A stretch of DNA of 64,000 nucleotides from Orobanche coerulescens. Taxonomy: Eukaryota; Streptophyta; Magnoliopsida; Lamiales; Orobanchaceae. Positions 1 through 64,000 of the stretch are shown piece after piece. The notes under the pieces are model-generated. The model worked only from the letters and a program-made list of their open reading frames with translations, was not told where the DNA came from and did not search any database. How positions within the stretch are numbered: the first letter of the stretch is position 1; the number at the start of each line of letters is the position of its first letter. Both the position numbers and the translations under genes were made by a program. The stretch covers positions 174,148,501-174,212,500 of the forward strand of contig CM065809.1 in the NCBI GenBank assembly GCA_033398695.1, written 5' to 3'.

Positions 1-870
1 CTTGGACTCAAAAGAGCTTGAGTACCATAGATGGGTCTCCTACGTCGAGACCACATTTATCACTAAAGAATATAGTGGTACGCTCCTTAAGACCACAGAC
101 CAAGTACCGTCTGATAAGATCAAAGCGAGTGCACTTATATTCCTTAGGTGACACATCGAACCCAGCCTGAGATATGAATATCTATAGTTGAAATTCCCTA
201 AAGAACTGTGGGATGCCCGTAAGGGCTAATTTGGGAACATTCACGACACTTTGGTCCCAAAGTTGACCGTGCAGTGGAATAAAATCTGCTTGCTCGACAA
301 TAAACGGATCAACGATTTCAACAAAGGTATGCTCCGTCTCAAGGCACGCCTAAATTTCCGTGGGAAGGACATCACAGAAGACGACATGATCCAGAAAACT
401 TTTTTTCATCTTCCCTACTTTCGCTCTTATACTAACGAACGAATATAGGCTGAAGTATGATAATAAATGCATCACTACCTTCAGTAAGCTAATCAGCCTA
501 CTGCAAGTAGCTGAAAGGCATAATGAAGTGCTAGTGAGCAATGGGACAAAGAAAATTCCTGAGGCTAATTATGGCAAAGTAAAAGGTGGAAAGAACCCCA
601 ATGTACAGGGGACTGGTCATGGCAACCCCAAACCACAACGTGGTAAAAGGCATCGTGGTCAAGGACGTGGGGGTCTATCCAATGTATTGCGAAGACTTGG
701 TGCTTCTGGCTCTGCTAGCTAAGGGAACCAAAAAGCACCTACCCATCCTATCGCCTCTAAGGCTCGAGTTGACAATGAATCGTGCTATCATTGTGGAGAT
801 GCTGGACATGGTACAAGAACTGCCATGCAAGCAAGCAAGTCACATCTCACTACAAGAAATATAGAGAGTC
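1..870 (+). pseudogene. copia gag remnant
   Basis: Gag packages element RNA into virus-like particles. The conceptual translation, joined across frames, has the plant copia gag pattern: a segment reading LKFPKELWD followed by FGNIHDTL (around 190-250), then VPKLTVQWNKICLL and DFNKGMLRLKARLNF (251-360), then LLQVAERHNEVLVSNGTKK (about 500-550). A Gly/Lys/Arg-rich stretch follows, and near 782-830 a partial zinc knuckle begins CYHCGDAGHG. The final cysteine of the knuckle is lost in this frame. At least two frame changes (near 400-440 and in the knuckle) break the protein. The N-terminus is cut off by the window edge. Copia family membership is firm; the precise lineage is not. Confidence 0.75.
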
Positions 871-1600
871 CAAAGAAAGGAAAACTCACTATATGGAAGA
901 ATATGATCTAGACAAGTCCCCCTATGTCAATTTTCACAGTCACCAATCGTCGAATTAAGTCATACGAGCCACAGTCTATAGACTGAATCTTAGTATTATG
1001 TTTACTTTCTCGTTTACATTTGGAATAGTTACCTCAAGACGAATGTGTTGGTGTTTTATTTTCAATAATGGCGTGATGAAATGTTGTTTCACGAACATGA
1101 TATTAATATTGCTTACGTTAGATTCTTAGCTTTATTCTGAAGTACTGAATATTGCTTGAATGCTAATGGTTCGAAATTTCACTCTCTTCTAAGTAATGAA
1201 TCGAGTAGAACTTGAATGTTCTTAGACTTAAGCTTCTATTCATTGAATTAGTTGCCTTACAAACCTCGGTAACTACGATGATTGGGTCCTCCCAACTCAT
1301 CAAATAGCGAGGTAATGCCCAATTCTTGATGCCTAAGCGGCAGTCTTCTAAGTTACTAATGCTCTGTATGCATCTAGAGCCCTTCGAACCTTACTTAGAT
1401 TCACCAATATACGTAGCAATGGTTTCCAGATTGAAACCCACTGTGAGAATGGAATAGAGTTTTTTTATTAATTCTAATTAATGTGGACGTAAACGTATTT
1501 TAGAATAACTCATGAGTCAATCTAGTGGGCTGTACCTCACTACTATTAGTTTTTTTTAAAAATTCTATGTTGTCACCAACAATGTACTTTGGGACATAGA
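871..1600 (+). other. Degenerate internal region of element H (protease-to-integrase interval)
   Basis: By position this stretch should carry the copia protease and the start of the integrase. I see only short residual similarity (a segment resembling the gag tail just after 860) and no recognisable D-S/T-G protease site. AT-rich with many stops in all frames. Confidence 0.4.
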
Positions 1601-2790
1601 CTCATATAGGTTTTGGCACGATAGACTAGGTCACCTGGTCGAAGTATAATGATCCATATACTAAAGAACTTGTACGTACATCATTACTTTTCGAGCGAAA
1701 ATATGGCAACAACTCACCATAAAGCACAATGTTGACGTTAATCGTGTTATGTCATCCAAAGAACCAGATGCCTATCAAATGCCCACCACTTAGTGTTGCA
1801 AAGCCTGCTCTTTAGCCAAAGTAGGAGCGAGACCTTCCTACGCTAAAGAAACAAAAGCAAACATTCTATTCTTACGCTGAATATAAGGAGATATTTGTGG
1901 ATCCATCCACCTAATATGCGGACCATTTATGTATTTATGATTTTGATGGATTCTCCGACATATTGGTCACATGTCGCTCTCCTGTCCACTCAAACTGCTG
2001 CAGAACTTCCAAAATAATTTATAAGGACTCACCTCCCTTATCACATCTAAAGGACTCGATGATGTTGGAGAGTTCACATCAAAAAGTACTTGATGTTTAT
2101 TGCATGATAGAGATAAATGAATAGTATCTCGTCCCATGTGTATATGCAAAGGTCTCACATAAACCACCATCGAAAGAATATGTATGGTGATTATGTAATT
2201 GGTTATGTGCACCAATTTGCATATATTTGCTTGGGATTATGCAATATTGCATGCAACTTTACTTAAATCGTTCATTTAGACCTTTTGCTAACCAATCACT
2301 TTATGCGTACCGGTTGGTAACTGGATAGCCTGATTTTTGTATTTTGGACCCAGACGGACTTGAGTGCCAATTGCGCATATTTGGTTACGCATTATATGTG
2401 CCTTCTGCGCCCCACAAAGCATCGGTCTTTAGAAATGATTAAGTATTCACGTTGGATAAGAATCTCCAGACGTGTATCCGCTATTTAGAACCTTCACATT
2501 GATCTTTTTACCGCACGATTTGCGAATTGTCACTTTAATGAGACAACCTTCCCGTCGTTATGGGGAGGAGAGAAAACGTAATTTCTCGGGGAATGACAGG
2601 AATTATCGTGGTGTTTCCCACTTTGTCTCATTATGATCCCCGAAATTCACAATGTTATTGTGAAGCACAAAGAACACTCGATCTTCAGGATGTAGCAGAT
2701 TCGATGCCTGATGCATTACTGATATCGTTCAAGTGACAAGATCTCACATTACAGCTGCAAATGTGCCTGTAAGGTTAGAAGTCCCCTGTA
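1601..2790 (+). pseudogene. copia GAG-pre-integrase and integrase remnant
   Basis: Integrase joins element cDNA to host DNA. At 1611-1637 one frame reads FWHDRLGHL, matching the GAG-pre-integrase motif (WHxRLGH) that precedes copia integrase. About 1895-1990 reads IHPPNMRTIYVFMILMDS then WSHVALLST, corresponding to the core region around the first catalytic aspartate. Near 2340-2420 fragments resembling SHLRIFGYALYVPSAPHKAS follow, and at 2590-2760 a piece reading SHYDPRNSQ and LDLQDVADSMPDAL. These lie in several frames with many stops. The order and spacing fit a copia integrase tail; no continuous reading frame remains. Confidence 0.6.
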
Positions 2791-3359
2791 AGGGGCACAT
2801 CACCAATGAATCGGGTGATGCAACCGCACTTGGTGGAGGTGTGGTTGAGGCCGTGGCTCCCTGCGAATGAAGGGGTGGAAGCCACGTGGTTCGACTAAAT
2901 ACTCACCCAAGTAAGAGGTAGAGTATGGCACAAAATTCACATGTTAACCATCAATGAACTCGTTTCATGAGATCATGCTTGATTTTATTATGTCCATGAG
3001 TCATGACGAGGGGGACGCCCCGAAGATATGATTCAGAAAATCAAGAATCTCGATGAAATTATGAGGGTGTGGCCTGATCAACCACCCACTTTGATGACAT
3101 GTCATGATACATAAAGTACGATGATGTCGAACCTCACTCAGTTGGATGAAATCAACATAGAGCTGATTGGCCTGTAAGAGAAACATTCCAGATAGAACTA
3201 GATTCTCCGACAAAAAGTCAGGTCAGGTATTTGGTGTAGGTAGTGCTAACCTAACCAAGTGTAAGGCCTATAGGACATAAACGAACCTTTATCGTAAAGC
3301 GTAGTGAGAATATAGAGTCCTAATGTACAAGGTTTCATGAAGTAACGCTTCTCACAACG

Positions 3360-4470
3360 CCCTAGTATCGATCACAAGGAAACGTACTCCCCCGTAATGG
3401 ACGTTATTATGTTCCGCTATCTAATCAGCCTAGTTATTTCCGAAGGATTGGAAATGCAGCTAATGGACGTGGTCACTGCGTATCTCTATGGGGATCTAGA
3501 TACCGAGATTTACATGAAAGTGCCCGAAGGTATTTCATTACCCAAATCAAGTAACTCCAAACCACGGAGTGCATATTCAGTTCGTTTGAAACGCTCACTT
3601 TACGGTTTGAAACAATCCGGAAGGATGTGGTATAACCGTCTGAGTGAATACTTGATTGGAAAGGGATATAAGAACGATGAACTGTGTTCCTACGTCTTCA
3701 CAAATAAATTCTGGATTCACGATCATCGCAATGTACGCCGATGACATGAACATAATCGGTCTTGATGAAATAAGAGAAACCACCGGATACTGAAAATTGA
3801 GTTTGAGATGAAAAATCTTGGGAAAACTCGGTTCTATCGCGGCACTGACATAGACATCGAGTTTGTGGAATTCATTCCACCGATCTACCTATGTGCAGAA
3901 GATTCTCAGGTACTTTAATATGGACAAGGTAAACCCGACTAGCACCCCATGATAGGTCAGACATTTGGATGCAAAGGAAAGATCCATTTCGTCTAAAGAA
4001 AAGTGACGAAGAGCTTTGGGAGCTGAAATTCCCTACATGAGTGCAATAGCGCATTGTTGTACTTCGCTCAATGTACACGACCTGATATCACTCCTCAATT
4101 AATTCGCTGACTAGATTTAGTTCAGCATCGACGCAACATCAATGGAATGGTATCAAGAATATCTTTTGATACTTAAAAGAAACCATTGATTTGGGACTAT
4201 TCTTTCCCTACGAGCAGGCAAAGGAAGCTGCTTACGAAAAGGCAAAGGCTAAAGTAAATGCTGGTGCCGAAGCAACTACCACAAAGTATGTGTTGGTATG
4301 ACTTGCTTATGTTTTGGAAATCGGCTAAGCAAACCCCTTTTGGCTACCTCCCCGAATCGCGAGAAGATTATTGCTTTGCATGAATCAGTCCGTGAGTGTA
4401 CATGATTAAGAACTATCATTCTACACTTGTGAGGAACTAGTGGTTAAGTACACTACTGATGAGCAAACTT
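3360..4470 (+). pseudogene. copia reverse transcriptase / RNase H remnant
   Basis: The best preserved coding block of element H. An open frame at 3397-3744 contains MDVVTAYLYGDLDTEIYMKV and SLYGLKQSGRMWYNRLSEYL, the copia RT fingers and palm motifs. The catalytic box YADD occurs at 3734-3745 but in a different frame from the upstream block, so a frameshift lies just before it. Beyond this, FNMDKVNPTSTP and a segment near 4055-4090 reading YFAQCTRPDIT are followed by DLGLFF and a WKSAKQT-like piece, matching the copia RNase H module. Multiple stops make it a pseudogene. RT identity is certain from the motifs; activity is excluded. Confidence 0.85.
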
Positions 4471-4559
4471 ACATTTATGAACATGATGTAACTTGTAAAT
4501 CCCCTTGATTGATGGAATGATCATAACGGGAAATATGTGAGATATAATGGAACATACTT

Positions 4560-5170
4560 ACATATGTTGCACTCTTTTCCTTAGACCAAGGTTTATTTTT
4601 CCCACTGGGTTTTCTTACTTGGCAAGGTTTTTAACGAGTCAACGGTATATGAATGTAAGCATTAGAAGGAGCTAAAGATTTTTCCAACTTCCGAGATTGA
4701 TGCAAATATCACAAGAAAATGATGATTATAAAGAAACTTAATCACATGTGTTGTACTCTTTTCTTTGACCAAGGTTCATTTTCTCCTATTGGGTTTTGTT
4801 ACTTGGCGAAGTTTTAATGAGGCAATAACTACTTGATTGATGTACAAATCAGGGGGAGATGTAGACTTGAGGAAGAGTCTTACATCCACAACGTACGTTA
4901 TACTCTTTTCCTTCTAAGGATCATTTTTCCCATAGGGTTTTTATCACTTGGAAAGGTTTTTAACGAGGTAACAAGATGTACGATTTTAGGGATCGATGGA
5001 ATGGTCACCTTAGTAGCGCTATGATCAAATGTAACGATCATATGAGAGGATAGATTCAAAGGACGAAGTCTAAACTTGATGTGTCTAGATGCTGTACTCT
5101 TTTCCCTACGATCAAGACATTTTTCCCACTAGGTTTTTGCTTGACGAGGTTTTAACGAGGCAACATGACA
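4560..5170 (+). repeat. Four imperfect ~78-bp repeats upstream of the PPT of element H
   Basis: Copies near 4568-4645, 4750-4828, 4893-4973 and 5090-5165 share an order of short blocks: ACTCTTTTCCTT, a GGTTTATTTTTCCCA-like block, GGGTTTT, CTTGGCAAGG, TTTTTAACGAGGCAAC. The spacing between copies is about 145-195 bp and the separating sequence is not conserved. The same block, reverse-complemented, occurs in element I at 11380-11700, so the module marks the 3' end of related copia elements. Confidence 0.75.
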
Positions 5171-5186
5171 TGCGCTTATAGACTAG

Positions 5187-5199
5187 GCACAAGGGGGAG
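5187..5199 (+). other. Polypurine tract of element H
   Basis: The run AAGGGGGAG directly precedes the LTR starting at 5200 and would prime plus-strand DNA synthesis. A second PPT-like run (AGGGGGAGATG) is at 4850-4860 and may be a duplicated or decayed tract. Confidence 0.75.
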
Positions 5200-5370
5200 T
5201 GTTGAAGGAATAATACCCATTGTGTGCCTAAGTCTGTTAATTTACGGGCTTTCTAGTTAGGGTTTGGCTAAGGCCTATTTGTATGTATTTCTCTCTATTT
5301 AAAGGGATGTCATCAATAGAATAAAACAACAACCTTTTGCCCTACTTACTGTCTCGAGTTATTTTTCCTT

Positions 5371-5375
<5 letters not shown>
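5200..5375 (+). repeat. 3' LTR of copia element H
   Basis: 176 bp, beginning TGTTGAAGGAA and ending TTCCTTCAACA, an 11-bp terminal inverted repeat with TG...CA ends. A TATA-like TATTTAAA sits at 5296-5303. The 5' partner lies outside the window. Confidence 0.85.

Positions 5376-5435
<60 letters not shown>
5375..5435. repeat. (AT)n microsatellite
   Basis: About 30 uninterrupted AT units. It abuts the copia LTR on the left and the DNA transposon end on the right; a second TA run lies at the far end of the transposon (9651-9673). Confidence 0.97.
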
Positions 5436-5438
<3 letters not shown>

Positions 5439-6892
5439 GTGGGTTATGGAGTGAAATGGCCTAAGTGTAAGAAATAGGAAAACATCATATCCATCCATTA
5501 ATAACAATCCTACGGTCCAGATTAAGAGAAATCATAGGCTGACATCAACAAGAATCAAAATGCAATCTTAAATTGAGGGCAATTCCGGATACATAAAAGT
5601 TTATCCCTCCTCCCAGCGGTTCATATTCCCACTTTTTTAGGGATTCTCTCGTTTCATCTTCTCCTGTTTTCTCTGCCAACCCCCATTATTACCCTTCTGT
5701 AACTATTTTTGCAGAAACCCACTGCCCCACCGCCGCTGCATCAACCGAACCGTAGAAACCACCGCCCCACCGCGGCTCCCGCCTCTTGGTTGACACAAGG
5801 AACGGAGACATTTTTCCCTCCCTGCGCCGCCGCCTTTTGAAGGAATCCCTAGCAACCCCAAATCTGCAACCCTCGCCGCTCCTGTCAACTCTTCGTTGAC
5901 ACTATCAACGCCAATCGTGCTTTCTTGTTGGGAGAATGAGTTTAGGTAATTTGTTGCTGAGAAAATGAATTTTTTAGCACAATTCATATACACTGGCATA
6001 TTATCAAAACATAGTTCGTGTATTTTTTGGATAAGGAGTACAAGGGTGAAATTTATTTGCAGCTGGGAAAACGAGTTTTGGTGTTTTTTTGTTTGGAAAA
6101 TATTTTTTGGTTCTTTTGTTTGCACATCCTGATGTTTTTTGGTTTATAACCGGTATTACTGTAACTGTAGTACTCCATAGCACTCTTATCAAATTAGTTT
6201 AGCATATTTATAAAGTTATTTTGCACCGGGTATTGAAGATGTCTTTATGTTGTATAACTATGACTGGCATCATGTTTGTACAACCATAAACTGCGACAAT
6301 TTATAACATTTTGGTTGGCCAATAGATTGGTTGGTGCATAATTTATGGTTTATATTTAATTTGTGTTGAGAAAAATAATTTTAACTTAAGCACCACTTTG
6401 CGCACATTTTCTAGCAATTAGCATTGATGATGATTTTGATTAGCATAGTTTGTTTCATATCTTGCACACAATAATTTATAACAGTTATGTTTAACTTAAG
6501 CAACTCTTTGCACTGGTGATAATTTTGACTAGCACATTTATGTTAAAAGCTTTGCACTTTAAATACATGGTTCCTGGACCTTCAGTACTGTAAATAATAA
6601 ATATTGTATATTCTGCATATGAGTAAGTTGTTGTATTTTCTCATTTATTTATTCTTATGTAGATCTATGTTGGTTGTAATTTATTCTGGCCAAATAAAAA
6701 CTCAAAAAACCCCATTCTTGAAGATTAATATTATTTCGATGAAAGATGTCGACTATCGAATTGGTTAATATATTCCTTAGCACCCCTCATATGCATATTT
6801 AGCACACACAAGTTTAGTTCTTAGTATTAGGGGCTTTACATGACAGTAACACCTTCATTAATATAGATTATGTGTATGACTTTTTTTTTCAG
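5436..6892. other. Left arm of the DNA transposon, no clear gene
   Basis: A GC-rich patch at about 5700-5930, with alternating CCGCC-type repeats, contrasts with the AT-rich remainder and resembles a captured host exon or 5' UTR, but I recognise no protein. From about 6390 to 6560 there are imperfect direct repeats built on AACTTAAGCA-CTTTGC and TTTTGAYTAGCA. No convincing open frame. Confidence 0.4.
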
Positions 6893-7688
6893 ATCTGGGA
6901 AAGGACAAAGGGATTCAAAAAGGCAAGGGAAAGCAAGAAAGTGCTTTAATTATTCGTGAAGTTGCGAATAAACATAGAAGAAATGAGGCGGTCAATAACC
7001 CAAATCAAGATGATGACTTTGTTGAAAGTGGCGATGAAGCACCAACGAGGAAAAAAAACCCATTGAAAAGGGTTAGTTTGAGCTTCTGAATTGTTTATTT
7101 AGCTGTAAAGATTGTTGTTTTAATTAGCACTTAAGTTGAATTATCTTAGAACCTTTCTAATTATGACATTTAATTAATTGCTTAAAGTTGTATTTTTGAA
7201 TAGTTGTTATGGTGATTATGCTTGATTATTATATTGGTTTGATGATCATTTTTGTTTAGTTAGTTGTGCAAATTACTATAATCTCGACCCGGTTCAGTCA
7301 GGGCACTTTGTTCATTTTTACTGCCTCATTGTTGATTTATTTTAGCACATCAGTAGGTTTCTGTATTTTCTCATTTATTGATAGATACAATGACTAACAA
7401 ATTATTTACTTTACAGCCCGTGGTAGGGAAAAGGTGAATGCAAAAGTTAGAAGCAAAGGCAAGGCACCAATGGTTATTGAACAAGATACTAATGAAGATG
7501 ATGAGAATGATGAAGAAATACCGAGTGATGAAAATGATGAGGAGCCCAAGTGGTCTGAGGAAGATGCCGACGGGGCTGATGAAGAGTACAAGGATAACGA
7601 GGAAAAGGTTGAGGACGAAGATGAGGGTCAGGAGGTAGAGGTTGAGGAATATGTCGAGGACGAGACATGCCAGAAACATTATTACTAG
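6893..7688 (+). CDS. Hypothetical acidic protein, two exon-like open stretches
   Basis: I do not recognise this gene. A splice-acceptor-like polypyrimidine tract ends at 6892, followed by an open stretch to about 7071 that is rich in lysine then acidic (contains NNPNQDDDFVESGDE). A donor-like GGTTAGT lies at 7071-7077 and an acceptor-like TTTACTTTACAG ends at 7416. The second stretch (7417-7688) encodes RGREKVNAKVRSKGKAP then a long run of Asp/Glu (EQDTNEDDENDEEIPSDE and similar) and stops at 7686-7688. I could not join the two stretches in phase with canonical splice sites, so this may be decayed. The composition suggests a nuclear acidic tail. It lies inside the DNA transposon, opposite in strand to the FAR1 exon. 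Confidence 0.3.
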
Positions 7689-8091
7689 GATAATTGATGT
7701 TATTTAAATTACTTGAAAATTCGTTAGCATAGTTTTTCTTTATTTGTTAAAACTTTTGAACTTAATCATGTGGCTCAGGGTTTCATTATTAAAATGGATC
7801 TTATGTTTTTTAACTATTAATCATGTGGGTCACAGTTGAAATTTTTTAACATATACAAGTACAACAATATTGCACTACACATAATATAACATGGCACATA
7901 AATAAATCGATCCATGTGTATTTTAATAAGATGATGTTCATTGCATTGTTCATCAGACTGATGCTCACGCCCAGCACCACAAATTTTACAACTAGGCACG
8001 ATATTAATATTAAGGTAGCACAATTATGATGAACAGTAAAAATGTACATAAATGACTTCTGCAAATACATGTTCAACATTAAATATCCAAA
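7689..8091. other. Spacer between the two exon-like regions of the DNA transposon
   Basis: AT-rich, no reading frame of note. The FAR1 exon lacks the expected downstream transposase continuation here. Confidence 0.4.
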
Positions 8092-8463
8092 CTATAAAAA
8101 TACACGAGCTTTACATCCAGTTCTGGTGTCTATCCTACATCGTTTTTTGTTACTAGAAAGTACTTTATTGGCAACGGTATTTGATCCCTCCTTGTTACAT
8201 ACCACATACCGCCAAACAATATTCTTGTCTTTGGATTTGACAGTCGTTGCCTTGCGCACTTGAAAACCACAATCAGAGGTGTAATCCTTATAAAAAACTT
8301 CCGCCTCTTTCGAATTCTGGAAAACCTTACCCACGTAAGGTTTCATACCTTCTTTGCAAGAAGGTACAATTAATAAATTTGGTGACATCTTCCGACGTAC
8401 TTCCCTCCGCGGAAAATTCAAAAATAACAACTCAATTAAACAACAAAATTTTTTAATATGCAA
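8092..8463 (-). pseudogene. FAR1-type DNA-binding domain, truncated (MULE-derived)
   Basis: The 123-residue frame contains VGKVFQNSKEAEVFYKDYTS, then CGFQVRKATTVKSKDK and WRYVVCNKEG, and ends TRTGCKARVFL. This is the FAR1 DNA-binding domain (WRKY-GCM1-type zinc binding), with the C-x-H/C pattern and the characteristic TRTGCKA box. In FAR1/FHY3 proteins and Mutator-like transposases this N-terminal domain is followed by a DDE transposase and a SWIM zinc finger; neither is present in the 2.6 kb downstream on this strand inside the element. The frame upstream of MKPYVG is probably not real. It is therefore a broken transposase gene or an orphan domain. Confidence 0.75.
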
Positions 8464-8554
8464 GCAGAAAACATATTACGTGCAGAACGTAATGATTCTA
8501 TGCTAAAGAGTCAATATAAATTATGGCATTCTGTAAAACATAATAAATGGCAAA

Positions 8555-8860
8555 AGCTAACAAAAAGAGTGCTACTGAATTGTGCGAAAGTGCAAAAAGA
8601 AACATCCTACAATTAAGACAGCATTCAATTCCAAGATATAACACAAAAAGTGCTACTGATTGTACGAAAGTGCAACCAAAAAAGTTTCAACTAAAACACA
8701 ATGCAATGGCAAAAAAAATCATAAATACTGCTACTGAGTTGTGAAAGGTGCCAACACATAAAGCCTTCAGCCAAAACAGAAAATGCCAATAAAAAACATA
8801 TAAAGTGCTACGGATATGTTCAAAAGTGCAACATAAATATCCTTCACCTAGGGTTGTAAT
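8555..8860. repeat. Four imperfect subterminal repeats in the DNA transposon
   Basis: Blocks of the form AGTGCTACTGA-TTGT followed by CGAAAGTGCAA and an A-rich stretch recur near 8567, 8651, 8733 and 8805, about 80-85 bp apart. Subterminal repeats of this type bind transposase in several TIR superfamilies; here that is inference. Confidence 0.6.
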
Positions 8861-9650
8861 GCATTGCTATATATCAAAAAAAATAAGACCAAAAAAACAG
8901 TGAACGAAAAAAACCACGTACAACTAAACGAGATAAATAAATATCAAACAGCTGAAGAAAGAAAATACTGACGAAATTAGCAAATAAAAATTGAATTGGA
9001 ATAAAAATATGTGTAAGTCAATGAAAAAATATGAAATAAATGAACGAAAAAAATTCAACGAATTTATTTTGAATACCAGCGAAAAAACTACGTATAACTG
9101 AACATTGATTAAATAAGAACGAACAAACGAACAAAAATATTACCAAATTGGTTGAATTGAATACGAACAAAAATAAGAACAAACAATGAACAAAAAAAAT
9201 ACCTATAGAAACCATAATTCCGAATTGAATTGACGAGAAGTTATCTGCAGTTTAGAAAAACAAGAAAAAAAACCAAAGCTGAACGTAGGGATTATATTTG
9301 CGGCAATTTACTGTATGAAATTAGGGTATAAATGATGGAGGAAGGATGATGGATGGAGGAGAGAGATAAAAGGATGAAGGAACGAGAAAGCAAAACCACG
9401 TTCAAAATTTCCGCTTACACGATCTTTGGAGATGGGAAAGTGAGATATAAAATCCCATGATAATAGGAAATACCAAACATACAATCTGTATAATTACAAA
9501 TATATCCCCACAAAAATATTCCGCGTAGCACACTTAGCTTAAATTCTTAGCACAACGTGACCAAATCGCAGTCATTGATCACCAAAGATCAAAGGCCCAA
9601 AATCATTCTTATTTCTTACGAAAAAATGTTTTCCTACCTGAACCTATCCC
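8861..9650. other. Right arm of the DNA transposon
   Basis: A-rich, with repeated ACGAACAAA/ACGAAAAAA words and no gene. The terminal 60 bp contain the inverted-repeat end. Confidence 0.4.

Positions 9651-9673
<23 letters not shown>
9651..9673. repeat. (TA)n run at right end of the DNA transposon
   Basis: About 11 TA units, followed by TATG/TGTG. Partner of the AT microsatellite at 5375-5435. Confidence 0.9.
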
Positions 9674-9683
<10 letters not shown>

Positions 9684-10058
9684 GTAACAAATAAGTATAT
9701 TAATAAATTTTTTACAAATTTTCTGCTAGCTGGATAATAACTAAAATAATAATTAGTTCTTCAAATTTATGTGTGAACTGCATTAATTATTTTTATATTT
9801 GTTTCTTTATTTTTTTTAAACTTTGATATAAATTTTGTTTTATCTATTTTAAATATATAATATATCAAATTCGCTTCAGACTCCTTGAATCTACTTCCCG
9901 GCAAAATTAGCGCCCTAGCTAAGAATCTATGCACTGGTGGGCCTGGTCTAGGCCCGAGAGGTTCTATCCCATATCATGAATTGGCCCAACGCAGCGTTTA
10001 TATGCTTAGATACCAAAGTGTACAACACCAACAAACCGACGGTTTATTCGTACAAATA
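9674..10058. other. AT-rich spacer, nothing recognised
   Basis: No gene and no repeat boundary that I can support. Slightly GC-richer at 9895-10000. Confidence 0.4.
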
Positions 10059-10091
10059 TGAGCTTCTAATTGAATTTTAATTAGAAGCTCA
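10059..10091. repeat. Perfect 13-bp inverted repeat (hairpin)
   Basis: TGAGCTTCTAATT at 10059-10071 is exactly complementary to 10079-10091, with a 7-base spacer. It ends two bases before the Helitron start at 10094. Confidence 0.9.
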
Positions 10092-10093
10092 CA

Positions 10094-10889
10094 TCTATAC
10101 TTCTATTAAAAGAGAGTCGCGACACATGTCACTTTATAAGTTTTATGATTTTTTATTTTAAAATATAGTTTATATATAGAGATATATTCTTAAATTTCCT
10201 CAAAAAAATCTAAATATATTGTGGGAGTTTTATTCCACAACTTACACTCATCTACCAATAAAAAAATCCTTCCTTTATTTTTTTTAGCTTAAAATTTTAA
10301 ATACTTATAATTTTTTAAATCAAGTTTATTTTTAATGAAAAATATATCATATTATTTTTTATTTAACAATTTTCAACTAGACATCCATCTCAATATAATA
10401 AATTTGATGGATTTACAATAATGACCGATTGCACAAAAAAATTATATTAGAAAAAATATGAATATTTATTTTCAGTAAAATTAATTGATGCAAAATAAAA
10501 ATATATTAAGTCATTTATTACTTACATAAAAAATAAAATATGATATTTATTTCATTATAATAACTAAAAATAATAAAACATACACTGCACACACACATAT
10601 TAAGACTTAATCACATATTACTTTCGTCCCCAAAATTTGTTCCTATTTTTTTCGGTATGTCCAGGAAATTTGTTAATGTAATGGACACTAATTGACTTAA
10701 CACTCCGCTAACGTGGTATTGTTTCTTGAATTATATTACACCCCATAATACACTCAATAAATCTTTTATTAATATTACGCTAATATGATACTCATTTCGA
10801 AGATCATCAAAAATAAATTTAGAGATCGAGAAATTATTTTTTAATAAGAGAATATCTTATGCGGTGCATCGCACCGGAGAACATCTAGT
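10094..10889 (+). mobile_element. Non-autonomous Helitron
   Basis: The 5' end reads TCTATACTTCTATTAAAAG preceded by A, and the 3' end reads CTAGT followed by T, as expected for Helitron insertion between A and T. Twelve or so bases before the CTAGT a stem-loop is formed by CGGTGC (10862-10867) and GCACCG (10871-10876). There is no Rep/helicase coding, so it is non-autonomous, 796 bp long. A segment near 10620-10760 (TCGTCCCCAAAATTTG and following) resembles Stowaway-type MITE sequence and may be an internal insertion. Confidence 0.85.
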
Positions 10890-10930
10890 TGCATATATAA
10901 AACAAAAAATGCAGTTGTCAACATAAGAAT

Positions 10931-11093
10931 TGTTATAAACATCGAAAGGAAAAAGGAAAATATGAGAGAAGATGGAGATATCAATAAAATTGTGTGTATC
11001 ATTATGAAGGTTATAAACCTCTATTTATAGGTACACATCTAGGGTTTCAGGGGCATATTAGTCATTCATCAAATATATGACTTATTTACAACA
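10931..11093 (-). repeat. 3' LTR of element I
   Basis: 163 bp, TG...CA ends. The minus strand has a TATA box TATAAATAG at 11021-11029. Partner of 37547-37702. Confidence 0.9.
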
Positions 11094-11104
11094 CTCCCCT
11101 TTGA
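11094..11104 (-). other. Polypurine tract of element I
   Basis: Read on the minus strand, TCAAAGGGGAG directly abuts the LTR, fixing the orientation of the element. Confidence 0.8.
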
Positions 11105-11379
11105 ATGACTATTTACACAAATGTCTACTCGAATAGTTTGAAGAAAACCCAACGGGAGAAAAACTTCCAAATTCTTTGGAGTGATCTTGTAACACGCATA
11201 ACTTGCTGCATCATACTGCTGTTAGGAAAATTCCTGAGCAATAATTGAATTTGCTCCCCCTCATATAGATCATTTTTGTATGAATATTCATGTGCCGCCA
11301 GTAAAACCTCATGGGACAAAAACTGAGTGATCATAAGAGTATACGTTTCTCCGTATACGGAATATTATTATAGGAGTAT

Positions 11380-11700
11380 CATGTGTTGCCTCATCAAAAC
11401 ATTGTCAAGAAAACACTGTGGGAAAAACTTGCTCGAAGGAAAAAGAGTGCAATTACTCCTTCGTACTTTATTTCTAGAGGTCTAATATCGATCTTTGTGA
11501 TGTCCTCATTATGCCATGAATTTGCCTCGTCAAAACCTTATTAGGAAAAACCCAGCGGGAAAAATCCTAATGAAGGGAAAAGAGTACACTGTTCATGTTA
11601 ATACGCCATCCTAGTTGCCTCGTTAAAAACCTTGCTAGGAAAACCCAATGGGATAAAACCTCAACCAAGGAAAAAAGAGTGCAATGCGTATTTTTATATA
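11380..11700 (-). repeat. Three copies of the copia 3'-end repeat module in element I
   Basis: Near 11385-11460, 11520-11595 and 11615-11685 the plus strand reads GTTGCCTCGT-AAAACCTT-CTAGGAAAACCCA-GGGA and so on to AAGAGTGCAAT, the reverse complement of the module in element H at 4560-5170. It lies just inside the PPT, the same relative position as in H. Confidence 0.75.
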
Positions 11701-11703
11701 AAT

Positions 11704-12579
11704 ATGCTTCAGGCATTTTAAAAATCCTCCACGAATTAGCATAGGTATCATATTCAGTGCAAGTTACAATCTCGAACTCACATGTTGGTGAGACATGTCA
11801 TCTCTTCTGGAGATTTTATATTACTTGTGATTAAACTCATCAACCATAATATTCTGAGCTTCATGTATTGCAATAATTTCATAATGATTGTGAGATGTTG
11901 TTAGTAAGACTTACTTCATAGATTTTCAGTGGCAGTTTTATTGAGCTCTTCAGGAGTCCCAATTAAATTTAAACATCAACTTATACTGCTATAATTGCAA
12001 ACCTGTTATTTATTTGCTTTATGAAACTTTCGGATCGGACAACATCATTTAGATCGTCTCTCCCCTTGATCCACACATCACTTGTAGATCACGAATGGAT
12101 ATATCTTCTTTTCACCACACACTATATTTACTCTATGCAAATAGTTGGAATAACTTCATTCTTCTATTATAGCCCACAATTCTTTCAGATCTAGTGGGTG
12201 ATTGATCTTATTTCAACGCACTTTCAATGTATTATAAATGCAGAGAACCATATAAATAAATATAAAAAAAATTCTTTGCAGATAGCATTGAAGTTTTCAA
12301 TACCTTCTTTGAATGTTGACCATTAGATGATAAATTAAGCCTTGATTATATATTAGGTCATGTAGAGCTAGTAAGATATACACATGCAATAATTGCACTG
12401 AGATGTGATGCTTCCGACCATGAATCTCTACATCATCATTTGGTATAAAGGTGTCCTTAATAGGATCAGGTGACGGATCAATTATTTTGATGAGCGTATT
12501 TCATTCATGTAAATCGCTCTATACCTTCTAGGTATAAGTGAGTTGATATATAATAATACACTTTCCAAGTATTTGTAAC
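11704..12579. repeat. Left interior of element I, first group of micro-hairpins
   Basis: Short inverted repeats with a five-base spacer: 11704-11716 (arm ATGC, loop TTCAG), 11800-11814 (arm ATCTC, loop TTCTG), 11945-11957 (arm GCTC, loop TTCAG, one wobble). The rest of the interval is AT-rich without a reading frame. Confidence 0.6.
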
Positions 12580-12584
12580 CCAAG

Positions 12585-12844
12585 TGTTGGTCCCAAGAAT
12601 GATGAAGACTATCCTCACTGTACCAACATGAGTCTTTTCTAGCGCGCTTTGTCCTCACTCGCACGCTTAACTTTGGAGTTTCTATGAGATGGCTACCAGA
12701 AAAGAAGATGCATCTTGTTGGTATGAGTAGTCCAAATCAATTCATTTAACCACTTTCTAGTGCAGATCTCACAGGTCGAATCGCAAGTCGCGCCTCGCGC
12801 ATTTTTAAGCTCATGCAGGCAGGATGCTGGATTGAAGCCCAATA
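12585..12844 (-). repeat. 3' LTR of Cassandra, with deletion in the 5S region
   Basis: 260 bp. Relative to the right copy it lacks about 54 bp that correspond to the downstream half of the 5S-like segment, so the 5S internal promoter is incomplete here. Its inner end reads AATA where the right copy reads AACA. Confidence 0.85.
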
Positions 12845-13198
12845 ATCCCCCTCCCAGTACCTGCCAGCATCTCAGCCCCATAGTCTGGAAACCTCAGCGA
12901 ACTAGATTTGATCACACAACCCTCTAGCGGCTAAATTCATTCACACAGTCCTCCAACACTTGACATGAGCATATGTTCCACCTCCGTTTACTTCCGCTGC
13001 GCCAGTATCTCAGTTCCAGCATACTAGATTTGATCACATAGCCCTCCAGCACCTGACAACCTCCACTGCACCAGCATCTCAGTTCCGGCCAAGTGGCAAT
13101 ATCTGCTGCATGCCCGCCTCTCGGTTCCAACACTCCGTTAGCCTCCACTGTAGGATACTTCGAGAGAATCCGCACCCGTGACGTGCTCCGATACCAAT
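12845..13198 (-). other. Interior of the Cassandra TRIM
   Basis: Non-coding. It contains direct repeats of CAGCATCTCAGYYCC-like and ACTAGATTTGATCACA words (12890-13080) and ends in the primer-binding site. Confidence 0.7.
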
Positions 13199-13516
13199 TG
13201 TAGGTCCCTGAAAATGATGAAAACTATCCTCACTGTACCAACACGAGTCTTTTCTAGCGCGCTTTGTCCTCACTCACGCGCACCTGAGAAACTTCCCAAG
13301 GGGTCACCCATCCCATAAATACTCCTGGCCAAGTACGCTTAACTTTGGAGTTTCTATGAGATGGCTACCAGAAAAGAAGATGCATCTTGTTGGTATGAGT
13401 AGTCCAAATCAATTCATTTAACCACTTTCTAGTGCAGATCTCACAGGTCGAATTGCAAGCCGCGCCTCGCGTATTTTTAAGCTCATGCAGGCAGGATGCT
13501 GGATTGAAGCCCAACA
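13199..13516 (-). repeat. 5' LTR of Cassandra
   Basis: 318 bp, TG...CA ends (TGTAGGTCCC to GAAGCCCAACA). It contains the more complete 5S-like segment. Confidence 0.88.
13280..13405 (-). pseudogene. 5S rRNA-derived sequence within the Cassandra LTR
   Basis: On the minus strand the order CATACCA, CATCTC, AACTCCAAAGTTAAGCG, CTTGG, GGGATGGGTGACC, TTGGGAAGT follows plant 5S rRNA throughout, including the A-box/C-box internal promoter region. Divergence from true 5S and its position inside an LTR show it is the Cassandra promoter, not a ribosomal gene. Transcription by RNA polymerase III is known for the family and is inference here. Confidence 0.88.
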
Positions 13517-13521
13517 CCAAG

Positions 13522-14545
13522 GTATATTATAGATATTTCAATATGATCTCAAATTATCTTTTCAAATATTCAAGTGTCTGTTGGATCTCTTCTGGAGTTC
13601 CAATCAATCTAAGATCATTTATATTTATATATGACATTGAGTCATTAATATACCTTTCTTTAGTCGAATAATATTGACTAAGATAGTTATTTCAAATTCG
13701 ACTATAATATTTGAATCTAGATAAAGACTCTTGCAATTTAAAGGAATACATATATTTTGATTTTGATTTATATGCTTCAGGCATATCATCCTTCTAGGAT
13801 TTTATATATTCATAAGACAAATTTTCATGTACTTCCAAATCTCACTCAATATCTATATATAATTCAATTCAGGAGTGGTCTTATAAAAAATATAATCATT
13901 GTAAGCAATTTTGATTACAAAAGACGTGCTTCATATCTCATGTTTGCATGAGTAATGCTTAAAATTGTTATTAACTCTTCAAGAGTTCCAATCATCATAA
14001 TCATATAATGTATGAATATTAATCAATATTCAACAAACTTTATTCAATATGCTATTTTGAACTGCAGGCCAAATAACAAATTACTGACATTAATCTAAAT
14101 CATATTAGATTGTTTTATCCATCTTGACCAAATATTTTATTTCCGACATTAATCAACTTAGACCATTATGATCTTCATTTTTATCAAGTGCTATTGTTAA
14201 ATCTACTGATATAGGCTCCACATTTCATTGTAACAAAATTCGTAGAACGTTCTATAATTTAATTCTCTTCAAGAGTATGCTCTTCAAGAGCGACGTCTTC
14301 GGGACGTTGAATTTTGTCACTAATGTTTTTTTTATCTCCGAAGATATATAATATAGTTCTCACCATTTAGGTGGGCTAGCCTTAAACTCAATTGTAGCAC
14401 TTGCATGTGTCTTCCAAGACATCAATTTCCAGCTGAATTTATTTAAACTCTTCTGGAGTATATACATATAATTGATTGCAGTTTCTGCAAAATCGATAAT
14501 CATTTGAACTTCAAGTTCATAATTTTTCAACTAATTTTCTTGATC
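13522..14545. repeat. Left interior of element I, second group of micro-hairpins
   Basis: Perfect arms with five-base loops at 13770-13786 (arm ATATGC, loop TTCAG), 13788-13800 (arm ATCC, loop TTCTA), 13973-13987 (arm AACTC, loop TTCAA), 14279-14291 (arm GCTC, loop TTCAA), 14291-14309 (arm ACGTC, loop TTCGG), 14447-14459 (arm ACTC, loop TTCTG), 14505-14519 (arm TGAAC, loop TTCAA). Other loop types: 14408-14421 (arm TGTCTT, loop CC) and 14476-14490 (arm TTGCAG, loop TTT). No protein frame. Confidence 0.7.
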
Positions 14546-14550
14546 GGTTG

Positions 14551-15226
14551 TGATGTAACCGAGCTGATCGGCCACCAAGAACCGGGTTAATCTTAGAAGT
14601 TTAGCTAAGAAAACCCGAAATGTATGAAGTATTGCCTTTTTCTCTCTCTCTAAAATATGCTGTAATCTCCAGAATTCTCTCCTTGAATGAAAACCCCCCT
14701 CTCCCTTTTGTAGAAGGGAGAGGTGCCTATTCTCTAAGATCTTCCCTGATTTTTAGAGAAGATCCCGGATATCCAGGGATTCAGACTGCGATTTCCCATC
14801 CCTGGATTTCCGGGATTGTAGAGTATGGGCTCTCAGTCCCCGAATCTCAGGGATTCTGTCAGGTGAGTCAGGATCTCCTTTCCCGAGAGTTCAACCTTCA
14901 TGAGCCCGGAGGCCTTAGGTCTGCTCATATTATAAAGGATTACTTAGGTCGGGACATTCTTATTCAAATCCGTAGGTCGGAGAGACCTTTGAGGTCGGCA
15001 ACCTTTTAACAGATGTCAGAGGTCAGCGGGGCCTCCGAGGTCGGCGCCCTTTTATCTGAGGTTATAGATCGGAGGACTCTGAGGTCGGAATCCTCTTGTC
15101 TGAGAACCTAGGTCGGACTTTATTACTCTAAGAAAACTCTTCTTTACTAAGAGGTCGATACCCCAGCTTATATTGGTCCATATTTTAAATCGGGTTTTTA
15201 GGGAGCGTACATTCGTCGTTCTATCA
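14551..15226 (-). repeat. 3' LTR of element II
   Basis: Near-identical to 34242-34918. The TATA box of the partner (TATAAAA on minus) is TACAAAA here (14706-14712). It contains repeated AGGTCGG words at 14945-15120 and GGGATT/AATCCC words at 14770-14865. Confidence 0.93.
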
Positions 15227-15240
15227 ACCAGTCCCCCCAA
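15227..15240 (-). other. Polypurine tract of element II
   Basis: On the minus strand TTGGGGGGACTGGT abuts the 3' LTR. Confidence 0.8.
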
Positions 15241-15532
15241 CTCTAGTCGAGCTGTAAGACCGAGTAGAGTAAGATTTGTTTACAATCTGATGACCTTGAC
15301 ACAATAGTCCTTGGGATTCCGGTTCCCAGGTACGAGGTTCCTTGGACTTCGTGCGCTTTAATATCCACGTCTTTTCCTTTCCTCGCCTCCCAACCGTCGC
15401 GTCTATGGTCAAGTCCAGGTGTCAACCTGCTATAGGTCGGATGAGGCGGTGCCAGATCTAAGCCGTTCTTTTACAGTAGGCATCGGACGCTCCAGATCGC
15501 CCATTATGTTCTTGATTTTCGCCCTCCTTCTC

Positions 15533-15540
15533 TATAAGTA
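15533..15540 (+). promoter_or_regulatory. Putative TATA box for the antisense ORF
   Basis: TATAAGTA lies about 240 bp upstream of the ATG at 15782 on the plus strand, outside the LTR. A T-rich leader follows. Position and sequence only; start of transcription is unknown. Confidence 0.45.
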
Positions 15541-15781
15541 TGCATCCTCTACCCCCTTCAGCCACTTCCGCTCTTCTTCCTGCCAAATACTAGTGTGAGG
15601 GTATTCCGGCGACACTTGCGACCTTGGTTTCCTGCCTCCGGTGGTGCTTCTACTACCATTCTCCGGTGATCTTCCACCCAATCTCATGGGTATATTTATC
15701 TAAACACCTCTTTACTTTTTCTTTTGGTTTGTTACCGATATTTTCCTCCTTTTCTTCTTCCTCCTTTTTCTTCCTTTTATT

Positions 15782-18296
15782 ATGTCGTCTGCTTCGGATT
15801 CTCAAAATCTTTCCGGCGAATCGGTCGTGGACTCCTTTTTAGAAGGTCTTTCCTCTTCTGATGGGGACTCGGGGGGTAGGTCGGGGCGAGCTACTGGCTC
15901 CTCCTTCTATCTTAGAGATGAGCCCCTAGGTGATGTAGATTGGTCCGAGCTGGGTGACATCCCTTCTAGCCTTCCCTCTGGCATTCCCCTAATCATTGTA
16001 GATCCCCCTTCCCCTCCTCCTATGAACGAAGTAACTGTGACCGGCCTTTTAGCTGATCCATATCAAACGGTCGCAGGAGCGACTCGAGTTCTCCCTCCTC
16101 ATCCTCTATCTAGGACTAGCCCAGCCGCGCTGGCTAGTTTTATAAAATTTCTTAGACTTCCTCCGGGGTGGGAATTTGTCACGCCTCAGGCTAGTGACAC
16201 CCCTGATCATCCTCCCCCGGGGCATATTACCTGGTTCGTGGATCAGGTGAGCAGTGGTCTTCGCTTTCCACTCCATCCCTTCCTTGTCTCTCTCTCCGTT
16301 AAATACAATCTTCCCCTCAACCAGTTTTCTCCCAACTCTTTTCGTTATATGGTTGGTTTTCTCGTGATGTGTCATTACAGACACGAGGAACCCGACCTGG
16401 GTTTTTTCTATTTTTGTTTTTGGCTAAAGAGTTTTAAAGGCTCATTTTACTTGACTTCCCGAAACAACGCCCATTTCTTTACCCACCTCCCTTCCAATGT
16501 GAAGGATTGGAGGTCGCGTTTCTTTTTTCTTCGGCTCCCTACAGCTGACTTTTGGGGTTTCCCCACGGAATGGACACAGGCCACTCCGAGCCAGGATCCT
16601 ATTCCTAGGCGCAGTTCCATCTGAGCTGCGTGGGTCGAGAAAGTTCGGGAATGGAATGCCATTCCCTACAACGCTTTCCAGCTGACGCAATTTCATGATC
16701 TTCTGTTCCATTGTGGGCTGAGCTCGAATCCTTATCCACCTATCCCTGATATTGGTAGGCTTTATCGGTTCTTTCCATAGTATAATCTTTGTTATTTTGT
16801 TTTTTGGCTATCTTCCTGACTCTTTTGTACTGTTTTTCGTAGATCGGTTCATGCGGACCTGCCAGCCTGATGCCTCCAAGTCGGCTGAGCCGACGAAAGA
16901 GAAGGTCCCTAAATCGACGAATCTCCCTAAAGAGAGGGCGGAGGGCTCATCAAAGACTAAATGGAAGCTCCCCTCTCGCCCCAAATCTGGGGTGACTCTC
17001 CCCTCCGACCTAGCTTCTACCTTAACCACCGGACGAAGCCCTGCAAGCTCGTCTCGGCAGCTTCAGGTCACCCAGAGGGCCCCTTCTCCTAGCTCCCCCA
17101 CTTTCAAACATCCAAAGACTGCAGGTCCCCCTAGTCCGGCTATGGAGACCTTTCTCCGTTGCAAGGAGTTTGAGAAATTTCTTCCATATTTCAGCTCCAT
17201 GGTCCCGGCTAGGGATAAGCAGGCATTACGAGATGCCGAGGAGGACCCTCGCTTCGATGCTATGATGATGTATTTTGGGAAGGTATTTCCCTTTTCGCCT
17301 TCCTCCCCTTTTTGACTATTTTTATGTTTATTATTACCCTTTTCCGTCCTGATGTGACTTTCTTTTTTGTGCAGTTCTTCGCCACTTTTGTGACCTTCAC
17401 AGAAGATCATAAGATCGGCGCCTCGTCTTCCTCCCAGCTAACCCAGATGTCAGCCGATCTGGCGGCCGCCCTACAGGCTAAGTCGGATCTCTAAGCTCAG
17501 CTTCAGGAGAGGGAATATCGTTTAGAGGCTACCCTTAAGAAAAGCTCTGAGCGGGAGGTGGTTTTGGAACGGGCTCAAATGGCCAATGTTCAGCTGAACC
17601 AAGAGCTGAAATTTTGGAAGGCCCTGTCTCAAGCTGAAACAGAGAAGGTGGGCCAGCTCGAGGCTCAGTTGTCGGAATCTAAGCCCGAATCTGAGAGGAT
17701 TGCCCAGCTTGAGGCCCATGCTAAGGCGGAGTTGGAGAAGGTCGCCCAACTCGAAGCTCAGGCTAGAGCAGAATCAGAAATGGTCGCCCAGTTGGAAGCT
17801 CAACTAGCTGAGGCTAGATCAGAGGGATCGTCTTATGAGCGCGGGGTGATGGATGGCCGACATCAATTTTTGACCAGTGACGTTGGTCACTCTTTCCTGG
17901 GGGCCTACCGTTCTGCCCTCCTAGCCCGGTATCATAATTCTACCGCTTACCTGGTCAAGTTGGCTCCTGCCGCGACGCAATATTTCGATTTTGCTCTAAC
18001 TCGCGCTCGTGAGCAACTAGCTTCTGGGTTTTGTGAGCGAGCTGGACCGGGATGCTGCATTAAATGGGGCTCCTGTCCCTTCGGGTTGGTCCGGGAACGT
18101 GGAAGAATCTCCGGAGGCAGCCTGGTGGGAGGATGCCCTTGGGGAGTCTATAAAAAAATCCGGCCTGGATTTGGAGCTGCCTTCTATCCCTCCTAACTCA
18201 CCTGTTAAGGCCAGCACTCCTAATCCCGAGGTGACCGGGACCGACCTTGATGCTTCTCCTTCGTCGCCCCCTCCATCTTCCGAGCCTGTAGCTTAG
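15782..18296 (+). pseudogene. Tat antisense ORF (plant 'putative gypsy type transposon' domain plus coiled coil)
   Basis: The conceptual product runs over three exons. Exon 1 (15782-16754) has a Ser/Asp-rich N-terminus, then the conserved core LRFPLHPFLVSLSVKYNL, with LTSRNNAHFFTHLP and VKDWRSRFFFL, typical of the plant transposon-associated domain listed as putative gypsy type transposon. GT/AG introns fit 16755-16842 and 17283-17374. Exon 2 is basic and Pro/Ser-rich. Exon 3 is a coiled coil with repeats of VAQLEAQARAESE type (about 17640-17815). Breaks: in-frame TGA at 16622-16624, TAA at 17492-17494 (each one C-to-T step from CGA or CAA), and a frameshift near 18020-18035, after which the frame ends at 18296. 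It is oriented opposite to gag-pol, as in some Tat elements. Function is unknown. Confidence 0.75.
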
Positions 18297-18834
18297 TTTT
18301 ATGTGTAGACATATATTATTATTTTTTTGTCTTGTTCGTTGTACTGGCACAGCTGTTTTTAATGAAAAGTCTCCTTTTTTTATGTGTTTTGTTTCATAGC
18401 TTATCTCTGCCAATTCAAGTTAATATAGCTCGGCGTCGATTGTAACTTCGATATATCTGAACTTGTTTGAATTAATACAACCACTCCCAAATATAACCCG
18501 ACCTTTTCCTAGTATAGCTCCGACTATTTTAAATTTCGCAACATCTTAAATATAATCTGACCACTTCGATCTTTACAAGTTGTAATGATGGTTTGGTGGT
18601 TTTTCGGTTGATTTAACCTAACCTTTTCACCGATCTTTAGTATAGGTTGGGTATTTTTAGATAAATTTTTGGAGTTTAAGGCTGCTGGGATGTTTCCAAC
18701 ACTTTCGGGTGGGATAGCCTGGACAGGATCCCCCTTTTTTATAGGTCGGCTTGTATTCTACGCCTGAGACTATCTATATATCGAGGCGGTTTTCCTTTAC
18801 CTGAAATAGAGGATATTTCCCTTAGTCCTAGCTT
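18297..18834. other. Non-coding spacer of element II downstream of the antisense ORF
   Basis: AT-rich 3' flank with scattered TAGGTCGG/ACCCGACC words related to those of the LTR. No gene seen. Confidence 0.5.
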
Positions 18835-18967
18835 CACAGGGTGGTTCACCCTTACTCGGATCTGAAGGCGTTTCACCTGATCGGATGTCACAGGGCGGTT
18901 CACCCTTACTCGGATCTGAAGGCGTTTCACCTGATCAGATGTCACAGGGCGGTTCACCCTTACTCGG
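18835..18967. repeat. 54-bp tandem repeats of element II, left part
   Basis: Two and a half units beginning GGGYGGTTCACCCTTACTC and GGATCTGAAGGCG, each with CCTGATCAGATG. The array is broken by solo LTR B at 18968 and continues at 28775. Confidence 0.95.
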
Positions 18968-18994
18968 TGTTGTGTCACGATTATTCATCCCGAC

Positions 18995-19190
18995 AGGCGA
19001 TCGACTATAATGCCGAGCGACCGAGTCAACTCCAGTCAAACTTTGGCTAGCTTGCCTAATCGAAGACATCATACCACCATCAGGTACCTAGCGATCGACT
19101 CCCAAGGCGATCGCCCTTTGGCAGCTGGCGATCTACTCTAGTGACCGGCTAAGGGCAATCGACCTACGCCCCGAGCAGAGACGATCGCCC
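18995..19190 (+). promoter_or_regulatory. Array of GGCGATCGCC-like palindromes in solo LTR B, distal part
   Basis: Perfect GGCGATCGCC at 19106-19115; variants AGGCGATCGAC (18995), TAGCGATCGAC (about 19089), GGCGATCTAC (19128) and GACGATCGCCC (about 19180). The core CGATCG is constant in most. Confidence 0.75.
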
Positions 19191-19306
19191 GTCAAAGTCA
19201 TCAAGGACTGAATCTCAGAAAAGCACCCACGTGCAGATCCACAAAGGCGCTGACATACGAGATCTTCGCTGACAGACAAGATCTTTTGCTGACATACAAG
19301 ACCTTT

Positions 19307-21186
19307 TGTAACACCCTCAAGATATTCGAGGTATATTACAGCGCCGTGAATCCCTATATGGGACCCACCAGGCTGAACAGCATCATACTCATCGACTCAC
19401 ATAAACGACAGAACAATACCGTGTCATAAAGACGCAAAACAGAATAATCCACCCGGTTCAACCGGTCAATATAACATCATCATCCAACACAACATAATAA
19501 GCAACAATACAATCCGAACGAACAAGAACCCCTTAAGTACTCGAGTACAACTATTAGTTCAAAACCACAAAAGATTAAAAGGTAAAAGACACTAAAACGT
19601 CACTCGTGCACAATCATCACGCACGGCCATCATCCGTATCTTGGTCAATGCCCGCTCGTCTCGATGAACCTGACCTAAAATTCATAAAACGAATTTCCCC
19701 AAAACGGGTCCCCAGAGGGGTTAGCAATTACGCTAGTACAAGTAACCAGATGAACAACTTACATCTTACACATATAGTAAATGTATGCAATAGAGAAAAC
19801 CGTTCGAAAACACTCATTTCCGGAAATGCCAATATCAAATCACATTTGTAAAATTTACCACAATTAACCGTCGATCCACACCTCCGTGGACCCCTACCGA
19901 GACCCCGTCGGATCTAACCCGTAGTGGTTAAAAGCAAAGCTCGTCGATCCACACCTCCGTGGACCCCTACCGAGACCCCGTCGAGTCTAACCCGTAGTGA
20001 GCATACACACACACAATTTCTCATACAAAACTACTATGTCAAGATTGTAAGTTCATAAGGATACTTGCCTCGATTAATAGACGGTGACACGAACGGAACG
20101 GAAGAATCAAGCACAACCACGAGGAACCGGCGAAAATGAACCTAACGATTCGAATAACACAATCACAACCAACTCTAGACGATTACGGAAATGGAATACA
20201 CCCGGAAACCCACCTACGATTCATGTATATTCGTACCAAAAATAACAACGAGGGCGGACCACAACCAAACCCTTTCGATTCCGTAAAAATCCACAAAATA
20301 TCCATGAATCCGTAGGAAAACTAAAGATACTAACAATATTAATCATATACATCATGAATCCATCAACAAAACGGAACTAATCGGAAGAAAATCCCAAAAT
20401 CCCCAATTATCCAAAAGGGAGGGTTTCAAGAAATAATACCTTTGGAGATTCAAGTCCTAAGATCCGTAGAACACGCGTTGGATTGATCGTCCGGGCTTCA
20501 CTACCGAAGAAAAATGGTGGAAATCAACCCCTCAATGGATGAAGACGAAGAACTCTTCCCCTCTCTCTCACTCTCTCTCGCGATGCAGGTGAAAATGAAG
20601 GAGAAATGGTCGATTTCGTCTAATAAAGACGAAGTTGCATGGTTGACCGCATTGTGTGCCGCGGCACAGCCGAAGTGTGCCGCGGCACAGGCCAAAAAAT
20701 TACTCCCAGGTTTCGGCATTGTGTCGCGGCACGGCCTGCGTGTGCCGCGGCACCCGGTACAGGCGGGTTTTGGACGCAGATGACACACAAGTGTGCCGCG
20801 GCACCGGACAGTGTGCCGCGGCTTGCGGCTGTGCGCGGCACCGGATGGGTGTGCCGCGGCACAAGACTGATTTGTTCGACCAACAACTGAAGGAATTTGT
20901 GTGCCGCGGCGCACACACCTTGTGCCGCGGCCCACACCCCCTTTTGGGTTCCAAAATGATAAAAATGATCCGGAAAGAGAATAAAACGATAGGAATCAAT
21001 ATTTGGGAACCAACAACACGAAATGGATCCACGGCAACCCCGAAACGGCGGTTCCGCACAACAATGACGAGAATACAGTTCAACAGTTTGACAGGAAGGA
21101 CACGCTGAGAAGAACACGAGGGTCACTACGATCGAGAAATACACCAAAAAAGAAAATACCAGGGAAAGAAAAATACGGATATTACA
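19307..21186 (-). repeat. 3' LTR of element C
   Basis: Closely matches 26059-27916. Contains a tandem pair of CGTCGATCCACACCTCCGTGG-type blocks (19868-19995) and a palindrome array at 20656-20934. Confidence 0.93.
20656..20934 (-). promoter_or_regulatory. GTGCCGCGGCAC palindrome array, left LTR of C
   Basis: Perfect 12-bp palindromes at 20656-20667, 20677-20688, 20742-20753, 20793-20804 and 20851-20862, with near copies at 20721, 20813, 20901 and 20922. Spacers differ. Located in U3, upstream of the expected promoter on the minus strand. Confidence 0.9.
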
Positions 21187-21224
21187 TTCTACCCCTCTAA
21201 AAATAAGTTTCGTCCCGAAACTTA
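21187..21224 (-). other. PPT and adjacent hairpin of element C
   Basis: On the minus strand TTTTTAGAGGGGTAGAA abuts the LTR. Immediately inside, TAAGTTTCG (21204-21212) and its complement (21216-21224) form a 9-bp stem with loop TCC on the plus strand. The same stem is present in D and E. Confidence 0.75.
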
Positions 21225-22700
21225 AGAAACAAACAACTCCGGGTACCTAGCACGCATGCTATCCTCGGTTTCCCAAGTTGCTTCCTCGACACCGTGTCTC
21301 GACCACTGCACTTTCACCAAAGGGATGGTTTTATGCCTCAGTCGTTTCTCACGATGCTCCAAAATCTTCAAAGGACGCTCCTCAAAAGTAATATCTTCAG
21401 CAATATCAATCTCGCCATAATCGATGACGTGACTAGGATCCGGGACATATTTCCTCAACTGGGAAACATGGAAAACGCTATGAACATGACTCAAGGCCGG
21501 AGGTAACGCCAAACGGTATGCCAACCCACCTACTCGCTCGAGGATCTCAAAGGGGCCGATAAATCTCGGACTCAACTTTCCTTTCTTCCCGGCGAAAAAC
21601 TCCCTTCGTCGGCGACACCTTTAGCAAAACGTGGTCTCCCACCTCGAATTCCAAAGGTCGACGACGGACGTCGGCATACGACTTGCCGACTCTGGGCAGT
21701 CAACATCCGTTCCCGAATTAATTCTATCTTCCGCCTCGTCTCTAGAACGACATCCGGCTCAGTCCCGACCAAATCGGACGCCTCATTCCAACAAATCGGT
21801 GATCGACATCGCCGCCCATAAAGTGCCTCATACAGTGCCATCCGAATCGACGCGTGCCAACTGTTGTTGTACGTGAATTCGATCAGCGGCAAATGTTCCT
21901 CCCAGTCACTACTCCAATCGAGAGCACAGGCACGCAACAAGTCCTCGAACGTCTGGATAGTGCGTTCATTATCCCATCGGGGGATGAAAAGAGGTACTCA
22001 AACGCAACCGGGTACCCAACGCCTTATGCACCGCCTGCCAGAAGTGCGATACAAAACGGCCGTCACGATCCGAAACAATAGACTTCGGAGTACCGTGAAG
22101 TCTCATGATCTGCGCGATAAACACACGAGCTAACTTCTCCGGGCCCCAAGTGTCCTTGATGCCCAGAAAATGTGCCGACTTGGTCAGGCGATCAACAATC
22201 ACCCATACCATATTCATGCCCGACCTCGATCTCGGCAAACTCGTAACGAAATCCATCGATATATCTTCCCATTTCCATTCCGGAACGGGAAGTGACTGCA
22301 ATAACCCAGCCGGTCGCTGATGCTCGATCTTGACCTGCTGACAAGTCAAACATCTCGCTACAAACTGTGCGACCTCATCCTTCATATCATTCCACCAGAA
22401 GTTTCTTCTCAGGTCCTTGTACATCTTACTCGAACCAGGATGAACGGAATAAGGTGTAACATGGGCCTCCCGTAAAATACTCTGTCTCAACTCTGAGTCG
22501 TTCGGCACACAAAGCCGACTCCGAAATCTCAAAATACCATCCTCGTGAATCACAAACCCAGGAGACTTTCCCTTAAGAACATTCTCTCGGATTTGAGTCA
22601 TCATCGGATCCTCATCGCTTGACTTAATCTCATCGATCAAAGACAGCGAAATTTCCAAAGCACGAAATTGTCCGCGATTCCGACAATGTAACCTCAACAT
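21222..22700 (-). pseudogene. Integrase with C-terminal chromodomain, element C
   Basis: The first block (22700-21969) shows the HHCC zinc site (H...H in [15 protein letters not shown], then CLTCQ), the first catalytic region MDFVTSLP and VSDRDGRF with the second aspartate. The frame then breaks (FHPPMG, stop) where the catalytic glutamate segment should follow. A second frame (21940-21572) resumes with LIEFTYNNSWHAS and ends at a further frameshift. The third (21575-21222) reads [20 protein letters not shown] and ends in a chromodomain-like [17 protein letters not shown]. Chromodomains target chromoviruses to heterochromatin. There are at least two frameshifts, so it is inactive. Confidence 0.88.
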
Positions 22701-24904
22701 CTAACTCGATTAAAGCTCGCCAAGCTCGGTCGAGGCGTAAGGATCACAAGCGATCGCAATGCAATCGGTTTCCGACTCAAGGCGTCGGCCACGACGTTCG
22801 CCTTGCCCGGATGATAAAGGATTTCGAGGTCATAATCCTTAATCAGCTCTAACCACCTCCTCTGTCTCATATTCAACTCCCGCTGAGTAAATATGTACTT
22901 CAGACTTTTATGATCGGTAAAAATCTGACATGTAGAGCCGAAAAGATAGTGACGCCAAATCTTGAGCGCAAATACGACTGCCGCTAACTCCAAATCATGA
23001 GTAGGGTAGTTAAGCTCATACGGCCTCAACTGTCTCGACGCAAAGGCAATGGTCTTGCCGTGCTGCATTAATACGCACCCAAGACCCTGACCCGAAGCAT
23101 CGCTATAGACGGTGAATCCCTCGTTGCCACATGGCAACGCCAAAACCGGAGCTGAAGTCAAACGCTTCTTCAGCTCCTCAAAACTGAACTGCCTCTCGTC
23201 ATTCCAGACGAACTTCTTGGATTTCTGGAGCAACTGTGTAAGTGGTCGAGCCAGTTTCAAGAAACCCTCGACGAACCTACGGTAGTAGCCAGCCAAACCC
23301 AAGAAACTTCGGAGCTCTCTCACGTTTTTAGGCGGTGCCCAATCCAACACCGCCTCGATCTTCTGCGGATCTACACGAACCCCTACCGAAATCACGTGGC
23401 CCAAAAACATCACTTCCTTCAGCCAGAACTCACATTTCGAGAACTTCGCATAGAGTTGCTCGGCCCTCAAAATGTCTAACACTACCCGCAAATGATGGGC
23501 ATGCTCTTCCTCGTTCCTCGAATAAATAAAAATATCGTCAATGAAGACGACGACACACTTATCCAAATACTCGATAAAGACTTTGTTCATCAACTGCATG
23601 AACACCGCCGGCGCATTAGTTAACCCGAAAGGCATAACTACAAACTCATAATGTCCGTATCTCGTCCGAAAAGCTGTCTTCGGCACATCGGACACTCTCA
23701 CCCGGAGCTGATAGTACCCCGATTTCAAATCAATCTTCGAGAATTCCGCATCTCCCTGCAACTGGTCGAACAAGTCGTCAATTCTCGGCAAAGGATACTT
23801 GTTCTTGATGGTCACCTTGTTTAGTTCGCGATAGTCGATACACAAACGTAGTGAACCATCCTTCTTCCGCACAAACAGGACCGGTGCGCCCCAAGGCGAG
23901 GCGCTCGGTCGAACATACCCCGACTCAAGAAGCTCACTCAACTGCTTCTTCAACTCGGACATCTCTGAAGGTGCCATGCGATAGGGCGCCTTCGAAATAG
24001 GAGCCGCACCCGGCTCTAACTCTATAGCGAACTCGACCTCACGATCCGGTGGCAATCCCGGTAACTCGTCAGGAAAAACATCAGGATATTCATTAATGAT
24101 TGGAATCGACGAAAGCTCGACTCCACCACTCTCCGTCTTCAAGGCGTAGCACCAATAGCCGGTACACCCCTTTCGCAGGAGACTCATCGCCTTCAAGGCG
24201 TTAATGATGAATTTCTGGTTCCCCCTCTTTCGCCCGGCGAAAGAGTGCTCGGTGCCATCCTCGGCTAACATGGTGATGATCCTCGTGCGGTAGTTCATGA
24301 TTGCGCCATGCCGCTCGAACCAATCATCCCCGAGAATCAAATCCTCACCCTCAATATCCACAACAATAAGATTAGAGGGCCAAGTCCTCTCACAAATAAG
24401 TACAGAACAGTCTCGAACCTCCTGATCACCAACGATCCTATCACCGCTAGGAAGCTTAATGATGAAGGGTTCACAAGGCATCAAACAGTCGAGACTCAAA
24501 CGGCGTACACAATCCAAAGATATGAACGAATGCGTAGCACCGGAATCGAAAAGCACACTGACAGGATGAGAAAGAATATAAACGGTACATGTCGCCACGG
24601 TAGCCGCTGGATCATCGTCTTTCCGCATCTCATAGACACGCGGGTGGGCTGAGCCGACACTGGAAGCTCCCCCCTTAGAGGGCTGACCCTGACCTCTCCC
24701 CCGACTAGCACTCGGCGGGGATTGAGGAGCAAACGATCCCTGATTCACACTTGGTTCCCTAGGCGCTGGAATGGAAGCCCGGGCACCAAGAATTTTCTCC
24801 CTCTCGGCCTGACGGCCTTGTGGCCGGTGGCCACTGCGATTACACGTCGAGAAAGGGCTCAAACAAGTACGGTGATGTGGCATGTACGACCACAATTGAA
24901 ACAC
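22694..24904 (-). pseudogene. Protease-reverse transcriptase-RNase H, element C
   Basis: A 736-residue open frame. The N-terminal ~60 residues include a frameshifted zinc knuckle. The aspartic protease site is [11 protein letters not shown] (about residue 118). RT motifs include [44 protein letters not shown] and the catalytic FIDDIFIYS. RNase H follows with [25 protein letters not shown] and [10 protein letters not shown], then ADALSRK. The frame ends at a stop at 22694-22696, at the linker to integrase. The integrase continues in another frame, so one frameshift separates them. All PR and RT catalytic residues visible are intact. Confidence 0.93.
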
Positions 24905-25822
24905 TTCACATCACGAAAAGGAGCACCGGTAGTTCCACGAGGACCCCAATGAACGAGCCGACCACCGCCGTGAGGAAGTTAGCAGATTGGGATCTCTGCT
25001 GACCCCCACTCTTGTGGCCCGAAAAGTTCCCAGCGGACTTCTGCTTCTTACTCTCGTGGGCCGCCTCACTCGCCGTCACAGACATATCATAAGCAAGGGC
25101 CCTGCTCTGGTAATCTTTCAATGTAGTGCATACGAGCCCCGACATATAGTCCCGAATCGGCAACTTCATCCGTCTGGAGAAATGGAAAATTTTGTCGCTC
25201 TCCTCGACAACTTGGGTCTTCACATAACCCAACTCCTTATTAAAATCAGCAATAGCTTGAGATACGGGGATATCCCGCGGTTGAGCATCATAAAAAGCAT
25301 GTACCCGAGGCACATCGGCGGCCACGGGCAATATTCAGCCTCCATCAATTCTTGAAACTCAGTCCACGAAGCAGCTTGGTCTTTGGGCCCAACGGCCTCC
25401 CACCAGTCCGTGGCGTCCCCTGAGAGAAAGTATTGAGCAATAGGGACTTTACGGTCCTCGGGACAGTTAGTGGCAACGAAGACCTTAGATATCTCCTTGA
25501 TCCACCCTTCCCAGCCAATCGGGTCTGAAGCTCCCGAAAACTGAGGAGGATGCATCTTGATGACATCTTGGAGCCAACGGTCCGCTCCGCCCCGATTAGC
25601 ATGGGCCTGATCCGGGTTCTGAACCGCCTGAGCTATCGCCGCCATTTGGTTCACCATTTGTTGCATAACGGCCGCAATACCAAGATCGGCACGCTCCCGA
25701 GAAGAAGCATGGCTATGACGGTCGCCGATCGCCGGCTCGAAGATCGTGACGTGGCCGCCCCACCGGCCGCCCCACGTCCGGCGCGTCCACGACCACGACG
25801 CGACCACGACCTCTTCCGGCAT
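24880..25822 (-). pseudogene. Gag, element C
   Basis: The frame from 25822 to 25220 includes the retrotransposon gag core (MHPPQFSGASDP, WIKEISKVF, YFLSGDATDWWEAV, SWTEFQELMEAEY). A frameshift near 25340 moves the remainder to the frame at 25331-24906 (KIFHFSRRMKLPIRDYMSGL), and a third change near 24900 leads into a zinc knuckle (CFNCGRTCH). Gag would form the particle shell. Broken by at least two frameshifts. Confidence 0.85.
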
Positions 25823-26058
25823 CCATACTGGAGTTAATAAGTAGCGAAGCCATACGAGGATCGGTCAATAAAAGAACAATCACAAGTCGAGAATCAAAGT
25901 ACGATACAAGGAATTAATGAACAGAGGAAGGAAAACTTACGGACCGGTAGTACTGGAATCATGGCAACGTGTGACGATGATGTGCAAAACAAAACACCAC
26001 AAGACCCAATAAACCGACAAGCCTAGGTATCCATAAACACAGGCTCGATACCATTTTA

Positions 26059-27916
26059 CGTAACACCCTCAAGATATTCGAGGTATATTACGGCCGTGAA
26101 TCCTATATGGGACCCACCAGCCGAAACAAGATCATACTCATCGACTCACATAAACAGCGAACAATACCGTGTCATAAAGACGCAAAGCGAATAATCCACC
26201 CGATTCAAATCGATATAACATCATCATCCAACACAACATAATAAGCAACAATACAATCCGAACGAACAAGAACCCCTTAAGTACTCGAGTACAACTATTA
26301 GTTCAAAACCACAAAAGATGAAAAGGTAAAAGACACTAAAACGTCACTCGTGCACAATCATCACGCACGGCCATCATCCGTATCGGTCCAGGCCTTGCTC
26401 GTCTCGATGAACGACTGAAATTCATAAAATGAATTTCCCCAAAACGGGTCCCCAGAGGGGTTAGCAATTACGCTAGTACAAGTAACCAGATGAACAACTT
26501 ACATCTTACACATATAGTAAATGTATGCAATAGAGAAAACCGTTCGAAAACACTCATTTCCGGAAATGCCAATATCAAATCACATTTGTAAAATTTACCA
26601 CAATTAACCGTCGATCCACACCTCCGTGGACCCCTACCGAGACCCCGTCGGATCTAACCCGTAGTGGTTAAAAGCAAAGCTCGTCGATCCACACCTCCGT
26701 GGACCCCTACCGAGACCCCGTCGAGTCTAACCCGTAGTGAGCATACACACACACACAATTTCTCATACAAAACTACTATGTCAAGATTGTAAGTTCATAA
26801 GGATACTTGCCTCGATTAATAGACGGTGACACGAACGGAACGGAAGAATCAAGCACAACCACGAGGAACCAGCGAAAATGAACCTAACGATTCGAATAAC
26901 ACAATCACAACCAACTCTAGACGATTACGGAAATGGAATACACCCGGAAACCCACCTACGATTCATGTATATTCGTACCAAAAATAACAACGAGGGCGGA
27001 CCACAACCAAACCCTTTCGATTCCGTAAAAATCCACAAAATATCCATGAATCCGTAGGAAAACTAAAGATACTAACAATATTAATCATATACATCATGAA
27101 TCCATCAACAAAACGGAACTAATCGGAAGAAAATCCCAAAATCCCCAATTATCCAAAAGGGAGGGTTTCAAGAAATAATACCTTTGGAGATTCAAGTCCT
27201 AAGATCCGTAGAACACGCGTTGGATTGATCGTCCGGGCTTCACTACCGAAGAAAAATGGTGGAAATCAACCCCTCAATGGATGAAGATGAAGAACTCTTC
27301 CTCTCTCTCTCACTCTCTCTCGCGATGCAGGTGAAAATGAAGGAGAAATGGTCGATTTCGTCTAATAAAGACGAAGTTGCACGGTTGACCGCATTGTGTG
27401 CCGCGGCATAGGCCAAAAAATTACTCCCAGGTTTCGGCATTGTGCCGAGGCACGGCCTGCGTGTGCCGCGGCACCCGGTACAGGCGGGTTTTGGACGCAG
27501 ATGACACACAAGTGTGCCGCGGCACCGGACAGGTGTGCCGCGGCACCGGCCTGGCACTGTGCCGCGGCACCGGATGGGTGTGCCGCGGCACACAGTACAG
27601 TTTGTTCGACCAACAACTGAAGGAATTTGTGTGCCGCGGCGCACACACCTTGTGCCGCGGCCCACACCCCCTTTTGGGTTCCAAAATGATAAAAATGATC
27701 CGGAAAGAGAATAAAACGATAGGAATCAATATTTGGGAACCAACAACACAAAATGGATCCATGGCAACCCCGAAACGGCGGTTCCGCACAACAATAACGA
27801 GAATACAGTTCAACAGTTTGACAGGAAGGACACGCTGAGAAGTACACGAGGGTCACTACGATCGAGAAATACACCAAAAAAGAAAATACCAGGGAAAGAA
27901 AAATACGGATATTACA
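26059..27916 (-). repeat. 5' LTR of element C, preceded by its primer site
   Basis: Partner of 19307-21186. The first base of the terminal TG is mutated to C. The tRNA-iMet-like primer site lies at 26042-26053, five bases inside. Confidence 0.93.
27396..27662 (-). promoter_or_regulatory. GTGCCGCGGCAC palindrome array, right LTR of C
   Basis: Perfect palindromes at 27463-27474, 27514-27525, 27535-27546, 27559-27570 and 27580-27591, plus variants at 27397, 27441, 27631 and 27652. Copy arrangement differs from the left LTR although flanks match. Confidence 0.9.
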
Positions 27917-28085
27917 CCTTTGACCACAGCCTGTCACCTACCTCACCTACCGGCACGTGCGCCGAAAGTTGTCAGTGGGACCACCCGTGACAGCAACTCA
28001 GGATGCGTGTAAGCTCCCCATTGGACCTTACAGTTGACTGCCAGCAACTCCTGCAGACTTTAAGGGAACAAGCCCATGTGCTAAA

Positions 28086-28151
28086 GGACGATCGCCCGAT
28101 TATTATAATGCGGAAAAGGCGATCGCCCGGCATACCCAAGTCCTATAAATA
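28086..28151 (+). promoter_or_regulatory. Core promoter of solo LTR B with proximal GGCGATCGCC palindromes
   Basis: TATA box TATAAATA at 28144-28151. A perfect GGCGATCGCC at 28118-28127 and a variant at 28087-28096 lie 17 and 48 bp upstream, continuing the array of the other half of the LTR. Confidence 0.75.
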
Positions 28152-28774
28152 GAGAGCCTCCTCCTACTGGAAAAAGGTTCCCAATTCATTTGACCTACGG
28201 TTCGGAATTCATTTCACCAACAGTTGATAACTCATCCACTTATATTCCGACTTCATTCACGGAAATACAGTGGAACACACATATCATCAAGCTCCCGGCT
28301 ATCTCACTGGAATCCATTTCAGGATTTCTCTCTCCAAATCTCTCGTCCAGAAGACGATCGGCAGAGGCAAGAAGTCCCCACAAGGCAGATTCCAAGAGAT
28401 TCATAAGCCCAGGAACTCAAGCATCCAGCTAAATACTCGCCGTGAGAGACGGTCGATCTCTCACCGCCGCGACTGTTCATCTCCTTTGTTACAAGAACTC
28501 ACAGAGCATCAAATCTGGTTCTTCCGGCAATCTACACGCTCACTAGCTAAGATAACAAGAATCTTTACACTCATTGTAATTGTATTCTTACATTAGTACT
28601 TGTATCCCCGAATATTGGTATTAATAATATCTCGCGAGAGCATTCAAGCCTGGGACTAACAACCCCGGCAAATCTTGTGTTATTTATCTTTCTCACGTAA
28701 GTGCTCATGCATTTGTTTGCTATCCCATCCATTCCAGAAATATCTATCTCCGGATAATATTTTGGGTAGCAACA

Positions 28775-29190
28775 CTCGGATCTGAAGGTGTTTCACCTGA
28801 TCAAATGTCACAGGGCGGTTCACCCTTACTCGGATCTGAAGGCATTTCACCTGATCAGATGTCACAGGGCGGTTCACCCTTACTCAGATCTCAAGGCGTT
28901 TCACCTGATCAGATGTCACAGGGCGGTTCACCCTTACTCGGATCTGAAGGCGTTTCACCTGATCAGATGTCACAGGGTGGTTCACCCTTACTCGGATCTA
29001 AAGGCATTTCACCTGATCAGATGTCACTGGGCGGTTCACCCTTACTCGGATCTGAAGGCGTTTCACCTGATCAGATTGCACAGGGCGGTTCACCCTTACT
29101 CGAATCTGAAGGCGTTTCACCTGATCAGATGTCACAGGGCGGTACCCTTACTCGGATATGAAGGCGTTTCACCTGATCAGATGTCATTTC
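28775..29190. repeat. 54-bp tandem repeats of element II, right part
   Basis: About 7.7 units of 54 bp (18 codons), highly similar. Each unit has TGATCA and an inverted pair GGGYG/CACCC around GTT. Both strands stay open because the period is a multiple of three; the 18-residue peptide repeats this implies are not evidence for a protein. The array separates integrase from the antisense ORF. Confidence 0.95.
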
Positions 29191-29274
29191 TAGTTTTACA
29201 CATTCAAAGATATTTTATTTGTAATAGACTTTTATTAAAACAACACAAGCTTCTCTCCACACTTCTTCATACAA

Positions 29275-30316
29275 AATACTTTTTTAAGTGACATATGTTC
29301 CAAGGTCTTTTGATGGGGTGCCCTTCCATATCCTCGAGCTCATAAGCTCCTCCTGCATAAATTCGGATTACCTTGTAAGGGCCCTCCCAGTTCGGCTCCA
29401 GCTTTCCTGTTTTTCTGAGGGCATCAGCCCGCCTAAGCACCAAATCACCGACTTGGAACTGTCTCTTCCTGACTCTTTTGTCGTGAGCTGCTTTTGTCAG
29501 GCTTTTTTATCTTTCAGTTCGTGTTGCAGCCGCTTCCCTTCTTTCTTCTATGGTATCTAATGCCTCCTTCACTATTTCCTCATTTTCCACCTCGTTGAAC
29601 CATCGAACCCGATGAGACATTTCTCCGAATTCTGCCGGGATGACGGCTTCGGACCCATATACCATACTGAAGGGTGTTTCCCCCGTTGACGATCTAGGTG
29701 TGGTTCTGTATGACCATAGTACTGAGCTAAGCTCATCTACCCATCCTCCTCCAGCTTTGTCTAAGCGGGTTTTGATCCCTTGCAAGATCGTTCTGTTAGT
29801 TACCTCCACTTGTCCATTAGTCTGCGGGTGAGCAACCGCAGTGAACCTTTGCTTGATATGCATACCCTCGCACCAGGACTAGGTTCTTTTCCCATTGAAT
29901 TGAGTTCCATTGTCCGAGATAAGTATCTGGGGTGCTCCGTACCTGTAGCAAATGTTGTTAAACAGAAAACTTATGATTCTTTGCTCGGTTATGGTGGCCA
30001 CGGGCTTGGCCTCTACCCACTTGCTGAAGTAGTCTATGGCTACTACTAAGAACTTGCTTCCTCCCGAGCCAAGTGTAAACTGCCCCATGATATCAATTCC
30101 CCATTTGGCGAAGGGACAGGGTGCTCCCATGGTAATCATATCTTCAGCTGGGATGTGAATTAAGGGTGCGTGCATTTGACATTTTTGGCATCGCTTAACC
30201 ATCTCCACTGCTTTCTTGCTCATGGTCGGCCAGAAAAAACCAGCTTTTAGTGTTTTGCTAATTAGCGCTCTTCCTTTGGTATGATCTCCGCAGCACCCTT
30301 CATGGATTTCTTCCAT
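29275..30316 (-). pseudogene. Integrase of element II
   Basis: The HHCC region starts abruptly (EEIHEGCCGDHTKGRALISK ... CQKCQMHAP), followed by the core motifs WGIDIMG (first Asp), DYFSKWVEAKP and ISDNGTQF (second Asp). A TAG at 29879-29881 interrupts, then the same frame continues with FTAVAHPQTNGQVEVTNRTI, which supplies the catalytic Glu, and YRTTPRSSTGETPFSMVYG. A frameshift near 29510 precedes the C-terminal part, which ends LKKYF near 29275. The segment joining it to the second RNase H appears deleted: only a few residues separate RNase H helices from the zinc site. Confidence 0.88.
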
Positions 30317-32052
30317 TCCCCTATTTTTTTGGCAGCCTCTCTCACTTCCTCAACATACTTCTTCATCCGATCCTCATTTATCTCAAATTTTCCTTCTACT
30401 TGTTGTGTGACCAGTTGAGAATCAGAGTAAGCAATGAGTCGTCGCGCGCCCAAGTCTATCCCCAGCTGCATTCCCTTAACCAGGGCTTCATATTCGGCCT
30501 CGTTGTTAGATGCTTTGAAATTGAATTTTATGGCATACTCTAATTATTCACCCTCCGGGGTAGTAAGGACTATCCCTGCCCCAGAACTACTGGTTGTTGC
30601 CGATCCATCCACATGTAATAGCCACTGTCCCTCTGGCGGCGTTGGCATGGCCCCCTCTTGGATGAAGTCCGCTAGGGCCTGAGCTTTAATTGCCGTTCTC
30701 GGCTCATACTCCATGTCGTATTCCTCCATTTCTACCGCCCACTTCACCAGGCGACCTGACGCATTAGGTCGCCCTAATATTTCTCTTAAGGGCAAGTTGC
30801 ATCGCAGTTTTATCCGGTGGGCTAGGAAATACGGCCTCAATCGTCGGGCTGTAACTACTAACGCCAGTGCCCCTTTTTCTAGCTCGGAGCAATTCCATTC
30901 TGCTCCTTTCAAAATTCGGCTTGTATAATAAATGGGTTTTTGCTTACTCATTTCTTCTCTTAGCAAGACCGAGCTAACCGCCCCCTCTCCCACGGATAAG
31001 TAGACTACGAACTCCTCTCCTGGTACTGGTTTGGTGAGCAGAGGCAGCTCAGCCAAATATTCTTTTAATTTTCCGAATGTTGTTTGCATTTCGGGGGTCC
31101 ATTCGAACTTGTTCCCTTTTCTTAAGAGTTTAAAAAATGGGAATCCCTTCTCGGCCGAGCGTGATATGAACCAGCTCAGCCCTGCTATTCTTCCTGTTAG
31201 TATCTGGATATCCTTGATATTTTTTGGAGGATTCATTTGCAGCACTGCCTTGACCTTTTCCGGGTTGACCTCGATTCCTTGTTCTGTGACTACATATCCC
31301 AGGAATTTTCCCGATTTTACTCCAAAAGAACATTTTGATGGGTTGAGCTTCATTCCGTACGTGCGCAGGTTTTCGAACGTCTCTTCTAGGTCTCTGATAT
31401 GCTCTCCTGCCTTTACGCTTTTTACTAGCATGTCATCCACGTACACTTCCATGTTTCTGCCGATTTGGGATCTAAAGATTCTATCAACCATCCTTTGATA
31501 TGTGGCTCCTGCATTTTTTAACCCAAAAGGCATGCGTACATAACAAAAAGTTCCTTTTGATACCACAAAACTAACCCTCTTTCTATCCTCGGGTGCGAGA
31601 GGAATATGATGATATCCCTGAGAAGCATCCATCATACTGAGCAACTCGCATCTCGAGGTTGAATCCACTAGCTGATCTATGCGGGATAACGGGTAGTGAT
31701 TCTTTGGACATGCTTTATTTAGGTCCCGGAAGTCCATGCACATCCTCCACTTCCCCTGGCCTTTCCCCACCATGACAGCGTTGGATAGCCACTCCGGAAA
31801 CTGGATCTCCGTTATGTGTCCAGCTCGGAGGAGCTTGTCAACTTCTTCCCCAATGATCTCATCCATCTCCGGCCCAAAATGCCTCCTCTTCTGCTTTACT
31901 GGTCTTACGGTCGGGTCGATGTTTAACCTATGCTCGGCAACCGTTAGGCTGATTCCCACCAGATCCTCAACTGCGAACGCGAAAATGTCCACAAATCTCC
32001 TTAGTAGGCCGATAAGGCTTTCCTTTATCCCATCGTCTAACCGACTTCCCAC
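30262..32052 (-). pseudogene. Reverse transcriptase, RNase H and second (archaeal-type) RNase H of element II
   Basis: RT motifs: KWRMCMDFRDLNKACPKNHY, LLSMMDASQGYHHI, VRMPFGLKNAGATYQR and the catalytic VYVDDMLVKS. The first RNase H is degenerate (VVYLSVGEGAVSSVL). A second RNase H begins LLHVDGSATTSSSGAGIVL, is interrupted by TAA at 30544-30546, and continues in the same frame with NNEAEYEALVKGM and AYSDSQLVTQQV, the D-E-D residues of the archaeal-type fold. Dual RNase H is a Tat lineage trait. The frame ends at 30262, and the expected linker of roughly 200 residues before integrase is missing. Confidence 0.9.
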
Positions 32053-32924
32053 GCGAGTTTTTGTTTCTGGCTTTCCTGAACCAATTCTATTTCTAGCAAC
32101 TCCTCATTGGGCTTGACGCCTTCTTCCTCAGCTTCCTCGGGTGCCTTTGATTGTTTATTCTTCTTAAACTCTGGATCCGGGCCTCCTAGCTTGGACGTCC
32201 TCTTTCCGCGCTGCACTCTCTGTTTTACCGTTGTCTGGTAACAAGATCGAGCTACAAACTGGTCCCCGGCTACTTCCCCTACCTCACCTCCTACGGGGAA
32301 TTTTACTTTCATGTGTGCGGTAGAGGCCACTACTTCGAACTTGTTGAGTCCCGGTCGTCCTAGAATGGCGTTATAGGCCGATTTGGTGTCTACCACTAAA
32401 AACCTGAGCGTCTTGACCTTTCGATGAGGCATCCGACCTAGTGCTACCGGAAGCACCACTTCTCCAACCGGTTGCACCTCGGTCATGCAGAACCCATAAA
32501 GCGCGGTATCTACCTTTTTTAATTCCACCTCCAGGTTCATCTGTTTGAAACAATCATAGAATAAGATGTCTACCGAGCTTCCCGTATCGATAAATACCCT
32601 TTGCACATCGTAACTGGCGATCTCCGCGGTGATGACCAGCGCGTCATTATGGGGTGCATGTATCCCGTTATAATCCGTGGGGCCGAACTGAATGATAGGC
32701 CCGCTGCCTACAGAGGCGACCTCCTTGAACTGATGACACCTAGCCTTTCGCGCATGGGCTTTCCTAGCCTGATTAGAAATTCCGTCGGTTGGTCCTCCTG
32801 ATATCATGTGGATCACTCCTTTCTTAGCTGGGGGAGCAGTGGACCCCCGAGGGGCTCGCTCGGACCAGCCTTTCGATCTCGTCTTTAAAGTGCTTGCACT
32901 CGTCTGTTTTATGCCCATAATCAT
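32037..32924 (-). pseudogene. Protease region of element II
   Basis: The frame overlaps the end of gag in another frame. It contains KKGVIHMISGGPTDG, typical of Tat gag-pro junctions, and the retropepsin site FIDTGSSVDILFY followed by the second-half motif YNAILGRPGLN. It stops at 32037-32039, overlapping the start of the RT frame. Catalytic DTG is intact. Two frameshifts (gag/PR and PR/RT) separate the domains; programmed shifting is unlikely given the other lesions. Confidence 0.85.
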
Positions 32925-34191
32925 TGTGGAATCGACAATAAAGCTCTGATTTCGGCTGGGTGGGCCTATTAGGACGAGATGCAGGCCACTCGATAACCCT
33001 GTTCATCTTATCTTCAACTGCTTCCAAAACCTGAGCTCTCCTCATTGTTAGTGGGCTGTATTGGTCAAATCTTGGTCGCCTTAGAACGGTATCGCTCTTC
33101 TTTCGGTCTATTTTTCCCCACGGCATTTCCTCCCGAGGTAAATTTCCTTGAAAGGTGTACTCCTCGCGCCGTATCAATCTGCTAGACCCCCTTTCCCCAT
33201 CTTCGGGCTTTTCTTGCAATTCTTCCATATCCTTCTCGGTTTCCTCTACATTAATGTATTTCGAACATCGGGCTAAGACCTCGTCATATGTTCTGGATGG
33301 TTTTTTAGCTAATGAGGTGCGTAGCAATCCAGGCCTTAGTCCCTGCGTCAAGGCACTGGTTTTTACCTCTTCCGACGACGAGGATACCTCCAGACATGCC
33401 TTTGTAAATCGTGTCACATAAGCTCTCAGCGCTTCTCCGGAGTACTGCTTGATACTGAACAAGGACATGAAGGTCTTTTGGTGTGCCCTGGCGCTTGCAA
33501 AGTGAGTCAAGAACGCAGAGATGAAAGTTTTGAAGCTAGTGATTGACCCAGGGGGTATCTGGTGGAACCAATCCTGAGCTGACTCTGTCAGCGTAGCTAG
33601 GAATACTCTGCAACTCACGGCATCCGAATATCGATGTAGTACCGCCATGTTTTTGAAGCGGTATAAATGTCGGGTAGGATCTGAGAGTCCATCGTAGGTG
33701 AAGGTGACAGCCCTAAACCCATATGGGAGCTCGGCCTGCAGTATGCCTTCTGAGAAGGGATGGCCTGGATGACTCTCTATGTCCTTCCCCGCAACCCTCT
33801 GTCGCAACTCCTCCAGCTCATCTTGCATACTGGATATCAAGGGATCCAGCGTTCTTTCGTGTCTAGATCGCTCCCATATTCTTGGATAACTCTCCCCATG
33901 CTCTTCCTGCTGATCAATTTCCTCCGGCCCATCCGAAAGGATGTGTATTACTTTTCGTGGTATTCTTTGTTTTTCGACCTCCCGACTCTTCTGGATCGCA
34001 TTGGCAATTATGTCGGCTAAGGCTTCCTTCGTCAGTGTGATTGTGCTTGGTGCGGCTTCTTCTACTGGGGTGACGGGTGTTTTTTCCAGAGTCGATTCTC
34101 CACCCGCAGCTGCTAGTTCCTCTTCTAAATTTCGGGGTATCAGCTCCCCTATTTTCTTCTGGTTCATTTCTTCCGCCATTACTGACCTCAC
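32824..34191 (-). CDS. Gag of element II
   Basis: A 455-residue open frame from an ATG close to the primer site. The N-terminus is acidic/polar. The retrotransposon gag core shows YDGLSDPTRHLYRFKNMA, VFLATLTESAQDWFHQIP and SFKTFISAFLTHFA, then FSIKQYSGEALRAYVTRF. Near the C-terminus a Tat-type zinc motif reads YCRFHNDYGHKTDECKHF. The last residues run into a changed frame near 32870, so the C-terminus is altered, but the domain is otherwise complete. It would assemble particles in trans if translated. The start at 34191 is the first ATG downstream of the primer site. Confidence 0.85.
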   Translation of the reverse strand: MRSVMAEEMNQKKIGELIPRNLEEELAAAGGESTLEKTPVTPVEEAAPSTITLTKEALADIIANAIQKSREVEKQRIPRKVIHILSDGPEEIDQQEEHGESYPRIWERSRHERTLDPLISSMQDELEELRQRVAGKDIESHPGHPFSEGILQAELPYGFRAVTFTYDGLSDPTRHLYRFKNMAVLHRYSDAVSCRVFLATLTESAQDWFHQIPPGSITSFKTFISAFLTHFASARAHQKTFMSLFSIKQYSGEALRAYVTRFTKACLEVSSSSEEVKTSALTQGLRPGLLRTSLAKKPSRTYDEVLARCSKYINVEETEKDMEELQEKPEDGERGSSRLIRREEYTFQGNLPREEMPWGKIDRKKSDTVLRRPRFDQYSPLTMRRAQVLEAVEDKMNRVIEWPASRPNRPTQPKSELYCRFHNDYGHKTDECKHFKDEIERLVRASPSGVHCSPS

Positions 34192-34220
34192 GTCTCAGCT
34201 CAAAGTGACTCTATGTCACA

Positions 34221-34239
34221 CTTCCCACAGACGGCACCA
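34221..34239 (-). other. Primer-binding site of element II
   Basis: On the minus strand TGGTGCCGTCTGTGGGAAG, two bases inside the 5' LTR, the form usual in Tat elements. Confidence 0.8.
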
Positions 34240-34241
34240 CT

Positions 34242-34918
34242 TGATGTAACCGAGCTGATCGGCCACCAAGAACCGGGTTAATCTTAGAAGTTTAGCTAAG
34301 AAAACCCGAAATGTATGAAGTATTGCCTTTTTCTCTCTCTCTCTCTGAAATATGCTGTAATCTCCAGAATTCTCTCCTTGAATGAAAACCCCCCTCTCCC
34401 TTTTATAGAAGGGAGAGGTGCATATTCTCTAAGATCTTCCCTGATTTTTAGAGAAGATCCCGGATATCCAGGGATTCAGGCTGCGATTTCCCATCCCTAG
34501 ATTTCTGGGATTGCAGAGTATGAGCTCTCAGTCCCCGAATCTCAGGGATTCTGTCAGGTGAGTCAGGATCTCCTTTCCCGAGAGTTCGACCTTCATAAGC
34601 CCGGAGGCCTTAGGTCGGCTCATATAAAGGATTACTTAGGTCGGGACATTCTTATTCAAATCCGTAGGTCGGAGAGACCTTTAAGGTCGGCAACCTTTTA
34701 ATAGATGTCAGAGGTCAGCGGGGCCTACGAGGTCGGCGCCCTTTTATCTGAGGTTATAGATCGGAGGACTCTGAGGTCGGCATCCTCTTGTCTGAGAACC
34801 TAGGTCGGACTTTATTACTCTAAGAAAATCCTTCTTTACTAAGAGGTCGATACCTCGGCTTATATTGGTCCATATTTTAAACCGGGTTTTCAGGGAGCGT
34901 ACATTCGTCATCCTATCA
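34242..34918 (-). repeat. 5' LTR of element II
   Basis: 677 bp. TATA box TATAAAA (minus) at 34401-34407. Upstream of it on the minus strand lie about ten AGGTCGG/GAGGTCGG words (34610-34810). Followed by TSD GGTTG. Confidence 0.93.
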
Positions 34919-34923
34919 GGTTG

Positions 34924-37531
34924 ATACTTTCCCCCCTAATGTCGGGAATGATACTGTCTTACAATATCAATCTTTTTCATATCACCCATCAATACTTCAG
35001 GTATTGTCATCAAGAGGACCATACCCGACATATTTTAATATTCATTTTGGAGACATAAAGGGGGATATGTACACTAAGTTACTTGTCGGAATTCAAAATA
35101 ATGCACTTTTATCGATATCAAATCATAAATTATTCAAATATGTAAACTTTAAGTTTACTGTGATGATGTTTCGAATTCAAAATAAGAATAAGACAACTAT
35201 GTCAACCTCAAATTCGTTCTTGAATGAGTTTTTGACATAAGCAACCTTTATTTTATTGAATTCTTAATTCGATAATCTACTTTAGAAGATATCAATAATA
35301 TTCTATCTTTAAACATTAAAAGATAGTAGTAGTTCCTCCTTCACGGAGAATTTTCAGGGGCCTTTATTTTTCTCAACTGCATATTTATACTTTATCAATG
35401 ATACAAGTATCATCATCAATATTATATGTAATAACTATCGTTATTATTCTTCATGCAGAAGAAAGTGCAATGATTCTTATGCAATTAATCCAACATCTAT
35501 ATAATGTTGAGGAAAATTGGTCAACTCAAATAATTTTAAGTATATAAATGTAGTTCAGGACATTCGCTAGTAATTTATGATATTTAGCATACATCATGTG
35601 ATAATTTGTACTAATATATCTTCAGGATATATATATCATAAATAAACATGTAGTTAAATAAAATATAAATATGCTATAAATAGACTTTAACATTCAACGT
35701 ATAGTTTTAAACACGGAAATATTCAAAGCATTGGGATTAGTAGACTTTTGGTCTAATAAGTGGTGAATTTTCTACGTCATTCACATTGATAATTTCTCTA
35801 ATACATTTGTCTCACTTATTATCGCGGAATCATACATATTTCAAGCGATAGTTTAGAAATCCATAAATTTATCGATACTTAGAAGATAATGGTGCATAAT
35901 CTTCAACCCTGTAAGGAGAAATTAGTGGTTCTTCAGGAACTGTCAATAAATTTAGCACTATCTTTTTTTTCGACACGGAAAGTATCATTTATTTCTAAAG
36001 ATATCATGCATATTTGCACTTTGATGAAACAATAAATCATGACCACTATTTAATCCCAAGAACTTGGCATTCGATTCACAAAAGGAACAAATAAGATAAG
36101 CCAAGAATTTGAATGATGCAAATATCTTCAGGATATTTGACCTTTTTATCACTAATTATATAGCAACGATCAATTCAAATCATACTTCAGGTATGACATC
36201 ATATCTCATATTGATAAAAACTCACAATATATCATAAGAAATAATAAAATATTAAACTACACAATATATAAGATTAGATATTGACATATAATCTTAAGAT
36301 TGTCATTTTCGTGTCCTTATCATTAATAGTTGATAATATCCACTCCACGGGATAAAATTTATCGGTAATTATCCCTGCAAGGATAAACTCTAAATTTTAT
36401 CTACTTCAGGAAATAAAATTTGAGCCATGTAATATTGAAGTTTTTAATTTAATATTATTCACTTCCGGTAACAACTTGATAGGAATATTCGACCACTCAC
36501 TAATCTTGCTACCATTGGAGCATAATCGGATTATGATTGTGGAGTATATCATATCTTGTACAATCTCGATAGAGAATATTCTCAAATCATAAGAATATTT
36601 TTTATTTGAGATATAAGTTATATTTTCCTTCACGGATAATATCATGCTACATCAAGAGCATAATGATTTAATTATGCTATTATATTTATAAGTAACAAAT
36701 CAATAATCTTCAGGAATATTGTATCATCACATAATTCATGTATAAATAAGAATTATTCATTTAGATTAGTAATATTCTTCAAGAATATTACAATTAATTG
36801 TGCTACTTCGGGAGCAATAATTTTAAGATCCATAACTGAATATACAAAGGAAAATAAAATAGTACGAGAATTAAAAGGCTCGGAATAAATAAATTAAAAT
36901 AGTTGCTTCTTCAAGAGCACTTACAATATTCTTCAGGAATGTTATTTTGTATTTTTCATTAGGAATTTACACAAATTATTAAATCTCATAGTGTTCTTCA
37001 AGAACACATCATATTCAACTAGAATATGATGAGATAACGTTGTGCTTCTTTAAGAACTACAACAAATCTTTTATCTTAATAATATTTATCTGGATTATTA
37101 AGTATTGTTGAATCGTGTTTCTTCTGGAAAAAAAGAGGAATATGATTTGATAATAAATTTCGAGTTCATCATATATATTATTTATATATGATGCACACAA
37201 AAATATAAAATTTAATAACTAAAGAATATATATTTTTCCTCGAAATCATCATATGCAAGAAAGTTTTTGAAGGAGTAAATAGAATTACTACCATTCACCA
37301 ATGTAAAAAAAATGCTCGAATTTCTTTTTTATATATGCAGTACGTTTTAGAATCCGATCTTCACCGTTGAATTTGTAGATCCGTTTGTTAGGAAGATACT
37401 GTAAAAATTTCATGCTGATCCGACGGTTAACAAAGCAGGAATCGCGATTCTTGCGCAGTCTTGCACTGTAGAAAATCTGCTCGTGTTTTTTTTCGAAAAT
37501 CAGAGAGAAATAAAAATTTTACTGGTAGAAT
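34924..37531. repeat. Right interior of element I, dense micro-hairpin series
   Basis: Inverted repeats with five-base loops: 34990-35006 (arm CAATAC, TTCAG), 35336-35348 (CTCC, TTCAC), 35614-35632 (ATATATC, TTCAG), 35928-35940 (GTTC, TTCAG), 36119-36139 (CAAATATC, TTCAG), 36180-36196 (TCATAC, TTCAG), 36701-36721 (8-bp arms, one mismatch, TTCAG), 36769-36791 (GTAATATTC, TTCAA), 36925-36943 (7-bp arms, one wobble, TTCAG), 36991-37007 (GTGTTC, TTCAA). Other loops: 36369-36386, 36392-36421 (9-bp arms, containing TTCAG), 37008-37030 (ATCATATTC, loop AACTA), 37039-37063, 37075-37102. No protein frame. Confidence 0.8.
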
Positions 37532-37546
37532 ATCGTGCTGATAACG
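37531..37546 (-). other. Primer-binding site region of element I
   Basis: On the minus strand the LTR is followed by CGTTATCAGCACGATA; TATCAGCAC resembles the TATCAGAGC core of tRNA-iMet primer sites. Confidence 0.55.
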
Positions 37547-37702
37547 TGTTATAAACATCGAAAGAAAGAGAAAAATATTAGAGAAGATGGAGACACCAAT
37601 GAAATTGTGTGTATCATTAGCCATAGACTCTATTTATAGGTACACATTTAGGGTTTCAGGGGCATATTAGTCATTCATCAAATATATGACTTATTTACAA
37701 CA
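37547..37702 (-). repeat. 5' LTR of element I
   Basis: 156 bp, same ends as 10931-11093. TATA box on minus at 37630-37638. Followed by TSD AGAAT. Confidence 0.9.
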
Positions 37703-37707
37703 AGAAT

Positions 37708-38631
37708 TATATATTTTACCTATTCATCTGAAATTAAAAGTTCCTATAAATTTACAAATAAAAATATATAAATATACAATACATAAGTAGCATTGATCAC
37801 AAACGCCTTACAATAATTTATTAATAAATTTAAAAAGTTGTGTGTTTAGTGATAACTATAGTTATTTTATGAACTTTTATACTTTTTTCTCAAAAAACTA
37901 ACTTCTATATTTTAAATCACTATATAATATATGATTAATTTTTAATATATAAATATATGATTTGTGTAATCGAGCATATATTATGTATTGTATATTTGTT
38001 ATAAATAAGGATTTAAAACATAAAATCTAAAAATTATTTAATGAATAATTCTAATAATTATTTTGATAAGATTAACAAATAAAATTAATATATCATAAAC
38101 AAGAACTAATTTTTTTTTTGCAATCTATGAAAAAATAATGAAACTATAGGCTTAAACAAATCCAAAAGTAAAAGAGAGAAATTATCTTAGTCTTTGTACA
38201 ACCGGTCTTTTTTTTGGGGGGGGGGGCATAAATACCACGACCGGTGACCATCAGCAGATGTCGTCGCCTGATCGACTGTAGATTTTTTTTTTAGCATGAC
38301 GCCGCCAACACTCTTCACTGGTCGAAAGCAGGTAGACAGCGATATTTTTTTAGACACGCGCGCGAGCTATATATAAATGTCAATCTTGAGTTTTTCGTGT
38401 GTCATTTCTGTGTGGCTTATTTAGTGGCTGGTCATTTTTTAATTTATTAAATATTTTAAGTATATATGGAAATTGAAATATATTTATTTCTAAAATATCA
38501 TAATCTACGGCACCTAAATTATGAGTTGCTCACATGTATGTTGGATTTCTATATTATAATAATTAATATATATTTATTTTTATAGTTTTCATGTATTATA
38601 CTGACATTGTACTAGTAATGAACTAATTATT
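37708..38631. other. AT-rich intergenic stretch
   Basis: No gene. A junction of about eight T and eleven G occurs at 38208-38226, between two ACCGGT palindromes (38200 and 38250 region). A GC-richer island at 38230-38370 ends in TATATATAAAT, promoter-like but without a downstream frame. Confidence 0.5.
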
Positions 38632-38736
38632 GGTCTGTTTGTTTTCCTTTAAATCTGACTTATAATTCAGAAAAAGTACCTACAGAGTTACTTATTTCTG
38701 ACTTATAAGTAACTTATAAGGTTACCCAAACAGACC
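38632..38736. mobile_element. Small MITE-like element
   Basis: Ends GGTCTGTTTG and CAAACAGACC are inverted; the inner sequence contains further inverted ACTTATAAG blocks. 105 bp. The GGTCTGTTTG terminus is common in hAT- and Harbinger-type MITEs; I could not read a clear target duplication. Confidence 0.6.
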
Positions 38737-39096
38737 CTATATGGCCTGTTATCTTTGATTCTAGAAATAGTATTCACACATATTTCACTTTTGTTGGTTA
38801 TCTACTATATCAATATTATACTTAAAATCAATTCAAATAAATTCTGAAAATATTGCCTTAAATTTTGTTACACTATACAAAATTAATAATAATTTTGGGT
38901 TAAAATTTTCCTATTTGCAAATGCGTGAAATTATATCCGGTTTCTCATTTTACCAATATATTTTTTAAAAATTATCAAACATAATTCTATTAAAAATCAA
39001 TAATGAGAGCCATGATTTTTTTTAAAAAAAAATATGTATAATTAATATCACTGTATTCTCTTTTTTTTAGTTGTATCATTTGATTAGAACGAATAT

Positions 39097-39112
39097 TACT
39101 CCCTCCATCCTG
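39097..39112. mobile_element. Single Stowaway/mariner-like terminus
   Basis: TA followed by CTCCCTCCATCC, the Stowaway terminal consensus with its TA target. No matching second end was found nearby, so it is a fragment. Confidence 0.5.
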
Positions 39113-39141
39113 AAATATAAACTCTCTTTCTATTTTTACGA

Positions 39142-39165
39142 GGCTTTACGAATCCGTGCATTGCA
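39142..39165 (-). mobile_element. Possible decayed Helitron 3' end
   Basis: On the minus strand the stem CCGGTGCAATGCACGG resembles the terminal hairpin of plant Helitrons (compare 10861-10876), but the following bases end CTCGT rather than CTRRT. Confidence 0.3.
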
Positions 39166-41100
39166 CCGGCTGTGATTTTGGTTGAATATGTACGTGGTTT
39201 GGACGTGATGTTGGTGCACATGGTTGAATACTTGTTTCAAGATTGCGTCGGATTTTGTTTGTTGCTTTTTGAGAAGATTATAACCTTTTTTTTAATGTTT
39301 GTAATATAATTAAGTTTTATATAATTAGTTATATGTAATGTATTGGGATTATTTTAGTTGATATGTGCTTGATGTTTCATAATAGAGTATTGGTCTTAGA
39401 TGGCCCATATTCAATACAAAGTAATTGGGCTTTGTTATGTGATGTGGCCCATTGTCCATTTATTTCTCCCAAGTTTTTGTATATCAATTGTGTTAGTTTA
39501 TATGTTTTAACAAAATCCCGTAGTTATAATTTCGACCAATATTAAGATCGATCAATATAACACTTATGTATAATATTTCCGTCTTAATATGCATTTCATA
39601 AATCATAAATGATACAAAACTGCACTCTCCATAACTCGTTATTGTAGTTAAGTAACATCTTCCTAATGTCGCAAAAGGTAAATCTGCAAATTTAACTACT
39701 CTTGGCCTTCGTAATGACTGCCGTAATCATCTTTCATCACCTAACAATCTGCATCATTGTTAGAAGATGATGATGGCAAATGTATAGTAACATTTGATGT
39801 TGTCGAATCAGGTATTAATAGTATCAACCTCATTGTTTTTTCTTGTTGTGAGTTGCTTTGAAACACGCTTGCCTTAATTTTCTGGTGCTTAACTGGAGTG
39901 GTAAATCGGGATTTTCTTCCATATTCTTCTTATGCCTAAAAATCAACTTTTTTTATTTGGTTATTATAATTTACAAATGACTTCGAGACAAAATTATATA
40001 CTTTTTCCTTTCTATTCATTATTCAAGGTGATATTTTTAATATGTCGAATTTTGTTATTTTAGCAAACTCTTTTAGTTTATCTGTTCAAATCAGATGTAC
40101 TAAAACTCACTGATGCGTGTGATGCACAAATATTGTATCTAAGTGTTCATCGCGTAATATTTGTGTAAATTGCCGAATATACAACAATTTATAACTAAGA
40201 CTGCCGCAGGAGATCTTTGTTGATTGTTTTAAGTATTTCCTTAATGTTTACGTAAATATAACCATTTTATTGAGTTTATAGTTTATTTCTTGTTGTTGTA
40301 TTGGTGTTTTTTTATTTTTAAAATGTTTGTAGTGTAAGTTTTAGATAATGGGTTACATTTTTCACCAAATCATGTGACGTTTTCTTTCGTTGATTTGACT
40401 ACATATCAAGCAAATAAAAATACTTTTTTTAGCCTCTCATGAGGATAACAAATTCGGTACTCATGTATATTTCCAGAACATCATTAAAATGTTACTTGAA
40501 TCGTATTATCACTTTTAGTAGACTGTCAACCCCTTCCTTTATATCCCAGAAAATCATCTTTAAAAATCTTTAAGACTCACACATTTAATATATATTCGGG
40601 ACTCAAATAAAAAGCAAGTTGAAATACCAAGGATAAAATGTACCTCATGTATAGACTTATGTGCGTGGATAATTTTTTATATTAGTCGATAAAAATTATA
40701 TTGTCATGGAAACAGACATCTCTTATAAATATTACGCCAATACGCCTTAGAATAGCAATACCTTCCATTATATGTCTCACAATTTTCATGTTTACAACTT
40801 ACTGATAATATTTGATGTTGTTGCTCCCACCCTTAATAGAATTTTTTTCTTATAATTCCACCATTAATAATCAACTAAAAAGCTTCATTCCGTATTTTCG
40901 GGTGGGGATTAATTGTTAATCCGCAAGTACCCTTCCGAGTTTCTAAACTCAGATTCAAACTTCTTTTTAAAATCTTCCCCCAAACATATCAATAGCATCT
41001 TAATGATTTTTTTAGATAAAGTCCTCATTATGCTCCCATATTCTTTCAACACATCACTGTAAACGTAAATGAAAAAAATCTTAGAAGACAGAAATTTTGT
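39166..41100. other. AT-rich region with possible gene traces
   Basis: Around 39760-39960 the minus strand stays open for a basic, Ser/Gln-rich stretch (FTTPVKHQKIKASVFQSN) that I do not recognise. Nothing else coding is supported. Confidence 0.3.
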
Positions 41101-41283
41101 TTAGTACAAACTCATTATTTTATACATACAATGAGCCACCGCCATATAATGAGACAAAAATCTTCTTCTCTTTTGGAAGTCATATTTGTAAGATGGACTA
41201 TAGTTTTGTTGTCGGGGTTGTATACCCGTTGATTTTTTGGGAGTTGCATCGATCGCGCCCGCATCCTTAATAACCTGTAACAT
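41101..41283 (-). pseudogene. Unrecognised exon-like fragment
   Basis: I do not recognise this frame. It encodes about 60 residues with GAIDATPKKSTGIQPRQQN followed by a Tyr/Lys/Arg-rich segment. The region before VIKDAGAID looks like a splice acceptor (polypyrimidine run then ACAG on the minus strand). An upstream exon candidate lies near 41350-41480. No start, no domain and no continuation are evident, so it may be a captured or decayed host exon. Confidence 0.25.
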
Positions 41284-42020
41284 GGTGCAAATGCTTAGAA
41301 TCTTTTAAAAGTAGGAAAAGGAGAAAATCACATGCGAGATCATAGATGTACATTGAGATAGTCATACTCCTCTCTCATAACACCTTTAGGATCCCTCATA
41401 GCGTGGATGACTCGTGATACGCCAACTTCTTGGGTAGTCTTGGGTGAATTCTCCAAATGCTTTGCTACGTTCTAGCTTTGACCATTCGAACAGTTTGTAC
41501 TTTTTGCTCTTCAAATTGTGTTATTTATAGTATCAAATGATGGTGGTTGAAGGGTTTGTGCATTTATTTGAAGGCAAATGAAAGGAACAAATGATTAAAT
41601 GAAGGAGAGTTGAAAAGAATTTGATAATTTAGGCACAATATGAAAGGAATTAACAATAGATACGGTTGCAATTCTTGTAAAAGCTATTTGATATGAATGA
41701 GTTTTCACTTTAAAATTGAAGTCATTAATACTCCAATCAATTAGTGACTCAATGACTACATGAACACTTCGCATGGCTCTACATTAATCTGCATATATTT
41801 TCACTTCAAAATTGGTATCATTAATACTCCCCAATCATTTTTAGGACTCAATCTTTCAATATATACGATTTCTCATAATGTTTTCCACTCAACTATTTAC
41901 ATTGATAATAATAGGAGCAAAAAGTCATATTGTCTCGAGTGCTGATTCTAGAGCGGAGACGTGTTACATAATACTATTAAACTAGCATTTAAAAAAATGC
42001 AAATCTTTCTCCTCTTTTAT
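41284..42020. repeat. AT-rich stretch with a duplicated ~40-bp segment
   Basis: The segment TTTTCACTTYAAAATTG followed by TCATTAATACTCC occurs at 41702-41740 and 41798-41837 with few differences. No gene seen. Confidence 0.6.
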
Positions 42021-42222
42021 CACATCATTTATTTCTTTTTATTTTAAGTAATACAATTGAATACCATATAATCATACACCGTCATCTCTTTCTCCTTTTT
42101 CATCTTCAAAAAATACAAGTTAATGTTATATAATACTCCTACAACATCATTTCTCTCCTTTTTATCTTTAAATAATAAAATTAAGTACTACATAACAATA
42201 CAATATCATCCATTTTTCATAC
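42021..42222. repeat. Imperfect ~60-bp tandem repeats
   Basis: Three and a part copies of a unit starting ACATCATTTCT, through CTCCTTTTTATCTT, to ATATAATAATAC-like ends, beginning near 42021, 42080, 42143 and 42203. Confidence 0.6.
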
Positions 42223-42963
42223 TTGATTTGATATCTACAATAAAGGTAAGAGTTCTTAATTCTATAAGAAATAAGTATATTCTTAATATTCACAATACTC
42301 TCGATATCCAAGATTCTGAATGCTAGAATTCTAAATTTTAATAAACAATAGCGTATACATATCCTTAAAAACTAAAATTTAGTCATCCTTTGTATATTGT
42401 CCCAAAAAAAGTATTATTTTGATCAATATCTTAGTATCCATCTCGAGAGAAGGGTAGAAGTGACCATTGGAGTTTGATTTAGGAACCAGATTTATTTTGG
42501 CAATCTTGATTAAATTTTTCAATAATAGACGGGTTGTTAAATATAAAACGAACATCATATTCTCTACATTTTGAGTAGATTAACATAATTTATTTATTTT
42601 ACAAATCAATATGAGTGGGTCAATTCTCAAAACTGTAATTAAGTTGGAGAAATGTGGAAAATACACTCCATTTTGAGTGGCACCCATCCCAAATGAAAAT
42701 ATTTTCATGTGAGGACACTTAGAAGTGAGAAGAGAAGTACAAGGTGTAAAAGGCTAATGAGAGTGCTAAGGTTTAAGGAGTTACACACACGTCTATGCGC
42801 GTCTGCCTGTCTTGTTGGACGAATCGCTTCTACTCGATTTGGGCATGGGAACGGTCCCATGGCCCATCCTGGTAGGGCTTGATGCCGCCATATCACATGG
42901 CCCATCTCAACAGGGCTTGCACGCTCCCAATTCATCTCGGCCTGGGCACAGTCCTGGTCTCGT
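42223..42963. other. Spacer before LTR G
   Basis: AT-rich to 42780, then a GC-richer 180 bp with repeated TGGCCCAT and AGGGCTTG words. No gene supported. Confidence 0.4.
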
Positions 42964-45370
42964 TGTAACGCCCCGAAAAAAGGCGGATATTAAAGTGCCA
43001 TGAATTCCACACTGGGACCCACCAGGCGATACATACTCACTATCCAACCGTTATATAACTACAGTACTGAACCACATAATATTACTCGACATTCCAATGA
43101 GGAGTTTATACATCACACGGCTATAAATTGCCGCAATACACAAGATCCAAATTATACGTATAAACCATATGGAGATGAAGTCTACGCGAAATAATATAAG
43201 TATAAAGAAATACTATAAAGCGGAAATAAAATACACAGTTCAATCATAACCGGAGACAAGAAGACTCGAGCCCCCCAGACTAGTATCCTTCAAACCCTTC
43301 GCCGTCACAATGCTCTTTTCGTGCCTTAGCCTTCCCTCGACCTAAAATACAGATAACAAGTATTTCGCCCAAAAACTACAGGGTCGGATATACATGATAA
43401 TAAATCTCAAGATGTTATATAATTCACATAAAATATATCTCAATGAAATAAACCCGACTATCGAACATACCTCTCTGACATATGAACAACCAATTACAAA
43501 CCGCCGGACATACCCAATCATACATGGTATATGAACGAGCAATCAGTATAGCTGAAAGGTGGATATCACAGTACGTTCGATCCAGAAATGTATCATGCAC
43601 ATATTCATCCCGTATATGGAATCCTCAGGATATATATGGGACAATGTACCTATTAGTAACACGAAGTACGTCTCGTGTGCACAGTCCAATATGGAAACAT
43701 CAACACACAATCATATGTGCCCACCAAAAATCCTACATATAACCAATCGGCATGCAGATATAATTCCATAAATATCACGATACAACGTGACAACGCAGCT
43801 CGATAAATCAACATATCCAATAAGGAACAAAGAACTCACCGAAGTGACAACAACGATCAACGAGATCAAATGTAGTGAACTTGTGATTACAATCCCATAA
43901 CGAAATAATCGAAACGGTCAACAACAAAACCTCAATATGAATCGTAGATTCATAAATCATTACACATACATGAAATGTACAACATTCACAAGGATCATTT
44001 ATCATTATAACCAAGCAAGATAACTTGCCTCAATTCTGGAGGCAATAATAATAGTCTTCCCTTGAACGAATGAACGACGTCCTTCGACAATCAACACTCA
44101 CTCGATCAAGCAATCTTGAATAATATATGATTCATTCAATAACACAATTCCACAATATCGACATTGAATTCATGGAAATCGATTTCCTCAATTCAACGCG
44201 AATAATTCAAACTATTCCAATGAATATCAAAGCCCTAAATGAATTCCAACATCCTCAATTCATCTCTATGACCAAAACAACATGTTCATAATATATTGCA
44301 ACACTTAGGATAACCCATCCTACAAGGATTATCAAGAACAATATCATATTAATCATCCTATTATGACCTTATTATCATATGTTATCATAATCTTCTCAAT
44401 AACATTACCACAGCTTAAATATGATGTTCGAAACAATCCTAAACACCAATTCATCAATAATTTTGGATTTAACATCAAGTTTAACTTAACCATTTCAAAA
44501 CTATGATAATTATCTCGTAACTCATCATAATCTTTCATTAAAACGGTTATAACATCCTAAGAACATCAATGGTATCAACAATCATCTCCAAACTACATTA
44601 ATCATCAAGCAAGATTAACATAATCCTTCCCAAACATGATTATAACATCCAAGTATTTCTAAACATCAAAAACATACTCATCTTTAAGTTATAGTTATCA
44701 TGTTCTTTATCATGTGTTCATAAAAACAATAATCATGTTATCCTCCAACAATTCAATAATACATGAAGTAATCATCAATAATATCATCATCATCTCGAAA
44801 TTAACACAAGATTGGATAATATATCTCTTGAAGATGAAGAACAACCCCCAAAGCTTCAAGAACACACTACAATCTTCAAGCTTCCAAGCTCCAATCCAAG
44901 ATACAAAGCTCCAAGGCAAGCTGGAAGGGGGTTATAATCATTTGGGAGGGTACAAGGATGATTTCTAGAGAGAAAATCTGAAGATGGATCATGCAAAAAA
45001 TGAAAGGCAAGACATGTATTTATAATATGCACTTTCCTTAATATACGCTACCTCTCCGGGTTAACGTACGCTAACATCCATTACGTACGCTAACACCTCA
45101 GTGTTGCGCACATAAACCCCCTCCATAGGCTACTGCCTCACTTGGTAAATTGCCCTACGTATGTTGTCAATTATAACGTAGGTTAGATCTGACCCATTAC
45201 GTACGCTAACACATCAACATTGCATACCTAATGGACTTTGACTTGGCTATACTAATCAAGCCAAAAGTTCCAGTCATGTGCAGCCACGCACGGCCCTATA
45301 CGCTGAAAGTTGAGATGTGACATAATACCCTTCGTTACATACACAATCAACAACGAATAGTGTACATAAC
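42964..45370 (-). repeat. Tekay-type LTR G, broken by element E
   Basis: Begins TGTAACGCCCCG and shares with LTRs C, D and E the terminal block GCGGATATTAAAGTGCC...GGGACCCACCAGGC, the minus-strand LTR end. A TATA box TATAAATA is on minus at 45017-45024. Element E enters at 45371 (flank ATAAC), so the remaining part and the fate of element G lie beyond the window. It may be a solo LTR. Confidence 0.75.
45017..45210 (-). promoter_or_regulatory. LTR G core promoter and TTACGTACGCTAAC array
   Basis: TATAAATA on minus at 45017-45024. Upstream of it (to the right) are TACGCTAC (about 45045), TTAACGTACGCTAAC (45061-45075), TTACGTACGCTAAC (45081-45094 and 45197-45210) and weaker versions. The core CGTACG is palindromic. 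Confidence 0.75.
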
Positions 45371-46382
45371 TGTAACACCCCAAACTAGGCGGATATTACA
45401 GTGCCGTGGACCCCCGACTGGGACCCACCAGGCGAATGAAAACTAACGAATTAAATAATATAATTGTAGTACCGAACCACATTATATTATCAAATACTCC
45501 GATGAGGAGATTAAGTACAATACACCAGGACAATACAGAATACTAGTATATTTTATATGAAGATAAAATACACCACCCTGAATAAATAAACATCTCAAAC
45601 GGAATTTGCAGAGGAAATACATATGAAGAGAAATAAGAATGACTGAAAGGACTGGGGCCCCTACTAGTATCATTGGGACTCCTCGCCGTCAACGTGCTCT
45701 TCCCGTGCTTTTGCCTTGCCATGACCTGAAAACAATATCCCCCAACGGGGTCAGTTACATAGAACAACAATCCTCCAGGGTTGAATATACACAATCATGA
45801 TATATCTTTAGTTATGAAATATCCTTAGTTATGAATTTAAGCTGAAAAGGAGCATCATAGTATGCCTGTAATGTTCTGTGCAAGTGTACAAGACGAATGA
45901 CCGGACACACCCGTCCTTGTACCTAATTAGTCTCACGGAGGTAAGCGTTACCGTGTGCACAGTTCAATGTATCGGTGAACCCAACACATGACTATCGTGT
46001 GCTCGACTAAAAATTCCACACATCCACACCCGGCCACGCAATATGAACCTAGAAGGTCATATGAACGAGAATGGCCAAAATGAATATCAATGAATAATAA
46101 TCCGACAAGGTCAAGAATGACTCACAGAGATGAAATTAATAGTGAAGTGAATGATAGCTCAATGAAATGATTGGAACCGTCGTTCCTCGTGAACAAAGTG
46201 ATTATTCGACAATTACAAGTCTCAATACAGTTAATACATTATGAATGAGTTATGATTATGAATGAATCAACAAAAAAAGGAATGAATATCCTTTTAACCG
46301 AGTAAGAATTAACTTACTCAACACCGGTGAACAATGTCCTTCTACGAACAAACGTCCTAAATGAGATGTCGGTCGGTCGAAC
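45371..46382 (-). repeat. LTR of element E, distal part
   Basis: Starts TGTAACACCCCAAAC; shares GCGGATATTACAGTGCCGTGG with other Tekay LTRs. Interrupted at CGAAC by element D and resumed at 55514. Total LTR length about 2.56 kb. Confidence 0.85.
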
Positions 46383-49300
46383 TGTAACACCCCCAGATCC
46401 AACCGGGAATATTACAGCGCCGTGGGCCCCGAGATGGAACCCACAAGGCTGAAGGAAATTTTTGCAAACATTTACAAACGCCCAAGAGGCTAACGACGGT
46501 ATTATCTATTAAAAACATTCGAAGATTTATAAAACTCGTTTATCAAACCGTCGTAAAAACTCATTTGAAACCACAAGGCCCAAAATGCCAAAACTCAACA
46601 GTTTAAAAACACATACGTTAAGCTATCGTTTACACGTACCGACAGAATAGATTTAGAAAACGATTGCCAAAATAACCTAAGTTACCAGATACCAAAAAGG
46701 TCATTTAAAAATACTCACGCAGCGGATAAAGACAAACAATTAAAATACTCTAGCAGCGTAATACAACAACTGATCAGAAACTCAAAACACAAATACATGC
46801 CCTTGCCAGTATCCTCCGGGAAGTTCATCTCTCCACGACCGCTACAAGCTTGATCATCCAAGAACCTAAAAATAAAGCCCACGATGGGGTCAACCATAAT
46901 ATCCAACAATGATAACCATCACATCTCGTCAATAATTACATATCAATGGAAATACTAAGTAAGAATACGACCAATGAAATCTTACCGTCGTAACTTTACG
47001 AGAATCCACGATTCGTATCCTTAACAACACATTAAAATAATACCGAAATATCTGTATGGTATCTCAACAATACTCAAGGTTCTCAAAAAATTATCATAAC
47101 TCGCGATACGGAAATTATACCAACTCTGGCCAATTCAATCCATCGGATAACATCGACAATTCCAATACGATAATCGATTGTCCATCAAAGACAAGTATCA
47201 AGGAAATACGGAACATACCTCAAGATAGGAAATACCATTACCATCACGTCAGTCTAATCCGAGATCAGACCAATACAACATACGGACATGGTCCTAACAC
47301 AAGACCTACAAATGCATACTCATATGACAACGTCAATATGATCACAACAATAACGACAATGTATACTTATGGCAAACCCATAATATACATATGCACAACA
47401 ACAATACATATGGTAATCCAGCGATCCAGCGCACACAGCTATAGATTCCCATGATGATCCCGTCGGACCAACGCATGGTGGACATACGACAACAATGCAC
47501 AACTGCACAAAACAACCGTGCACAATACACGACAACAACAATGCACAAATGCATGACAACAACGATACACGAATGTATCACGACATGATCGACACAAATG
47601 ACAGAAATGATTAAAATACTTGCTCTGAGTCCTTCGAGAGCAATCTCGATATCCAAACCATCACCAACCATTATTCTGAATATTCACCGATCCAAAACAT
47701 CACGGACGGTAGATAATTCACGTTTTTGTCAATACCATGATGTATCCTCGATAACAAGTATACCAACGACGATTGTAAATCATATACATTATGATTTAAA
47801 TTCCCAAACTCGAATACAACCTATAATTCCAAATCTCCTGTGATTACGATTATAAACATTGCTATACGAATTATAAACGAATGAAACTGAAACCATTCAT
47901 TAAATATTATAAACTGAGCAAGTAATAACTTGCCTTGATACCAATGAAGCCGTTACCAATTCCTTGTCGTCGTCTACAAGTTCCTCGGCCCTGATCAAAG
48001 CAATCTACGAACATTCTCGAGCTCGACCGCAACACACGGTTGTAATCACTGATCAATATTCTCAACCTATTACAGTAATCGATAGACAACAAGTTCGACA
48101 ACAATTAACAATCGATAAAACCAATTCACAAACCCAACGGCTCGACAATATCTCGATTAAACACTAGTCGGATCAATCCTACTCAAACCAGCATGAATTT
48201 ACAACTACAACACGAAAATACTACACTTTCTGCCTTCTTAGCGCACGTTAATCACCTAACGTAGCGTGCGCTAAGTTGCTCCCATTAGCGCGCTAGCAAG
48301 AAACGAAGGCGCTAATGCCGCATGATGCATGTTTTTCAGATACCGATCAACTTATGGCGATTTCAAGAACACTAAGTGATTCTGAATCATGTTCAAAGCT
48401 ATCAAAACAACGAAATCCGATATCCTTTAACATATAAACAATCATCCAACTTATAATCCAAGTTCTATATCCATATATCATCTTCCTTAATATTAATACA
48501 CGAAACATCAAGAACGTAACCACACTTCCTTAATCTTCCATTACAAAGAGTAATCATCTACAATAACATCAACATCCGAAACTGAGGAGAAGGATTAATC
48601 CACTTATCTCAAGAAAACGAACGACACAATCCAAATCACAAGAATCATATTAATATCATCATACTCCGGTAATCCATCTCATAATCATGCTTGTCAACTT
48701 GTTCATGTAATAATCATCAACTCAAGAACATCAACATTCAATCCAAAACGAAATCCAAAGATGAAGAGTGATTACCTTTATGAAGGAATGGATTGAATTC
48801 CAAGGTTGAATCCATTTCCAAGAATCACCAATGATTTCAAGAACAAAGCTTTAATCCATGATTTCCATCTTTAATCTTGTTAAAGATCACCACCTCACCG
48901 TGTTTGGGAACCTCAAGAACCTCCCAAAGCTCTCTCTATTGACTGAAGGTGAAAGAATGGACGAAATGCTTCATAATACCCATTTTTCCCTTATATAGAA
49001 TACATTACTAGCGTGCGCTAAACCTTATGTTTAGCGTGCGCTACGGCCTTAGCGTGCGCTAACTGACCTTTGTTAGCGTGCGCTATCGCAATCCATAGAC
49101 TACTGTCTGGCTTCGTACATGAGCTTACGTACGTAATGCCCATGCATTAGCGTACGTAACTTACACTATCTAGCGTACGCAAGTCCTTGCATTTAGCGTG
49201 CGCTAATATCAGTTGACTCGTTTGTCTGTATGCTCCGAAGACTGGTCCACACGCCGAAAGTGCTGACGAGGATAAGATTCCTTTTTGTCCGATATACAGT

Positions 49301-49727
49301 TAGCGTGCGCTAACACTACATTACAACATCCGTTGACTTACCAGAACGTGCGCCGAAAGTGGCCTGGTCCACACGCAGATTCCTTCCGACCTGACTGCAT
49401 TAGCGTGCGTTATCTTATATCCGTAGCGTGCGCTAAACCTGCACGATAGCGTGCGCTACTCATGATTATTAGCGTGCGCTAATAATGTTACACTTAGCCA
49501 TTTTCAGCTATTCTTGTCCAATCGTCTCAACATACAGAATACGAACATACGGCATACTGAATACATATACTTCTTACATCCAATTGTCGACCAAGTACGA
49601 CAATTATACCAATACAGATGTCTTGGTCCTTCAATTATTTTACCCATACTGTACAGATTCCACGCTGTACAACATAACTCGGATAAAATAATCTTAAATA
49701 ACAGTAGTGGAAATTCCGGATATTACA
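46383..49727 (-). repeat. 3' LTR of element D
   Basis: 3345 bp. TATA box TATATAAG on minus at 48990-48997. Small reading frames within it are repeated in the other LTR and carry no recognised domain. Confidence 0.93.
48990..49481 (-). promoter_or_regulatory. Core promoter and TAGCGTGCGCTA array, left LTR of D
   Basis: Nine exact 12-mers lie upstream of the TATA box: starts 49009, 49032, 49050, 49074, 49194, 49301, 49425, 49447 and 49470; a tenth is at 48262. Variants such as TAGCGTACGTAA (49148) and TAGCGTACGCAA (49171) intersperse. The 12-mer is a palindrome except for the central TG. The first copy is about 12 bp from TATATAAG. Confidence 0.92.
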
Positions 49728-49765
49728 TACTACACCACTTAAAATAAGTTTCGTCCTCGAAACTT
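49728..49765 (-). other. PPT and adjacent hairpin of element D
   Basis: On the minus strand the tract TTTTAAGTGGTGTAGTA abuts the LTR. AAGTTTCG (49746-49753) pairs with 49758-49765 around TCCT. The stem matches those of C and E. Confidence 0.75.
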
Positions 49766-52041
49766 GCAATCCGTCATAAAAAACAAACAAACATACCGTT
49801 CAACCAAAATATCCCAAAACCATCACGACAACGATTAGTCATCATTATTACCGAATAACCAAAATAGCATACTTACATATGCGCCAAGTCGACGATCATC
49901 TGAGATACTAGCAAGTGACTTCACTGAAAAGTCTCAACACGCTTACAATAACAATTCCATAAGTCCCAACCAGATATATTATCGTCAGATGAAATAATAT
50001 ATCCGTGTCAGATCTTGTCTTCCTGATAGCACAATCAGATCCCAATCCGGATACAAATCAATAATACACAATACAACTGTGAAACAACTGCCCAAAACAA
50101 TGACAACAGACCCCGAAATATCGACATAACGTCCGAACGCTCATACGATCGTTAACGATGATCAATCAACAAATTAGCCAAGAATATCATCGACATGATA
50201 AACTCTAATTCGACCATCCAAAGGTCAAAACACACTTCGAGAATACTTTCACACGGTAAGCTCCAACATGGTCAACACGTAACCACTAAACAAATATACG
50301 AAAGAACAAAATTCTCAAAACATTAAACAAATCACATACAGTGAATCTCAACGAAACACAACCGACTGGTGAACATTCCCCTCGGCATACGAACAACCAA
50401 TCGCAAATCGATGAACATACCAATCATAAGTGGAGTGGGAACGACCACTCAATATTCAAAGCAACCAGCATGGGGTCACCATCTCCAATGTCTCAGTTTC
50501 ACAAAACCCACAGTTCCAAAATTACATCCTGTGCATGAATTCTACATCCTGTAGCATATTCTTCTTACCGATCAATCGACCGATCATCCCTAGATAACCA
50601 ACTACCATACTAAAGTTCGAATCTTTATTCATCGTACCGTACTGATGCCTTATACAGTTTGTGAGTCACACTCATAACTCCATCATGATATGCATTATGC
50701 ATTAAATGCGTATTTATATCGATCATATTTTCAAAACCAGTTTGAAATCATATAGTCTCGTCAAAAGACAAATTTCCGAAAGTTCTTTCAAAATTTTCAA
50801 AACTCAAAACATAAATTTTTCGTAAGTCCACGAAATCAATTTTCGAAAAAATTAAATCGGCTCGCTGGTGCCAAGTATTCGATAACAGTTTCCTTCGATT
50901 CTACACGATTTCGAAGTTTCAAATGAAAACTATGCAAATGCTGGACTACATCCATATTATTGTATACCAATTTGGCTCGCTATTCCATCGGAGAACCACA
51001 CGATAAAGTTCCGAAATTTTCAATATATAAACTCCGACTAAAAACTCCTTTTCCACATATGACTCGCAAAGTCAATCATTTTCCATCCTGGATCACCTCA
51101 ATTATGCTATGACAATACATTGAAACAAATCAACACAGCGAAAGACTTCCCGAGAAGTTTCTTTTGAACAAGTAATCCAGAACCCCGAAAGGCAGGAACG
51201 ACATAGATAAACGATTGATAAAGTGTTTTACAAGTCTCGGGAGTTTTTAAGAAAACAGAAAAGTCTTTTGAAATATTAGGGTCTCAGCCCGTATCTCATT
51301 CCGCATTACAAGAAGTTTAAAAAGTAGAAAACCCTTTTTCGGACCCCAAGTCCTGAGTTATAAAACAATTTCAAAAATCTATTGGGTCTCGGCCCAAAAA
51401 TCATTTACGGTAAAACATCCGTAAAACATTCATTTTAAAAAGTACAATTTTCAAATGCTCAAAAACAGTTCATATATCATAAAATGAATTAACATGACTA
51501 CATGTTCTCCTGAACAATCCACAATATTTCTTCCAAATGCACAACCCCATTCCAAAGCTTAACCGACATATTGATTTCCAAAATCATAACTTCTCAAGAT
51601 CATCAATCCTGTCCCAAATCTGTCATCTTATACTGTAACGCATAATATCTTTCTGAACCTCAGAACATATCAACTTAGAACAACAATAAATCTCAATGCA
51701 ATTCAAAAATCCAATACTTACAGATCGTGAAGCCGACGATTCCCCGTGATACTAGCACACGTCTCGACTCAAGAAAATACTCGACACAGATATTTTCAAA
51801 ACACACATTTTGCAAACTCAGTTCAACTCGAGAAAACAACACAGCTCTATCTGAAGAAACACGTTAATATTATTTGGAAAAGTTTATAACAAGACCAGTA
51901 CTACACTGGCAAATCGCACAACGCATAAGCCCGAGTGAACAACAAAAACTCACGGCTCCAATATTTTTCAATCGACAACTCAAATGACGCGACAGAAACA
52001 CGACCCAACTCGACCCGACTGCCTAGGTTTTCTCAACCTAA
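49766..52041 (-). other. Non-coding interior of element D
   Basis: No gag, PR, RT or INT motif in any frame. Contains repeated words such as GGGTCTCGGCCC/GGGTCTCAGCCC (51290-51400). The primer site follows at 52042-52053. Confidence 0.8.
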
Positions 52042-52058
52042 GCTCTGATACCATATTC

Positions 52059-55000
52059 TGTAACACCCCCAGATCCGATCGGGAATATTACAGTGCCGTG
52101 GGCCCCGAGATGGAACCCACAAGGCTGAAGGAAATTTCACAAACATTTACAAACGCCCAAGAGGCTAACGACGGTATTATCTATTAAAAACATTCGAAGA
52201 TTTATAAAACTCGTTTATCAAACCGTCGTAAAAACTCATTTGAACCCACAAGGCCCAAAATGCCAAAACTCAACAGTTTAAAAACACATACGTTAAGCTA
52301 TCATTTACACGTACCGACAGAATAGATTTAGAAAACGATTGCCAAAGTAACCTAAGTTACCAGATACCAAAAAGGTCATTTAAAAATACTCACGCAGCGG
52401 ATAAAGACAAACAATTAAAATACTCTAGCAGTGGAATACAACAACTGATCAGAAACTCAAAACACAAATACATGCCCTTGCCAGTATCCTCCGGGAAGTT
52501 CATCTCTCCACGACCGCTACAAGCTTGATAATCCAAGAACCTAAAAATAAAGCCCACGACGGGGTCAACCATAATATCCAACAATGATAACCATCACATC
52601 TCGTCAATAATTACATATCAATGGAAATACTAAGTAAGAATACGACCAATGAAATCTTACCGTCGTAACTTTACGAGAATCCACGATTCGTATCCTTAAC
52701 AACACATTAAAATAATACCGAAATATTTGTATGGTATCTCAACAATACTCAAGGTTCTCAAAACATTATCATAACTCGCGATACGGAAATTATACCAACT
52801 CTGGCCAATTCAATCCATCGGATAACATCGACAATTCCAATACGATAATCGATTGTCCATCAAAGACAAGTATCAAGGAAATACGGAACATACCTCAAGA
52901 TACGAAATACCATTACCATCACGTCAGTCTAATCCGAGATCAGATCAACACAACATACGGACATGGTCCTAACACAAGACCTACAAATGCATACTCATAT
53001 GACAACGTCAATATGATCACAACAATAACGACAATGTATACTTATGGCAAACCCATAATATATATATGCACAACAACAATACATATGGTAATCCAACGAT
53101 CCAGCGCACACAGCTATAGATTCCCATGATGATCCCATCGGACCAACGCATGCTGGCATTACCTGTCCAGCGATCCAGCGCACACAGCTATAGATTCCCA
53201 TGATGATCCCGTCGGACCAACGCATGGTGGACATACGACAACAATGCACAACTGCACAAAACAACCGTGCACAATACACGACAACAACAATGCACAAATG
53301 CATGACAACAATGATACACGAATGTATCACGACATGATCGACACAAATGACAGAAATGATTAAAATATTTGCTCCGAGTCCTTCGAGAGCAATCTCGATA
53401 TCTAAACCATCACCAACCATTATTCTGAATATTCACCGATCCAAAACATCACGGACGGTAGATAACTCACGTTTTTGTCAATACCATGATGTATCCTCGA
53501 TAACAAGTATACCAACGACGATTGTAAATCATATACATTATGATTTAAATTCCCAAAACTCGAATACAACCTATAATTCCAAATCTCCTGTGATTACGAT
53601 TATAAACATTGCTATACGAATTATAAACGAATGAAACTGAAACCATTCATTAAATATTATAAACTGAGCAAGTAATAACTTGCCTTGATACCAATGAAGC
53701 CGTTACCAATTCCTTGCCGTCGTCTACAAGTTCCTCGGCCCTAATCAAAGTAATCTACGAACATTCTCGAGCTCGACCGCAACACACGGTTGTAATCACT
53801 GATCAATATTCTCAACCTATTACAGTAATCGATAGACAACAAGTTCGACAACAATTAACAATCGATAAAACCAATTCACAAACCCAACGGCTCGACAATA
53901 TCTCGATTAAACACTAGTCGGATCAATCCTACTCAAACCAGCACGAATTTACAACCACAACACGAAAATACTGCACTTTCTGCCTTCTTAGCGCACGTTA
54001 ATCACCTAACGTAGCGTGCGCTAAGTTGCTCCCGTTAGCGCGCGCTAGGCAGTAAACGTAGTGTGCGCTAATGCTGTACAGATGCATGTTTTTCAGATAC
54101 GGATCAACTTATGGCGATTTCAAGAACACTAAGTGATTCTGAATCATGTTCAAAGCTATCAAAACAACGAAATCCGATATCCTTTAACATATAAACAATC
54201 ATCCAACTTATAATCCAAGTTCTATATCCATATATCATCTTCCTTAATATTAATACACGAAACATCAAGAACGTAACCACACTTCCTTAGTCTTCCATTA
54301 CAAAGAGTAATCATCAACAATAACATCAACATCCGAAACTGAGGAGAAGGATTAATCCACTTATCTCAAGAAAATGAACGACACAATCCAAATCACAAGA
54401 ATCATATTAATATCATCATACTCCGGTAATCCATCTCATAATCATGCTTGTCAACTTGTTCATGTAATAATCATCAACTCAAGAACATCAACATTCAATC
54501 CAAAACGAAATCCAAAGATGAAGAGTGATTACCTTTATGAAGAAATGGATTGAATTCCAAGGTTGAATCCATTTCCAAGAATCACCAATGATTTCAAGAA
54601 CAAAGCTTTAATCCATGATTTCCATCTTTAATCTTGTTAAAGATCACCACCTCACCGTGTTTGGGAACCTCAAGAACCTCCCAAAGCTCTCTCTATCGAC
54701 TGAAGGTGAAAGAATGGACGAAATGCTTCATAATACCCGTTTGTCCCTTATATAGAATACATTACTAGCGTGCGCTAAACCTTATGTTTAGCGTGCACTA
54801 CGGCCTTAGCGTGCGCTAACTGACCTTTGTTAGCGTGCGCTATCGCAGTCCATAGACTACTGTCTGGCTTCGTACATGAGCTTATGTACGTAATGCCCAT
54901 GCATTAGCGTACGTAACTTACACTATCTAGCGTACGCAAGTCCTTGCATTTAGCGTGCGCTAATATCAGTTGACTCATTTGTCTGTATGCTCCGAAGACT

Positions 55001-55508
55001 GGTCCACACGCCGAAAGTGCTGACGAGGATAAGATTCCTTTTTGTCCGATATACAGTTAGCGTGCGCTAATCAACATGCATTAGCGTGCGCTAACACTAC
55101 ATTACAACATCCGTTGACTTACCAGAACGTGCGCCGAAAGTGGCCTGGTCCACACGCAGATTCCTTCTGACCTGACTGCATTAGCGTGCGTTATCTTATA
55201 TCCGTAGCGTGCGCTAAACCTGCACGATAGCGTGCGCTACTCATGATTATTAGCGTGCGCTAATAATGTTACACTTAGCCATTTTCAGCTATTCTTGTCC
55301 AATCGTCTCAACATACAGAATACGAACATACGGCATACTGAATACATATACTTCTTACATCCAATTGTCGACCAAGTACGACAATTATACCAATACATAT
55401 GTCTTGGTCCTTCAATTATTTTACCCATACTGTACAGATTCCACGCTGTACAACATAACTCGGATAAAATAATCCTAAACAACAGTAGTGGAAATTCCGG
55501 ATATTACA
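52059..55508 (-). repeat. 5' LTR of element D
   Basis: 3450 bp. Compared with the left LTR it has a 74-bp tandem duplication (units start near 53097 and 53171) and one extra palindrome unit near 55070-55093, which explain most of the length difference. TATA on minus at 54747-54754. Confidence 0.93.
54747..55262 (-). promoter_or_regulatory. Core promoter and TAGCGTGCGCTA array, right LTR of D
   Basis: Exact 12-mers at 54766, 54807, 54831, 54951, 55058, 55082, 55205, 55228 and 55251; another at 54012. The copy corresponding to 49032 is mutated (GCGTGCACTA at about 54790), and the copy at 55082 is absent from the left LTR. Confidence 0.92.
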
Positions 55509-55513
55509 CGAAC

Positions 55514-57065
55514 AACCTTGAATAACATAATTACCAACAATCCGTTCAACAAACGAATCAAACACGAACATAATGAATTCAAACGTCGATACGACTAAAC
55601 CAAATTCATTGGGGCAATATATCAAACACGTTGAGACCAATCTCCGGTCGTTTACAACCAAACCTTAACTATACCAATATCAAAACCCCAAGAAGTATTC
55701 CAAATCAACAAAGCATCTTCAATACCATCAATAATCCAATATGAATATCCAAATTCGTGATTACAACAATAATTAATCAAAACCCTCAATTCCAACTCAA
55801 TATTCAAAGTGTTTTTGAATAACCCTTCAATAATCCAATGAATAATCATACACATCCATAATCATGCGTACATCTCTTCATACAACATGATTATAACGTC
55901 CAAAACATCATATCTCAACACAAAATCGAAATCCAAGATGTTTGAAGAATATTACCTTTGAAGATTCAAGCATTTTGATCCGATGAACACGCATTAAATC
56001 GACTATCCGAGCTTCACAATCGAATGGAGATGATAAAAACTGAACACCTAAGTGATAGATGATGGAAAAATCTCTCCATCAAGCTCTCTCTCTTGGATAT
56101 AAGTTGAAGAATGAGAAAATGAGTAAAAAGTCCCGTCCAATTCTTTATAAACTGCCAGAAGTTACGGCCGTAACTCGGTCTACTTACGGCCGTAACATCC
56201 CAGGTCAACGGCCTTACGGCCAGAATTACCATCTCGACGGCCGTAACTCGCTTCGGCCTGAAATCGCCGATAAATGCATACGGCTGCATTCCGCACTTGT
56301 TTTACGGGCGTAACTCGCCCTCGTCCAAAACACCTGCCGACATCCATACGGCCGTACCCGCACACCTTACGGGCGTAACTCGACCGATACGGCAGTACCC
56401 GGCCAAACTTACGGGCGTATGACCCCTTCATCGAAACTGACCAGGCACCATGCCTGCAACGTATGGCCGTATCCGGCCAAGCCCTACGGCCGTACCTGCC
56501 TCATCTTACGGCCGTATCTCGCCTCATCTTACGGCCGTATGCCGAGACCCTTATGGCCGTAAGTGCCATTCGTCCGAACTGGCCCGAAATCAACGAACAC
56601 CTGTTACAGCCGTATCCGACAATCCTTACGGCCGTAACTCACCTTCGTCCAAAATCACCTTGAACCAACGAATGCATGTTACGGCCATAATGTATGACTA
56701 GTTACGGCCGTAACTCGTGGCTGGACCAGATGAAAAATCCGACAACTCCGATTTTTCGCTACGATTGATGAATGATCCGACATACCATACGTATGTGAAA
56801 GTGAACAAGTCCAACACATGCCAAAGATCATACTTCCAGCACGAGACTACCAATCACGATGATAATGATGATACTCCCATCCCGACACTCAAACGGAGAT
56901 GAAATGACGATCGGTAACTGATACACGGTTACAACATGCCAAGAATGAACGCAAATGAATGAATCATGAATGATGAATGATTATTAATGAGTGAAAATTA
57001 CTGAGTGACAATTACTGACTGATAATTACTGAATGATAATAAACGAATTACAACCGGGTATTACA
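55514..57065 (-). repeat. LTR of element E, proximal part
   Basis: Continuation of the E LTR after D, ending CCGGGTATTACA at 57065. TATA box on minus in TTTATAAAG (56144-56152). Confidence 0.85.
56144..56713 (-). promoter_or_regulatory. Core promoter and TTACGGCCGTAA palindrome array of element E
   Basis: Perfect 12-bp palindromes at 56162-56173, 56184-56195, 56626-56637 and 56702-56713, with more than ten near copies between (TTACGGGCGTAA, TACGGCCGTAC, TATGGCCGTAT and others). The first copy is about 12 bp upstream of the TATA box. Core CGGCCG. Confidence 0.92.
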
Positions 57066-57101
57066 TACTCCCCCCTTAAAAAGAGTTTCGTCCCCGAAAC
57101 T
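57066..57101 (-). other. PPT and adjacent hairpin of element E
   Basis: On minus, TTTTTAAGGGGGGAGTA abuts the LTR. AGTTTCG (57084-57090) pairs with 57095-57101 around TCCC. The hairpin overlaps the end of the pol frame. Confidence 0.75.
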
Positions 57102-59232
57102 AAGGGTCAAACAACTCGGGATAACCCTCCCACATACTATCCCCAGTTTCCCAAGTAGCCTTTTCGACTCCGTGCCTAGACCACTGAATCTTGACCAAAG
57201 GAATCGTCTTGTTCCTCAACTGTTTGATTCGCCGCTCTAAAACTCGTATAGGACGCTCCTCATACGAATGATCATCCGTGATCTCGATTTCGTCAAACTG
57301 AAGTATGTGGCTCGGGTCGGAAACATACTTCCGCATTTGAGAGACGTGAAACACATTATGAATTCGGCTCAATGCCGGAGGTAAAGCCAATCGATAAGCT
57401 AATTCGCCTACTCGATCTAAAATCTCAAACGGTCCAATGAATCTCGGACTCAACTTCCCCCATTTTCCGAAACGGAAAATACCTCGACTCGGGGATACCT
57501 TGACCAACATGTGGTCACCTGTCTCGAACTTTATTGGTCGACGATGATTACCTGTATATGATTTTTGTCGACTCTGAGCTGTCAACAAACGACTCATGAT
57601 CAAAGCTACCTTCTCACGGGCGGCTAGAAGCATATCGGGCTCGGTGCCGATTGATTCTGATAAGTCGTCCCAACACAAAAGAGATCGACAACTACGACCG
57701 TACAAGGCCTCGTAAGGTGCCATCTTAATCGAAGCATGCCAACTATTATTGTACGTGAACTCAATCAATGGTAATTGGGCTTCCCAATCGTCTTTCCAAT
57801 CGAGGACGAATGCCCTTAACATGTCCTTCAATGTTTGAATTGTCCTCTTCGATTGTCCGTCGGACTGAGGATGAAAAGCGGTACTGAGATTAAGCTGAGT
57901 TCCCATAGCACGATGAACTGATTTCCAAAAATGAGACACAAACCGTACGTCACGATCGGAAACGATACTTTTAGGAGTACCATGCAGTCTCACTATCTCT
58001 TTGATGAACAACATGGCAAGTCTCTCGGGACCCCACATATCCTTAATCTCAAGGAAATGAGCCGATTTAGTTAAGCGGTCCACAATCACCTAGATTGTAT
58101 TCATACCATGACGACTCGTCGTCAAACTCGTGATGAAGTCCATGGAAATATCTTCCCACTTCCACTCTGGAATAGGGAGCGGTTTCAGCATACCCGCCGG
58201 TCGCTGATGTTCTATCTTGACTTCCTGACAGGTCAAGCATCTCGAAACAAATTCCGCAACTTCTCGCTTCATATTACTCCACCAGTAATTTTGTTTCAAG
58301 TCTTTGTACATTTTGCTAGACCCCGGATGAATGGAGTAAGGGGTAGCATGAGCTTCTCTCAAAATCGAGTTTTTTAACTCGCCATTCGCCAGTACGAATA
58401 ACAGATTCTTGAATCGCAATAGTCCATCCTTGTGGACCACAAATCCAGGGGATTTCCCCTGAGCCACATCCCCACGGATGCGTAACAATGATGGGTCTGA
58501 ACCCTGATTCACTCTGATTGCCTCCTCAAGTGGCAATGAAATCTCTAACATGCAAAGTTGCCCTTGCACTCGCTGAAGCCAGACCTCGATCTCGGGTATA
58601 AGGAATTCCTGATGAAGCTCCTTCTGAAATGTTAAACGAGCAAGCATTTGCTCTTGAACGGCCTTACGACTCAATGCATCGGCAACCATGTTTGCCTTAC
58701 CCGAGTGGTACAGGATCTCGATATCATAATCTTTGATTAGTTCCAACCACCGCCTCTGTCGCATATTTAACTCCTTCTGAGTAAATATATACTTCAAGCT
58801 CTTATGATCAGTGTATATCTGACAGGTAACGCCATAAAGGTAATGACGCCAAATTTTCAACGCGAAAACTACAGCTGCTAGTTCCAGGTCGTGGGTCGGA
58901 TAATTAACCTCGTAAGGTCTCAATTGCCGTGAAGCATAGGCAATAACCTTCCCATTCTGCATTAATACACATCCGAGACCGTGTCCGGATGCGTCACTAT
59001 AAACCACGAATCCTTCCGTACCTTGTGGCAAGGAAAGTACAGGTGCTGAAATTAACCGGCTCTTGAGTTCCTCAAAACTCCGCTGACACGCGTCGGACCA
59101 CGCGTATTTCTTATCCTTTCGCAAAAGGTTCGTCATTGGTTGGGCGATTTTACAAAATCCTTCCACAAACCGCCGATAATAACCGGCTAATCCGAGAAAG
59201 CTTCGGATTTCCTTAACATTATTCAGAGGTAA
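57100..59232 (-). pseudogene. RNase H, integrase and chromodomain of element E
   Basis: One frame, interrupted by TAG at 58090-58092 (in the place of Trp in NTI-W-VIVDRL). RNase H shows [12 protein letters not shown] and [10 protein letters not shown], then ADALSRK. Integrase has the zinc site ([20 protein letters not shown]), MDFITSL, VSDRDVRF and HPQSDGQSKRTIQ. In the last motif the catalytic Glu of the D-D-E triad is Lys, and the glycine after DRD is Val. The C-terminus contains [20 protein letters not shown] and a chromodomain-like [17 protein letters not shown]. The frame stops at 57100. Integrase activity is excluded by the Glu change alone. Confidence 0.92.
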
Positions 59233-60702
59233 CTAATCTTGGATAGCCTCCATCTTCTGCGGATCAACACGCACTCCGTCTGATGAGATTACATGCCCGA
59301 GAAACGTCACTTCGGACATCCAGAACTCACATTTGGAAAATTTTCCATAAAGTTGCTTTCGTCTCAACACGTCGAGAACCTGATGAAGGTGAACCTCGTG
59401 CTCCTCTCGGTCACGAGAATAAATCAAAATGTCATCAATGAAGACAACAACAAACTGATCCAAAAAGTCGATGAAAACCCGATTCATTAACTCCATGAAT
59501 ACCGCAGGTGTATTAGTTAACCCAAACGGCATTACCACGAACTCATAATGACCATAGCGTGTACGAAACGCTGTCCTTGCGATATCCAACTATCGAATTC
59601 ATAACTGATGATATCCAGATCTCAATTCGATGTTGGAAAATACTGAAGCTCCCTGAAGTTGATCTAAGAGATCATCAATACGGGGTAGAGGATACTTATT
59701 CTTGATCGTCACCCTGTTCAACTCCCGATAATCAATACACAAGCGAAATGAACCATCCTTCTTCTTGACAAACAACACTGGTGCTCCCCACGGAGACGCA
59801 CTCGGTCGGATATAATCTTTCTCAAACAACTCCTCAAGTTGATTCTTTAATTCCTGCATTTCGTTCGGGGCCATCCGGTACGGTGCCTTTGATATTGGGG
59901 ACGTACCGGGCTCCAACTGAATTGTGAATTCCACATCTCTCTGTGGAGGCAAACCAGGTAACTCATCTGGAAATACATTGGTATATTCTCTCACTACCGG
60001 AATATCCGTCAACATTATTGGTGATTTCTCGATTTTGGTCATATAGCACCAATAACCAACACACCCCTGACTGAGTAATTTCACTGCTTTCATCAAGTTA
60101 ATGACCTTACCAGAACAGCCGTGATTACCTCCCTGAAAAATACATTCGACCCCATCGTCTGAAATGATAGTGACCATACGCTTACGGACACTAATGATGG
60201 CATCGTGACAATCCATCCAATCAATACCCAAGATGACGTCGTCTCTCGGTAAATCTACCACGATTAGGTCTGCTAGCCATACACGGACATGAAACTGAAT
60301 CGGACAATTCTGAATCTCATGATTTCCGATAATTCTTCTACCGTCAGGTAGACTAATGACATAGGGCTCACAACTAGTAGCACTACCCAGACGTAGTCTA
60401 CTCAAACATGACTCGGAAATGAATGAATGCGATGCAACAGTATCAAAAAGGGTACACACAGGTTGAGATAGAATATCGAGTGTACCTGAGATCATCCGGG
60501 CCTCCGGATCGTCGGTCTTTTTCATCTCATAAATTCGGGGCTTGCTAGTCCCAGCACCGGACGCTCCCATCTGATGACTATAGGCTCCACCTTTATTCGC
60601 TCCTGTCGTTTTGAACAACGCAGACTGAATGGCCTGATTATGAACAGCTGACTGCTCGGAGCCTGAGATGACGCCGGAGTAGGTTTGGAGTCCCTTCGGC
60701 AA
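59233..60702 (-). pseudogene. Protease and reverse transcriptase of element E
   Basis: The same frame as the downstream block, with stops at 59599-59601 (TGA), 59590-59592 (TAG) and 59233-59235 (TAG); the first and last fit C-to-T changes from CGA and TGG. The protease site reads [12 protein letters not shown], where the catalytic DTG glycine is Val. The second half has [14 protein letters not shown] motifs [34 protein letters not shown] and catalytic FIDDILIYS are intact. The two stops near 59595 lie between the RT fingers and the palm. Homologous to 22694-24904 of element C. Confidence 0.92.
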
Positions 60703-60854
60703 AAACGGGCCTTATGCCCAGCAATCCCACAGTTATGGCATCTGATAGTCTGCCTCAGACACTTGGTGCTGACATGACCAAGTTCCCCACAGTTGAAACA
60801 GGTGATGGCCGAAATGACCGCTCGGGATTGTGATTCCGTCGGTCTGGGCACCAC
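60522..60854 (-). pseudogene. Gag C-terminus with two zinc knuckles, element E
   Basis: The frame contains CFNCGELGHVSTKC and [14 protein letters not shown], two complete CX2CX4HX4C knuckles that bind element RNA, then a Ser/Pro-rich linker. A frame change near 60690 leads into the protease frame. Upstream, gag is truncated by the insertion of copia element F at 60908. Confidence 0.88.
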
Positions 60855-60908
60855 AGGAGGTCGCTCAGAGAAAGTAGAGCCCGCACGAGGCTTCTTGAAG
60901 GTTGTCTG

Positions 60909-62100
60909 TGTTGGTATAAAATCGGATATTTGCGCCGTTTTGTGCGGAAGCGAAAATAAATTGCAGAAAATAAATCACACAAGGATTTATAGGGGTTCAG
61001 CTATTAACGAAGCATATGTCCTCTCTCGATGTATCTTTTTCTTTAGGATCAAGATCAAAACCTCTACGCCTCTCTTCTATCGGTCGAGGGATTACCGTTA
61101 CAGGCTCGTCTTCTATCGGTCCGAGTAAAACCGTTTTTCCTTTTCTATTGGATAAGGAATCAACCACTCTAGCTTTCTATGGGTAATCGATAAACCTCAC
61201 TTAGATATCGATTGTGATTCTAACAATGCCGGATACTTGATCCTAATAACACCGAATCCAATCGTATCTTTTCTTTTACCTCTCGTGTATAATGTTAAAT
61301 GTATAAACACTCAAACTAATAATATAGGCTCAATATTACAACAACAACGTAAGCATATGATTCTCAGATGTATGACTTGTTTGCTTGAAGTTGTTGTACT
61401 CAAACAATACCATAGGAATGGTATTTATAGGCATTTCCCACAAACTAGCCGTTGCTGCCAGTTGACTAGCTAGCGTGCGCTAGCTCTTCTATATTAGCGT
61501 GCGTTATCGCACATTTTTGCTTTAGCGTACGTAATGTCTTTCATGTAGCGTACGTTAATCATTTTATGTTTCAGTCGAGTGGCTACTGTCCTTGACAGTT
61601 AGCGTGCGCTACCACTTCCTTTGTAGCGTACACTAATCCAATATATCCGTTGCATGACTTGTCAAAGTATCCGTTTGATATGCTGACTTTGACCTGCTTT
61701 TCCCAACGTTCTGATTGACTTGATTCAAACTGCTTAGCGTGCGCTATTCCTTCTTTGTAGCGTGCGCTAATGCTGACTTCATTGCATACGTCATTCTGTG
61801 TTTGGATTCCTTCACAACAGTAACAAGACTCGATAGTGTGCGTTAGGTATAAGGTGTAGCGTGCGCTACTTCATCAGCTGACTTCACTTCAGGCAACTTC
61901 GAACATGGCTGATATGCAGATGACTCCCGCTAGCGTGCGCTAACATATATGTCTTAGCGTGCGCTAGACATGCATTTTGCTCAGCTTTTTGTGTCTTCGT
62001 CTATTTTGTCCTTTTGCTTCGCCTCGATGTTGTTTTGTTGTTTAGCAACTTTAATCATCAAAACACAAATTAAATAAAGTGTGGAATAAATATTGCAACA
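60909..62100 (-). repeat. 3' LTR of element F
   Basis: 1192 bp. Plus-strand ends TGTTGGTATAAAATC and TATTGCAACA. On minus it begins TGTTGCAATATTTATTCC, typical of SIRE-like copia. Confidence 0.85.
61422..61966 (-). promoter_or_regulatory. Core promoter and TAGCGTGCGCTA array of copia element F
   Basis: TATA box CTATAAATA on minus at 61422-61430. Exact 12-mers at 61471, 61600, 61735, 61758, 61857, 61931 and 61955, all upstream, with variants (TAGCGTACGTAA, TAGCGTACGTTA, TAGTGTGCGTTA). This is the same 12-mer as in gypsy element D. Confidence 0.92.
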
Positions 62101-62545
62101 ATCTCCCCCTTTTTGATGATTACAAAACAACTCTTGAATTGGATAAAATCTGTAAAAATAAAATATGTATATTTCTACGAATCAAAGTTTTCGACTTTGA
62201 TCGTTTCGTTAGTTTCTCCAATCCTTTTCTTTTTCTTCTTTTTTTTTCGACTTCTTCGTTTTTCATTTTTCAATTTTTTCAACTCCTTCGTTTTAACTCC
62301 CCCTTTTTGTGTGCTTTCTTTTTCTTTTTGACTTCTTCGATTTTTCTCATTTTTACCAATTCATCTCCTTTTCATTTTTATCTCAATTCATCTCCTTCTC
62401 CCCCTTTTTGTCTTCATCAAAAAGTAAAAAAATATAAAGTATAAGAATATAGAGTATAATAAAATATAAATATACATGATACAAATGAATATGCATTAAT
62501 AAGCAAAAATACTCCCCCTGAAAGTATTATCTCCCCCTTTTTAAA
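62101..62545 (-). other. PPT region of element F with repeated purine blocks
   Basis: The primary PPT on minus, AAAAAGGGGGAGAT, abuts the LTR at 62101-62114. Similar blocks of AAAAAGGGGGAG type recur near 62297, 62399, 62512 and 62531. The sequence between is pyrimidine-rich on the plus strand and non-coding. Confidence 0.75.
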
Positions 62546-62630
62546 ATATCAATTGTTAAAATTTATTTTTGGGGATCCAACCGATAGTTGGTTTTTGTTT
62601 TGAGATGTGAACGATATTTGAAACGTTTGT

Positions 62631-63407
62631 TCATTTAGAAACCCAAATCTTTTTAATTTTTATCGTTCGTTTTGGGCTTTTGCAATTTGAAATGTGATGC
62701 CCGATTTTCAAATATTTTTCGCAACGGGGTATTTTGAAGTTGATGGATTCATTTTTCGAACGTGATTTGAATCCTAACCCCTCTTTATTTAAAGTATATT
62801 TTTGAACACATAACATTTGTTCAAATTTATCGTTGCCGCACGAGAATTCCTTTGTCAAAATTTTTAGTTCATCTTGAACTTTTAAAAGACCATTTTTTAA
62901 AATATTCTCATTTTCAATGTATTTCGAATGATCGATTTCAACAAATTTCCCTTTTTCAAGTATTTTGGAATTTTCAATTTCCAAAGTTTTATATTTAGAC
63001 TTGAGGGATTTAATTTCATTTAAAGCATTTTGATAGTCCGTATGTAATAACTCGAATGCTTCAAAGAGTTCGTCGTAGGAGTTACTTACTTGGATTTCGA
63101 CGTCGTTATCGTCGAATGAACTCCGGGCCATGAGCGCGAGGTTATTTTGGTCAAGAAAATCTTCATCGGGATCTTCGTCGCTCCATGTTGCGATTAAAAC
63201 CTCATTTTGCTTTACTCGACAATTTTTAGCAAAGTGGCCTGGTTTACCACATAATCGACAAGTGTTGTCAGGTTTCTTTGATTCGCCCGCTTGAATGTCC
63301 TTCTTTCTCCGGTTTAATAAATGTTGGAACTTATTAATATTCTTGGCATAATATGCCATTTCTTCATCACTTTCGTCCACCGGGATTTCTTCTTTCTTTT
63401 TCGACAT
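62631..63407 (-). pseudogene. Gag C-terminal part, element F (zinc knuckles, coiled coil)
   Basis: A 258-residue frame starting MSKKKEEIPVDESDEEMAYY, then a zinc knuckle CRLCGKPGHFAKNC (CX2CX4HX4C), an acidic stretch, a coiled coil (NALNEIKSLKSKYKTLEIEN and KVQDELKILTKEF) and a second knuckle-like CEKYLKIGHHISNC, ending KKIWVSK. This is the layout of SIRE-type copia gag. The frame closes at 62631, where protease should follow, but the PPT region comes instead. A frameshift near 63410-63510 separates it from the N-terminal gag block, so it is broken. Confidence 0.85.
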
Positions 63408-63463
63408 TTTAGCCTTGAAGGCTATCGACCTCTCCTTCGGTTTCGGTTTGGCATTTCGAGATT

Positions 63464-63868
63464 TTAGAAAGATCTCGTAGTTGATAAGAGAACCAACAAG
63501 AGCAATAAATCAAGATTGTTTAAATCTTTAGATTCCATAATTGCCGTAACCGTACTGTCCCATTCTCGAGATAGTGATCGGAGAATTTTCTTTACTTTCT
63601 CACTACTCGAAAGTGGTTTTCCGAAACATGCTAATCCATTAGTGATGACCGAAAATCGGTCGAGCATAATCGAGATGGATTCGTTGTCCTTCATTTGGAA
63701 TAATTCATAATCGTGAAGGAGCATGTTTATCTTCGTCTTTTTGACTTGAGACGTACCTTCGTGTGTTACCTCAAGCATTTTCCAGATTTCTTTGGCACTA
63801 TCACATGATGATATCCGGTTGTGTTCCTCCGGATTAAAGCACAATATAATAATTGTGTGGCTTTGCAA
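63464..63868 (-). pseudogene. Gag N-terminal part (UBN2-type), element F
   Basis: The frame includes SSCDSAKEIWKMLEVTHEGT, KKTKINMLLHDYELFQMKDN, MLDRFSVITNGLACFGKPLS and KILRSLSREWDSTVTAI, the conserved copia gag core. It is out of frame with the zinc-knuckle part (shift near 63510). Further upstream, to the window edge, the pieces YDIELWKVI and EYDDADWKNDHYNCKA lie in another frame, so another shift lies near 63845. The start is outside the window. Confidence 0.85.
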
Positions 63869-64000
63869 TTATAATGGTCGTTTTTCCAATCCGCATCATC
63901 ATACTCTTCAAAGGTTTTGAGAGTTCCGTTTGAGTTCGTCGAAATTTTGGGACCAAGGCATATTACCTTCCAAAGTTCGATGTCGTAAGCTCGAGCCTCG

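Follow-up and report, generated by a model that had tools for sequence, protein, structure and literature searches.

What purpose, if any, is served by clusters of short CpG-rich palindromes upstream of the TATA box in the long terminal repeats (LTRs) of several retrotransposons is the question raised by a 64,000-nucleotide stretch (here termed, in its entirety, the window) of the Orobanche coerulescens genome. The answer favored, with somewhat more conviction than doubt, is that they act as promoter-proximal enhancer modules to which dimeric factors of the host bind.

The arrays and their carriers

Clusters of short palindromic sites in six LTR families (B to G) were the starting point, and they are real: strong in C, D, E and F, thin in B and G. 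The features, in window numbering, are as follows.

18968..28774, forward strand: B, a solo LTR (TGTTGTG..GCAACA) with TSD CTCGG, its ends and TSD having been read
18996..19189, forward strand: distal part of the B array, GGCGATCGCC and near copies
19307..27916, reverse strand: C, a Ty3/gypsy element with TSD CCTTT and LTRs of about 1.88 kb that are 95.9% alike
20656..20933, reverse strand: array of the C 3′ LTR, GTGCCGCGGCAC class, modal spacing 21 bp
27398..27663, reverse strand: array of the C 5′ LTR, GTGCCGCGGCAC class
28087..28127, forward strand: two proximal sites of the B array, kept in 3/3 copies aligned
28143..28150, forward strand: B TATA box TATAAATA, 15 bp past the last site
45062..45210, reverse strand: G, an array of TTACGTACGCTAAC and variants in an LTR fragment cut by E, with TATAAATA at 45024-45017
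45371..57065, reverse strand: E, a gypsy 3′ LTR (TGTAATACCC..GGGGTGTTACA) split by D, with pol ORFs on the right
46383..55508, reverse strand: D, a non-autonomous LTR element with TSD CGAAC and LTRs of 3.35 and 3.45 kb
48239..48295, reverse strand: a further small group of D sites, located downstream of that element's TATA
49009..49481, reverse strand: array of the D 3′ LTR, sense word TAGCGCACGCTA, spacing mostly 23-24 bp, with TATATAAG at 48997-48990
54766..55262, reverse strand: array of the D 5′ LTR, with TATATAAG at 54754-54747
56160..56715, reverse strand: E array, TTACGGCCGTAA class, modal spacing 22 bp, with TATAAAGA at 56149-56142
60909..62100, reverse strand: F, a Sirevirus-like copia element with gag only, here represented by its 3′ LTR
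61471..61966, reverse strand: F array, sense word TAGCGCACGCTA, with TATAAATA at 61429-61422
62103..62542, reverse strand: F linker holding the polypurine tract AAAAAGGGGGAG in four identical copies

B is split by element C and itself sits inside 54-bp tandem repeats of element A; an internal piece of one B copy (L052) has no match to the window. The D interior of about 2.3 kb is without a long ORF, there being none of 150 aa or more in D. The partner LTR of F starts at 64163, beyond the window, and in the part read of the roughly 2 kb that its LTRs enclose, a gag zinc knuckle is the only feature. Multiple identical polypurine tracts, a Sirevirus trait, are present before the F 3′ LTR, where AAAAAGGGGGAG occurs four times without mismatch; within 2 mismatches it is found at 19 places on that strand of the whole window, the four of F included.

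That the carriers are unrelated elements is correct for F, a copia element, but not for C and E, which on homology search and LTR ends are assigned to one Tekay/Del-like Ty3/gypsy lineage, with D probably in the same lineage; B and G are unplaced. The U3 starts TGTAATATCC (C) and TGTAATACCC (E) share 8 and 9 of 10 letters, respectively, with Del-type TGTAACACCC, and the U5 end of both has GGG at -8 to -10, as do Del attachment sites (PMC4029996). At the end expected after the integrase of element E there is a weak match to Pfam Chromo (E 0.14; 12.5 bits, under the curated cut-off of 25.1).

Exact occurrences in the window number 10 for GTGCCGCGGCAC (with 7 more at one mismatch, in both C LTRs), 27 for TAGCGTGCGCTA (in D and F), 4 for TTACGGCCGTAA inside E (with 6 at one and 6 at two mismatches), and 2 each for GGCGATCGCC inside B (3 more at one mismatch) and TTACGTACGCTAAC in G (1 more at one mismatch). 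Within 2 mismatches there are 9 to 16 sites in each of C, D, E and F and 5 in G, B being thin. TAGCGTGCGCTA is a quasi-palindrome (5/6 pairs, centre TG) rather than a perfect one. Perfect palindromes of at least 10 bp are above each of 200 dinucleotide shuffles in C5 and C3 (the 5′ and 3′ LTRs of C) and E, and not above all 200 in B, D, F, G and A. Near-palindromic 12-mers (5/6 pairs) outnumber those of every one of the 200 in C5, D5, D3 and E; in F they tie with the highest shuffle, and in C3, B and G they fall short of it. The count against shuffled sequence that had been proposed as a check sets C, D and E apart from random expectation, and does not do so for B, F and G. For these last, its weakness means that whole-genome word counts and family copies are needed.

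A motif unique to each family, as originally supposed, did not emerge. The words of D and F are identical, G has a variant and E the same arms, TWRCG/CGYWA, around a centre that is YR in D, F and G and GC in E; the core in B is RCG-AT-CGY and the C word is GTGCCGCGGCAC.

Occurrence beyond the window

Words were counted in the whole source genome (3.65 Gb), each against a reversed-pattern control. TWRCGYRCGYWA, the class to which the D, F and G sites belong, occurs 2,337,506 times versus 21,793 for its control, and TAGCGTGCGCTA 507,111+510,633 times versus 33+23. The E word TTACGGCCGTAA (184,551 versus 83), the C word GTGCCGCGGCAC (101,126 versus 26) and the B word GGCGATCGCC (78,520 versus 274) are 287- to 3,900-fold above their controls. 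A ranking of 12-mers with no motif given, over the first 20 of the 30 stretches described below, has E-class words in the top three places, a C-class word fifth and TAGCGCACGCTA ninth; each of these 12-mers comes from between 3 and 5 of those 20.

In 30 arbitrarily placed stretches (250 kb) there are 34 arrays with at least 4 like near-palindromes, AT-rich and repeat-borne ones included, and the window has 8 more, versus 0 when this set was simulated once with a Markov-2 model. At least 2 CpGs are present in a listed reference word in 22/34 arrays of the stretches, or in 23 if L027:2240 is included, where the most frequent word contains two. Nor are the arrays confined to the copies in the window, as family copies elsewhere keep them, in 8/8 compared for F (from 40 matches listed) and 2/2 for B (from 41 listed). 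A scan of viral contigs for paired sites yielded 0 stretches.

Most arrays whose neighbors were read lie inside Ty3/gypsy elements. TAGCGCACGCTA is found both in copia element F and next to gypsy pol in L014 and L018b, and the flanks of F, with sites masked, have no match in any of 27 further array regions with which they were compared. Arrays in U3 are moved between LTRs as cassettes.

Spacing and distance to the TATA box

Spacing of sites is quantised, with a mode of 21, 22 or 23 bp depending on class: in the YR class 73/119 gaps between neighbors measure 23-24 bp, in the GC class 31/65 measure 21-23 bp and in the CC class 30/57 measure 20-21 bp. The 25 arrays that went into the spacing and TATA counts, 17 from the 30 stretches and 8 from the window, are non-independent where they belong to one family or, as with C and D, are the two LTRs of one element. 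Six of the 23 CpG arrays (L009, L011 twice, L021, L024, L037) were omitted as being of other motif classes, cut by the end of a stretch or short (L024).

A TATAWR starts 11-15 bp past the last site in 12/25 arrays, with 3 mismatches allowed in that site and several arrays oriented by their TATA side, versus a background of 8.2% for anywhere within 60 bp on one side. The other 13 include F, with TATAWR at 41; weak TATA-like words are at 10-16 in five of them and at 28-29 in three, with none in four. A TATA box just downstream of the arrays is accordingly true of B, D, E and G (15, 11, 12 and 14 bp past the last site), less so of F (41 bp), and C has only weak TTTATTAG at 28. Internal TATAWR words are also contained in a few arrays. 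As to direction, D3, D5, F, L014, L018b, L020 and L031 have the word in no sense form other than TAGCGCACGCTA. Direction relative to TATA is uniform in most families, but the opposite one in L038 and both in L018a led to rejection of a strictly directional site. A weak insertion preference for palindromes (PMC6911290) was also considered as a link and fails to explain arrays in TATA register.

An alternative reading, deemed unlikely, is that the sites act as RNA: the genomic transcript has U3 at its 3′ end, where adjacent palindromes would form hairpins feeding small RNAs or processing, and position in DNA would be secondary. A 300-nt piece of the E array does fold better than all 200 shuffles (z -4.6), and clusters of palindromes in the LTRs of maize Sireviruses are reported to be hotspots of small RNAs (PMC5311732, PMC10760457). 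However, a 300-nt piece of the F array is weakly structured (z -1.9; 10/200 shuffles fold as well), the commonest word is mismatched to itself at the centre, and RNA pairing predicts neither the TATA register nor the constant 23-bp spacing.

A host or an element-encoded protein

If the sites are instead bound as DNA, the source of the protein is pertinent. They could be targets of an element-encoded anti-silencing protein, in the manner of VANDAL elements, with non-autonomous families borrowing it. The motifs are indeed repeated, fast-changing and family-specific, and VANC6 motifs are present in an unrelated element too (PMC5735166). This is nonetheless a quite improbable reading, as the C and E frames scanned hold only gag and pol domains and those of F and D offer just the zinc knuckle and the lack of longer ORFs described above. 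The VANDAL parallel originally drawn extends to family-specific repeated motifs, and a limited look at frames of C, D, E and F revealed no VANC-like gene. The content of D and F makes a host factor the better fit.

Divergence of sites and spacers

Between family copies, with sites fixed by the reference row alone and the truncated LTR F5 left out, changes number 362/8083 in sites versus 6194/26883 in spacers for F, 103/1465 versus 1245/4512 for E, 33/523 versus 291/935 for C and 25/240 versus 218/657 for D, so that site divergence in these four is 3-5 times below that of spacers. In B (11/262 versus 181/2596) the sites are weakly spared. Site divergence is the lower in 98/98 ordered pairs, which are not independent. 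The situation is different for the two LTRs of one insertion, where sites are not spared (16/380 versus 19/748 in spacers; C 5/104 versus 10/153, D 2/156 versus 3/317, F 9/120 versus 6/278). Sparing between copies but not within LTR pairs points to sites that were selected in spreading lineages and then free to decay, and their retention while the intervening DNA changed suggests docking sites for an activating host protein.

The same comparison bears on the opposite type of possibility, that the arrays bind a host repressor or mark silencing and persist because their carriers cause less harm. CpG density in the arrays of the window, 6.0 to 11.5 per 100 bp versus 4.0 for the window as a whole, provides many methylation targets. 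Yet an element would gain by losing repressor sites, whereas these are the best-kept part of U3 in spreading lineages, and they often adjoin the TATA box; the proposal is judged as improbable as that of an anti-silencing protein. Neutral tandem duplication of a piece of U3, spread via high copy number, is disfavored and very improbable: a unit of about 22 bp including its site is duplicated in L049, but in C, D, E and F the divergence of spacers is 3-5 times that of sites, and post-insertion changes hit sites too.

How the proposed enhancer modules might work

With the arrays as enhancer modules, each 12-bp site would be a two-fold symmetric dock for a DNA-binding protein that comes from the host and acts as a dimer, with activation following from its binding. 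Sites are often about two helical turns apart and in many families end 11-15 bp before TATA, from which it is proposed that bound dimers are in register with the basal machinery. Methylation of CpGs in the sites would block the factor. D, F and G would share one factor class, with related or other factors used by E, B and C. The words CGTGYG (brassinosteroid response), TRCGTR (NAC-type) and GTAC (SBP-type) each seem to fit some site classes and none fits all; none is claimed. The common regulatory role initially put forward gains indirect support from the TATA register, kept spacing, conservation in source lineages that does not outlast insertion, and the presence of one word in both gypsy and copia.

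A broader version can be offered tentatively, as a possibility somewhat short of an even chance. One dimeric, possibly methylation-sensitive, host factor class may be the common switch of unrelated broomrape retrotransposons, gypsy and copia LTRs having converged on, or traded, the 12-bp code TWRCGYRCGYWA with a 23-bp grammar leading into TATA and some 2.3 million potential sites, and swaps of whole cassettes would change the factor. Should a shared host factor drive gypsy and copia elements via the same code, it can be asked what protein allows a large plant genome to be filled with retrotransposons, and the genome itself supplies the probe sequence, the spacing and natural mutants in the form of decayed copies and swapped cassettes. 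With so many sites, the elements may also be a sink for the factor. Comparison of post-insertion with between-lineage change is, in addition, a test for functional LTR motifs that needs sequence alone and is usable in other genomes.

Comparison with known systems

The closest published parallel, nearer than VANDAL, is found in the LTRs of Sireviruses (Ty1/copia), which have repeated-motif (RM) boxes (Bousios et al. 2010, PMC2829016). RM boxes are palindromic, of 10-20 bp, and 3 to 14 of them in the 3′ LTR form CpG islands with a conserved TATA on average 37 bp past the island; the word differs per element, and a regulatory role is proposed. In that paper they are called Sirevirus-specific, being absent from classic copia, with a CGG-CCG core in all but Tnd-1. 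Palindromic boxes, many to an LTR and followed by TATA in B, D, E, F and G (weak in C), with the B array thin, are common to both. In contrast, the CGG-CCG core is here only in E (TTACGGCCGTAA), with other cores in D, F, G, B and C, and even Sirevirus-like F has RCG-NN-CGY; the carriers C and E are gypsy by the assignment above, only F being Sirevirus-like, and B and G are unplaced.

Del (Tekay) LTRs have 5′ CpG islands and a CpG-rich 5′ part of variable length (Cruz et al. 2014, PMC4029996), and C and E, of that lineage by their LTR ends, likewise have a CpG-rich 5′ LTR part. However, in the Del cluster with all eudicot elements the pattern without CpG islands is predominant, whereas here a eudicot has a CpG-dense U3 made of palindrome arrays; 'palindrom' is absent from the text of PMC4029996. 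VANC-target arrays of VANDAL elements are similarly short, dense, family-specific motifs evolving together (PMC5735166 and PMC10398659), but those elements are DNA transposons with a TE-encoded binding protein, and 'palindrom' is again absent from PMC5735166. Tnt1 subfamilies differ mainly in U3, with modular evolution (PMC1838419), a likeness to the present case, though Tnt1 is copia and the word stem is lacking in that text also.

Among the titles and beginnings of abstracts listed in searches of open-licence papers, none reported palindrome arrays in gypsy LTRs. The Sirevirus arrays described in 2010 are extended, relative to the parts of PMC2829016 covered, by occurrence in gypsy, use of one word by both gypsy and copia, the 11-15 bp TATA register and cassette swapping.

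Elements of the window

The LTR elements of the window (A to G, of which B to G bear arrays of CpG-rich palindromic sites of about 12 bp in U3) are arranged as two nests.

A: gypsy element, LTRs 14551-15226 and 34242-34918, with an antisense ORF bearing PF04195; without a palindrome array
B: solo LTR, placed within 54-bp tandem repeats of A
C: nested inside B
G: fragment, cut by E
D: nested in the 3' LTR of E
F: neighbour of the E coding region

C and E have pol domains and LTR ends in common, with 71% DNA identity across two stretches, each of about 1.3 kb; D has the same LTR ends, and the chromodomain match of E is weak, below cut-off. F has four identical polypurine tracts, a gag zinc knuckle and a second LTR 3.25 kb distant, and 7 pairs spaced 3.2-3.3 kb, its own included, occur among the 40 matches listed for its LTR; it is taken as a Sirevirus-like, gag-only copia element.

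Within A, the 54-bp repeats of the internal region (18834-18967 and 28774-29186) are separated by the B insertion; PF04195 is in the first of the antisense ORFs at 15704-18196, the other two having no Pfam match at an E-value of 0.001. A 180-bp direct repeat (12663-12842 and 13335-13514, 98% identical) lies outside the described LTR elements. Of 42 MatK_N matches in the assembly, many are on chromosome-size contigs with frames broken, probably plastid DNA in the nucleus; one of the places, L039 (L numbers denote stretches elsewhere in this genome), holds an intact plastid-type matK. Along its full length this matK has 92% identity to that of Orobanche hederae, the best among at least 120 matches listed, and the plant is accordingly taken for a broomrape of Orobanche type.

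Site classes and abundance

D, F and G sites have common arms, TWRCG..CGYWA, around a YR centre (YR class), E sites the same arms around GC (GC class), C sites are GTGCCGCGGCAC (CC class), the second letter often being different in relatives, and B sites are RCG-AT-CGY. The strongest figure against chance is the count of TWRCGYRCGYWA in the whole assembly (3.646 Gb, 1279 contigs, at least 19 of them long, C1 to C19, with lengths from 237 down to 138 Mb): 2,337,506 sites, one per 1.6 kb, versus 21,793 for the reversed pattern. Tekay gypsy elements make up about 10-13% of diploid Orobanche genomes according to PMC4381496. Among 30 stretches set by hand at round coordinates, sites of the four classes occur in 18, and 15 have four or more. 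When 12-mers of sufficient complexity were ranked motif-free in the first 20, the top three were E-class words (present in 4 stretches, as 27, 23 and 19 copies), with a C-class word fifth (16 copies, 5 stretches) and TAGCGCACGCTA ninth (15 copies, 3 stretches).

The word of F, a copia element, is also that of D, L014 and L018b, gypsy pol adjoining the array in the latter two; with sites masked, comparison of the F flanks to 27 other array regions gave no match.

Other arrays were also seen. L011:3592-4071 has 13 TCGGATATCCGA-like palindromes, often spaced 15-16 bp, with a CGG..CCG signature and no TATAWR, the TATA-box pattern sought, within 160 bp on either side. L037:198-458, L009:6998-7520 and L021:3843-4452 hold further CpG palindrome arrays, thin ones, built of different words (ACACGATCGTGT, TCGGTTAACCGA, TCGGGTACCCGA).

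Spacing and TATA register

Distances between neighbouring sites, tallied with both LTRs of C and of D, are quantised: 23-24 bp in 73/119 for the YR class, 21-23 bp in 31/65 for GC and 20-21 bp in 30/57 for CC. D, L016, L020, L025b and L038 share a promoter-proximal order in which steps of 23-24, 18 and 23 bp are followed by TATA, and the G array ends with 19 and 23. TATAWR starts 11-15 bp past the last site, for which up to 3 mismatches were accepted, in 12 of 25 arrays, against a background of 8.2% for any place in 60 bp on one side; in F it is 41 bp past, and the remaining 12 have weak TATA words only, or none. Where present, TATA falls roughly where one more site would come. Both LTRs of D also have a second, small D-class cluster downstream of TATA (48239-48295 and 53989-54070), and a similar one is at L018:3880-4094.

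Conservation of sites

Between family copies, sites diverge less than spacers in all 98 of 98 ordered pairs (4.5% versus 23.0% in F, 7.0% versus 27.6% in E, 6.3% versus 31.1% in C, 10.4% versus 33.2% in D and 4.2% versus 7.0% in B), in alignments that anchor on sites, which limits the comparison. CpGs are retained in 85-95% of comparisons in sites versus 58-70% in spacers, figures biased upward since conserved columns defined the sites. The two LTRs of one insertion are identical at birth. Within three such pairs, differences number 16/380 in sites versus 19/748 in spacers (Fisher p 0.15); in C alone the rate is slightly lower for sites than for spacers, and in F it is higher for sites, in part because of changes where its 5' LTR is broken off. 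The contrast is found between copies but not within LTR pairs, so sites were retained in spreading lineages and could change freely once inserted, the behaviour to be expected if they belong to promoters.

Exchange of arrays

L025a is E-like in pol and until about 330 bp before its array (best matches 85-97%). The 200 bp preceding the array match C-class LTRs only (L029 87%, the 3' LTR of C 85%, L033 83%). The array itself likewise matches C-class LTRs only, L026 among them (71-83%), and from about 50 bp past it the sequence returns to the E type (80-91% to E, L019, L022 and L027b); L026, of the same array class, also matches there, up to 93%. L014 combines a YR-class array with E-like pol (79-91%), and E and L022, which belong to one class, can be aligned across the whole array, with 78-88% in each 200 bp. 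Hence U3 arrays swap as modules, with one clear mosaic, L025a, plus L014 and perhaps L026. The likely route would be recombination between co-packaged RNAs.

Mechanism

Two-fold symmetry, constant spacing despite changing spacers, nearness to TATA and the presence of arrays in elements that show no proteins of their own are best accounted for by a dimeric host factor that would bind sites in register. Action of the sites at the RNA level is a less probable rival; in folding, a 300-nt piece of the E array has z -4.6 and one of F -1.9. For the dimeric host factor, methylation sensitivity of binding is plausible, given CpGs in every site.

Relation to known systems

In Sireviruses the palindrome-array phenomenon has already been described (Bousios et al. 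2010, PMC2829016), variable CpG islands are reported for the LTRs of Del, though the cluster that includes the eudicots mostly shows the pattern without islands (Cruz et al. 2014, PMC4029996), and modular U3 has an earlier example in Tnt1 (PMC1838419). Relative to these accounts, what is added here is arrays in gypsy elements of a eudicot, one word common to two superfamilies, and the quantised register with TATA, selection contrast, cassette swap and scale.
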